From positions 8,990,001 through 9,054,000 of the forward strand of contig NC_135250.1 of assembly GCF_964204865.1 (NCBI RefSeq): a stretch of DNA of 64,000 nucleotides, written 5' to 3'. Positions within the stretch are counted from its first letter, which is position 1. Each line of letters begins with the position of its first letter. Both the position numbers and the translations under genes were made by a program. Positions 1 to 64,000 of this stretch are shown here, in pieces. The DNA is from Styela clava (lineage: Eukaryota > Chordata > Ascidiacea > Stolidobranchia > Styelidae). The notes beneath the pieces are model-generated. The model was not told the origin of the DNA and did no database searches. It was given only the letters and a program-made list of their open reading frames with translations.

Positions 1-477
1 TGTACATGTATGACTAAAAGTTTCAGAATGTTAATTACATGGAATCCAGGAAAACGATAGATGCAATGTTGATATAAATTATTCGCTGAAAATTTTGACG
101 ACAAATATATTTTCAATGTTATTGTCTTCACAATTGCACTTGATCAATAATCTGGTAATTTGACTGTAGAACAAGCTTCGAGAGTGGAAATCATTTCTCA
201 TCTATAAATAGAATTAGGTGGAGTGAAAATAGTTTTTATGCAGATTTGTTTATACCCAAACTAAATTTTCCAAGTCTGCTTGTGAGGATAAAAAATGATT
301 GGAGAAATTCAACAAAAATAAATGCCAGAATCTCGTTCGGTCACATGAAGTCTAAAGTTTATATTTTTTCTTATGCAATTCTCCCCTATTTAGCCGTGAT
401 CAGAATCCTAGGCATTTAGACCATGATTGTATTTATAATATCGCTTTAATATCAGCGAATACTTGAATAAATAGTCC

Positions 478-483
478 TATAAA
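478..483 (+). promoter_or_regulatory. TATA-like box upstream of JmjC copy 1
   Basis: A TATAAA hexamer lies 82 bp before the start codon of the first JmjC gene. The flank 1-559 is otherwise AT-rich and is shared with 8401-8937 and 20477-21013. At the matching place copies 2 and 3 read CTCTAAAC, so the hexamer is not kept. Promoter function is inference only. Confidence 0.25.
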
Positions 484-559
484 CTACGGAAAAAAAACAA
501 TATTTTAAACAATCAGGAAAGACAAAACGACTTTACTCATTCATTCAGAGATATCTAAA

Positions 560-3293
560 ATGTGTACCTGGCAGGGAGTGTATATTTTGTTATGCATTTC
601 ATTTCTAATAACATGCGGGAAACCCGAGGGCGATAATTTCCCACCTGGTCATATGGAACCTCTTGGATCTCACATGCCTCCCATTGAGATAGAAGTCAGA
701 GAATCAGTACCAAATCCAGTTGAATTTTATCAAAAATATATCAAACCTGGCAAGCCGGTTGTTATGAAAGAAGCGGCAAAAGTGTTCGAAAACTATAAGA
801 CATGGAAGAACGACACTTACTTAAGGTATGTGACAAAACCAATGTACAATTTATAAGCAAAATATACATTCAATAATTTTTAAAGATTGCATCTATCGCA
901 GTTTGTATTTTTAATAAAATATTATCCCGATAAATTCTAAATTCCTGGCAATAAAGTAGTTGCATTTCATACGAGTGTACGAAATTATAACGAACGAACC
1001 AGTCTAATGGTTCATGTCTATTAATTACCCCTCAATCAATAGTATTTCATTTCATTTAGAGAAAAGTACGGAGATTGGTTCATATCTGTAGAAGTTGGAA
1101 AATATGAAGGAAGTGTATTTGGAAATGATATTGAAATTCCATTCCGAATATTTATTGATTATTACAAAGAAAAAAATATCTATTTAATTACAGATATTGT
1201 GAAAGATAATCCTATGAGAGGTAATCAAATCTATCATTCGACATAATCTCAACTTTGATGCGTTTAAAAAATGCGGCACCAGATAGAAACAAGTGTCAAA
1301 CCCCGTCTCCACTGACCGTGTTTCTCTTTGACTTTTGTCTATACTCTATCCTATGCAGATGGCTGATTATTCGATCTCACTCCTCAACGAATAATCTTTG
1401 TAATACCGTCATTTTCTATTTTCTTGAATCATTGGGATCACTTAAAGAATTTTAATGTTTATCTGTATTAATATGTTGTCAAGATTGCCCCGACTGCATA
1501 TGGCTTCCTGAAAATTCCTACTACCAAGTACCAACTTTTAGAAGTTTGGAATTCCGATCCTATAAAGTTCAAAATTTCACCTCCGACAGACAGGCCTTTA
1601 TTATTGAATTTTGGCCCTTCAGTAGCAAGCTTGCTAAATATTCGGCTATAATATGTTACGAATAATATTATTATAAACCGCATTTCCACCTTCTATTTTT
1701 TCAACCATTGTGTTTATTTTTAGAATTCTAACATTTACTTGACCCAATATGTCTCTTTGCTCCAACCGCATAAATACCGGCAAAATATCTATTATGAGTA
1801 TAGTCGAAGTAAATTGCATTTGATTCTTATCCAGATGAAGTCTCACTACTGAAATCGATGGCCTGTGGAGGATATGCTGAACTCGTGGATAGCGTTATGT
1901 TGTTTTACTCTTCTGCAAGCACACAATCTGCTTTACATATGGACGACATTGAAAACATGCATTGCCTCTTCGACGGACAAAAAGAATGGGTTCTCTTTGA
2001 CAGAGTAAGATGGATAACATGCAATTATTGAGTGTATGTTACCAACAACAATGTTTTGAATTATCTCTATGTTAGGTGTTTGGAAATGATAACAAAAACA
2101 ATAAAGTCTGAACTTTATAAGATTGTATGATGAATAAAGAGATTGGTTTATACGAATATTTCAACTTTTTGGTATGATATTTTATTTTAGAAAATCCGCG
2201 ACAAAATCCCACGCATGGAAAACTATCCACAATACGGAGCCATGGATTGTAGAAAAGTAGATATGCTCAAATATCCTATTATACAAGAATTACCTTGGCA
2301 TCATGCATTTTTGGAACCTGGAGATTGTCTGTTCGTTCCATGGGGGTAAGCATAATTTATAATATAAATAAATCAAGGAAAACAATAAAAGGATTCTTTC
2401 ACTCAGTTTATTATATATATGTTCTTTCGTATAATTCCATATATTACAATTTATACTATGCCTTTACCAGTTGGCCGCACCACGTAAAGTCATACGGGAA
2501 TAAAAGAAACATGGCTGTAGCTATTTGGTTTGGACCAGTAGAAAGACCGCGTACAACCGATTGTCCGGATAATATGGAAGATTTACCGTCGTCTGTGCCA
2601 CTAGGTCGTCGATACATAGAAAAGATTTCAAAGCTTAGGTGAGATTTATCTTTTGCTCTCATTATAAATATGTAAGTAACCATTCTGAAGGATAACAATG
2701 AATATTTCTGTAAACAAACGGTATGCGACATCAACTAGTCATCCACATAAAATGAGGTGTAACAGGGGCCGTTTTTTTAGAAAAACATCATGTAAATATG
2801 CAATATTACATTAAGTAAAGTTGACCGTTAATGTTCTTTACATTACAGAAATCACTTGTATGGATATTTTGCAGAAGATAGCGATAAATGCAGCAAGGAT
2901 AGATTTATGCAAATAAAAATGGATCAGTTGGATGAATTGGAAAAACGTAACGAAACTGAGAAAGAGATTTTATTGTCATCATTTGATGTTCTCGACTTAA
3001 ACAAAGATGGTGAGAAATTTTTTTACACCAATGTTCTCTGGTGTAAATTCCTAACACAGTTTAATGAGTGCATTGTGAAAAATAATGAAAGTAGGTCTCT
3101 TCCTCAGTGACAACCCTTACGTCACTCCTCACAAACTTAATACATACCCAATGTATTTGCAGGATTCATTTCAATAGAAGAACTCGAAAATATACCAAAA
3201 GATTGTGAAATGCTGGATAAAATGGAAATAAAAGAAAATATTTATCATGAACATAGGGTGGTTAAAAAAACTAGGAAATCTGACGAGTTATAA
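560..3293 (+). CDS. Secreted/ER JmjC oxygenase with EF-hand, array copy 1
   Basis: Seven coding exons: 560-825, 1060-1220, 1835-2004, 2191-2345, 2471-2638, 2849-3009 and 3163-3293. All introns are GT-AG and phases join without a stop, giving 403 residues. The N-terminus is a hydrophobic signal peptide (VYILLCISFLITC). The JmjC/cupin domain has HMD at residues 177-179 and PWGWPHHV at 249-256, so H177, D179 and H254 are the likely Fe(II) ligands of a 2-oxoglutarate dioxygenase. Residues 356-367 (DLNKDGFISIEE) form a canonical EF-hand loop, split by the last intron. The protein ends SDEL, a KDEL-like ER-retention tail. Sequons at N84 and N341 fit a luminal location. An AATAAA lies at 3359-3364. 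The substrate is unknown: protein hydroxylation is a family-based guess. Human JMJD8 (ER lumen) and P4HTM (ER, EF-hand plus hydroxylase) are functional analogues only, not claimed orthologues. Confidence 0.88.
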
Positions 3294-3433
3294 CAATGCA
3301 ACAATTTTACTATAAAGGCCATTGAATATTATTGCATTACTTTAATTTTCTCTCAAGTAATAAACATAGAGATAGAACAGTGATTAAATATTACACGTGT
3401 GTTTTATTGATCCTTCAATTCGTTCTGATAGGA

Positions 3434-3790
3434 AAAAGAATAAGCTAAGTCAGAATGCAGTTGAGTTCAATAAACTCGGCATGGACTTCAAAATCGAGCC
3501 CAGTTAGGCTATTGTCTAAAATCTGAAATGTATTCACCCAAGGCAATGTAACGAAATATCTTTTTCCTAAAATGGAATAGAATAAGGCACAAGATCGATG
3601 CATCGTGCTAAGCGATATGAATCCTTTTAGTCTCCCAATGTTGATTGACCTTCGTTGCATAGCAGGTTGAACGCCAGTAAGAGATATGATAAGATAATCG
3701 CCAGCCTCGTTATAGTCACCAGGTGGTTCACATATCATCTGGTTAGTCACAGATTTTCTCGTCACCAAGTTCTATCCACCTGATATATAC
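3434..3790 (-). other. Conserved block downstream of JmjC copy 1, open on minus strand
   Basis: A minus-strand reading of 107 codons (3445-3768) is open here. The block recurs at 11809-12150 and, more diverged, at about 24050-24420, just after each JmjC gene. In unit 2 a 1-bp insertion shifts the frame, and in unit 3 the same frame has a stop part-way. The shared peptide core (EPP.DY.EAGD.L..SLTG.QPAMQRR) is kept while codons differ, which hints at past coding. I do not recognise the domain. It could be a decayed exon or a transposon fragment. Confidence 0.35.
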
Positions 3791-5083
3791 AATGAAAGTA
3801 ATTCCATATTCAACATTTTCACACGACGCTTACGCACGTCGATGGCTTAGAACAAGGCCCTACACAAGCAGTCATTAATGTTTAACGATATGTAAGGAGC
3901 TGCTATTTATTGAGAGAATCGGAATCTTGCATGTTCGCCTTGGCTACTCAATTCATTAAACCCTGGGCAAGGTGATTGGCATGGGATTTGAACGTGGGAT
4001 GATTGGTATATAAATTCTTTCGGCATGCATACGTAACAAGTAAGCTGCTGATAATTGTTGCCGCTCTGACTTCAAAACGACTTATTGATAAATAAAGTAA
4101 ATATACTTTTTTTAAAACTAAGTAAAGTTTTAAATGTGAAAAGATGGCTGCATTGACAATTCTTCCACGCGTCATGGTCTGTGTGCATTGAAGCATAGGA
4201 AAAGGCGGAATATTACCAAACTTTTGCCCCCCTGTTTCCGTGTGCTTCGCCCAAAACGTCGTTTCCACGCGAGGCTATGTAGTTTGTTTGACACGACGGT
4301 TCGTTTTCACAGAACAGCAGAAAGTAGACAATCGAAACGGCGCTGCCGGTACCGCATTTATGGTAACTGTAGTCGCTATCGAGTCAGGCAGGTATTGTTA
4401 CTACATTAGTTCGTACGCCTATTATTGTACTCAGGTACTGGTGTACCGGTAACGTTATGCCCTACGTTCCTCATTAATTAGGGATGATAATGAATGTACT
4501 ATAGCAATTACATATTGTAGTCTGACAGTCCGTTCTGACAGTTCTACGACCCCTCTACATTTGCTTAGTGCTAACGTGAAGTTTTCTGCGTTTTTAGATC
4601 ATCCCAGTCTATACCAAGTTACCTTGTGTATTTTGTATATATTTTATTGTGCCATTGCTTGTTCTCTGGTTGACGAAACAATAAATCTCTCACTCTCACA
4701 CACAGTATTATGCTACTAATTCAAATTATTTTTCGGCTGTTGTAGAATCATGAATGTTAACGTCAAGGCCCCCATTACCGCAACCCACGCAAACTCAGCC
4801 TACCCACTACCAACTAACACGAGCATATTCGTGATATTTAGAGGTTCATTTTTAGTTTCATTTGACGGGAGTCAGTCGTCTGCCCAAGAGTTAGGGTCCC
4901 ACAGGGACGTTTCTTTTTCGTTGACGCTGTAGTAAAAGGAGTTTTCGCTACGTAAAATCAAAATATAAGACGAAAGTCGTGCTGTATCAGAAGAAATGGG
5001 GGTGACTGTAATAGGAACGAGCTTCAAGGAATAAAATATTGGCCGAAAAGACAAATTGTGTACTGCCAAATTATTTTACAAGG
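3791..5083. other. Unclassified unit sequence between conserved block and pogo relic
   Basis: This stretch is duplicated at about 12151-13457. A somewhat GC-richer part (4150-4440) has short overlapping open frames but no domain I recognise. The part from about 4480 to 4740 has an AATAAA (in gacgaaacaataaatc) followed by a CT/CA-rich tail and may be the end of a retroelement. No gene can be supported. Confidence 0.3.
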
Positions 5084-5395
5084 ATGGAAAAATTTCTATA
5101 CGCCAGGAAGAGAGTAAATTGGAAGAACAGCGAGGAAATGAAAAAAGCATGTGATGCGGTGAAAAGAGGAAAATGCCGATGAAAGGTGCAGCAAAGAAAT
5201 ATGGGGAGTCCAAAAAAACGTTGAGTGATTGGTTGCACAACAAGACTAAGTTGAATGCTAGAGTTGGGCCCCCGACAAAAATAAGCGAAGATTACGAAAG
5301 CCCTGGTAAAGAGGAGACTGGAGCCATGATAATCCCATATTAGTTTTATTAGATGGTCATGCGTCACACAATTCGCATTAATTAAGATTAAAGCC
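5084..5395 (+). pseudogene. pogo/Tigger-type transposase relic (psq HTH plus DDE fragment), unit 1
   Basis: The reading from 5084 encodes a psq/CENP-B-like helix-turn-helix (KRVNWKNSEEMKKACDAVKR), then a stop. After a frameshift it continues with KGAAKKYG and TLSDWLHNKTK. After another shift, at about 5328-5392, comes ILVLLDGHASH, the pattern around the second catalytic Asp of DDE_1 pogo/Tigger transposases. Most of the catalytic domain between these parts is missing. This is an internally deleted, frameshifted relic, duplicated at 13458-13757. Confidence 0.65.
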
Positions 5396-5437
5396 CACAT
5401 ATTTTTCCAAAAAATAGAGGGGAAGAGAATTTCCCGT

Positions 5438-5945
5438 TGCTCAATAGAATTCATAGTCACAGACATGCGCCCCATTTCAAATGTGGAAGGTGGAGCATTT
5501 CAAAAGCTGATGTCAGTAATGCAATCGAACTTTGTAAAACCATCCCGGAGAACAATAACACGCAAAATAGATTCAAAATTTGACGATGTAAAAGTTAAGC
5601 TGAAAGCCAAAGTTGACAAAGCAAACTGTATATCGCTCACTACCGACTTACCGTCTAACATAAACTTGGAATCTTTTCTTGGCATCACAGCACATTTCTG
5701 TTCAGAAGATTTTGTTCTTCACGGTCATATCCTAGGTGTGAAGCCTGTACATGAAAGGCCCACTGCAGACGATATTGTAGAATGAATTTGTGAAACTGCT
5801 TAGCAGTACTCTTGAAAATAAAGTTACAGCTTTAGTCCCAGATAACGGCTCTAATATGTTAAAACCAAGAAAAATTCTGAAGACTGACAAAAATGGAGAA
5901 GGCGTTTCCTGTGCAGAACACTTTGACTTTGAGTACTTTTATTTT
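5438..5945 (+). pseudogene. hAT (ZBED-like) transposase fragment, unit 1
   Basis: The open frame (start codon at 5465, readable from about 5438) has IVTDMRPISNVEGGAFQKLM and SRRTITRKI, followed by an LTTD and NLESFLGITAHF region. This is typical of the core of hAT transposases of the ZBED type. It stops at 5785. A +1 frame carries on with FVKLLSSTLENKVTALVPDNG (about 5788-5945), matching the DN region of the same domain. It lacks the BED finger and C-terminus, so it is dead. Unit 2 has the same relic, broken by a newer element. Confidence 0.65.
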
Positions 5946-7141
5946 TTGGTACATCGCCAGTAACCCGGGCCTCCCCCACGCAAGAGGGCTAAAACAGTAT
6001 TTTTCCGTGTAGCATCTTCACATAAACTTACAAGTTTTTTAATGATTCACAACGCATATCTATATATTAAATTAATAATACATGAGTGCTGAATATTGTT
6101 TCGTAGGCTATGTTATGTGCGTGTGTCACGTACACTGTATGTTATAGCCTACACCATAATATACCCCGAAAATGCAGCAACGATTGGAGAGAATCGGCAT
6201 TTGTACTCTGAATATAATGCTAGTAAGGCTATATCATAATCTCATATAGTGAGATAATGTAATGGCCCTCCAATGGTAATTTACAACCAATCTGTTGGTA
6301 AATAGTGCGAAGCCCTAAACAAAAATTCCATAAGAATAGCATACAAGAAGTACGAGGACGAATTGATTAAATTACTGTGCTAAGAGGGTAAAATGAAACC
6401 ATACTTTGGATGTGTCATATATAATTTCTAATGATGATTTTCAGAAAACTGTATGGAAATTTTGCAACAAGGAAGTTCTTTCTATTTTAAAATAAAAAAC
6501 TGATGGAGCAAACAACTGTGTATTTGCAAATTGAGAATATGAATACATTTATGCAAATAAAGCTCGCTCTTTAAGTGCTTGCTGTCACAACTCACCTATT
6601 TTGGACATATGCTTCTTCATAATTTATAGCAGTGACATTAACCGAAAAATCAAAGTTGTAGTTAATGTTTTGATTTAGCAGCAATTTCCAGGAAATCGGT
6701 CTTGGTCAGTCGAGACCACGTACTTGCCTCCAGATAGCAAACAAATCGCCTATTTGCAATTCTATTCGAAAATAGGATCAAAAGTTTATTATCTACTAAT
6801 CTCAGTATGCCATTCCAATTTGTTAACTTACAAAATAAAGATATCAGGCAACAAAATTTTGAGATTTGAAAACGTAACTTTGCAACGAAGCCATAAGGGT
6901 TGAAATAGATATCGAATTATGCTATTTTAATATATTCCTAGATGGACACTCGCTAGTTTAAAGTCGAATAAACGTAAAAGATTCAAAATATACACCCCAC
7001 TACGCTCATTCACTAAGAGATTGAGTTCAAAAAAAGAACTTGTTATATTGTCGTTACATCTGAGTGGAATAGTTTGTTTCGACTTTTTATTTTGGGCCAT
7101 GTAATTTCAGCGTTCCCATAATGTCTGCACATACATGTTCG
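5946..7141. other. Unit sequence without recognisable gene
   Basis: AT-rich DNA repeated at about 17736-18960. I see no coding exon, RNA gene or clear element ends. It may be the remaining part of an old transposon. Confidence 0.3.
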
Positions 7142-7435
7142 AGGAAATCTTTGGCCACAAATGCGTTTAGGAAGCGGGTTAAAGATGGGTTACTGGTGAT
7201 TTGGGTGATGGTAGTTCTACGCGCTCGTTCTCAACATAAAATTGCTGTTTCGGCGCTGACTAATTGATCGAGAAGAACCCGGAACATAATTCAATTCAAA
7301 TGCGTTCAGGAATTGGGTTAAAGACGGGCCTCTGATGATTTGAGTGATGGGCGTTCTACTTTTTTGTTCAAATGCGTTCAGGAATTGGGTTAAAGACGGG
7401 TCACTGGTGATTTGAGTGATGGACGTTCTACTCTC
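7142..7435. repeat. Three imperfect tandem repeats of about 65-75 bp
   Basis: The motif (aaatgcgttcaggaattggg, then ttaaagacgggtcactggtg, then gatttgagtgatgg and gttctac) occurs three times with small changes, starting near 7157, 7298 and 7368. The same array is present in unit 2 (about 18963-19240). Confidence 0.6.
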
Positions 7436-7558
7436 TTCTCAGCTTAAAAGCAATATGGCGCTCACTAATTAGTCAGGAAGAACCCATGACAACACGAAAA
7501 CAATCAAGTGAAGCGTGTATTACTAGATATGAGAATAAAAATTCATAACAATAGTATA

Positions 7559-7853
7559 ACGAGAATACCGGTCAGAGACCGAAGACTTATCGATCGAAAG
7601 TTAGGGGATCCCCCAAAACAGCGCTCTTACTCCATAGTGACACCTTGTGTCCCATCACCAATTAATTAATAACTCGCTAATTATACGACATAATTCATCC
7701 AAAATCAATAGGCTTCTGGTCCGACATATGATGAATGCACATGCAAAATCTGGAGCAGATTCAATCTCGCTTTCGTGATATATCGCGTGCATCTAACAGA
7801 CAAACAGACAGACAAATACCTATCAACATACTTACCGATTAAAATCGATAAGT
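7559..7853 (+). mobile_element. GACA-microsatellite element, unit 1
   Basis: A 295 bp element starts ACGAGAATA(C/T)CGGTC and ends in a palindromic CTTACCGAT...ATCGATAAGT hairpin. A (CAGA)n tract sits just before the 3' hairpin. Other copies are at 19364-19658, 53831-54093 and, inverted, 61639-62036. The ends are not inverted repeats. A 3' hairpin and an adjacent tetranucleotide tract recall non-autonomous Helitron-like elements, but no TC/CTRR ends are seen. Confidence 0.6.
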
Positions 7854-8937
7854 AACAACACGAAAATGCACACCCTCATAAATACCACGTATAAGTTTTT
7901 GAAAACGTGTATTAGAACTGATATCAGTACAAGCTATTCGAATCAGTTTTAGCGTAAATATATACTACTACGGTTTTATTGAGCATTGGTTATAAAATCG
8001 AATTGATATAAAATATTAAGGACGCCACGTGAATTTTGTTTGTTTTTGCTTTCTGGTAACCAACCAACATCGTGTCATGCAGCATGGCATCCTTACTTTG
8101 TCCAAGTATTTCCTCTTTTTTGGAAAACTAATCTTGCTGTTGACTAATATCCGGCACATCCTTCCTTATCCTATCCATATGGAGTGAGGTAAAGCCAGAT
8201 AAGTCGTTATAACCCTTTCTTGTGACATCACGGTTTACTAAAAGAATGTAGATATAGCATATAGCGCATACAAGTTCAGGAATTTTAATTAATTAAAAAT
8301 ATGTGGATTCTAATATATATCCTTTAATGTTATTTGAAAATTCCATGTCAACGAACGATACAGAATAAACAATGGCCGGTTTCAAGCTTGTAGTGCAAGT
8401 ATAATTAAAAGTTTTAGAATGTTATTTACATGGAATCCAGGCAAACGGTAGATGCAATGTAGATGTTATTCGCTGAAAATTTTGGCGATGTGATTGTCGT
8501 CACAAATGCACTTGCCAGCTTGGTTCAATAGTTTGGTAATTTGACTGCAGAACAATGCTTCGAGAGTGGAAATCATTTCTCAACTATGAAAAGAGTTGGT
8601 TGGATTGAAAAGAGTTTTTATGCGAATTTTGTTTATTCTCAAACCAAATTTTTCAAGCCTGCTTGTGATGGATTAACATTCTTGAAGAAATTCAACGAAA
8701 ATTGACGCAAAAATCTTGTTCGGTCACATTAAGTCTAATGTTTATATTTTCCCTTATGCCATTTCCCCCTATTTAGCCATGACCAACATCCTAGGCTTCA
8801 ATACCATTATACATAATATCGCTTCAATATCAGCAAATACTTGAATAAGTAGCCCTCTAAACTCTGGAAAATTACCAATATTTCAAACAAACAGGAAAGA
8901 CAAAACGACTTTACTCATTCATTCAGAGATATCTAAA

Positions 8938-11658
8938 ATGTGTACCTGGCAGGGAGTGTATATTTTGTTATGCATTTCATTTCTAATAACATGCGGGAAA
9001 CCCGAGGAAGATGGTTACCCACCTGGCCATATGGAACCTCTTGGATCTCACATGCCTCCCATTGAGATAGAAGTTAGAGAGTCAGTACCGAATCCAGTTG
9101 AATTTTATCAAAAATATATCAAACCTGGCAAGCCGGTTGTTATGAAAGAAGCGGCAAAAGTGTTCGAAAACTATAAGACATGGAAGAACGACACTTACTT
9201 AAGGTATGTGACAAAACCAATGCACAATTTATAAGCAAAATATACATTCAATAATTTTTAAAGATTGCATCTATAGCAGTTTGTATTTTTAATAACATAT
9301 TATCCCGATAAATTCTAAATTCCTGGAAATAAAGTAGTTGCATTTCATACGAGTGTACGAGATTATAACGAACGAACCAGTCTAATGGTTCATGTCTAAT
9401 AATTACCCCTCAATCAATAGTATTTCATTTTATTTAGAGAAAAGTACGGAGATTGGTTCATATCTGTAGAAGTTGGAAAATATGAAGGAAGTGTATTTGG
9501 AAATGATATTGAAATTCCATTCAGAATATTTATTGATTATTACAAAGAAAAAAATATCTATTTAATTACAGATATTGTGAAAGATAATCCTATGAGAGGT
9601 AATCAAATCTATCATTCGACATAATCTCAACTTTGATGCGTTTAAAAAATGCGGCACCAGATAGAAACAAGTGTCAAACCCCGTCTCCACTGACCGTGTT
9701 TCTCTTTGGCTTTTGTCTATACTCTATCCTATGCAGATGGTTGATTATTCGATCTCACTCCTCAACGAATAATCTTTGTAATATCGTCATTTTCTATTTT
9801 CTTGAATCATTGAGATCACTTAAAAAATTTTAATGTTTATCTGGATTAATATGTTGTCAAGATTGCCCCGACTGCATATGGCTTCCTGAAAATTCCTACT
9901 ACCAACTTTTAGAAGTTTGGAATTCCGATCCTATAAAGTTCAAAATTTCACCTCCGACAGACAGGCTTTTATTATTGAACTTTGGCCCTTTAGCAAGCTT
10001 GCTAAATATTCGGCTATAATATGTTACGAATAATATTATTATAAACCGCATTTCCACCTTCTATTTTTTCAACCATTGTGTTTATTTTTAGAATTCTAAC
10101 ATTTACTTGACCCAATATGTCTCTTTGCTCCAACCGCATAAATACCGGCAAAATATCTATTATGAGTATAGTCGAAGTAAATTGCATTTGATTCTTATCC
10201 AGATGAAGTCTCACTACTGAAATCGATGGCCTGTGGAGGATATGCTGAACTCGTGGATAGCGTTATGTTGTTTTACTCTTCTGCAAGCACACAATCTGCT
10301 TTACATATGGACGACTTTGAAAACATGCATTGCCTCTTCGACGGACAAAAAGAATGGGTTCTCTTTGACAGAGTAAGATGGATAACATGCAATTATTCAG
10401 TGTATGTTACCAACAACAATGTTTTGAATTATCTCTATGTTAGGTGTTTGGAAATGATAACAAAAACAATAAAGTCTGAACTTTATGGGATTGTATGATG
10501 AATAAAGAGATTGGTTTATACGAATATTTCAACTTTTTGGTATGATATTTTATTTTAGAAAATCCGCGACAAAATCCCACGCATGGAAAACTATCCACAA
10601 TACGGAGCCATGGATTGTAGAAAAGTAGATATGCTCAAATATCCTATTATACAAGAATTACCTTGGCATCATGCATTTTTGGAACCGGGAGATTGTCTGT
10701 TCGTTCCATGGGGGTAAGCATAATTTATAATATAAATAAATCAAGGAAAACAATAAAAGGATTCTTTCACTCAGTTTATTATATGTTCTTTCGTATAATT
10801 CCATATATTACAATTTATACTATGCCTTTACCAGTTGGCCGCACCACGTAAAGTCATACGGGAATAAAAGAAACATGGCTGTAGCTATTTGGTTTGGACC
10901 AGTAGAAAGGCCGCGTACAACCGATTGTCCGGATAATATGGAAGATTTACCGTCGTCTGTGCCACTAGGTCGTCGATACATAGAAAAGATTTCAAAGCTT
11001 AGGTGAGATTTATCTTTTGCTCTCATTATAAATATGTAAGTAACCATTCTGAAGGATAACAATGAATATTTCTGAAAACAAACGGTATGCGACATCAACT
11101 AGTCATCCACATAAAATGAGGTGTTAACAGGGGCCGTTTTTTTAGAAAAACATCATGTAAATATGCAATATTACATTAAGTCAAGTTGACCGTTAATGTT
11201 CTTTTCATTACAGAAATCACTTGTATGGATATTTTGCAGAAGATAGCGACAAATGCAGCAAGGATAGATTTATGCAAATAAAAATGGATCAGTTGGATGA
11301 ATTGGAAAAACGTAACGAAACTGAGAATGAGATTTTGTTGTCATCATTTGATGTTCTCGACTTAAACAAAGATGGTGAGAAATTTTTTTACACCAATGTT
11401 CTCTGGTGTAAATTCCTAACACAGTTTAATGAGTGCATTGTGAAAAATAATGAAAGTAGGCCCCTTACTCAGTGACCCCCCTTACGTCACTCCTCACAAA
11501 TTTAATACATACCCAATGTATTTGCAGGATTCATTTCAATAGAAGAACTCGAAAATATACCAAAAGATTGTGAAATGCTGGATAAAATGGAAATAAAAGA
11601 AAATATTTATCATGAACATAAAGTGGTTAAAAAAACTAGGAAATCTGACGAGTTATAA
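8938..11658 (+). CDS. Secreted/ER JmjC oxygenase with EF-hand, array copy 2
   Basis: Seven coding exons with lengths identical to copy 1: 8938-9203, 9438-9598, 10203-10372, 10559-10713, 10835-11002, 11214-11374 and 11528-11658. They give 403 residues with no stop or frameshift. Signal peptide, iron-binding HMD and PWGWPHHV, the EF-hand loop DLNKDGFISIEE and the SDEL tail are all kept. It differs from copy 1 at only a few residues (GDN/F to EDG/Y after the signal peptide; I181 to F; K to N in exon 6; R to K near the end). An AATAAA lies at 11724-11729. Both copies look intact, so both may be expressed. Role as for copy 1. Confidence 0.88.
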
Positions 11659-11808
11659 CAATGCAACAATTTTACTATAAAGGCCATTGAATATTATTGC
11701 ATTACTTTAATTTTCTCTCAAGTAATAAACATAAAGATAGAACAGTGATTAAATATTACACGTGTGTTTTATTGATCCTTCAATTCGTTCTGATAGGAAA
11801 AAGAATAA

Positions 11809-12150
11809 GCTAAAGTCAGAATGCAGTTGAGTTCAATAAACTCGGCGTGGACTTCAAAATCGAGCCCAGTTAGGCTATTGTCTAAAATCTGAAATGTATT
11901 CACCCAAGGCAATGTAACGAAATATCTTTTTCCTAAAATGGAATAGAATAAGGCACAAAGATCGATGCATCGTGCTAAGCGATATGAATCCTTTTAGGCT
12001 CCCAATGTTGATTGACCTTCGTTGCATCGCAGGTTGAACGCGAGTAAGAGATATGATAAGATAATCGCCAGCCTCGTTATAGTCACCAGGTGGTTCACAT
12101 ATCATCTGGTTAGTCACAGATTTTCTCGTCACCAAGTTCTATCCACCTGA
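11809..12150 (-). other. Conserved block downstream of JmjC copy 2
   Basis: Near-identical to 3434-3790. A one-base insertion near 11960 moves the minus-strand frame, which then closes early (86 codons, 11875-12135). It is therefore unlikely to encode the same protein as unit 1. Confidence 0.35.
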
Positions 12151-13457
12151 TATATACAATGAAAGTAATTCCATATTCAACATTTTCACACGACGCTTAT
12201 TCACGTCGGTGGCTTAGAACAAGGCCCTACACAAGCAGTCATTGATGTTTAACGATATGTAAGGAGCTGCTATTTATTGAGAGAATCGGAATCTTGCATG
12301 TTCGCCTTGCCTACTCAATTCATTAAACCCTGGGCAAGGTGATTGGCATGGGATTTGAACGTGAGATGATTGGTATATAAATTCTTTCGGCATGCATACG
12401 TAACAAGTAAGCTGCTGATAATTGTTGCCGCTCTGACTTCAAAACGACTTATTGATAAATAAAGTAAATATACTTTCTTTAAAACTAAGTAAAGTTTTAA
12501 ATGTGAAAATATGGCTGCATTGACAATTCTTCCACGCGTCATGGTCTGTGTGCATTGAAGCATAGGAAAAGGCGGAATATTACCGAACTTTTGGCCCGCT
12601 GTTTCCGTGTGCTTCGCCCAAAACGTCGTTTCCACGCGAGGCTATGTAGTTTGTTTGACACGACGGTTCGTTTTCACAGAACAGCAGAAATTAGACAATC
12701 GAAACGGCGCTGCCGGTACCGCATTTATGGTAACTGTAGTCGCTATCGAGTCAGGCAGGTATTGTTACTACATTAGTTCGTACGCCTATTATTGTACTCA
12801 GGTACTGGTGTACCGGTAACGTTATGCCCTACGTTCCTCATTAATTAGGGATGATAATGAATGTACTATAGCAATTACATATTGTAGTCTGACAGTCCGT
12901 TCTGACAGTTCTACGACCCCTCTACTTTCTGGCATTTGCTTAGTGCTAACGTGAAGTTTTCTGCGTTTTTAGATCTTCCCAGTCTATACCAAGTTACCTT
13001 GTGTATTTTGTATATATTTTATTGTGCCATTGCTTGTTCTCTGGTTGACGAAACAATAAATCTCTCACTCCCACACACAGTATTATGCTACTAATTCAAA
13101 TTATTTTTCGGCTGTTGTAGAATCATGAATGTTAACGTCAAGGCCCCCATTACCGCAACCCACGCAAACTCAGCCTACCCACTACCAACTAACACGAGCA
13201 TATTCGTGATATTTAGAGGTTCATTTTTAGTTTCATTTGACGGGAGTCAGTCGTCTGCCCAAGAGTTAGGGTCCCACAGGGACGTTTCTTTTTCGTTGAC
13301 GCTGTAGTAAAAGGAGTTTTCGCTACGTAAAATCAAAATATAAGACGAAAATCGTGCTGTATCAGAAGAAATGGGGTGGCTGTAATAGGAACGAGCTTCA
13401 AGGAATCAAATATTGGCCGAAAAGACAAATTGTGTACTGCCAAATTATTTTACAAGG

Positions 13458-13757
13458 ATGTCAAAACCTCGATACGCGGGGAAGAGAGTAAATTGGAAGA
13501 ACAGCGAGGAAATGAAAAAAGCATTTGATGCGGTGAAAAGAGGATAATTGCCGATATAAGGTGCGGCAAAGAAATATGGGGTGTCCAGGAAAACGTTGAG
13601 TGATCGGTTGCACAACAAGACTAAGTTGAATGCTAGAGTTGGGCCCCCGACAAAAATAAGCGAAGATTACGAAAGCCCTGGTAAGGAGGAGGCTGGAGCC
13701 ATGATAATTCCATATTACTTTTATTAGATGGTCATGCGTCACATAATTCGCATTAAT
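13458..13757 (+). pseudogene. pogo/Tigger-type transposase relic, unit 2
   Basis: Copy of 5084-5395. It starts MSKPRYAGKRVNWKNSEEMK, stops after about 31 codons, and shows the DDE fragment (ILLLLDGHASH) near 13706-13757. Its first residues differ from unit 1, which suggests that the unit 1 start has also drifted. Confidence 0.6.
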
Positions 13758-13799
13758 AAAGATTAAAGCCCACATATTTTTCCAAAAAATAGAGGGGAA

Positions 13800-14035
13800 G
13801 AGAATTTCCCGTTGCTTAATAGAATTCATGGTCACAGACATGCGCCCCATTTCAAATGTGGAAGGTAGAGCATTTCAAAAGCTGATGTCAGTAATGCAAC
13901 CGAACTTTGTAATACCATCCCGGCGAACAATAACACGCAAAATAGATTCAAAATTTGACGATGTAAAAGATAAGCTGAAAGTCAAAGTTGACAAAGCAAA
14001 CTGTATATAGCTCACTACAGACTTACCGTCTAACA
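13800..14035 (+). pseudogene. hAT (ZBED-like) transposase fragment, 5' part, unit 2
   Basis: Matches 5438-5661 (VTDMRPISNVEGRAFQKLM), with a stop at about 14008. It is interrupted by the insertion of the hAT element at 14036-15346. The final 8 bases (14028-14035) are that insertion's target-site copy. Confidence 0.6.
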
Positions 14036-14600
14036 CAGGGGTGGGCAACATACGGCCCGCGACGAGATTTTGAACGGCCCGCTGACTGTATCCAACCACA
14101 CCCTGGAATGTGCTCCGACGCATCATTCCTGAAAGTTGCCGATCTACTCTCACCGCACTGTCAGTGCAAGCTGGTAAAATAAACAATTGCCTTAGGGAAC
14201 AAACAATTGCGTTAGCACACTTGTTAAACAAACAATATAAGGTCAAAGCAGAAAGCGTTGTAAACATTCCATAAACATAATCCATATCCACATAAACAGA
14301 TTTATTATTTTGTCAACCAAAAACAAACAGTCATCAATACGAAAAAAATACATAACACAAATAAAATTGCTTCGGTATTGACAGGAGGGAGCGATACGAC
14401 CATGAGGTCATCGAGGTCAACTCCCACCCTATTTTCTGAAGTGATTAAGTTTCACACTGAAGATGACTATTAGAAAAGTTGGTCTGTCAAATAATACTTC
14501 GATGTAATCTAAAATTCGATGTAATCTCAGAAAACTATTGGGGGAGGGCATGTTCTATTGAGAACTCATTTACACAATAAAAGTTCTATATGCTTTAGAT

Positions 14601-14640
14601 CAGTGGTTCCCAACCGTGGACCCGTGCCGGTCCGCGAGGC
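14601..14640 (+). mobile_element. Truncated hAT end nested in the 14036-15346 element
   Basis: CAGTGGTTCCCAACCGTGGA followed by GCCGGTCCGCG is the usual left end of a Charlie-like hAT MITE. No matching GGTTGGGAACCACTG end or 8-bp duplication is seen, so this copy is truncated or rearranged. Confidence 0.45.
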
Positions 14641-14707
14641 TTTTTTGCCGGTCCGCGGAAAATTTCATTTTGTTGTTTTTCTACCGTCTCAATCGCTTTA
14701 CCGAAGT

Positions 14708-15150
14708 CAAAAAGACGAAGTTACGTTGGTTTATTACGCAATTTCTCTTCCGCCGTCATATTGCTGTTGGATACGTGCGGGATGGCCCGGCGACGTCTTG
14801 GCGCCGAGTAATCATAGTTTTCGGTTCATCGCGAAAGCGCTCCGTCAAATCTCGCAAGATTCAGAAGTCTGAAAATCAGCATGCGTGCTTTTACCGTTCT
14901 GCATGCTTTTCTTGATTAATAGGTCAAAGTTATGTTGGTTTATTACGCAATTTCTCCTCCGCCGTCATATTGGTGTTTGATAAGTGCGGTATTAATGGCC
15001 CGGCGACGTCTTGGCGCTGAGTAATCACTTTTTGCTTTTTCGGTTCCGATTCATCGTGAAAGCGCTCCGTCAAATCTCGCAAGATTCAGAAACCTGGAAA
15101 TCAGCATGCGTGCTTTTTCCGCTTTGCATGCTTTTCTTGATTAATCCAAA
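14708..15150. repeat. Two tandem copies of about 215-225 bp inside the hAT element
   Basis: The sequence beginning GTTACGTTGGTTTATTACGC near 14719 recurs as GTTATGTTGGTTTATTACGC near 14929. Both run through GGCCCGGCGACGTCTTGGCG to GCATGCTTTTCTTGATTAAT, with scattered differences. Confidence 0.7.
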
Positions 15151-15354
15151 TCCATTCAAAGAAAAGGTTGTGAATATTTCTTTGTTTAAACCAGAATGTA
15201 TCAAGATAGACAGAATAATATTCCAGAGCATCACCATGAGCATCTAATAAAGATTGGATACCGAAGAAATTTTGTAATCATCCGGCCCGCCGAGTACTTC
15301 ATTTTCCCACATCTGGCCCGCCGACTAGAGAAGTTGCCCACCCCTGGTCTAACA

Positions 15355-15605
15355 TAAACTTGGCATCACAGCACATTTCTGTTCAGAAGATTTTGTTCTT
15401 CACGGTCATATCCTAGGTGTGAAGCCAGTACATAAAAGGCCCACTGCAGACGATATTGTAGAATGAATTTGTGAAACTGCTTAGCAGTACTCTTGAAAAT
15501 AAAGTTACAGCTTTAGTCCCAGATAACGGCTCTAATATGTTAAAACCAAGAAAAATTCTGGAGACTGACAAAAATGGAGAAGGCGTTTCATGTGCAGCAC
15601 ACTTT
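15355..15605 (+). pseudogene. hAT (ZBED-like) transposase fragment, 3' part, unit 2
   Basis: Continues the relic broken at 14035, matching about 5662-5920, but lacks a short piece present in unit 1 (between ACTTGG and GGCATCACAG). The reading FVKLLSSTLENKVTALVPDNG is visible at about 15465-15530. It is broken a second time by the LTR element at 15606. Confidence 0.6.
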
Positions 15606-15994
15606 TATAGGGCAACAAAGATTCGACCCTATCTGCGTGTCCACACTCCCGTGTTATTGAACACACGTTAACAGAGTGTAACTCCGATCTTGACTCCTTC
15701 AGAGGTCAAAAAGCACACAATGTATTGAATGCCAATTGTTATATTGTAAAGTTGCACAATCGAATTGATCCAAATAACGAATTACACTTGAAACCTTAAA
15801 GCAAGTATATGTGATGAAACCAAATTTCTAACTAACAAAGAACGGCAAAGACAAGCTACACTGAGCGAGAAAAATATATCATAAAGGAAATGAATTGGGA
15901 CAACGACCTTGTTTCAGGCAAATAACATGCACTACTAACAATAAGTGGTGAAAATATTAAAATACACAGTAACTATCCTTATGTACTTGCTACA
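15606..15994 (-). repeat. 3' LTR (left copy)
   Basis: Direct repeat partner of 17321-17709, same length (389 bp), no difference seen. Because transcription would run on the minus strand, this copy is the 3' LTR. Confidence 0.85.
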
Positions 15995-16143
15995 CAATTC
16001 CCCCCGACAATGAAAAAAAATTAGTTTGCTAATTTTTAAATTTTGTAAGACTAGCTCATAACGATTTCTGATTGAATAATATGTCGTAAAATTTGCCCAT
16101 GTATTGGTGTATTTAATTCTGCATCAAAGTCGCTGATGACCAA

Positions 16144-16931
16144 CTAATGCAACGACACAGGAAAACCAATTTGATTGAGATACCTCCGGTTGAAGGATCT
16201 TTTGCGGTGAAATCTACAGATTTTCACGAAATCTTCGATAACACCCAGAACTAAGCCATTGCGTTTGGACAATCGACTTCTTTCTGCTTTGTAAAATAAT
16301 GAGCGTAATAGTTGATTTGAAGAATATTGTTGACGTTGAGATTTCGTTCGTTGAAAACATTCCTCTAAGCTTTGAAAACCTGTCCAACTCTCGGATTTTT
16401 CAATCTGGGAAGATTGTCCGATGAATTGTAATGTAACAAGAGTGTGGTAGCGTTGAATTTCGGAGAGTCGCCGGCCGTGCAAACTTTCGTATCATCAACG
16501 TTCCAGACAAATGTAAACGCACCTTTCCGGCAAAACCCGGAATTGGGTGAGCATTGGCTTAAATCAGCTAGGGGAGAGTGAAGTTTTCGTGTTATGTGAT
16601 TGAAGTAGAGAGGACCCTTTAACGCGGGCCACGAGTATTCGGGTTCGACTTGGTTTCTAAAGATGCTGCAATAGATGATGATCGACTTGAGAGAAATAAA
16701 GTAGATGTTCGTTCGTACGTTCGTCAAACAATAGGTCGCTAAATGCTGCTTCTTGGTGTAAAAAAATCGGCTTGCGTATATAATATCAATGTTATTTTCT
16801 GCGTAGCTTGCTTTGTCGATAAACACATTTGAAAATCCAGTAATAATATGAAGTTGTCCTGGTAACTTTAAATTGTAATGAGGCGGATCGATCTGCTGAA
16901 GTCCATATCTCTTGATCCGGTTGACACACAA
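16144..16931 (-). CDS. Unidentified minus-strand ORFs inside the LTR element
   Basis: Two overlapping minus-strand frames, 188 codons (16365-16931) and 112 codons (16144-16482), fill the middle of the LTR element. The larger has several cysteines and sequons (NAT, NSS) near its end, which would fit a secreted or envelope-like glycoprotein remnant. No gag zinc knuckle, protease, reverse transcriptase or integrase motif is visible. Its function is unknown and it may be non-coding. Confidence 0.3.
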
Positions 16932-17320
16932 AACATATAGTTGTAATATATAGGTTGATAATGAGACACGAATTCAAAGAATTTGGGCGTTGATGCTTGG
17001 AAAATGAAAATACACTAGCGTGAACTCGGGCGTTAAACTTGAAGAGTTGAAGTTGAGTTAGTGCTGTCTGATCGTAGGAGGTCCTGGTCCAGATTCCTCG
17101 TTTTGAGTCAAAAATCTACCTTGTTCTGGCCTTCTTGACTGCTTAATAAATTGACATACCGCCAAAGACTGCAGTTTGGTTGGTTGCTTGATTCCTGAAA
17201 TGCTGACGTTTTGTCCATTGACTCGGTTAGTGATGAATTTCTTTTCCATTTTGATTGACGAAATTCCAGTTGCTGAATTGAAGTTGATTGCTTATTGATC
17301 ACGAACGGGTATCACCAAAA

Positions 17321-17709
17321 TATAGGGCAACAAAGATTCGACCCTATCTGCGTGTCCACACTCCCGTGTTATTGAACACACGTTAACAGAGTGTAACTCC
17401 GATCTTGACTCCTTCAGAGGTCAAAAAGCACACAATGTATTGAATGCCAATTGTTATATTGTAAAGTTGCACAATCGAATTGATCCAAATAACGAATTAC
17501 ACTTGAAACCTTAAAGCAAGTATATGTGATGAAACCAAATTTCTAACTAACAAAGAACGGCAAAGACAAGCTACACTGAGCGAGAAAAATATATCATAAA
17601 GGAAATGAATTGGGACAACGACCTTGTTTCAGGCAAATAACATGCACTACTAACAATAAGTGGTGAAAATATTAAAATACACAGTAACTATCCTTATGTA
17701 CTTGCTACA
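17321..17709 (-). repeat. 5' LTR (right copy)
   Basis: Direct repeat partner of 15606-15994. The inner edge is followed on the minus strand by TTT and then the putative primer-binding site. Confidence 0.85.
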
Positions 17710-17713
17710 CTTT

Positions 17714-18960
17714 GACTTTGAGTACTTTTATTTTTTGGTACATCGCCAGTAACCCGGGCCTCCCCCACGCAAGAGGGCTAAAACAGTATTTTTCCGTGTA
17801 GCATCTTCACATAAACTTACAAGTTTTTTAATGATTCACGACGCATATCTATATATTAAATTAATACATGAGTGCTGAATATTGTTTCGTAGGCTATGTT
17901 ATGTGCGTGTGTCACGTACACTGTATGTTGTAGCCTACACCATAATATACCCCGAAAATGCAGCAACGATTGGAGAGAATCGGCATTTGTACTCCGAATA
18001 TAATGCTAGTAAGGCTATATCATAATCTCATATAGTGAGATAATGTAATGGCCCTCCAATGGTAATTTACAACCAATCTGTTGGTAAATAGTGCGAAGCC
18101 CTAAACAAAAATTCCATAAGAATAGCGTACAAGAAGTACGAGGACGAATTGATTAAATTACTGTGCTAAGAGGGTAAAATGAAACCATACTTTGGATGAG
18201 TCATATATAATTTCTAATGATGATTTTCAGAAAACTGTATGGAAATTTTGCAACAAGGAAGTTCTTTCTATTTTTAAATAAAAAACTGCTGGAGCAAACA
18301 ACTGTGTATTTGCAAATTGAGAATATGAATACATTTATGCAAATAAAGCTCGCTCTTTAAGTGCTTGCTGTTACAACTCACCTATTTTGGACATATGCTT
18401 CTTCATAATCTATAGTAGTGACATTAACCGAAAAATCAAAGTTGTAGTTAATGTTTTGATTTAGCAGCAATTTCCAGGAAATCGGTCTTGGTCAGTCGAG
18501 ACCACGTACTTGCCTCCAGATAGCAAACAAATCGCCTATTTGCAATTCTATTCGAAAATAGGATCATAAGTTTATTCTCTACTAATCTCAGTATGCCATT
18601 CCAATTTGTTAACTTACAAAATAAAGATATCAGGCAACAAAATTTTGAGATTGGAAAACGTAACTTTGCAACGAAGCCAATTTTTTGAAGTAATCGAATG
18701 AGGGTTGAAATAGATATTGAATTATGCTATTTTAATATATTCCTAGATGGACACTCGCTAGTTTAAAGTTGAATAAACGTAAAAGATTCAAAATATACAC
18801 CCCACTACGCTCATTCACTAAGAGATTGAGTTCAAAAAAAGAACTTGTTATATTGTCGTTACATCTGAGTGGAATAGTTTGTTTCGACTTTTTATTTTGG
18901 GCCATGTAATTTCAGCGTTCCCATAATGTCTGCACATACATGTTCGAGGAAATCTTTGGC
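17714..18960. other. Unit 2 sequence without recognisable gene
   Basis: Counterpart of about 5925-7141, with few base changes and one short insertion near 18680 (GCCAATTTTTTGAAGTAATC). No gene seen. Confidence 0.3.
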
Positions 18961-18962
18961 CA

Positions 18963-19240
18963 CAAATGCGTTTAGGAAGCGGGTTAAAGATGGGTCACTG
19001 GTGATTTGGGTGATGGTAGTTCTACGCGCTCGTTCTCAACATAAAATTGCTGTTTCGGCGCTGACTAATTGATCGAGAAGAACCCGGAACATAATTCAAT
19101 TCAAATGCGTTCAGGAATTGGGTTAAAGACGGGCCTCTGGTGATTTGAGTGACGGGCGTTCTACTTTTTTGTTCAAATGCGTTCAGGAATTGGGTTAACG
19201 GCGGGTCACTGGTGATTTGAGTGATGGACGTTCTACTCTC
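18963..19240. repeat. Imperfect tandem repeats, unit 2
   Basis: Copy of the three-repeat array at 7142-7435, with the same motif order. Confidence 0.55.
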
Positions 19241-19363
19241 TTCTCAGCTTAAAAGCAATATGGCGCTCACTAATTAGTCAGGAAGAACCCATGACAACAC
19301 GAAAACAATCAAGTGAAGCGTGTATTACTAAATATGAGAATAAAAATTCATAACAATAGTATA

Positions 19364-19658
19364 ACGAGAATACCGGTCAGAGACCGAAGACTTATCGATC
19401 GAAAGTTAGGGGATCCCCCAAAACAGCGCTCTTACTCCATAGTGACACCTTGTGTCCCATCACCAATTAATCAATAACTCGCTAATTATACGACATAATT
19501 CATCCAAAATCAATAGGCTTCTGGTCCGACATATGATGAATGCACATGCAAAATCTGGAGCAGATTCAATCTCGCTTTCGTGATATATCGCGTGCATCTA
19601 ACAGACAAACAGACAGACAAATACCTATCAACATACTTACCGATTAAAATCGATAAGT
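19364..19658 (+). mobile_element. GACA-microsatellite element, unit 2
   Basis: Same 295 bp element as 7559-7853, carried along by the unit duplication rather than inserted independently. Confidence 0.6.
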
Positions 19659-19940
19659 AACAACACGAAAATGCACACCCTCATAAATACCACGTATAAG
19701 TTTTTGAAAACGTGTATTAGAACTGATATCAGTACAAGCTATTCGAATCAGTTTTAGCGTAAATATATACTACTACGGTTTTATTGAGCATTGGTTATAA
19801 AATCGAATTGATATAAAATATTAAGGACGCCACGTGAATTTTGTTTGTTTTTGCTTTCTGGTAACCATCCAACATCGTGTAATGCAGCATGGCATCCTTA
19901 CTTTGTCCAAGTATTTCCTCTTTTTTGGAAAACTAATCTT

Positions 19941-20476
19941 GCTGTTGACTAATATCCGGCACATCTTTCCTTATCCTATCCATATGGAGTGAGGTAAAGC
20001 CAGATAAGTCGTTATAACCCTTTCTTGTGACATCACGGTTTACTAAAAGAATGTAGATATAGCATATAGCGCATACAAGTTCAGGAATTTTAATTAATTA
20101 AAAATATGTGGATTCTATTATATATCCTTTAATGTTATTTGAAAATTCCATGTCAACGAACGATACAGAATAAACAATGGCGGGTTTCAAGCTTGTAGTG
20201 CAAGCATAATTGCTGTTGACTAATATCCGGCACATCCTTCCTTATCCTATCCATATGGAGTGAGGTAAAGCCAGATAAGTCGTTATAACCCTTTCTTGTG
20301 ACATCACGGTTTACTAAAAGAATGTAGATATAGCATATAGCGCATACAAGTTCAGGAATTTTAATTAATTAAAAATATGTGGATTCTAATATATATCCTT
20401 TAATGTTATTTGAAAATTCCATGTCAACGAACGATACAGAATAAACAATGGCGGGTTTCAAGCTTGTAGTGCAAGT
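19941..20476 (+). repeat. 271 bp tandem duplication at the unit 2/3 junction
   Basis: GCTGTTGACTAATATCCGGC begins at 19941 and again at 20212, and the following 260 bp match almost exactly. Unit 1 has the sequence once (about 8130-8400). The second copy leads straight into the 5' flank of the third JmjC gene. Confidence 0.85.
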
Positions 20477-21013
20477 ATAATTAAAAGTTTTAGAATGTTA
20501 TTTACATGGAATCCAGGCAAACGGTAGATGCAATGTAGATGTTATTCGCTGAAAATTTTGGCGATGTGATTGTCGTCACAAATGCACTTGCCAGCTTGGT
20601 TCAATAGTTTGGTAATTTGACTGCAGAACAATGCTTCGAGAGTGGAAATCATTTCTCAACTATGAAAAGAGTTGGTTGGATTGAAAAGAGTTTTTATGCG
20701 AATTTTGTTTATTCTCAAACCAAATTTTTCAAGCCTGCTTGTGATGGATTAACATTCTTGAAGAAATTCAACGAAAATTAACGCAAAAATCTTGTTCGGT
20801 CACATTAAGTCTAATGTTTATATTTTCCCTTATGCCATTTCCCCCTATTTAGCCCTGACCAACATCCTAGGCTTCAATACCATTATACATAATATCGCTT
20901 CAATATCAGCAAATACTTGAATAAGTAGCCCTCTAAACTCTGGAAAATTACCAATATTTCAAACAAACAGGAAAGACAAAACGACTTTACTCATTTATTC
21001 AGAGATATCTAAA

Positions 21014-23913
21014 ATGTGTAGGCAGGGAATGTATGTTTTGTTATGCATTTCATTTCTAATAACATGCGGGAAACCCGAGGGAGATGGTTACCCACCTGGC
21101 CATATGGAACCTCTTGGATCTCACATGCCTCCCATTGAGATAGAAGTCAGAGAGTCAGTACCAAATCCAGTTGAATTTTATCAAAAATATATCAAACCTG
21201 GCAAGCCGGTTGTTATGAAAGAAGCGGCAAAAGTGTTCGGAAACTATAAAACATGGAAGAACGACACTTACTTAAGGTATGTGACAAAACCAATGTACAA
21301 TTTATTAAGCAAAATATACACGCATTCAATAATTTCGATAAAGATTGCATCTATAGCAGTTTATATTTTTAATAAAATATTATCCCAATAAATTCTAAAT
21401 TCCTGGCAATAAAGTAGTTGCATTTCATACGAGTGTACGAAATAATAACGAATGAACCAGTCTAATGGTTCATGTCTATTAATTACCCTTCAATCAATAG
21501 TATTTTATTTTATTTAGAGAAAAGTACGGAGATTGGTTTACACCTGTAGAAGTTGGAAAATACGAAGGAAGTGTATTTGGAAAGAATATTGAAATTCCAT
21601 TCAGAATATTTATTGATAATTACAAAGAAAAAAATATCTATTTAATTACAGATATTGTGAAAGATAATCCCATGAGAGGTAATCAAATCTATGATTCAAC
21701 TTATTGCGTTTAAAAATTGGCTACTTGAAAATTCCTACTTCATTTTGGAAGTCTGGAATTCCAATCCGATAAAGTTTAAAATTTCAGCACTGATGTCTTC
21801 AAAAATACGACTCAAGTTATAAAAAATGCCCAATTCCGATTCCACAGGCCGGCTTTCTTATTGACATTTGGCCATACGATAGCAGTCTTAGCAGGCAGAG
21901 TAATTGAATTTAATCTGTTACAAATAATTTTATTATTAACCTCATTCCCTCTTTCTATATTTTTCAATCATTGTGTTTTATTTTTAAAATTCTAACATTT
22001 ACTTGCATCAACGTGTCGTCGAGTTTTGCTCCAGCTGCATAAATAACGTCGAAGTATCTATCATATATGAGTATAGTTGAAGTAAATTGCATTTGATTTT
22101 AATCCAGATGAAGTCTCACTACTGAAATCGATGGCTTGTGGAGGATATGCTGAACTTGTGGATAGTGTCATGTTGTTTTATTCTTCCGCGAGCACACAAT
22201 CTGCTTTACATATGGACGACTTTGAAAACATGCATTGCCTCTTCGACGGACAAAAAGAATGGATTCTCTTTGACAGGGTGAGATGGATAGGATGCATCAT
22301 TGAGTGTATCTTACTAACAACAATGCATATATAGAATTATCTCTGTGATTATGTGTTTGAAAATGATACCAAAACAATAAAGCCTAAACTGTGCCGGATT
22401 GTAAGATTATACAAATATATAAACTTTGTGGTATGATATTTTATTTTAGAAAATCCGCGATAAAATCCCACGCATGGAAAACTTTACGCAATACGGAGCC
22501 ATGGATTGTAGAAAAGTAGATATGCTGAAGTATCCTATTATACAAGAATTACCTTGGCATCATGCATTTTTGGAACCTGGAGATTGTCTGTTCGTTCCAT
22601 GGGGGTAAGATCAAGTTCCAATATATATGAATAAACCAAGAAAAACAATGAAAGGATTCTTTCACTCAGTTTATTATATGTTTTTTCGTATAACTGATAA
22701 ATGTAATAACTTATATTTATGTAAAGTCTGAATATTATTTGCTCTGCACGAAATGCATCATTTCGAAGTGCTTATGATATATAACAATAAAAATTTAAAA
22801 AAAATCCATATATTACAATTTATACTCTGCCTTTACCAGTTGGCCGCACCACGTAAAGTCATACGGGAATAAAAGAAACATGGCTGTAGCTATTTGGTTT
22901 GGGCCAGTAGAAAGACCGCGTACAACCGACTGTCCGGATAATATGGAAGATTTACCGTCGTCTGTGCCACTGGGTCGTCGACAAGTACAAGCGCTTGCAA
23001 AACTTCGGTGAGATAAACCTTTTGCTTTCGTTATAAAAATCAAATGACCATTGCAAAGGATAACAATGAGTATTTTTGTAAATAAACAGTATGCCACAGC
23101 AATTAGCCATCCGGATAAATGCGGAGAGGTCGGTTTTTGAAAAAAGCTTCGATTAACTATGCAATATTAAAGTCATGTTAACCGTTAATCATCTTTTCAT
23201 TACAGAAATCACTTGTATGGATATTTTGCGGAAGGTAGTGATAAATGCAGTAAGGATAGATTTATGCAAATAACAATGGATAAGTTGGATGAAGTAGAAA
23301 GACGTAACGAGACGGAGAAAAAGATGCTAATGGCATCATTTGATGTTCTCGACTTAAACAAAGATGGTAAGAGTTTTTCTTCACGTCAACCTTCTCTAAT
23401 GTAAATTCCTAACACAGTGCAATAAGTGCATTGTGAAAAATGATACCAGTATTATTACTTATGCGTTAGATTTAAGTCCCTCGGTGACCAGCCGTGCGTC
23501 TCCTCACAAAATTAGGTACTCCCGAAGTATGTGAACCAAGATGGCAGACACCGGAACGTAGTATGTGTACCAGGTTATAGTTAGACTATAATTTCGGGTA
23601 CAAATACGGCGGGAGTCACTTGGCTAGTCCTCGAACTCGTAATGGTACTAAAATAAACTGGAATAAAATTATGGTCTAACCCTAACCTGGTACACATGAT
23701 ACGTTCCGGTGTCCGCCATCTTGGTTCACATACTTCGGGAGTACCCAAAATTGAACGTACTACTTACCCAATATATTTGCAGGATTCCTTTCAACAGAAG
23801 AACTTGAAAATATACCAGAAGATAGTGATATGCTGGATGACATGGAAATAAAAGAAACTCTATATTATGAGCATAAAGAAGTTAAAAAGACTAGGAAATT
23901 TGATGAGTTATAA
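21014..23913 (+). CDS. Secreted/ER JmjC oxygenase with EF-hand, array copy 3 (diverged)
   Basis: Seven coding exons: 21014-21276, 21518-21678, 22108-22277, 22450-22604, 22840-23007, 23206-23366 and 23783-23913. They give 402 residues; exon 1 is one codon shorter (MCRQG against MCTWQG). Signal peptide, HMD, PWGWPHHV and the EF-hand are kept. The loop reads DLNKDGFLSTEE, all metal-binding positions conserved, and the tail is FDEL instead of SDEL. It differs from copies 1 and 2 mainly in exons 5-7, for example RQVQALAKL for RRYIEKISKL. Introns 3 and 4 are clearly diverged and intron 6 holds a 231 bp foldback element. Base changes are spread without a break in frame, which suggests a selected, older paralogue. 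Confidence 0.87.
23515..23745. mobile_element. Foldback MITE (full-length family member) in intron 6 of copy 3
   Basis: Long terminal inverted repeats: GGTACTCCCGAAGTATGTGA at the left and its complement at the right. The flanks CAAAATTA and CAAAATTG are an 8-bp target duplication with one mismatch. This is the 231 bp long form. Short relatives are at 25049, 32994 and 39864, and a fragment at 45531. Confidence 0.8.
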
Positions 23914-24049
23914 CAATTCAACATTTTTATTATATCAAGTTGAATGTAATTGCATTGAATGTTATTTTCACTTCAGTAATACACTAAAAGATGAAACAGA
24001 AATTGAATAATACACGTGTGTTTTATTGATCATTCAAGTCTTTCTGATA

Positions 24050-24420
24050 AAAAGAAGAATAAGAAGTCCGAATGAATCTAAGTCAGAATGCGTAAACTCG
24101 AACTGGACTTCACTATCGTGCATGCTTAGGCAGTTGTCTCCAATCTGAAATGAATTCACCCCGAAGGCAACGAACCACCTTTTCCCAAGAATGAAATAGA
24201 TTAGGCCGCGAAGATCGATGCGTCGCGCTAAGCTCTAGGGACCCTTTTTTCTCACAATGTTGAGTGCTCTTCGTTGCATCGCAGGTTGGTCGCCAGTAAG
24301 AGATGCGAGGAGAAAATCGCCAGCCTCTCCATAGTCGCTAGGTGGTTCACGTAAAATCAGGCTATGTATGGATTTCTTCACCACACAAATCTATTCGTCT
24401 GACACATACAATGGAGGTAA
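24050..24420 (-). other. Diverged remnant of the conserved downstream block
   Basis: Aligns to 3434-3790 with many substitutions. The minus-strand frame keeps REPPSDYGEAGDFLLASLTG and QPAMQRR but then reaches a stop. Unit similarity ends soon after, marking the end of the array. Confidence 0.35.
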
Positions 24421-25048
24421 TTTCATATTCATAGTCATTGATGTTTCAAACTTGAAACATAAAAGTTTGACAACATGGATATCGCGCATCCGTACCGCCT
24501 TGAAAAAAACCAAGTATGCTGAAAAGATCGAAGAACAAGCAATAGCCTACAACCTATTTTAAATAGCGTTACCACCCAAGACACGAGCTCGCCAAAATGT
24601 GTGACAAACTGTTGGAATTTTGATAAAAGTTCGACTTCTGTGTGTAATTCACTTGATTGGTTTACGACATAATGCTTTAGAATATTATTTAAATTCAAAA
24701 TGTTTGTTTTTACTATTGAGGTGATTTTTACATGTATGATTTGTCGGTAATATTTTTTGCATTATTTACCAGCATCGGTACCTGTCTATTACTTTACGAT
24801 TTGATTTATTAAAATAATCCATGATTAGTACACAAAGTCCGAACGTCATAAAATAACGTTCAATTTTCTACCTGGAGCAAAATAGCATAGAACAGTACAG
24901 TAATTGCATTTCAGCGCCATCTTGATACATGCTGTTCTCGTCGCAAAAGATTTTTTGATGTAATTTGTTTTGATTTTTCAATAAATTAAAACATCACATT
25001 CCGAAGACACCATAGATAACAACAAATATAATTGAACTTGGAAAAAAA
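24421..25048. other. Intergenic DNA, nothing recognised
   Basis: AT-rich spacer after the JmjC array. Short frames only, and no family signal. Confidence 0.3.
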
Positions 25049-25160
25049 GGACCTCCAGAAGTATGTGCACCAAGATGTCGCACACAACCTGAACATAGTA
25101 GTTGTATCAGGTTAGGGTTCAGGTTGTGCGCCATCTTGGTGCACATACTACGGGAGCGCC
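25049..25160. mobile_element. Foldback MITE, short form
   Basis: Starts GGACCTCCAGAAGTATGTGC and ends with the near-complement GCACATACTACGGGAGCGCC. It contains the family core CACCAAGATG and CAGGTTAGGGTTCAGG. No clear target duplication is left. Confidence 0.65.
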
Positions 25161-25530
25161 AAAGCTGTTTAACCTTTCAGTAACAAAGATTCACCATGGA
25201 TAACATTTTTTATCATGTATAAAAACTGAAAGTCGAAAAAAAAAGCTTCTATTGAAGTTTCTTCATAGGTAAATACGTAAATAAATAATACGATCATGCG
25301 CATAATTTCCCAAAAATATTTCACGAATTCACAGAGATGAAAATAAAATGAATGTAACACGCTTTTGATATGCATCTCACAAAATATACATTCGTGTCTA
25401 GTTTATTCTATATCACAAGTAATTTTGGATAGCATTTACATATTTAATCCGACAAGACGGCTTATCAAATAGCGAATCACGGCCTATCGGTGGGTATGAC
25501 ATTAGTTAGCCAAATATTCGTTTTTTTCAC

Positions 25531-25745
25531 TTGCACAGATTTGGTGGTGGAGGAAACCGCCCCATGGCAGAAGGGGGTCCAGCAATCCTTTGCACATCAT
25601 TAGCCCCGAGGGAATCGAAGCCGTGCAAGGTAATCAGAGGTGCAAGCGTATCCCTGACTCCTAGCACGATGCGTCCCACTACCGAGGCTGCTAGGTGCCT
25701 GCATGATTTACATCCGCTGAAGAGCGCTGCACTTCTCCCCTGCAA
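25531..25745 (-). mobile_element. SINE-like dispersed repeat
   Basis: On the minus strand this matches the + strand at about 56590-56775: shared CTCTGATTACC, a B-box-like GCTTCGATTCC, and GGATTGCTGGACC. A CGGTAGTGGGA stretch upstream resembles a tRNA A-box region. Open frames here on both strands come from the repeat, not from a gene. It lies about 85 bp before the CRYZ start. Confidence 0.45.
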
Positions 25746-25830
25746 TCTGCATCCGCTTGCAAGGTTTCCAATAATTTTGCCTGAATATATTCAAGTTCTG
25801 CTATTGCTGATATTCTGATATTGCAAGATC

Positions 25831-28800
25831 ATGTTGTCCAATAAAGCATCATGGTTTTCTACAACAGTGATGCGTGCAGTTGTTGTGAACAAGTTTGGAG
25901 GAAGTGAAGTCTTGGAAATCAAGAGAAATGTTCCCATACCAAAGCCAAAAGAGAATGAAGTCCTAGTAAAGGTACAGTATCTATTGGTTTATCGAGTATC
26001 ACAATACAGCTGTACTGTGAATACTGGATTTGAATTTTGACTCAGACTTGGTTTTAAAAACCTGAAATTACCAATCACAGTGGGTTTGAAATTTTAATTC
26101 GATATCCCGATGGAGCTGCTTAGAAATCCAGCCTGCAGCAACTCCTGAACTCCAGCCTGCAACTCGGCAGACCTGGTTCTTGTACCATATAAATTCATAC
26201 CGATACTATCGAAATACCTGATGGGCTACTCCAAGTGACTCTTTGGGACAATTCTAGAAATTTTTATGAGTGTTACCGGTACGCGTTACGTTATTACAAA
26301 ACATACCGGTATCGATTGTATCAAAATTTTTACATTTTGTACCCATTTTGGTAAATTATCCAAAAACTGGGTGAAATTTTAACTTTTTCGGTGAAATAAA
26401 TGCAGTCCAATAAAATTCAAGGATCCTTCGCCATAAAAAAAACTCAAAACAATCACTTTCACTACACTTCTAAAAAAATGATAAAATTCCACAGTTGGTG
26501 GGATCGCTCTGCAAGAGTAATTTCTGGAAAATAGCTAGCTTGTGATCTTAATATCAATTCCTCTTTTAATAATTAAATTAAAAAACAAATTACAGAATTG
26601 GGAAAGCCAGCAAAACCTTAACCAAGGTTTGAAACGTGCCAGGTTTAATTTTAAGGTGTTGTCAAGGGAAGAGGTATGTGTCCACTCAACTAAAAGTATT
26701 AAATTCATTCACACACCCACACATGTACAACCACAGATAGGTATATGATAACAATCGAAAAATCTTGAGAAAATTTAAAAAATGACTTGTGTCCAATATA
26801 TATTTCTTTGTAATCATGTGTCGTCAAGTAAATGAATATCATGAATATCAAGGTTGCTGCCGTGGGTGTAAATCCAGTCGACGTATACATCAGATCAGGA
26901 AATTATTCAAAATTACCAACGCTTCCATATATTCCTGGGAATGATGTCTGCGGAACTGTTGTTCATGTTGGTGGCGATGTTAAGAATTATCAGGTATATC
27001 TTATTTTTAGTATCATTCGAAGAAATATTTTATTTCTCTCCAATAATCAGTACTTGATTGGTTTCATTTCATAGATTCAAGTTAATACATAAAGTTCATC
27101 ATGATTTTGTCCATCTGGATATGAGAATATTTGTCTTCAATTTACCATTCTGACAGACAGAATATGGTTTCCAGCAAATTTTATAAAATAAAATTTGGCC
27201 TTTATTCCGAGTTTGTTGCAGATTATTACATCAATTTAGAATAGGTAAAATTAAACATATTGCTATGTGGATATGATATGTTACAATTTTTATATTCAAA
27301 CTAGGGAGAGAAAAAGCGATAAGATGACCCAATCACATATTGATTTTTTATAACAGGAAGGAGATAGGGTTTGTTCTTTTCGTACATCCAGTGGTGCTTA
27401 TGGAGAATACACATCAATCTGTAGTAAATATTTAATAAAATTGCCTGAAGATTATGATTTCGTCAAAGGAGCTGCAGTTGGTACTCCGTACTTGACAGCT
27501 TATAGAGCGTTGATTCAAAAGTATGTGAGTGTACTTTTTTTTTTAAATTGTTAAAACCTGGTATTGCTATTGTTTTCTTACAATATATTGAACTTTAAAA
27601 TTTTTAATAAAGAGCTCATCGATTCCGTTTTTCATTTCTGTTTAAAACTTGAAAATTTTTCTCCTAATTTTATTTTCTTCATAGTAGAGAATGTTCTTTT
27701 TTCCATGAATTGAATAAATTATCGAACTATCTGGCGTTTTTCTTTTACTGCTCTCATATTATATTGCCATGTCTATATTGCAACAGAGCAAATTTCAAAC
27801 CTGGGCAAACTATACTTATTCATGGTGCAAGTGGAGGGGTTGGAATGGCTGCAACACAACTAGCCATTTCTAAAGGAATGAATGTCATAGGTACAGCAGG
27901 TACAGAGGAAGGTAAGCTAAGCCTGGAAATCTTCATTTTGTCTTTATCTTGCATTCTGTTAATTTGTACACTTGTAAATCGAATGATACAATTTTATAAG
28001 AAGATCAGGGTGCAAAATCAACAACCTGCCTACTGAATTATGTGTTATTTCATAATACAAAAATTTGATAAATGCTGCAGTGTATTGTTGTTAGATGTCT
28101 CTATTTGAAATTCTAGAGTGCTTTATGTTATTTTTATACTGTGCATGTAGAGAAGTGCTTCCCAAATTCCATGGTACATGGCACCCTTCCAAATACTCTC
28201 AACACTTGTGACCTCCTGATCCTCTGTAAAATACCCAGTTTTGTTTGTAACTAACGTGTTTCCATCAGTTATTCTATGTGCCACATTTATCAATAAAAGC
28301 CAAACAAAATTCATTACAGGTTTACAATCAAAGAATTAAACATATTTCAGTCAATTCCCTTCGAATTAATATAGTCATCGCGAATGGTACCCAGTGAGGG
28401 CCTTCGCTTGCGGACTCCGAGGAACAACTCCTTTCCCCTAAGTACACCAAGACCTACTTTAATTAAGAACTCAGATATGATTCTAAGAGTGTTTACTTTT
28501 TTGCTACTCATTCAGTGTGTACTGATAACTCAGTATGAGGATATTGTTAATTTTGTTATCAATATGATATACCGTAAATGCTCGTTTTAACGCCCGGTCT
28601 TGATTAAGGGCCCGTTTGAATAGTCGCCCGTGTGAACAGGACATAAAAATAAATAAGGGTCGGTGCTTGAATACCCGCCCGGTGTAAAATTTTTTTTTTT
28701 TGCGGATTTGTACCTGCGGTGCGTAGAAAAAGTCAAAATTTTCATTATTCTCGTTTAAATCATATATACTTGAGAACTGGAAATGACAATATACGGTATT

Positions 28801-30526
28801 AATTATTGTAACGATCGATCTTATCTACTGATATTTTTGTGTGTAATTCTACTTTAAAAATAACAAGCGCCCCTGCTTGAATAAGGGCTGGTTTGAATAA
28901 GGGCCCGGTTAGTGAGTATGTTTAAAAAAAATATGCGCCCGGGCTATTAAACGAGCAAATACGGTAACCATTTATGCTGCAACAGGATAAGTATTAAAAT
29001 TTTACTAAGTCTTACGAAGCAACAGCAGAAAGCTTTGAAATACCATATCATCTATTCATATCATTTTCGAATTTTTCCATCATTTAGGTATGAAAATGGT
29101 ACGAGAAAATGGTGTTAAATATGTTTTTAATCATCGAGAAGAGGGATATGCATCAAGTGTTATGAGTGCTACAGGGGGACAAGGTGTTGATGGAATTATT
29201 GAAATGCTTTCAAATGTTAATCTTGCAAGGGATTTAGATATGCTTGCACCAAAGGGAATGGTTTTAGTGAGTGTACTTCAAGATTTTATGATTAGTGTAT
29301 ATATAATAGTTGTACATCACAATTCTTCCGGTGCGGTTACTCTTGACAGTATGTTATTTTAATGAATGAACCAAAAATAGGATCTCCATATTTGTCCAGA
29401 GAACATTTTAATAATTTAATTATTGAAATGCTTTCAAATGTTAATCTTGTAAGGGATTTAGATATGCTTGCACCAAAGGGAATGGTTTTAGTGAGTGTAC
29501 TTCAAGATTTTATATAATAGTATTACATTACAATTCTTCCAGTGCGGTTACTCTTGACGGTATGTTATTTTAATGAATGAACCAAAAAATAGGATCTTCA
29601 TATTTGCCCAGAGAACATTTCAATATTTTGACGCCAACAGCCTCTCATTCAAATTACCAGTTCTTGTCTGGTAAAAAGAAATAGTTAACGATGAGACAAC
29701 TTTATTTTCCACAGGATTTAAACCTTCAATGGGTAATCAAATGTCGATAGCAATAATTGTGTTCCTAACGCTCAGCATAAATATCTGTTGAATCAATTGT
29801 CTCACGTAACGAACTTACCGGTATGTAACTACTATTTTCAGGTTGTTGGAAGTAGAGGCTCTATTGAAATAAATCCTAGAGCTATGATGGGAAGAGAGAC
29901 AAATATACAAGGTGTTGCCTTAGGATCATCACCAGATGTATGTATGTCAGAATTGACTGGAGGATAATTCTGTATATATCTTTCAAATAATTAATTTAAC
30001 TTAATAATTACTTTATTTTTACGGAAAAAATGAATATGAGTTAATATTTTTTCTTAGAATGTTTGTCCTCCACACATCTGCTCTTTGCAATTGCATTGTT
30101 GGCTGTGGAAGATATGTCTCACAATTATGGCGGTTTTATTTGGTTGTAGATGTAGTGTGTACAATCTTAAAAGATAAATGCTATTAAGGATTTACAAATG
30201 CAATTACCTGTCTAGTGTCTAATCATTTCCAAAAATTTGATTTTGCCTATGGCTTATTATGTGACCGAATCAAAATTTACACTAAAGGGAATACTTAAGG
30301 ATCAAGAGTTGATGATTTCATAGAATAGTGAAAATTTCTTCATCGAATTTCATTACATATTCAGGAGGATTTGCGAGAAGCGAGTCTTGCTGTTGAAGTT
30401 GGTTTGAAACAGGGATGGCTCAATCCAGTCATAGGCCCCAAATACTCGCTCAACGATGTTCAACAAGCTCACGAGGACATTATTCACAACACTGGTTCTA
30501 AGGGGAAAATGGTGTTAATTATTTGA
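25831..30526 (+). CDS. CRYZ: Zeta-crystallin-type NADPH:quinone oxidoreductase
   Basis: Seven coding exons: 25831-25971, 26853-26993, 27357-27520, 27787-27911, 29088-29266, 29842-29937 and 30365-30526. All are GT-AG with consistent phases, giving 335 residues against 329 in human CRYZ. The product belongs to the medium-chain (zinc-free) quinone reductases, which reduce quinones with NADPH one electron at a time. Visible family parts: MRAVVVNKFGGSEVL (14-28), VGVNPVDVYIRSGNYSKLP in exon 2, the dinucleotide-binding HGASGGVGMAATQLA (161-175), GTAGTEEG at the exon 4/5 join, IIEMLSNVNL in exon 5, VVGSRGSIEINPR (251-263) and KGKMVLII at the C-terminus. No catalytic zinc ligands are expected in this subfamily. 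The start at 25831 adds 13 residues before the family-typical MRAV, so the Met at 25870 is an alternative. AATAAA lies at 30529-30534, almost on the stop, and again at 30859-30864. Confidence 0.92.
28570..28966. mobile_element. Terminal-inverted-repeat element in CRYZ intron 4
   Basis: Left end TACCGTAAATGCTCGTTTTA and right end (complement) TACCGTATTTGCTCGTTTAA are inverted repeats of about 20 bp, followed by CCCGG-rich subterminal repeats (GGGCCCGTTTGAATA, GGGCCCGGTTAGTGA). About 397 bp with no coding capacity. Superfamily not assigned, as no clear target duplication is visible. Confidence 0.6.
29198..29628 (+). repeat. Tandem duplication covering the end of CRYZ exon 5
   Basis: The sequence from ATTGAAATGCTTTCAAATG (29198) through the exon 5 donor and about 150 bp of intron recurs from 29422 with a period of about 224 bp. 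The second copy keeps the last 70 bp of the exon and its GTGAGT donor but lacks the exon start and any good acceptor. It is probably a non-functional partial exon. Confidence 0.85.
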
Positions 30527-30534
30527 ACAATAAA

Positions 30535-31590
30535 ATTTTCACTAGTAGGAACGTTTAAAATTGATATGCATTTCATCAATTCTTCACTTTCGCAGGATTT
30601 TAATATTTCTGTATTTCTTGAGGTGTTTCACAATGGTGCTGACTTTGTCAACTGTTGGAAGGGCTGAGGCAGCGATGTTCAAATCATATTTATATTTTGG
30701 AATACATATGAAATCATTCATACTGTATAAATTCTTGGGTTTTTTATTCTTAGCATTTGGTATCTATGGTTCATGTCATTATATGCCTGGCGGTATTCAA
30801 CTTATATACTATGATCAAGCAACAATTGAAACCATATGTATCTGATCATTTCTGCTCAATAAAAATTAATCATCAAATATACAGTAGCTTTTAGGCGTGA
30901 TATTGAACAAACATTTCGATATCCAACATTCCAATTTTTTTTTTCATTTTGACTTAAAAAGCCTGATAATGATGTGGGTTCTTTTCATATGTGCCAATAT
31001 TTCATTGAATGATTTTTCATTAGTGTGCAATTGATATTCATTTTCTGCTGCTCTTTGAATAAAAAACAATGAGTCCTAACTCTTCAAGACGATTCTCTCA
31101 CAGCCTCCATTTTTGTTGTTACTGGGAGTGCAAAAATCCTCAATGCTCGTCAATGGATGGTGGAAAACCGTCTCGATGGTCAGACTGGTCGGGTGGGATT
31201 GTGCTTTTCTCTTGATGGATATGTGGTGTAGTTAACAATGCCTTGTCATTAGAGTACCCAAAATGGACAAAATATTTTCTTCAACATATACACCAGTGCT
31301 TTAGTGAGTACTGTGTGAGAATAACATAATATGCATTGTTTTGGTACTGTGGTATAGAATAGATAACTGCTTGGAAGATCTGAGGGAAAATCGTGGTGAC
31401 ATCAGAATAATTACCATCCATCTCAAGAGACCAAAATCGATATTGATTTTGTTGGTTTGGTACAACCTGAATTACCACACACAATTAGCTACGCAATTAC
31501 GCATACTCGAGCTTAAATTTTATGATTAGCATAAACTATGAATACGGTATGATATGAGCTCTTGGAGTGATAATATTTCCAAATATCTTA
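30535..31590 (+). other. CRYZ 3' region and intergenic spacer
   Basis: Holds a 94-codon open frame (30561-30845) with hydrophobic stretches but no family match and no splice context. It most likely lies in the CRYZ 3' UTR, since a polyadenylation hexamer follows at 30859. The rest is AT-rich with nothing recognised. Confidence 0.35.
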
Positions 31591-31599
31591 TAAAACCTG

Positions 31600-31783
31600 T
31601 TAAAAAGATGCCGTTCACACGCGCTGTTGAACCATATAGGTTGAAGAGGTCTCTGTGGTTGAACCGCGCTCGCCCGGTTTTTAGTTGTGTGATTGTGCGA
31701 TCGATGAGCCGGCGCTCACAGCCAGCCTTGCATTCGGTTGCTCAGCTCAGCACGACGGCAATGCAGGCCTGTGCAGGTAGATA
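31600..31783 (+). promoter_or_regulatory. EPS8: Possible EPS8 promoter / untranslated first exon
   Basis: A short GC- and CpG-richer island (GCGCTCGCCCGG, GATCGATGAGCCGGCGCTC) stands out from its AT-rich surroundings about 0.7-0.9 kb before the EPS8 start codon. It ends in GTGCAG|GTAGAT, a usable donor. This suits a non-coding first exon joined to sequence just before 32483. Inference from composition and position only. Confidence 0.3.
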
Positions 31784-32482
31784 CATGTGTTAGAATTTTT
31801 AAGCAAGGCATGTACTGACTGCATAGATTAGAATTTGGCAAAGTGAAGGTCAATTATCTGAAGGTAGTATGCATTATATGTCTGTATGTGTATTTGCGTT
31901 TTATTAAACCAAGTTAGGGTTAGGGAAGTCTAGAACATTAGTAATGAGGCTTCCTCTAGAACCTGTTCGAGGTAGTCTGGTGCGATAGTTAAAATATTGT
32001 AATAATATATTGTCATATGAAGAATATTTAGGTAAAATAAACTGCAAGAGTTTTTGATTTTTGGATTAGATTACCGGTAATATAGCTACTATTCTAATAA
32101 CAGAATTACCCTTTGGTATAATATTTCTGAATATAAACTATCAGGTACATATTCTCTAAATTGAGTCTGTATTTAATAACACTAACAGAATATTTCATAC
32201 TAAATTAACTTTGTTCTTTGAATGTTTCAGTACAGACAATTAAAATTTGTGCCAATTGAAATTTTTACCTACATTAAAAAGTAAATGAAAATTAAATTAA
32301 ATATTTGAATTATTTAATCCACCATGCAGCCATGGCTATTCCTAACCTGAACAATTTTGCTGTGTTGAATGAGTATTTTTAGTGTGGTAACATCTGCTAT
32401 TTGTTCATATTTTTCCAAATATTCAGTTATTAAAATTATTATACTCTCGTCATGTTGTTTGTGTGATAAAGGCAATCTAAAT

Positions 32483-35400
32483 ATGAATTACGCCAGTGAT
32501 AATCCAGAGCAGACTATGCAGAATGGTATCCATCCTGGGGCAATTCAGCCGTCTGGTCGTGCCATATATGAACAAAGAAAATTATATGGGAAACAGTCTG
32601 CAAACATTGAAGAAATATCACAATACAATGTTGAGGTTCGTATCTGTGTGCTTTGATTTTTCAAACTATAACTTGTTGTTGTTTCAATTGAATATTCGGC
32701 AGTTAATCCTTGACAACAAATACTGAAATAAGAATGCCTTTCACAGATATGGTTCTATCAAAATCCCACCATGTGGCAAAATATGTAGGCATGAAGTGGC
32801 TTAGTGGTTAAATCCTTAGACCTAACTGTGATGTAGTTCCAGGTTCAAATCTCTGGTTCAAATCTCATGCACACCACCTCACTCAGGATGTAATAAATTG
32901 GGTAGGCTTAATTGTAGCCACTCACCTGGCAGTGACTTCTTGTACATAGCCTTGTTCAGAGCAAAAGGCAAGAAATTTGCCATATAAAAAATTGGTACTC
33001 TTGAGTTTGCGCACCAAGATGTCGCATAACCTGAACCCTAATCTGGTACACAACCTGAGTTCAGGTTGTGCTCCATCTTGGTGCACATACTTCAGGAGGT
33101 CCAAAAAATTAATCATATTGCCTCTTTAAAATGTTTGAATCCCAGTTCTTCCAGTCTCTTTTTATTTTAATATTGAAAAAACATTGGCATTTTTCAAAAC
33201 GTATTATTCAGCACTAAATGGCTTTTTTTAATTTTCATTTTCATTTATTAAGCATATATTTATACTCCTCCAGTGCCTTTATTTTTACTGTTTTGGCCAA
33301 ACTTTTTAAAATAGCATATTTCACAATTTTTCTCATTAATATTTCATACAAGAATGTCTGCTCACATTGATTTTGATTCAACTATTTCTTTATGCTCATT
33401 ACACATGGGTTCGGTTATGCTTGAGCATTTGCAAACACGAAGGATAATAGTTAGCTAAATAGCCTCAAATATTTAAGAGTTAGTTTTGTTCTTGATTCGA
33501 TAGTACTATGCTTCATGGCACCTTGAAGATGTTTGATCCAATGACTTCACCCTATAAAACACTAACACATGATTATTAAGATATTAGAATTCGATTTGTT
33601 AGCTAAATATTCTATCAGGGCATAAATTTTTGAAACCTCTGACCTGGTGAAATTTGAAATTTTTTATTTCTTTTTTTACATTGAACAGAACTGCTTACCA
33701 GTTAATTTATGACAGATTTTGATGATAATTTCTTGCGACACTAACAACACATTCAATAAGTATTCATGGATATATCTATCTATGTTACTGATCCTAGGAT
33801 AAATATTATGATTTTAATAACCGAGTGTTTTAGAATTCTGCATTAGGAGAATTCCATATCATTCCAAATTCAAACTTAAATTCAGAAATATGGCGATATC
33901 TTGTGTGTTATAAATGTCAATTCGATATTTCAATGAAACATCATTCTCAAATGGCATTATTGATTGTCTAAATTTTGGGAAATTCATAAACGAAGTCCAA
34001 GACTATAAATTCAAAAAAATCATTTTTTGTGTATGAATTCTTATCCATACTTTGTATATAATACATGTTTGACCCTGATCAATATGGGAAATATGTCACT
34101 GATAGCTTATGATGCTTTGTGTATTATGTGATCAGTGCTTGAATATATGAATGACTGAGCCGTCTATTATAATTCTATCGTATTTATAGCTGTCGATACT
34201 ATTCACCGGATGACTGTAGCACTATTGTGTCAACATTGACAGATTCACACCTCACCCCTATCAAAACCTGTGACGTTACAGTCACTTATCATGATGGCTG
34301 AATATTGCTTCAAATTTAAAATAGGAATGGTATGGCCGGGCCCGCCTTGCGATATTGATAACTGAGGCAAATGCTCATTCGCTTTTGGTGTGTAATACAA
34401 TTTTACGAACAAAAAATTCATTGACATTGAGACCGAATTTTAGGTGAAAATGAGTTTAATCAGTTTATAGTCCTTGTACATTATTCAAAATGAATAATAA
34501 TTTTAGGTATTTCATCACTTTTGAGTACTGAAATTAAATGTATAACATGATTGAAATGAATGATTAACTGGAAAGTAGTATGCAGTATAGTTTCCCTTGA
34601 TACCAAGCCCTCACATGCTATTTGTATCATAGTACTCTTTCATCCCCTATCAAATAACACTTTGTTTTGATCAAGATAAGAAAAATCACACCGGATCAAA
34701 CATGTATGATTCATGATAGATTCAAGATATTTTTTTTTTGAAAGTATCTAATAGCCTATTGAGTATTGACAATATACCGGCTTGTCATGTGTTGTGTGTT
34801 TCATATTTCAAAACAGTTGAAACCTCCTAGAATAAAAGACAATACAAAAGGTTTCATCAAAAAGACTTCAAACAAAAGATTTTTGGAAACATAAGCATAC
34901 AGTGTCCCATTGTGTTAAAAATGTGTGTTGGAATGAAATTGCCTTGTTTTATTGGCTTGTGAATAATGTGTTTATGACATTTACTCTGAATGCGCAGGTG
35001 CTCGGACATAAGAAAAAGCTATTAGAATGCAATGGGCCGAAATATTTTTAGTTCAGCATAACATGCCTTACTTATAAACTGGAAACATGGTACCAACTGC
35101 TGGACAAATATTTTTTAATCAGTGAACCCAACATATTTATTTCCTCTTCCTCACAACTAGTTCATACATATACCTTTGTATTTCATTTATCCAAATTCAA
35201 ATGCTAAAAAATGTTCTCGATAATAGTTATTGAAATTCCTATATTATGAGGAATTTATCATGATTTAAATTATTGACATAATCTCAATTTGAACAAACAT
35301 GAAAGAATATTTACTCAGGTATTTGTCCACTAATAAAAAGTCACAAGCATGTCACCTGATAAATGCTCATGCTGTGTTATGTGTGCGTAATTGCATTTTT

Positions 35401-38400
35401 ACTACAGATACATCCCAAGCTGAATATTATTTATTATTTTAATGGCATGCCAAAAATTCATTACCTAATGTTTAGTTAGTCCGAAGCAATGCATATGTAT
35501 TATGTGTGGGCAGAGATGGCCATTTCACTATTCTGAATACATTCTGAAATGATTAGATTTTAGTACGGAATATATTCTAGATTAGATCATATTCAACGGT
35601 GACCGTACATTTGAACCCATGTACATTTGAACCCATGCGTATATCCACGGGTTCAATCTATATGCGGGTGCTAAAACCCATGGGTTAGGGTTAGTATGGG
35701 TTTAACTATCCGTGAAACAAAAAAAATTCCATAGGTGCAATAGCATACAGGTGCAATTGTCATGGGTTCAAATGTACGTGGGTTCAAATGTAATGGAACC
35801 ATATTCAACAGAGAAATATACAGAGACAGACACCATTGTATATTCATTGAAATAAACATTGTTTAGATTGATTTTTCATTTTTTACTCTGTCGTTTCTGC
35901 CCAATCATCAGTTTCTTTAAATAAATTTTAGTTGAATAAAATTTTTGTTAAATAAAATTTTCGTTAAATAAACGTCAACTGCTGGGCATTGTACCTAATT
36001 AAACAGGGCGAACCAAATTAGTAGAAGGCTCAGGGGGTTTTAAATTCGATCTCAAATTTTTTGATTGATATCATAGTTAACGATTGGCTTTTATCTTTTT
36101 ATCCCTTTATCTTTTTTTATCAAGACCAAATTAAAAGAAATCTTGCTATTTAAAGCTGCACTTTTGGCCTTAAAGTACTGTACTTAATTGTTACCAACTT
36201 TAATTAGTTCACATTGTGAGTCTTATTGTTAAATAACAATACGTTTTCTCAGGGATGGCAAATGACTGATTATTGTAACAAAGTAAACTTTCCGTTGTGT
36301 GGAGTGAGGCTTTTGTCCACTTCAGTGCTCTTGAACGAGTCGAGCGTCGTCATTATTAACTACTGCTTCATTGTGTGTCTCCCGCAAGGCAACGAGTACT
36401 TGATATTGGCAAATAAAAACAATAGCTAAAAAAAATTTTTAATTACGGTAATCATGGTCCGAAGATATATATCATACTTCAAAAACAATTCATCCATGAT
36501 CTATCTCATTTAGAGGCAGTTGAAGAATGCCAATTATCGCTTTGAGATGTAATTTTGCGGCAACGTCTTGCAGCTCTTCTGATTTGCTTTAATTAGAAAT
36601 TGGCACCGGATCAAAGTTTAACAAAATGTTCAATTACTATTTACGGTACTATAATATTTTGTAATATCATAAGATTTTTCAGTCATTTTATGACATTGCT
36701 GATAGGTTTTCCTAAATAAAATGAGTAGTTTCACCTGAAATATTTGCTACTTTTTGTATAGAATAAATGGCTTATATTGAATGTTCGTTTCAAAACTGTG
36801 CTTTCAAAAAGAGTAACAAATATCAGTAGAGCATCGACCCTTAATAATGCAACAGTCATGTTTTTGATCCCAATTGCATGGAACTTGAAGTGCAACTTGA
36901 ATAATGAGTCAAACACAGTGCCCATAAAGAAACAAGATTCAATGACATATTGACTATAGAATCAGATATGGAATAAAACTGATATTAATCATAGAATGAT
37001 AACATTGCTGGTTCCCGTAGATGGCTTTCTTGCACAAGTCATCAATAGGTGAACTCAAGATTTTCGTAATTTTACTGCCAAATTGATAATAAACCCGAAA
37101 AATTTCTAGTAAATAATATTAAGGTGATGAAATCTGATGCTTTGAACAGTTCCTTCTAATCATATCACACACTATTTATTATTAAAGTAGATATTTTAGA
37201 GTTTTGAAGTCATGCTAATTTTCAGATTAAGGAATCTTATTTGTGTTTGGCAAATTTAATATATGAAAATTTCGGAGCATGATATTATTTTTGAAAATAA
37301 GTTTTTTTTGCTCGGTTAACAAGTTTCTACTGGAAGCATGCCTTTTTGAAAAAGTCAGGAAACATGCTTTCTTTGAAGATTATTGAAATCATAAATTAGG
37401 TCGTTATGTGGTACTGCTATTAATAAATTATGCTTCGGGGCACTTCATTTCATCTTATTTAACAATATTTCTATTTGACTTTATTACTAGATCATATCAG
37501 TGCTTTTAATTAGGTTTATTGACTTTTGAGTTGAATGCCCTTGGTGTGCCGTAAACGAAAAAGTATTTACACAGAAAATAAAATCTCTTTGGAATATCAT
37601 TTGTGGAAAATTAAAATTTATCTCGACCAAGCATGAAACATGTATGAATTAAGTATTTTAGGCTCAATCTATGATCATTTCATACTTGATTTAATATATA
37701 GGTTACCTAAAAGCAATGTACAGTAGGGCGATTCTGTCAACATGGGGATGTTGTGTAATAAATATCTCTCGATTAATGATCTACTTAGGTTAATAAAGTC
37801 AACAAATATGTTTTAACTTATCACAAATTTGTATCATGAAATATACGAAACTGAAGTATCGATTTTAAAAAGTGTCAACTACTGATACAGATTGTGTGTT
37901 TTAGGTCCCACCATTTTGGTCTTTGGACTTATCTGTACTGTTTATTTGTGATATTGAGTATTATACCTGAACATGATTTATGATAGTATTTTATTAGCTG
38001 TACGTGCCCTTAGACATGTGATTAACCTATTTCTATCCCAAATGATTAGAAATTTATCGAGGACCACAATTTTTTCAATTTTCAGCTGTTATATAATGTT
38101 AAGTAAGTAAACAGTACAATGATCTTTCGTCATTTTTTGTTTGCCCTCATAACCTCCAATAGAGGCCAACTTGGTCTGGATTATGTCTTTGCTAGACTAA
38201 AATGTATTTTATCTCTTGAAGTGGTTTTCTATCCTTTTACCATAATCCTTTTCTTTAAAGAATTACTGGCAATACTCACAAATCACATTTAGCAGTATTT
38301 TCAATAAATTTTCACTAATGGATTTGAAGCACTATTCCTTTGCTCCACTTCCAGACACTATTATTGTTTAAAAATATTTAGTCCTTGACTATATCATTAT

Positions 38401-41400
38401 TCCTCACACAGTTGGCATTTTTTCTATGAATTTTGGAAGAAGTTAGTGACTAATGATCAAATTTTATACTCGGATTGAAATTTCATTTACAAAATGACAG
38501 TCAATTCCTATTGTTCGAATCACAATTAATATGATGTTAAAATATAAAAACTGACTGGTATCATGATTTTATCCTAATGGATTGAATATACATGTTGAAA
38601 ATGTTATTTTTAAATCCAATACCATTTCCATATACCAACATATTACATATAGTATCATTGTGCTACATTCATTTTTAATTTTCTACATTCTTGTCTCATT
38701 CAATGAAGATCAATATGAAAATTAATCAAGAAACATGAGGCGTTTTCTCCATTGCTATAGAAAACTTTGTTTTGTCTAAAACTTTATTTGTTGAGAATTC
38801 TCAAATGTAGACTGTTTGTTGGGTTTTCACGCCACCAACTAAAACTGATACTAATGTGAAATAATCGTGTGGGGAACCAGGACTGTATCTTAAGAATTCT
38901 GGGGTAGGGTATCAAATCAGATACATGGATGTGTCTGATAAGTAAACCACCCTGGAACAACCTAGCAATCATTTCACACACAATTAGATCCCACTATTTG
39001 AACCTTCATTCTGCTCATATGGCTCTGCCCAGTGCAGCAATAGAAATTCTGATTCCAATATCAAAAGGGATAATTCGGTGATTTTGAGGGTTTTTATTTT
39101 TTCATTTTTAGCATTTGACAACCTTTGCTGTGGAGAGAAAAGATGGATTATTGACAGCTGATGATGGAATAAGAAAACTTAAGTTGCTTGATGCTCGAGG
39201 CAAAATCTGGGCTCAGGAGGCTTTGATGCAAGTTGACGGGAAGGCTGTCAAACTATTCGATCAACAGTCTCAAGTATGTTTAAAAGTTATGTTTACGTTC
39301 GCCCCCTAGGTGAATAATAATAACAATTCTGTACCAGTGTTTTTATTGTTAACACTCATATTAATAATAATGTATTAGGTACATTATGAAGCAGAATTTG
39401 AGGTGGTTGCCCGTTAACCAATTTATCCTTTTTACATTTTTTAATTTGATATCGAAGTAAGAAGGATTTAGCTAAGACATTGTAACATTTACTACAGTGC
39501 AACAGTCTTCATCATTAATGAAATAATCTAATCATTAGGGCAAGCAAACCTTTTTGATGAATAGTTATGGGATCCAGAAACAGGATATCTAAATACTGAT
39601 CAAACAAAAAATACTTTCATTTTAAAACCACACCATTCACATCAAACGGAAAAATATAAGGTAGACTGGTGATTTGATTTATTGGACAAATCTAATATAG
39701 CTGAGCATTATCTGTAGATGTCCAATGCTATTAATTTTTATTTTTGGTTGATTCGTTAATATAACATATAATAATATTAACGTTAATAATAAACCAAATT
39801 GATGGATTTGCTACAGAAATAGCAAAGTTCAATAAAAAGAAGAGGTATTTGTTGACAATTTTCGGTACTCCTGAAGTATGCGCACCAAGATGTCGCATAA
39901 CCTGAACCCTAACCTGGTACACAACCTGAGTTCAGGTTGTGCGCCATCTTGGTGCGCATACTTCAGGAGGTCCCAATTTTTTTTAATATGTCTGAAAGGG
40001 CCAGTTTTTAAAGGAATTTGATCAAATCAATGTTGCATGCACTTACTCCAGAGGTGACGAACCTGCGACCCGCCAAAGAATTTTGTGCGGCCCGCGAAGC
40101 ATTCAGACGATATAGTGTATGTTCGGCTTGAAGTCATAAACCTTCAGAGACTGTACATAGGCTATAAAATGGGAGCGTCAGTATTACCTATATTACTGAC
40201 AACGAAATTTTGTTTTGTTGGATCAACAATGTATCAAAATAACCAATGTCTTAGTCTAGTTACGTTGGCTTATCGACAAACGCATAGGGGGATTAGGGGA
40301 GGAGGAGTAACCTCACTTTGCGAAAATCTAATGTTTCGGCGCACAATACACAGGACATCTGAAAGTGATAAAAAGTTTATAACTTCAGCTCAATGATTAA
40401 AATAATGGTGGATCTTGAATAAATGCCTACATTTTAAAAATCAGTTAATCGGTACAGGATGTATTCGTTTATATAACTTCTGTATCCGGAGGCTTGCGAA
40501 ATACGGCTCTTTTGTACGAAGCCCTCGTCACTAATGTGAAATTCGTTGACGACAAATCTGAGTCTATTTAAAATGTTCTGCTTTAAATTAATTCAATCGT
40601 GTGGTAATGTAACCTGCGGTTGCGTCGACAAAATATAAACATTACTATAAAATATCACGACCATGCAAAGTGTTCTAGACAGCCCGATAATATTTAGTTT
40701 TGATTCGTATTCTTGCGATGTTGAGAATTAAAAGAATTTGATGTGTTCTTGCAACAGTGACTCCGCTTTATAATAATACTACCACCCAAGAATATTTTCG
40801 AGATATCAACGTTAGAAAAATCCCTAGGTCTGCGATAAATTATTAAACTCTATAACTTACTAGTACAATATAAATTTATGGTACAGTGATATCTCGGTAG
40901 TCGACAAAAACATTCGAGTCGAGAATGCTTCGTTTTTCGAACGGAAATTCGGATCTCCAACAGTCGAGCGGAGCGCGTGGCCGAGTGAGATGACAAGTCA
41001 AGACTGACGGACGAAAATCTTGGTTTAGAGATTGGCAGTTTAGAGATTCCAAATTGTCATTTCTTCCTAATATAAAGCGCTTAGTAAAGCAAAAAACTTT
41101 CCGAAAATTGCACTAAGCAAAACCTGAATTGAATGTTCTATTTTTATTTTATACTGCAATATATCACTAGATAACTTCATCTTTATAGATGCTGTTGTTC
41201 GTTTTTGTTAATGAAAATTAATAGGCATCATACTGTATTATGACTAAAAAGTTGTGCGGCCCGCTTACTCGGTGGTGACTGATAAAATGGCCCGCGAGAG
41301 CAAATGGGTTCGTCACCCCTGACTTACTCAGATGTAAATGAGATTCTTTTTGACAACTTGATTCTTTATGACAACTGGTTTCACTTTATATTAGCGATTT

Positions 41401-44400
41401 CTTGTTGAAATAGCCTATTACAGTCAATAACAGTTATAAGATCAAGAGCAAGAAACATTAAAATTTATTGTTTAATTATATTTACTATGTGATAATTTTA
41501 TTATTAATCTAAGAAACCATAAATCTGCAAACACATAAAGTTTCATGTCTGCTTCCGCAAAACCCATTAATCAAGGATAAAGTGAGCGAAACTAATAATT
41601 TGTTCTATTATACTGTCAAGGTGGTAAACTAATTTTTTAAAACAAAGCCTTAATTCAAGTCTTTTGTGTGTATTTCTGTTTGCTTATTTCATTCTTCTAA
41701 TTTCGTAAATATGTTTGAGAATGGAGCTGTAAATGAACAAATACATAGTACTGTGTCGTGGGTTAGTAAATGTGTCTTGCAATTACTTACCGTAGGTAAT
41801 ATAATTTGTTGAAATCAAATATGAAAAACTCTTAAGAGGTGGGAGTCGGATTTAAAATTTTGGATTTCCTAGATTCTGACTCTGGAATTCCCAACTTAAA
41901 TGGTGAAAATCAAAGTCAAAATTTCTGACCAACACTAAAGCATCTAGTTGACTAAAGACTTTATAGCAGACAATAAAAGAAGGTTTCAATAGCTCAAAGT
42001 TCTTCCTATCAGACTTTCAGATGTTTTTTTTTTCAGAGTTTATAACTGGAATCGGAGTCAAAATTACACTCAATTTGAAATCTGGGGCTTGTGTCGGAGT
42101 TGTTTTTCAAATGGCCTGGAGTTTTGAGTCTGAGGGTGTAGTGAATTGTTCTCGACACACGCACATGTCACTAACTGAATTCTTTGCTGCAAAATGCTCT
42201 TATTACAATTATCTTTTAATTCTAATCCAGTGACACTTTTTTTTCTGTTTTTCAGGATGAACTAGAACATTTTCCTCTCAATTCGATACAACACGTTCAA
42301 GCAATCACCTATGGAGCAGAACCATATGCTGTCTTAGCATTGATTGTGAAAGATATAGACCAGAAAATTCCAGACATGCATCTTTTTCACTGCCCTAATG
42401 TTCCAGTAAGAATTGTCTTATTATATGGCTCACTTGATATTGAAAATTTGGGGTCTTTACGCTGGAGTGCTTTGGGTTCTTCTCTCAATTGAACTTAGGA
42501 ATGTCACTCGATTGTAATGGAAATATGTAGTTTCAAGTCCTACTAAAATGATGTCTAATTGGGAATATCAGATATAAAACTTCATATTACCATAATAATA
42601 AACCATAATAAAGCTTTAATAATAAGTAGCATCACCTGCTATCTTCTGACATCTCTGTGCGAAGTTTTTCAATTCTCTTGTCAATATTTTTTTCTCATTA
42701 GTTGAAGGCTCTCAAGAAAAATTGTTAAAAAAAACTTTGAAATAATGCCTAAAAAATGCCTAATTAGTTTTTCGAGTAGTCTGCACACAAGCAGCAAGTT
42801 ATCCATTGGTTTAATTTAATAAAAAAAACTTGAATTTAGTTTGTGATGCAACCGGTTCCATTTCAGAATCTTTGATTCTCTAACCAAAGTCAAACTATAA
42901 TTTTTTCTACTATTTCTTCTCTAGCCTGACATTGTCGTATCTGATATTGAGAGTGCCCTCGCTGATTGTAAGGACAAAAAGGGAAGAAAAATTCGTCCTG
43001 AGACTTTAAAACGAGCTCGCGAAAGAGTCGAAGCTTCAGTCATTCCGCCACCACCTTTGAATCCACCTCCCGCTCCTCCCATGAAAGAAGGAAATGTCAG
43101 AGAAAGAATACAGTCATGGGATAACATCGGCCACAGTATGTTGTTCTATGTTATGAGTTGTCTGATTCTATAGTAGAATTATCATTTAATTGTGCATTGT
43201 ATATATAATGTTACGTAGCATGAATGGCCAGGACCCAGGACCACACTCAGTGCATATTCTTTCTGTAATACGGGTCATCACGACACATCGAAAGCAAAAT
43301 TGACTTTATTAACATACAATACATTATATCCACATTCTTCAATGTGCTACATTAGCTTGTTTTGTACATGAATGATCATAACGAGACTGAATGTCTAGTA
43401 TCATCAACAGTCCAGCACCAGCTCCTGTCTATATATAAATTCTGACAGATTGGTTCGGTTTTGTTTTTCGTCAAAATCAATATGCAGGCAGATAAAAATT
43501 ATGTACAAATTGAATATTATAAGCGACACGTCCTAAATTATTTTGCGACGTACTAGTTACGCGACACAATTTGGGGTGCACTGTTTTAAACAACTGGCAA
43601 CTATGTTATTTATGTCATAAATATTTTTTACAACAAATAATTAATCGGGTATTACGGAATTAATTCGCATAAACAGTTGAGTAGCATGTCCCTAACTACT
43701 GCCTTTTTATCTCTGCCTATGATGTGTTATAGTGGATTCATATGCACCCACTGCAAGATAGGCTACTATAGAAAGAATCAAAATAGCTATATTGTTCCCT
43801 CAGACGAAATCCCCATTGCAGATGAATTATTCATTGCCAAGCTGAAATGAAAATCTGTTTTTTACAGTTAATGATATCACAAATCCAGGACCAGATTACA
43901 ATGCAGAGGAATCATCTGAAACTATCCTGCAGAGAGTCAATCGAGACGTTGTGAGTAATTAATTGGTCTTATATATCCATGAATTATTAAAAAACATGTT
44001 TTTGTACAAGAAAATCTACTTACTGTCTGAAATGGGATAAATTAAAATCGTAAGAATTTGTCTGTTATCACGACAGTGAGGTCTACAAGACTAAGGTTGA
44101 AAGAACCTGAAAATTATCCGTAGTATTCGTGATTTCTTATAATTATAGTTTATCGTCAATATCAATCTGTTCTTAATTTTTTTAAATATGCATGTAAAAA
44201 ATGATAGGTTAGTTCAGTAAAAAAAATCACATGCAAATTTGTCAAAATCCATTTCGCTGGGCAAGGCAGGTGCGGGGAACTAAATCTGGTTATTGAGCGG
44301 TAACAACGGAGGTGTTCATTGCAGCATAAATAAAATTATAATGTTCCCAATAAAGCTAAAATAAAAAAATTGTAGGAATAAGTGTTTTTGAAAATTGAAC

Positions 44401-47400
44401 TTATTCAAATTTATACTTCAATATCAGTTAAATGCAAAATAGTAAGATGTATATACTGAATTCCGTATTCAGATATTTTTTTCAAAAGCGTCCCATAATA
44501 GTAAATTATTTAATTCACTCCGTCCACATCTTATTACCTACCGGTAATTAAAATTTTTATAATATCCTCAGACATAATCATAGATGAATAACTAACTGTT
44601 CAACAGTGGAGTGTGTTATGTGTCAAAAATCTATTTTCGAATTTTAAAAATTTTTGATAAGACAGACAACCTGCTTAATATCATTTCTTGTTATTATGAT
44701 GATGTGATAAGATTACTGTGTCGGTTTTAAAATTATCCAGATAAATTTTGAGTTTGAAAAAATTCCAACATTTTGACGAATTATAACTAGCTTTGTTGAC
44801 AATACAAAGCAGAATTAGGTCTAATCTCAACACAACAATAATTTTAGTAATGAAATGTACTATTACTTTCATTTTTTATATAATATATCGCTTTATGGAT
44901 TTAAATATATTATATATAATATAATTGAAAATAGTGGGCTTCAAAAAATTAATTTAATTAACATTGGTGAAGTAGTTCATTAAAAAGTTGGGTTATTAAA
45001 AGTCCCCTTTTTAATTAAATTTTCTACTCTTTCACAAGATTCAATACATTATAAATTATAATATACACTTAATACATTATCTTTACCATATTTACGAAAT
45101 ATGACTATTGACTATAACTGAATAGAATAGTATAGATAGAATTGCAATCTCTCCAAATATGTTCAGCTTTCATTACTGAAAACTTTTTTCCAATTTTTTA
45201 AGCAAATCCTGAATCACACACTTGACGATGTCGAACTGTTTGTCGCAAAATTACAGAAGTCTGCACAAGCTTTAAAAGAGCTTCATTACAGAAAGGGAAA
45301 CAAAAAGTATGTCGCTGTTTTAATATAATTTAAAAAATTTCAGGATTTATTATTTAAAAAGATTTTTGCAAGTTATTCGAATATAAATAATACCAATATA
45401 CCATTTAGTATAAAATCGCCTTGAAATATGTTATTCTCCATTGAGTGGATAAGATGTGCTGGCAGTTACCTTATTGATCCTATCTAGATTGTGGTCTCCA
45501 ATGTGAGCTCTCAAGTTTATCTGTACTTACATAGTGTGTGTACCAGGTTAGGGCATAACTTTATTTCAATTTTCCTTATTTTAGTTCTACTACGAGTTTG
45601 GGGACTGTCTGTGTTAGCCAAGTGAATATACTCCCTGCCCATAGGTTTCAGTCACTTTACACAACTTGATAAAGTAAAGTAGGCGAACAAAATTAGTTAC
45701 CTCCATAATGATACCCACAATCTTTATTAAATTGTATGAAACTGATTACTTCTGACCAGTGAATTTTTTTCAAATTCAGTGGGACCCTTTCAAAACGAGT
45801 CTATGTGCAATGAAGAATTCTGGAGACACATGATAAAAATGAATCTCTAAAAATAATCCATTATTAATGTAACAGAACTCACCCTGCAAGTGAATGCTAA
45901 TAAACTAGGAATCTACTGAACCTAAATTCCAGTGTTTTAATACTGTTAAGTATTGTGCCCACACTGCCCGACAGCATGGTTTACATTTTATGACGACGAT
46001 AAAACATGTCCATTATCAGTCCATGTTTTATATGTATCATAGTTGTGTACCTTATGTACATACCGAGCCTAACTCCAATAGTGTAAGCATTGTATGTTTC
46101 TTATTGTAGAAAAGTATTTTCATGTCAGTTTTAGTTTGAGTAAAATTGATATTTTCTCTTTGTTCGGACAAATTGTTTCACATTCTTGTTTGCAGATCAA
46201 ACAAATCGAAAAAGAAAATGGCAGGAGAGGGAATGTTGACACTACGTTCCAAACTCCCTCCCCATCAAAAGTTCATCGACTGTTTCCGCAAATATAAGCT
46301 GGCTTTTAATTTGCTCGTAAGTGAAACTTATACAATAATCATGTATGGGACATGAATAAATAATGCAATCACACTGGCTATGCTTAAATAACGTTATTGC
46401 TGAATAAACATATAACGTTAGAAACTGGTTTCGATAATTGTTCAAGCGTTGCTACAATTTGAAGATATTCCTGATGGAATAAAAATTGTCTAATTTTGAA
46501 TTAAATTAGTTCTCTCTTAGAATTCAGTTGTTGAAAATGCCTGATTTATTATCAGTACCAGTATGTGTTAGTGAGGAAAATTCACCCAAACTAATTATTA
46601 TATGAATCAAATATGTCAAATGGAAATAGTTTTTTTTAATACTGCATTTGTATTTGAAGTACCGTATTCTGAATTGCTAAATTTACAATTTCAATTTATA
46701 ATATTATAATAATTCAATTCTGAATAAATACTTCATGCAAATATTCTCAAAATTTTTATTGTATTTGGACATCTTTGTCCAATGTGAATTGTGCTCATTT
46801 CAACAAAAAAGCAAGAAGTGATTTTTTTTTCAAAAAACAAAATAAAATCTTCTATAATTTGCGAATATTAGAATACATATAAATCCTTATTTCACTTTCC
46901 AAATTATAACACTGAATTTCTAATAATCTTAAACATATTTATATTTCAGGCAAAGCTCAAAGCTCACATTCAAAATCCAAATGCTATCGAAATAATCCAT
47001 TTTCTATTCTCTCCTCTTCAAATGTGTATTCAAGCCTGCGGCGGATATGACATCCCCAGGTCTGTTGAAAGTCCGCTCCTAACAAAGGACGGCATCGATC
47101 TTCTTCATAATTGTCTTACAACACAGGAAGCCGAAGTCTGGAGAAATCTCGGAGATTTTTGGACAAAATCAAGGTATATTTTTGGATTGATTGTAGAAAC
47201 AAAAAGTAGCATTCTAGCGGTTCCATCTATTTTCATGTGCTAAAAATTTGAAATTGATTATCCAGTAGTGTGATTTTTTTTATCACAAATATGTGCCATT
47301 TCTTGTTCAATAACATTGTTTTATCGCACAGCTTCAAAAAAAACATGATGAATATTAAAAATAGAGCAATTCTCACTCCCCCGCTCATGGATTTTAAAAA

Positions 47401-50400
47401 CCAATCAAAATACATTTTTTTAAATTTCTGATTTTTCAAAAAAAAAACATGATGAATATCAAAAATAGAGCAGTTTTCACTCTCCTGCTCATGGAATTTA
47501 AAAAACAATCAAAATGCATTTTTTTTTAATCTTTGATTTTTCAACGAAATTTTCTCATCATATATATGTATAGTGACTCAAATATGACTGAATGATCGTG
47601 TTCAGAATTCGTTTAGTTTGGTCCATCTACGGTAATAACATTTATATTGTCCATTGTGAAAAATATATTGGATTCTATATTTAGGTATTAATTTATGTTT
47701 CTGAAGAGGTTTTAATTTGATATTGTAACTGGTGAAATGGAAGGAATGACATTATGTAGTGTAGTTTCATGTTTCACAATGTAAAATTCCATTATCCCTC
47801 CTGACCTATGTTTTGAGATTAAGTAATTCATTAATAATTTATGATGTTTTTTATGAACAAGGAAACTGGTTTAATCCTGGTGAATTTTTGCAGAGTCATC
47901 TTTTAAATCAATTTTTTTTATATGACATGCAGTTGCTTTGAAGCTTCTATGTGCCACAACTGAAACACTGACACTGATACGCGAGAAGCTGTATTATTGT
48001 TTATTTTTAAATAATGTTAAAATGTTATTGTGTAATTCAACATATTCTAAATTTTTGTCATTTCGTCATGCGTGGTCACCCTTGTTATCTACTCTATTAT
48101 ATTTGGTTAAGTCTATATAAATCAACATTTCAACCTTATACCGACCGGTCTATTTAAACATTTGTGAAAATCCCCGATATCGTGTGACCCTATAAACAAA
48201 TACATGATGCAATTATCTTGAAGGTAAATCTTTGAAATTATATACTAGTATTGTAGCTTATTGAGTAGTCAACATATTCAGAATTTTTAGAATGTAAATA
48301 CAGGTGGATAAATAGCTATTGTAAAGGAATGTATGTATACACTTAACTAAAAGTTCTATTTCTCAAAGCAATATTTTTTAGCTTCTGAACATATTGAGTA
48401 AAATTAGGTTAATTTTTATGTTATCCAGATGTCGCTTGCCTGGGTCATATAAATCAATATTGATTAATTGATATATATAATTAGTCAGAAATTGTGACAT
48501 TTCGTACTTTTATGTTCAGAGTTTTGAGTTTTTTGAGAAGTTGGTATAGTTTTCATATGGAGTTAGGGTATAGTTTTTTTCGTCTTAGAATAATTTAGAC
48601 AGTATTAAAATAGACATCGCTGAACGCTAAGCTAACATGCTTTTGGGTTTTGTATATTATCTTTATATCCACTATTTGTCTTATCCTAATGGCATAGTCG
48701 ATTCAACTTATTAATAAGTTTTCTCGAAAAAATTTCAAAATAATGTTATCGGGAATCAGATAATTTGGATTTCCTATTTCAAAATTGCAATCAAATTTGC
48801 TTTTTTGCAGTGAAATCCTCCTCCTGAAAAAATATCATAATCGCCTTTGCGTATAAATAGTTTGTTTTATATTTTAAATTGATAGACAATTTTAGAATAC
48901 AAAGTAATACAGCATACTTGAATCCCAGCTTGGCATTTCTGGTTGGTTTATGTTTTGCATTTGCTTTGTAATATTAGGATTTTCATATTTATTTCAGGGT
49001 AAAGGAAATCTTTTCGAAAGATGATAAGATGACTTAATCAAATGGCATATGACATTCTATAGCCCGATTAACATTCCATCCATGTTGATATAGATTAGTT
49101 AGCTGGTTATTTGTTCTAGATCGGGGGGAAGCAAGGTTTTTGAACCAATGGCCAAAAATTTTGCCCAAATAGACTGGCAGGCCATATAAGTGTGACGTAA
49201 CAAGTGAAAAATATTTACAGTGTTACAAAAGTGGAAAACAAAAAGTCTCACGTCAAAACTAAATTTAATCACAATCTCAACCAATTCCTTGAGCTATTTA
49301 TTAGCTGAAATGTCAAAATTTGGTTTTAGTTTGCTTGTGGCAGTATCAGGCGGGCCAGATTGAATTATCCAGCAGGCCGGATTGGCCCACGGCTGTAGTT
49401 TGCTCATGTCAGTTCTAGATGCATGGACTTACAAGATCCAGCAATTCATAATTATATCACAAAACTAACAAGTTCTCCATATTAATGTTTCAACATCTTT
49501 AAAATTCATTGTGATGTGCTCACAGGAATCGTACAAATTGTCCAATCATATGTTATTGACTCACTTTGATACACAAATACATTTTTTAAAATAGTCCAAA
49601 ATGAATTCCCAAGAAACGACTGTTCGATCATCAAAGTGACATAACCACATATTTACCCTTAATGTAGGAGTCCTCTTTATAGACTATGTCATTATTTGAC
49701 ATGACCTACGACTATTGACACTACTAGCAGGAACTAGAAATTCGTATTTAGAATGCAATGTCACAACTCAAGACAATAGATTATATGCCTGGTGACTTAA
49801 GTGTTAAAATATTTTATTTTCATATTGCTTGCGTAAATAGGTTTAAACATGAATTACACAAAGAATTACATAATCTTATTTTAATACAACCAAATAGCAT
49901 CTTCTTTTTTTATACATAATGTAGGTTAACTTAAAATATGTCAACATCGTGTACGATGGTATAGTATAGTCATAGTCATGGTTTTGGGTTATTATTTATA
50001 AATAACCTAACCTACCTAGTCAAGTAATTTACATTCTTTCATTCCAGGCTTGAGTTTCCAAAAGAACACTACTTCCCTCCATATGTACCGACTTTCAGTT
50101 CTGGTTGGGTTCCACCGCTACTTTCAAATGATCCTGGCAAAGACCATACTGAATTAGCAGCTACCATCGCAGAACAGGCAAGCAGAGTTAATAGAGCAGA
50201 GGAGGCAAGAAGGGTAGGCTTTTATTTTTTATTTTTCCGACTTGAGATAGTTGAAATAATCTATATTAATATTTTAGAATCTGGAATTTCAAAAATATTT
50301 CAAATTTGATCATAATTAACAAAGTGTATATATGGAAAATTCGAAATATAGGAGATAAACAATGATTGGTGTCTTATATTCTAAAGCAGTGGATTTTCAA

Positions 50401-53400
50401 TCTTTTTTTTTCTGGCCCATTTTTGTTGCGCAATAAATTATGTGGCCCATTGTTAATTTTCTTGTGCAAAGATAAACAATAAAAAAAAGATTTTGAGACT
50501 TTGAATAAAGAAAGTGAGAATTACCACACAAAGCCAAAAAGCTTCAGCAGCATCATTCATCCCAATTAATGTTTAACTAATTTATCGATATCTCTGGTAA
50601 TTTTCAATAGGTTTGTGGGCCCACTCATAAATTTTTCTGTATCTCAGAAATGGGCCATGGCCACCTGATGAGAACCGGTGTTTTACAGGTTCCAGAACTC
50701 TATTGATCATTTTTTGATTTTTCATTTTCTCAAAATAATAATTTTTTAAAGTGACTATTTTCTAACATATCTATTTTAGCGTCGTAATTATTTTTAAAAA
50801 TCAAGAATTTAAAATATTTATTATATTAAAAAAATTTCATTTTATTCAAATCATCTATTCGTCTTTGGAATCCTTGATAGGCATTGATTAGTTTTTGTCC
50901 AATGAATAAATTCACTTGAATAAAAAGGGAATACGTGATTGTATTCTCGCTTTTTCAACTTACCTTACCTTATATTTGATTTAGTTATTCTCGTATCCCA
51001 TCATAAATCACAATATCATCACTATTCAAACTAGTTATCAATTCTTCGGTGCCGCATTGACGCAACTTGTTTTATGCTTCTAAATAAACACTTATATGAT
51101 AACCAAGATTTATTGATTATTTGTACTGAAGAAATGACGATGGCGTAAATTTATTGACGATATAATTCAAACCTTTCAAATTATGTACTATTTTTACTCA
51201 TTTTTGTTTGAACATTGATTACAAAGGAAAATTTTTTATGTACTTGATATACTCTGTGTTACATTCAAATTCGCGGGGATATGATGACTTAGTCTTAGTG
51301 GGTAGCATACCCCCAGAGTTTAATTAATTAAATTAATTACAGAGATTAAAAATTACTTTTGTCCATATTTTTTGATTTATAGGGGAATATAACATTCAAG
51401 AATATTCCAATTGGTATATTTACTTCAGACAAAGTTACAAACAGGATATAAGGGAATTTTTTTTGGTGAAATGAATATTTAAATTTGTTTATGAATGTCT
51501 TTTGAAACTTTTTCATATGATTAAATTTGGAATGTTGGGATCAAACGCGAAGTATCAACACTACAATAGCCTCTAGCTTTCATATCCATTGTAAAATTTA
51601 ATTTTATTATACCAATAAATTCCATGAATTCATTCATATTGACCCACCGCTGGGTCATATTGTTTTGGTCAATAAATATGCTTTGTTCCGGTCTTTTCTT
51701 ATAATGATATGACTATTTATTGTGTTTATTATTAAATTTTGAAGTTTTATCGAATTATTAGCCATTTAATGAAAAGAAAATCTTTGACAACTAGGCAAGT
51801 TTTTCTATGCATATGGATTTGGCAACACTGCCTACATTGTAATGTTTGAAAAAATAATTTTTTCTACTTATATGTTTTTACTTATATTTTGCAGGCATCA
51901 GATGTGAACAATGCAAGTACAGACGCCTTCAGACAGCATGTTGAACAGCATGTAGTGAGGTAAAACTCATTTCCTTGCTTTTGCCAATAAGCATGCAGTT
52001 AAATATGAACCAGTACTATTCGTTAGACGTAATATTCCGAATATTGAATTTCGATATTTACGATCAACGAGTATGGAAATTTTAACCGGAACTATCGGTT
52101 TGATTGAAATGCAGAATTTTGTGTTATTCTCTCTTACGTTTGAAATTAACTAGAGGCAACAAAATTTACACATGCAATGTGCTGCTTTTGTTTCTAGATT
52201 CATTGCCGCAATCGCACTTGAATATCCCTCATTTCGATGTAATAATAAATATCGGTATTCAAATTCATCAGAAACGTCTATGAATAAGGCATTGAGAATA
52301 CTGCGCATGTGAATGAAAACTGGGAACTACGCTAAAAACGATGTACAATCGATTTTGTCATCCTTGCCCGCTGATACATGATCTGATTCTCGTGTGATTG
52401 TTAAAAAAAAATTTTCTGCTTTCAGAAACCAGGCTCTTAACAACGCGTTACCTACGAGTGCTGTCATGTCTCCACAGAAAACAAAAATGTGCAGGTCTAT
52501 GTTTGATTTCACTGGACGAAACAAGAATGAATTGAGTGTCGCTCAAGATGAATTATTAGAAATTCTTCAAGATGATAAAAGTTGGTGGAAAGTTAGAAAT
52601 AAACAAGGTTTGTGGAACTATATATTAAATGGTTCCATTACATTTGAACCCACGCTGATTGCACCGGCATACTATTGCACCTATGGAAATTTTTGTTGTT
52701 TCACGTATATTTGAACCCATACTAACCCTAACGCATGGATTTAGCACCCGCATATAAATTGAACCCCCGAATATACACATGGGTTCAAATGTACGGTCAC
52801 CATATTAGATATAAGTAAGAGACAAATAATATTATAGGCCATTTTAAACGCTTTATTTTAAAGTTTACCCATGGGTAGTTTTGCTACAACTCACAGATCA
52901 ATCGATTACGAATCGTATGGTATCTAATCTCCGGAATGGATGACACTTTTGGATTTACAAATCGGATTGATTCGAATCAGATTTATGCGATTCGGAAAAA
53001 GAGAGTGATTTACTGAGAAAAAAATTGAACGATTGTTAATCGTTGTTATCGACGGCATTAAATCTGCTGAATGCGTTTATGCGACACTCTAAATAACACC
53101 AAATTACGGGACGGAAATGAAAATGAATGTTTCGTGATTGACTTTTTCACTGATCTACCGTCATTAGTTTCAAGTTCAGCACAACACACTCTCTTACTCA
53201 TCACTTGAGATGATGTGTGGCGTAACTTCCCCCCAGACTACAAGTTTAGTTTTCCACTGAATGACCCAAGTTTCTATTATGCACGAATTTAAATGGATCG
53301 TATGCCTGAAAATCCGCGACAATTTTAATGAAAATTTTCAACAGCACACCGCGCTGCGACTAAGTTATGGTGTGACAGGCATGATTCGATAAGGAATCGG

Positions 53401-56400
53401 CTACCGACGTCTAGATAATATTAAATTTTGATCAAAATTTAATTTAAACTTTGTTCTGAGTAAAATATTTCGCGTACATTTGAAGAGAACTATTACTGAA
53501 TGAGTTCATTGGCCGGCTAGGTTAATTGACAATCATGTTTCTCATCCTAAAATATATATTTATTTTATTTGCGTTTGTCAGACTTCCATCGCATGGTGGT
53601 AAACGAAATGAGAGGAACCGAATACACGTTTCTTTTCCAGCTGTCACATTAAAAGAAATGTAGTATTTATTTTTAATTTTGTTAGCGCGATACAAGTGGG
53701 GAAAAAAACATTTCGGTTTCCAGAAGTGGCAACCCTATAGAATAATAAACTATGGTATTCAATATTTCACCCAAAAATATTGCGGTTTTATTTTTTCCAT
53801 ACAAACAATCTTTTTACCTTCAATACATAAACGAGAATATCGGTCGGAGACCGAAGACTTATCGATCTTAGATCGGTAATTAGTTAATAACTCGCTAATT
53901 ATACGACATAATCAACCTAAAATCCATAGGCTTCTGGTCCGAGATATGATGTATGCACATGCAAAATTTGGAGCAGATTCAACCTCGCATTCGCGAGATA
54001 TCGCGTTCATCTAACAGACACACACACAGACAGACAGACAGACATACAGACAAATACCTATCAATATACTTACCGATCTTAAGATCGATAAGTAAAAATG
54101 GAAGATGCGAATGAAAGGTAATTTGCTTTTTTCAAATTGTCTTATGGGATTGGTATTTCACCTACAATTTTTTTTGTTTCATCCCGTGGGAACAATTTCT
54201 TTCACAAATGACAACACTTTGTTTTGTAATGCTGGTAGAAAATTTTCAGGATGATCAATGAAATGAAAAAAATAATTTTCTAAGCGGTTTGAATTTTGAT
54301 TTTCATATCAATTCTAAACAACACGCAACATCATGAAACTAAATAAATATTTATAATGATTTTTAGTTGTATGGGGTGACCCTCCCAAAAAAAACATAAC
54401 CCAGAATATTTGGAATATATTTTCGAGTGAACATAACTTTTGTACAAGCGTGCTAGGTTATTGAAGCAGTAGGGTACAACATACACAAAAGGAAGATTAG
54501 CTGTTGAATGAATTTTTTTCATGTTTGTAAAAGTAATTTAAATATTTATGTGTTTGTGTTTTTTTCGTTCACGTAATACAACAAAAAATGTGTTCTAATC
54601 ATATGCCATTCCTGGACATTCGTGGCTGTGTCAAAAATTTATAAGCTGTTTCACATATCATACATTGAAACGATGTTATTGAAAAATTGTTCCATCAATA
54701 TCAAACTATAACTCTGCATTCATCTCAGTGTGTGCTCAACTAGTTATTCATTAACATAATGTAAATAGGTTCATGGTCTATAACTTTCAGAGCGATCTGG
54801 TTTATATATATCTCGTACTTTGTTACTTAACATAAATCATTTTACTAAAGTTAATCATTTGACTATCAGAGGTTGTGGATAATGCAATAAATTTTTATTG
54901 TTATTGTTGTAAATTTTTCAGAGTCTGGGATGGATTTCTCCTATAACTAACCATGAATTTCAAGTCTGGGTATCAGTTCATGTTTGGCACAGGATTAAAT
55001 TTTTAGATTATTGGTGTTAGTTCACATTCACTGATCCCCAATTTACTAACGTTTATGTGAAGTAACCTTAGTCTTCTTAACCATTCCAATATTTCAAAAA
55101 TTTTGACTTATAAACCTTTGCGAGACTATTCAATAATCTTGTGGTTGAAATATTATTATTGTAGGCCAGTTTTCTTTTCTTTTTTCTTTCAAAATACATA
55201 TCACGATAAATAGAAATTTATTTTATACTGAGTCCTTGAAAACATACATCTTTCATTATCATAATTTTTAAATTTCTGATAAAAAATTTCACAAATTTTT
55301 GTTCAGGTAATATTGGATATGTACCTGGAAATCAAGTGGTTGTAATCTCCCATAAGGCCACGTCATCTTCAAGTTCTGATCCACCGATGAATGGAGGGCC
55401 AGCATATACCAAATCATCCCCACCCATGTCTCCCACTGTGAGTTTTTTGCTATTTTACATCAAGATATTTTTATCTAAATGGATTGATATTTTATCTAAC
55501 TTTCAAATTTAATCCTAGTTATACCTAAAGAATATTATAAACCAAGGCAAACCTTCAACCTTGTTCCATTTCCAATATATTGAAATTTTCCCCGACCCCT
55601 GTTAATCCGGCATTGTTATGCAAGCACGTCGCTTCTATGATCTTATGTATTTTCTCCAAATCATGAGATTTATGTTTTGCACTAATTTTAATAATCATGT
55701 TTCAGATCCAAAGTCAGAAAAAATACATTATTTATTGTATTTTGTGTGAAATGTGTACTCTTTGTGGCCCCTAAAATTCATTGTACGTCTTCCTGTGGGG
55801 TCGCGTCTCCCAGTTGGGGAAGCCCTGTTATAAACCACTAGTCAATAATCGAACAATTGTCTCTTTTCTTTGGTATCTTTGTACATATACGTTTCGATTA
55901 GCCAATTCAAAGCCATAAGTATAACAGAATGGTAGATGCAGTACCCACCCACTTCTGCGAAAAACAATGATATGTATGAAATTTAAAGTATTTTGCTGTT
56001 TGTAGCCTAAATTAAAAATTTAATATTTAAAAAAACAGTTACTTTTCTCAAAATGCCGAATATATATATATTTTTGATGACTGAAATATACAACTGGGAA
56101 AACCTTTTTTTTAATTTATTCTTGTGAATTAAATATCATTTATTTTCAGCCATTACCACCTCTTCCTCCTCCTCCACCACCACCACCACCATTTATACCA
56201 GTTGCTCCTCCACCACCAAAAATTGTTCCAGGTAAACTCAAACTTTTTGTTTGTTGTATCTGTAGGTCAAAATGATAAGTCTAAAATTATATTGAATACG
56301 AATCTATGTAGATGTTGTATTCTAATAATGTTTTTGGGATTATATTGACTTGGACTGATTCAAGTATTTTGTTATTCAACATTTGCTGGCTCATGATACA

Positions 56401-59359
56401 CCAGCATATATCTATATAGTTCCAATAGTCATTGATATTGTAGGGCTGCTCCTGCTTGTATGTTATCAGAAATGACCCTTTTTCACTTTTGTGTGAGTGC
56501 ATGTGACCTTCTCAATTCAGACATATTACCGGTAATCAACTATGTGGTTTTATTGCAGTTTTGCGGCCCTTGAATGAGCCTTCAACATTAGCTATAGGGA
56601 CTGTTGTGTGGGGCCCTGACAGCGGTTGGCACATTGTGCTATGTGCCAGGAATGCGCATGCCATTGTACCCCTGATTACCCTTTGCAGTTTAACACGTTC
56701 AAATCTTGTCGGGTCTAATTGTGTGCGAGGGATTGCTGGACCTCTAGCAGTGTTAGGGTGGTTCACTCTACTGCTAGTTTGATACAGCTTCCCCCATCTC
56801 CAAGTCCATGCATCTGAAACAAATAACGAGTTAACTATTCCCATACTTGATATAGACTGGTAACCAGATGAAGGACCGTGGTTCGCCATATGATTAAGCC
56901 ATCTCATATTTTTTTTCTCACCTGGGACAAATATGGAATTCCTATTCTATCCTTGTCCAACCTTTGGACCTAAGAAGCCAACAGTTGACAATATGCAGTA
57001 ACACGACTCTGAATCTTAAATAAATTATTGTTAAGTTGCAGTTACCCCAATAAGGAGAGAAAACAGACCTCCAGTGATCAATGTTAATGGAAATAATAAC
57101 AATGGTGGACTGAAAAATGATCCAATTTACTCACAAACAAAGAAGCCGGTACCTAAAAGTATAAGCATGGATAAACTTCGTGAAGAGTTGAAAGGTCGTG
57201 TCAATACGCAGCAAGCGCAGTCTCGGAACTTCAGTATACCTAAGAAAAGCGGTAAGCATAATAAAATATTTGATAGAATAAGTGAGTTCATAATTTGATC
57301 ATATTCTATTCTTGCGCTGTTCAATTTTAAATATTTAATTGATCTATTATACAGCAAAGTTTAATTAAACTACACATCAAAAATATGTTTTCTTTTCATA
57401 TTTTCTATATTTAATGACAGTTGAGAGAAAACTAAACTGTTGGCATTCGAAAATTCACTGTCTTTAGATTTCCTATTCATTTAACCTAATCCTAACGGTT
57501 TGACGCATGCGCGACGTTTCAGACGTTTTGCAATGCTGTGTGTATACCATGAGGTCTGGAATGTTTGTTATGGTCTTGCTTGAAAGGAAATCTTATTCCC
57601 CACACAACGATATGAGAATGAACCTTACATGACATTTAGAAGTGATAAAATTTCGCTTACATATCACGCGTGTACTTCCCGCTGCGATATAAAAACGTCG
57701 CACAACAAGAAAATGATTCCATAAACCTTGGCGTTGCGCGCTAACCAATAACAAAAGCTAGTATGATAAGGTCTTATTTTGAAGGTCATTTTATATGCTA
57801 CATAACATAGGAGAGTGGACATCTCACAACGTCAGGAAGTTATAAAAATATCGAGTCGTTTGATCGCAGCTGCCTCACCGAAAAAAAGTTAGGCGTTTTA
57901 TCTCGCAAATTCTCCTTGTCTGACGATTATAAGCTTTTATGATTCATAATAAATGTTTTATTATGACTCACAAAAGCTTTCAACGCGATAAAGCACAAAC
58001 AAACAACCGATCGATCTATCAAGCTTAGCCTGGCCTGATTCGATGTGGTGACTTCTCAAACGGAAAATTTCCAAAACGATTGAACGACACGCGCTAACGA
58101 AAAGCGTTTAGTACCATATGAAAGAGAAAACCGATGTGCAGTCAACTGTATAGTTACATTTCAGCTTTACAATAGCTGTAGACGTCCAACAGCTGATAGA
58201 ATGAGAGAGTGTAAATATTTTTGTTATTTTTTGACGTTACGAGAGACCTCTTGAAAGAGGTGTTTTAGTTTACGGTCCTCCAGTGACATCTAGCGTATAG
58301 TACTCTAAAATACCTTTCCAATGGTATATAATTATTGTATATTGGGTAAATTTTGGGGGTCGTATGACATTAATAAAAATGTATTCAAAATTGGGCTCGA
58401 TTGGGCGTCTGAATCAGGTTAAACCCTTTTTTATCATGCTTTAATTACTTCATTTTTCATTGTTCTATCAAACTCTGAAGAAGTTGTTGGCAAAATATTT
58501 TAACAATAGAAGTCAACATAACAATAGATTATTTCCAATAATGATAGTGACGCCCTTGTGTTGAAACTTTAAACAAGAGTGCAACAATCCTAATTCGTGT
58601 CTTCCTTTTCAGCTTCTTCTGCATCGTTGAAATTGACTGAAAAATCGACCCAAACAGAAGTTATGCGATGGCTGGAATCTCGTGGATTTAGCCAGTTAAC
58701 AATCAACAGTCTTGGTGTATTGACTGGTGCTCAAATCTTCACTCTTACCAAAGAGGAAATCAGAATGGTGAGATTGTACTTCCAATTTTGTCTAATTTCC
58801 ATCTTTTGAGACGATAGGAAGCTTGCTTTTTACGAAAATACAAAAAATATGGAATTCTAGAATATGGAATCTATTTTGACTTATTAAGGTGTTTTGTTAT
58901 CTTATGTGCTCGTATGTGTGGATGTACGAAGGAATGTCTAGAAAAGAATCGAATATTCAAATCATTTTAAATTTGACCGATTGAGGTCTCACAGTTTGAT
59001 CATATAGTATATTTAATTGATTGTGAAAACTGTAATAAAAAATCACATAACGGTATGTATTAACGTTCCTGCAGTTCCAAATTTGAACAAGTATTCACTG
59101 ATTTCTGTGTGTTCTTTGTTATTTTCTTAAACATGATCCAATTTATAATACATTCTGTATTTGAAACTACTATTTCAAAATAGATTTGTCATTCATATAC
59201 TTATGTGCTTTTCAGGTTTGTGAAGATGATGGAGCCAGAGTCTACAGTCAACTACAAGTTCAAAAATCTATAGTAAAAGACCAACAGAAAGGTGATGATG
59301 AACTTGCTGCCATTCTTAATATGAGGAAAAAACTAAATGAACAAGCATTGGAGCCTTAG
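32483..59359 (+). CDS. EPS8: EPS8 signalling and actin-capping adaptor
   Basis: Sixteen coding exons: 32483-32635, 39112-39273, 42256-42405, 42925-43135, 43868-43950, 45203-45306, 46196-46316, 46950-47173, 50048-50213, 51895-51959, 52426-52607, 55307-55437, 56150-56231, 57042-57251, 58613-58767 and 59216-59359. Phases join throughout, giving 780 residues (human about 822). EPS8 couples receptor tyrosine kinase signalling to Rac activation and caps or bundles actin at the cell cortex. Parts in order: [13 protein letters not shown] domain about 45-176 ([26 protein letters not shown]); [12 protein letters not shown]; helical middle (VLTLRSK...FIDCF...FNLLAKLKSHIQNP-like, 289-402); SH3 about 499-554, split over exons 11-12 ([20 protein letters not shown]); polyproline 585-600; C-terminal SAM-like/actin-binding region about 690-750 ([30 protein letters not shown]). 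The acidic or serine-rich tail of vertebrate EPS8 is missing. The donor of intron 1 (GAG|GTTCGT) is weak. Confidence 0.94.
32786..32985 (+). mobile_element. tRNA-derived SINE in EPS8 intron 1
   Basis: A box-like GTGGCTTAGTGGTTA (32795-32809) and B box-like GGTTCAAATCT (about 32842 and again 32855) lie at tRNA spacing, followed by an unrelated tail. It does not fold into a complete tRNA, so it is a SINE rather than a tRNA gene. The 8-bp duplication of the next element starts at 32986. Confidence 0.6.
32994..33102. mobile_element. Foldback MITE, short form, exact 8-bp target duplication
   Basis: 109 bp element, GGTACTCTTGAGTTTGCGCA at the left and TGCACATACTTCAGGAGGTCC at the right, flanked by AAAAAATT on both sides (32986-32993, 33103-33110). 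Core shared with 25049-25160 and 39864-39973. Confidence 0.85.
33103..35588 (+). other. EPS8: EPS8 intron 1, AT-rich, nothing recognised
   Basis: Part of the 6.5 kb first coding intron (32636-39111). No exon, RNA gene or clear element is seen here. The intron continues as unassigned AT-rich DNA from 35810 to 39111. First introns of this size often hold enhancers, but no site can be named from the sequence. Confidence 0.3.
35598..35800 (+). mobile_element. MULE-like MITE with 9-bp target duplication
   Basis: 203 bp element with ends GGTGACCGTACATTTGAACCC and, complemented, GGTTCCATTACATTTGAACCC. Further copies of the ACATTTGAACCCATG motif lie inside. Flanked by exact 9-bp ATATTCAAC (35589-35597, 35801-35809). 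A 9-bp duplication is the Mutator/MULE hallmark. A sister copy lies at 52631-52801 in opposite orientation. Confidence 0.82.
39864..39973. mobile_element. Foldback MITE, short form, in EPS8 intron 2
   Basis: 110 bp, near-perfect inverted repeats (GGTACTCCTGAAGTATGCGC / GCGCATACTTCAGGAGGTCC). Flanks CAATTTTC and CAATTTTT form an 8-bp duplication with one mismatch. Confidence 0.82.
40049..41321. mobile_element. Non-autonomous hAT element in EPS8 intron 2
   Basis: Ends CAGAGGTGACGAACC and GGTTCGTCACCCCTG are inverted repeats. The flanks are exact 8-bp ACTTACTC (40041-40048, 41322-41329). The subterminal parts are rich in GCGGCCCGC, as in many animal hAT elements. A 103-codon frame (40085-40396) has no transposase features. 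1273 bp long. Confidence 0.9.
43209..43566 (-). mobile_element. Possible solo LTR in EPS8 intron 4
   Basis: On the minus strand the stretch has a TATA-like TTTATATATAGAC, an AATAAA downstream (about 43299 on +), and ends CATGCTACGTAACA. This is the layout of an LTR. No target duplication or partner was found, so this is only a suggestion. Confidence 0.25.
43951..45202 (+). other. EPS8: EPS8 intron 5, AT-rich, nothing recognised
   Basis: Very AT-rich around 44880-44960 (ATATATTATATATAATATAA). No element ends seen. Confidence 0.3.
45531..45645 (-). mobile_element. Fragment of the long foldback MITE
   Basis: Reverse complement of the interior of 23515-23745 (GTGTACCAGGTTAGGG, ACTACGAGTTTGGGGACT, AGCCAAGTGA). 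Terminal repeats are absent, so it is a broken copy. Confidence 0.6.
47336..47543. repeat. EPS8: Two tandem copies of about 104 bp in EPS8 intron 8
   Basis: ACATGATGAATATTAAAAAT (about 47342) recurs as ACATGATGAATATCAAAAAT (about 47447), both followed by GAGCA.TT.TCACTC and CTCATGGA.TTTAAAAA.CAA. A local duplication inside the 2.9 kb intron. Most of the rest of that intron (47544-49100) shows nothing recognised. Confidence 0.75.
49120..49410. mobile_element. Decayed hAT-type MITE
   Basis: The right part (CAGGCCGGATTGGCCCACGG followed by CTGTAGTTTGCTCATG) resembles the end of CAGGGGTGGGCAAACT-type hAT elements, and the left part repeats GGCCA motifs. Ends are too worn to place exactly. Confidence 0.3.
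50387..50680. mobile_element. hAT-type MITE relic in EPS8 intron 9
   Basis: Left end CAGTGGATTTTCAATC and right end GATGAGAACCGGTG are degraded inverted repeats of the CAGTGGTTCTCAACC type. Flanks TTCTAAAG and TTTTACAG agree at 6 of 8 bases, and GGCCCA repeats occur inside. The following 50689-51894 of the intron is AT-rich with nothing recognised. Confidence 0.55.
52631..52801 (-). mobile_element. MULE-like MITE next to the SH3 exon donor
   Basis: Reverse-oriented copy of 35598-35800. Ends GGTTCCATTACATTTGAACCC and GGGTTCAAATGTACGGTCACC; flanks ATATTAAAT and ATATTAGAT (8 of 9 match). It sits only 23 bp after the exon 11 donor of EPS8. Confidence 0.8.
52802..53830 (+). other. EPS8: EPS8 intron 11 interior, unassigned
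   Basis: A somewhat less AT-rich stretch (about 52850-53480) may be an old transposon, but no ends or coding are identifiable. Confidence 0.25.
53831..54093 (+). mobile_element. GACA-microsatellite element in EPS8 intron 11
   Basis: Starts ACGAGAATATCGGTC, carries an (ACAC)(AGAC)n tract at 54020-54052 and ends in the palindrome CTTACCGATCTTAAGATCGATAAG. Same family as 7559-7853, with a shorter middle. Confidence 0.65.
55543..55827. mobile_element. Old hAT-type element in EPS8 intron 12
   Basis: Exact 8-bp duplication TTATAAAC (55535-55542 and 55828-55835). The right end CCAGTTGGGGAAGCCCTG is a typical hAT terminus (complement CAGGGCTTCCCC). The left end (CAAGGCAAACC) is degraded. Confidence 0.65.
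56590..56775 (+). mobile_element. SINE-like dispersed repeat in EPS8 intron 13
   Basis: Matches the minus strand of 25531-25745. B-box-like ACGTTCAAATCTTG, then GGATTGCTGGACC. Open frames of 73 and 123 codons on the two strands lie in this repeat and are not EPS8 exons. Confidence 0.45.
57252..58612 (+). other. EPS8: EPS8 intron 14 with a possible older insertion
   Basis: About 57480-58330 is richer in CpG (ACGCATGCGCGACG, CTTGGCGTTGCGCGC) than the AT-rich flanks, which suggests inserted DNA. No ends, coding or known family were recognised. Confidence 0.25.
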
Positions 59360-60020
59360 AAACCATTCCAGAATGAAAAGTGTATAAAATACTGCTTATG
59401 ACTAGCACTTTATTAACAAGTTCAGCTCTTCAAGAAAACTCGCAGAGGAAATTTGGGGTTATTCTATCATTTAAACTGGGCTTGTCAAAAAAAGTTTGGA
59501 ACAAAAAAAGTCAATTTTCTATACCTTTATTGAAATCAAAACGATTTTCAAGAAAAAAAAAATTTGAAATACTTTATGGGTGTGGTTTTTCACCAATTTT
59601 CCATTGAAATATCTTCAAAATGTCATGATTTCCTTACATAATACCTTATTTTAAATTATTGATAGTTTGCTGTATACTCTCTAGTCCATAGATGGATGAC
59701 TAATTGCAGCGATGTATCAAATGTCATTGTACTATACTTTCTCTTTTTATTTTGATGGATCATTATTGTTATTATTCCTAATTCTTTTTTACTATTAATT
59801 CCTAACACTTTTCCTATCGTACTTAATATTGATTTTCTATTAGCATGCAATCTCATTTAAAATTTAATGCTTTAGGTTTATGTGTAGATCACTGTAGTTT
59901 GAGCAACTTTCTTTTTTCTTCGTACTATTAAAATTATTTTTTTTTTGCAAAATCTTGAATAGGTGTTACAATAATGGTACAAGTTGGTAATATATTCTCA
60001 TCCATGGCAATTGTATAATT
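59360..60020 (+). other. EPS8: EPS8 3' untranslated region and flank
   Basis: AT-rich sequence after the EPS8 stop. A 75-codon frame (59380-59607) is not family-like. The 3' end could not be fixed: the first AATAAA seen downstream is at 60681. Confidence 0.4.
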
Positions 60021-60335
60021 CAGGGCTGCTCAACTATTTTTACCTAAGGTCCGCATACAAAACTTCAAAAATATTTGGGTCCGGACTTTCCAGAAATTAT
60101 ATCTCGGCATCTTTAAACACGCAATTCCTCTGCCGACTAATGATTATTAGCTAATAAAGATTGTTCGTTATGGCATTATAGTTCTTTTCATATATATTTT
60201 TGAATCTATGAAAGTGGTTTATAAAGAAAATTTCAAAGTGGGGTTAATGATTCAAAATGAATAATTATGCGCGGTCCGAATCGAATACCGGAAAGGTCTG
60301 AATTCGGACCGCGGTCCGCCAGTTGAGTAGCCCTG
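60021..60335. mobile_element. hAT-type MITE downstream of EPS8
   Basis: 315 bp. Ends CAGGGCTGCTCAACT and AGTTGAGTAGCCCTG are exact inverted repeats. Flanks GTATAATT and GTATATTT match at 7 of 8 bases. GGTCCG repeats sit near both ends. Confidence 0.88.
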
Positions 60336-60343
60336 GTATATTT

Positions 60344-61638
60344 CATCATGCTTATTCATATAACTGTGCTTTGCTTATCATTTTGTCTGGTTAGTTTGAA
60401 TCAAGTATTCTAATATTTTAGTCTATTTTTATAGCACAAGTATATGTTTAATCTAACAGTATCCATAAACTTGTGTTAGACAACCTATTCTAATACAATG
60501 AGTGGAATATGAATCAAACTGCTCCGACGCTTACCGTACTAAAATCACAAACACTATGGGGCCCAAAAAAAACCCTTGGAAATCAACATAAAATTTTGTG
60601 TTGGGTGTTGGCACACTGTCTTCTCCCTTAATCAAATTCTCTGACTAAACTTAAATAGTCTAAAATTTTGTATCCCTAGTAATAAAAATTATTATCTTTA
60701 GTACCAGAATACTACTATGAGTTTTATACAATCAAAATAGCATCAGTCTGTAAATCCACAGTTCTGTAATCAGCTCTATTATTCTGCGTATTGGGGACTC
60801 TAGTTTCAATGATCATGTTCCAACCTGTTTCACAAATGATAGTTGTTCGTTTATTTTTTCATCGTGAATTAGTCCATCCTTTTTCATCATTAAACCCTTA
60901 TTGTGCTCTTATATTTACTTTTTTATTCAATTTTAGGTATTCAGTTTTCAAACAGTTTTTAATATTGGTACTATCACATTAAGGTGCTTGTTTAAATGCT
61001 ACAACACAATACAAAACGATTAATCTAGTACAGTTATACATGGTGCCTATGAATTGAGATTTCCATATTATTAAACGTTGAAACAGAACCATTAAAAAAG
61101 GAATGTTAGTATGCTATTATTACACTAAATAAAAATATGCACTGGTAAATGTTAAATTAAAATGTTTTTTCAATGTAATGTATTCAAATCTTGTTTAGTA
61201 GTTTACAGTTTACACCCAATTCATGCATGGGTCAAAGGTTAATCATGCATTTATGGCATGTTTCATCTGATCATGAATGGAATGGGAAGAGTTGTTATAT
61301 GTAACCATAATTTTACTGTACACATTATGACGCAAGTTTCGATTGTTTTTTGTATGTTCTTGTTTAATAAATCACAACTCCAACCACAGCAACTAAAATG
61401 TCTAAGTTGTATTGTGATATCTTATCAATCTGTCAATTCATGTTAGTCTCCTATTCATTTTAAGATATATTGGTCATTTAAAATGTAATTTCTCCCTTGA
61501 TAAAAATGAACTTGACAATATAAAATGCATGTCACATAGTCTTAATTAATGGTAAATGGTGGATCCTATCCCGAAATTGAAGTTTGGAATTGAATGTTTT
61601 AATTACTTTTACTTCTATTCTTCTAATTTGGCATCATT
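60344..61638. other. Spacer, nothing recognised
   Basis: AT-rich DNA with short frames only. AATAAA at 60681-60686 may serve EPS8 polyadenylation if the 3' UTR is long. Confidence 0.3.
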
Positions 61639-62036
61639 ACTTATCGATCTTAAGATCGGTAAGTATATTGATAGGTATTTGTCTGTATGTATGTATGTCT
61701 GTCTGTCTGTCTATGTGTCTGTTAGATGCACGCGATATCTCACGAAAGCGAGATTGAATCTGCTCCAGATTTTGCATGTGCATTCATCTTATCTCGGACC
61801 AGTAGCCTATTGATTTTGGGCGAATTATGTCGTATAATTAGCGAGTTATCAATCAATTATTGATATAGTGATCTAGATTTTTGTAAAGCGAGAGAATTTT
61901 GAAACCCGCCGAGTGTGTGTGTGCGATGCGCAGTGCGCAAGTTACAAGAGCGGATGAATCGAAACTGCAGTTTCTGTTTTGGGGGATCCCCTAACTATCG
62001 ATCGATAAGTCTTCGGTTTCCAACCGATATTCTCGT
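61639..62036 (-). mobile_element. GACA-microsatellite element, inverted long form
   Basis: Begins ACTTATCGATCTTAAGATCGGTAAG (palindromic end), then (GTCT)n at about 61695-61715, and ends ACCGATATTCTCGT, the complement of the family start. At 398 bp it has an internal segment (about 61870-61975) absent from the other copies. Confidence 0.65.
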
Positions 62037-62885
62037 TTTTCATTCGCTTAAATTATCATTATTTATTTCAACATTGGTGAATAGGTAGCTAGATTGGTGG
62101 TACACAATATTTGGAATATATGTGTGAAAAACTTGTATTTGTCGACAACTCATTTAGCACACTTTTTGATTATGGAAGAAATTGGGCTTTTCTATTATGT
62201 ATTCTTAGAATAAATAACCATTATTTTTTTCCGAAGTGATTTTTTTCAAAATACCCCAAAGCATATATTGTTAATATGGACTCCAAAGTTGTTTGTATTT
62301 GCTGCAATATGTAATTTTTTAGACGCAAAAATCTTGTTGGTTTGGTTGTTCCCACTGTAGATTAGCTTAATGTAATTAATTTTGTCTCATATTTGTAAGT
62401 GTTCTCTATCATCAAAGTGTGCTTGTGTGGATACTGCTTCTTTTAATCGATTATAAATTACGATTTGACATGAAAAAGTGTGATTTTTTATGTGTTCTTG
62501 TTTTGCTGGATGTAGGTCTTTCATATTTATCCCAGGGGAGAAGGAAGCTTATAAGACTATGTAATCATAGGACGAACCACGATTATTTCACATACACAGG
62601 AAGTTTGTTTGAATTGGAACTAGAAACATACAGATAATATAATTTGAATGGAGCAGGGAAAATTTAGATTCCAGCCATTTAAAAAACTTCTCCCCTCACA
62701 TGGTTAGCGAAAATTTTGTCTCCAGCTTCGAACTGCGGCATATGGAAGATTTTGATATCCACAACCTTGGCTTAGGCAAGCTTCCTGTCTGTTTAGAAAC
62801 TTTATTCGATGCTTATTGAGTTTCCGTAGGGAATACAGCCTTCGGTTATCTCCATTAGGGCTCTTGAAATTTCGGACTAATTCTA
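62037..62885. other. Spacer, nothing recognised
   Basis: No coding family, RNA gene or element ends could be identified here. Confidence 0.3.
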
Positions 62886-63157
62886 AATAATAATAAAGGA
62901 TCAACTGAAGAATCTCCACCCCATCTAACCCTACCAAATAATTAGTCCAGGTCGAATGAAGAATCAACTGATACTCACCAGGTCAAATAAAGGATCAACT
63001 GGTATTATCGGCTTAGGTGGGTTGGGGGAAGGAGATATTTTTCAGTTGGGAAAAGGGATCAACTGAAGAATCTTCACCCCAACTAAGACCAACTGAATAA
63101 TCTCCTCCCCAAATGGGTCTGGGGGGATATTCTTCAGTTGATCTTTAATAATAATAA
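62886..63157. mobile_element. Foldback element with repeated GGATCAACTG motifs
   Basis: The left arm (AATAATAATAAAGGATCAAC then TGAAGAATCTCCACCCCA) is the near-complement of the right arm (TCTTCAGTTGATCTTTAATA then ATAATAA). GGATCAACTG occurs at least three more times inside. Likely a foldback MITE. No target duplication was established. Confidence 0.5.
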
Positions 63158-64000
63158 AAATAGAACCTGCTGCACCAAGGCCCTGCTTTAAATCACTATT
63201 TTTATTATAACAAACTTTACGGCCGCACATATGGAACTGATCAGCTAACATCAAATCTTGGCATCAAATTTTGTACTTTATTTCACGCCTAATTACGTAC
63301 TACGGCTCATGCCACTGAGCGTAAAATCACATGACGGGTGGTAATCTGCACTTATATAAATATCGTTTAAATTTTAATGTACCTGTAGTTTATTTTGTGA
63401 GATTCTTTGACACGTAGTGGACATAACGATCGTTTCAATATTATGTTGTTGTTGTTGTTCTTGTTCTTTGACACGTTTTTAAAAAGTCGCTTTTCTCTTC
63501 GAATACTGGACCAATTGCTTTGAAATTTTCAGTGGTTAAAGATAAAAATTTTCTCCAGAATGCTATTACTTTTTTTTCGCTATGACGTCATCAAAATTAT
63601 GTGACTCTACGTGTCCATATATTTGAGCATAGCTCTCTTGTTTCTGTTGTCTTCTTTTTAGTCCCTGATTTCATGGATGGCTCTGAGTGCTTCACGATTC
63701 ACACATCCTCCCATGCGAGGACTCTTAAAAATCGGTCTTCGATAATAAAATAGCTTTGTTTCAACAGGTTGCGGTCAGTTATTGTATTCGCCATGCACAA
63801 TGAAAAACACCAAACGAAATTAAACGAAAAATTGCATTACAGTCAAAAAAATTTAGTTAAATTACTTTACATTCAGTAGGCTACTCATCGGGGCAGCCAG
63901 AGAACCACTCCATGGCCCGTTGGAGGGCCGAGGACCCAGTCCCGCACAAACCAAAGACTTCTAGTCTTACGTAATGGTTGAACTGATTTATCCACGATCT
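63158..64000. other. Right end of window, no gene recognised
   Basis: Mixed AT-rich DNA. A GC-richer piece at about 63890-63950 (GGGGCAGCCAGAGAACC, CCCAGTCCCGCAC) could be another repeat, but it is unassigned. Confidence 0.25.

Follow-up and report, generated by a model that had tools for sequence, protein, structure and literature searches.

A tandem array of putative ER-luminal JmjC oxygenases with an EF-hand in the ascidian Styela clava

Three neighbouring genes of Styela clava combine a hydrophobic N-terminus, a JmjC domain, an EF-hand loop and a C-terminal -DEL, which raises the question of whether they encode a calcium-linked oxygenase of the secretory pathway. The window analysed is a stretch of 64,000 nucleotides (assembly GCF_964204865.1, contig NC_135250.1, positions 8,990,001 to 9,054,000), and all coordinates refer to it and to its plus strand. 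Gene A (560..3293; exons 560-825, 1060-1220, 1835-2004, 2191-2345, 2471-2638, 2849-3009 and 3163-3293) and gene B (8938..11658; exons 8938-9203, 9438-9598, 10203-10372, 10559-10713, 10835-11002, 11214-11374 and 11528-11658) are spliced open frames of 403 aa that end in SDEL, and gene C (21014..23913; exons 21014-21276, 21518-21678, 22108-22277, 22450-22604, 22840-23007, 23206-23366 and 23783-23913) is one of 402 aa that ends in FDEL. All introns are GT-AG, in agreement with a preliminary description, made from the sequence alone, of three intact genes with seven exons; exon joins were modelled for these three S. clava genes only. The product of gene A is identical (100% over 403 aa) to a Styela clava NCBI record named "bifunctional peptidase and (3S)-lysyl hydroxylase Jmjd7-like". 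The database annotation therefore has the same first exon, which for gene A speaks against the earlier concern that a different first exon might remove the signal peptide.

The arrangement of the array points to repeated copying. A tandem duplication covers 1..20211 (no strand assigned). Its unit 1 begins about 420 bases to the left of the window, ends at 8406 and matches unit 2 (7985-20211) at 95-98% (blastn). Past the tandem unit, 8134-9617 matches 20210-21697, the start of gene C, at 97%, and the remainder of gene C matches genes A and B at 78-86%. The coding sequence of gene B is 98.5% identical to that of gene A, and that of gene C is about 93% identical to both. The genes are probably tandem copies, A and B being recent and C older except for its 5' part, which was shared recently; this history is part of the main reading weighed below. 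Nonsynonymous and synonymous differences number 7 and 11 between A and B, 46 and 40 between A and C, and 43 and 41 between B and C, where a nonsynonymous share of about 80% is expected (P = 1.1e-4, 1.3e-8 and 1.3e-9, respectively). The three genes are under purifying selection, and this together with the open frames rules out that they are pseudogenes.

A search for proteins with the same domain order, as the preliminary description had proposed, yielded 35 family proteins in which the parts are conserved, with members in animals as distant as sponges and ascidians (protein searches with 2, 32 and 11 matches). The comparative sets A2, A3 and A4 took 22 of the 32 proteins, 34 of the 35 family proteins (P0028 omitted) and 28 of the 35, respectively. 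P0036 and P0037, weak matches that have neither the HxD pattern nor a final -EL, were left out of the family. Vertebrates and arthropods are absent from the named matches, which proves nothing since the search needs shared 5-residue words.

The catalytic domain is recognized by Pfam as Cupin_8 (E = 8.7e-27 for protein A and 7.2e-26 for protein C) and, at about 1e-5, as JmjC_2; the scan covered proteins A and C. The array protein has the predicted double-stranded beta-helix of the JMJD5/JMJD7/FIH-type oxygenases and, by alignment, their HxD...H triad and 2-oxoglutarate (2OG) lysine. H177, D179, H254 and K192 of gene A align with JMJD5, which places the HxD at 1936..1944 and the distal iron ligand H254 at 2478..2480; the HxD of genes B (10304-10312) and C (22209-22217) was derived by hand from the spliced frames. 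The JmjC domain with its triad thus stands as first described, and an active site that lacks the triad is contradicted at the level of alignment and fold match, not of coordinates. H177, D179 and K192 are present in all 34 rows of A3, and H254 in 32 of them (two gaps). The array differs from the family in the neighbourhood of these residues. Column 268 of A3 is asparagine in 30 of 31 ungapped rows, the exception being gene A, and genes B and C, like A, read AVAIW there; before the HxD the array has SSASTQ where the family has SSGGTK. The stem branch of the array is long in the trees (1.23-1.24). These features, together with a non-basic residue at position -4 of the tail, suggest that the array copies may have changed or weakened.

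Such changes would also suit a protein that keeps the fold without the chemistry, a luminal chaperone or scaffold that uses its EF-hand for Ca2+ buffering or for binding partners. The model for this is JMJD8, a JmjC protein with a signal peptide that a 2017 paper presents as the first one known from the ER lumen; it has HxH, and its authors suspect it not to be a hydroxylase (PMC5684140). Within the family, P0028 has lost both iron histidines. However, the HxD in 34 of the 35 proteins and the 2OG lysine in every row of A3, from sponge to ascidian, would be superfluous in a pure scaffold, and we consider this explanation unlikely.

The EF-hand loop of gene A (2994..3182), identified by Pfam EF-hand_5 and a structure model, is split by intron 6 into 2994-3009 and 3163-3182; it lies at 11359-11374 and 11528-11547 in gene B and at 23351-23366 and 23783-23802 in gene C. 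The loop reads DLNKDGFISIEE in A and B and DLNKDGFLSTEE in C, in each case a canonical 12-residue Ca2+ loop with acidic ligands. Protein A exceeds the EF-hand_5 (PF13202) cut-off with 27.2 bits, whereas protein C (24.6 against 25.9) falls below this and every other Pfam EF-hand cut-off, so that the single canonical loop first described is present in all three copies but passes the profile in A and not in C. In two models the surrounding region has a pair-like helix-strand-helix order whose first half has no canonical loop, as judged from secondary-structure strings, and an EF-hand pair model matches 14 of 34 proteins. By these models the loop resembles the latter member of a pair of EF-hands, the former being degenerate, a correction to the earlier description of one canonical loop. 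The fold matches were taken up by the JmjC domain, and missing EF-hand entries among them are no evidence. The aligned loop of P0020, a sponge protein, is degenerate (DPGCNGKLLVSK) with a looser match at 375, and the Ciona proteins P0009, P0013 and P0014, two of them named isoform X2, end before EF-hand and tail, which suggests that both may be optional by splicing. When protein A was shuffled 20,000 times, an analyst-defined EF-loop pattern appeared in 119 cases; since signals and EF-hand are conserved across the 35 family proteins, chance is very unlikely and was dismissed as their origin.

The signals for ER residence are present as described: the N-terminus is hydrophobic and the tails are SDEL (A, 3279..3290; B, 11644-11655) and FDEL (C, 23899-23910) in the spliced frames. 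The putative signal peptide of gene A (560..640, residues ~1-20, end approximate) has a hydropathy peak of 2.94 and forms a helix at 2-19 in the model. Among the 35 family proteins, 30 have a hydrophobic N-terminus and 29 an -EL tail, as in KDEL-type ER residents. Lysine, histidine or arginine is absent from -4 in the array (S, S and F), whereas 25 of the 29 tailed proteins are basic there. Only the three array copies are non-basic at -4 among eight S. clava genes; four of the others lie on C13 (two) and on C8 near 17.11 Mb (two), with tails taken from a downstream scan for -EL frames and not from gene models. The S. clava KDEL receptor (exon join unmodelled; human residue numbering) keeps the gatekeeper residues D50, N54, E117 and W120, with which the human receptor rejects or recognises signals, so that it is less certain that the array copies are retained in the ER. 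Mammals are reported to use mainly KDEL, HDEL and RDEL for retrieval, and the human receptor to reject ADEL and DDEL (PMC8248988). The tail that had been taken as a retention signal is hence of the retrieval type, but SDEL and FDEL lie outside these major signals.

The same observations could mean that S or F at -4 evades the receptor and that the array encodes a secreted or granule-stored oxygenase acting after the ER, for example in haemocyte granules or the tunic. Against this, -DEL is retained in all three copies, the text of PMC8248988 mentions neither SDEL nor FDEL, and asparagine or glutamine occupies -4 in two of four tailed Ciona proteins, which suggests that ascidians may tolerate polar residues there. 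This alternative is accordingly quite improbable.

That the genes are ordinary JMJD7 or JMJD5 members, as the NCBI names of family proteins and the fold similarity would have it, is very improbable, since JMJD7 (L001, E = 6.2e-90 to JMJD7, against 1.8e-10 for gene A) and JMJD5 (L003, E = 7.6e-81) are genes of their own in S. clava and the family stands apart in the trees; on these grounds orthology was rejected. The tree without JMJD7 separates family and references at 100/100; with JMJD7 (29 rows; L001 frame, N-terminus missing) the five references fall on one side at 84/81, not starred and with long branches.

The array is best explained, with a probability of about 0.7 that includes the duplication history, as tandem copies of one gene from an animal family of Fe(II)/2OG oxygenases that reside in the ER lumen. 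Domain order, conservation, selection and predicted fold are established as far as sequences can establish them, and the proteins are apparently built for ER entry and calcium binding. The signal peptide would take the protein into the ER, where a JMJD5-like beta-helix, probably stabilised by disulfides, would use H177/D179/H254 to hold Fe(II), K192 and adjacent residues to hold 2OG, and would hydroxylate a side chain of secretory proteins. The predicted EF-hand pair would take up luminal Ca2+ with its second, canonical hand; this would most likely support the structure, the formation of dimers or the access of substrate, and might also couple activity to the Ca2+ load of the ER. Return from the Golgi would depend on the -EL tail and would probably be less efficient in the array copies.

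The family probably modifies proteins that leave the cell; it predicts that invertebrates hydroxylate secretory proteins in a way that is still unexplored, and it lends itself naturally to testing whether a 2OG oxygenase without the P4H fold can be gated by Ca2+ in the ER. Furthermore, the array provides candidate enzymes for the heavily hydroxylated haemocyte peptides of Styela. The specific idea that its products are the missing arginyl and lysyl hydroxylases of the styelins is a long shot. It is suggested by the fold relatives, of which JMJD5 bears the name of an arginyl and JMJD7 that of a lysyl hydroxylase, by an array apparently sent to the same compartment and tripled in Styela clava, and by its unusual active-site neighbours and loosened retention signal. 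If it held, the family as a whole would provide animals with Arg/Lys hydroxylation linked to Ca2+ in the secretory pathway.

Among known systems, JMJD5 (KDM8), an arginyl hydroxylase by its PDB record name, resembles the array protein in fold, but its S. clava frame ends directly after the JmjC domain, with neither EF-hand nor -EL; JMJD7, a (3S)-lysyl hydroxylase by its NCBI name, likewise has neither in the L001 frame. AspH belongs to another sequence family than the array proteins. It is described as a membrane-anchored ER 2OG oxygenase with a TPR domain that acts on secretory-type domains (PMC6817910). P4H-TM is reported as an ER 2OG oxygenase with EF-hands and a Kd for Ca2+ of 23 uM, a transmembrane protein whose prolyl 4-hydroxylase catalytic domain contains an inserted EF domain with two working loops (PMC7948501). 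In the array the predicted EF pair has one canonical loop and follows the JmjC domain (~302-369 after a fold match at 41-272). This domain order rules out P4H-TM membership and, at the sequence level, bears out the earlier statement that a JmjC protein with EF-hand and ER signals represents a different fold branch. No published description of a JmjC/Cupin_8 domain with EF-hand and KDEL or signal peptide was found in a mostly open-access literature. JMJD8 is a JmjC protein with a signal peptide in the ER lumen, as predicted for the array, and was later reported as an AKT1 demethylase (PMC9820096). The earlier description, which set a luminal JmjC enzyme apart from the mostly nuclear or cytosolic ones, needs a correction in that JMJD8 is a known case of this location, albeit one without the HxD. 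By description JMJD8 consists of the JmjC domain only with HxH, where the array has HxD and an EF-hand, and "KDEL" and "EF-hand" do not occur in the JMJD8 paper (PMC5684140). The HxD in nearly all family proteins and the EF-hand rule out membership in JMJD8, and what is new relative to this altered-site relative is a family in which the triad is complete in nearly all proteins and is combined with an EF-hand module and with a tail of the retrieval type.

Genes A (560..3293), B (8938..11658) and C (21014..23913) lie in one orientation in the window (C1:8990001-9054000 of a 376.6 Mb genome), each with seven exons and GT-AG introns. The three intact tandem genes of the preliminary description were borne out by open spliced frames of 403, 403 and 402 amino acids, and the gene A product is the same as an NCBI Styela clava protein over all 403 residues, on which basis the window is assigned to S. 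clava. A stretch that starts ~420 bases left of the window and ends at 8406 is 95-98% identical to 7985-20211, and 8134-9617 is 97% identical to 20210-21697, which takes in the beginning of gene C, whereas the remainder of gene C shows 78-86% identity to A and B. Genes A and B are therefore read as recent copies and gene C as a mosaic, recent in its 5' part and older elsewhere. Within this mosaic (20210-23913) gene C keeps 97% identity to gene B upstream and through exons 1 and 2; the later fall to 78-86% suggests a duplication breakpoint or gene conversion within intron 2. No more close copies were found among the matches listed in the S. clava genome search, counts being lower bounds. Nonsynonymous/synonymous differences were 7/11 (A-B), 46/40 (A-C) and 43/41 (B-C), a depletion of amino-acid changes (P = 1.1e-4, 1.3e-8 and 1.3e-9, respectively; dN/dS 0.17-0.26) from which all three genes appear maintained.

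The second duplication unit alone carries a hAT-like insertion (14036-15346), whose 14-bp terminal inverted repeats match perfectly (CAGGGGTGGGCAAC) and which is flanked by GTCTAACA on each side, and two LTR-like 390-bp direct repeats (15606-15995 and 17321-17710, within 15606-17710; 100% identical, ~1.3 kb between). A MITE-like 88-nt inverted repeat (23507-23753, 90% complementary) occupies gene C intron 6. Elsewhere in the window, 46872-47243 (+ strand) is an EPS8 domain exon (PF22975, E = 8.5e-22), and an exon at 27668-28036 (+ strand) weakly resembles a zinc dehydrogenase (PF00107, E = 0.011, below the cut-off).

The domain order is not an isolated oddity: profile searches yielded a family of 35 proteins, gene A included, 20 of which come from Styela, Ciona, Phallusia, Clavelina, Owenia, Paralvinella, Porites, Hydractinia, Clytia, Dysidea, Liolophura and Patella. 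The N-terminus is strongly hydrophobic in 30 (the other five start within or past a conserved motif) and all 29 proteins reaching beyond the EF-hand end in -EL, so that a putative ER-entry N-terminus and an -EL tail, in the array of the xDEL form, would be a family-wide pattern. The remaining six are 241-316 amino acids long; three are Ciona records (P0009, P0013 and P0014), two of them named isoform X2, suggesting that splicing may drop the EF-hand and tail. Position -4 is basic (K/H/R-x-EL) in 25 of the 29 tails, the exceptions being SDEL (gene A and P0026) and the NDEL and QDEL of Ciona.

In an alignment of 34 rows (P0028 excluded) every row has H177, D179, N183, K192, C153, C186 and C245; H254 is present in 32 rows with two gaps and C282 in 31 with three. 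The proposed HxD...H iron triad is thus upheld at the level of the alignment, and conservation of four cysteines would be in keeping with an oxidising lumen. Of the 34 rows, 18 have a glycosylation sequon at column 106, which gene A lacks. P0028 has lost both iron histidines and keeps its EF loop and KDEL, making it a likely pseudoenzyme; the sponge protein has a degenerate EF loop at the aligned position.

Five S. clava genes outside the array carry comparable parts. An intronless gene (C8:5517000-5523000, minus strand; 849-2948 of locus L029) encodes 699 amino acids with a hydrophobic N-terminus, a JmjC domain, three loops judged EF-hand-like by eye, with Pfam stretches at 370-390 and at 610-626, and a KTEL tail. 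The two genes of a pair on contig C13 both end in KDEL and have the loops DQNNDTALTRID and DQNKDTELTILD; in a tandem pair near 17.11 Mb on C8 the loops are DRNGDGVVTSTE and DKNKDGYISNKE, with KEEL and REEL as tails. These four tails come from a downstream scan for frames ending in -EL, exons unjoined, and are supported by the resemblance between the two members of each pair (QHEKDEL/QHGKDEL; WAPQYSNLP/WAPQYSDLP ahead of KEEL/REEL). With the scanned tails included, -EL ends all eight S. clava genes and a non-basic -4 residue is limited to the array.

One KDEL-receptor locus was found in the S. clava genome (exons unjoined), with D50, N54, E117 and W120, in what we take to be human numbering, all kept. 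According to one study, human cells retrieve KDEL, RDEL and HDEL and not ADEL or DDEL; exclusion of the latter two is assigned to the receptor gatekeepers D50 and E117, with position 54 playing a part and W120 touching the -4 residue (PMC8248988). SDEL and FDEL are not mentioned in its text. Since the gatekeepers are kept and ADEL and DDEL go unretrieved in human cells, the array copies are expected to be held less tightly in the ER than the products of the other five genes.

NCBI naming of family proteins points to JMJD7 or JMJD5, an identity disfavoured for the array by the trees and by separate S. clava genes for both. In one tree 27 family rows split from TYW5, JMJD5 and the loci L004 and L006 (the latter labelled JMJD4 by eye) with support 100/100; in a second, with JMJD7 and the weak hit P0036 included and L006 left out, the split had 84/81, not starred and with long-branch warnings. 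JMJD8 was the first ER-luminal JmjC protein reported, with JmjC as its sole domain, His replacing Asp at the iron site and a hydroxylase activity doubted by its authors (PMC5684140); later work attributes AKT1 demethylation to it (PMC9820096). The array shares the JmjC domain and a predicted luminal location, but D179 and the EF-hand exclude a JMJD8 identity, judged against that published description.

Styelins, hydroxylated peptides of Styela haemocytes, are a long-shot yet testable candidate substrate, suggested solely by a coincidence of place, fold and species. The array is apparently ER-directed, related to enzymes named Arg and Lys hydroxylases, and tripled in S. clava, its copies having changed residues next to the active site and a tail that is loosened, and the available parts of the styelin literature, including PMC10608444, name no enzyme behind the hydroxylations. 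However, the family reaches far past the animals known as styelin producers, and styelin D carries four DOPA residues, which would be expected to require another enzyme.

The array protein is likely a luminal Fe(II)/2OG oxygenase of secretory substrates bearing a putative Ca2+ module. The P4H-TM report places an EF domain close to the active site, with a Kd of 23 uM that falls in the ER Ca2+ range (PMC7948501). The suggested P4HTM-like logic on another fold branch holds in part: P4H-TM is a precedent for the logic of a Ca2+ module on an ER oxygenase but not for membership, which is excluded because its EF domain is inserted in the P4H fold, whereas the EF-hand region of the array follows the JmjC domain.
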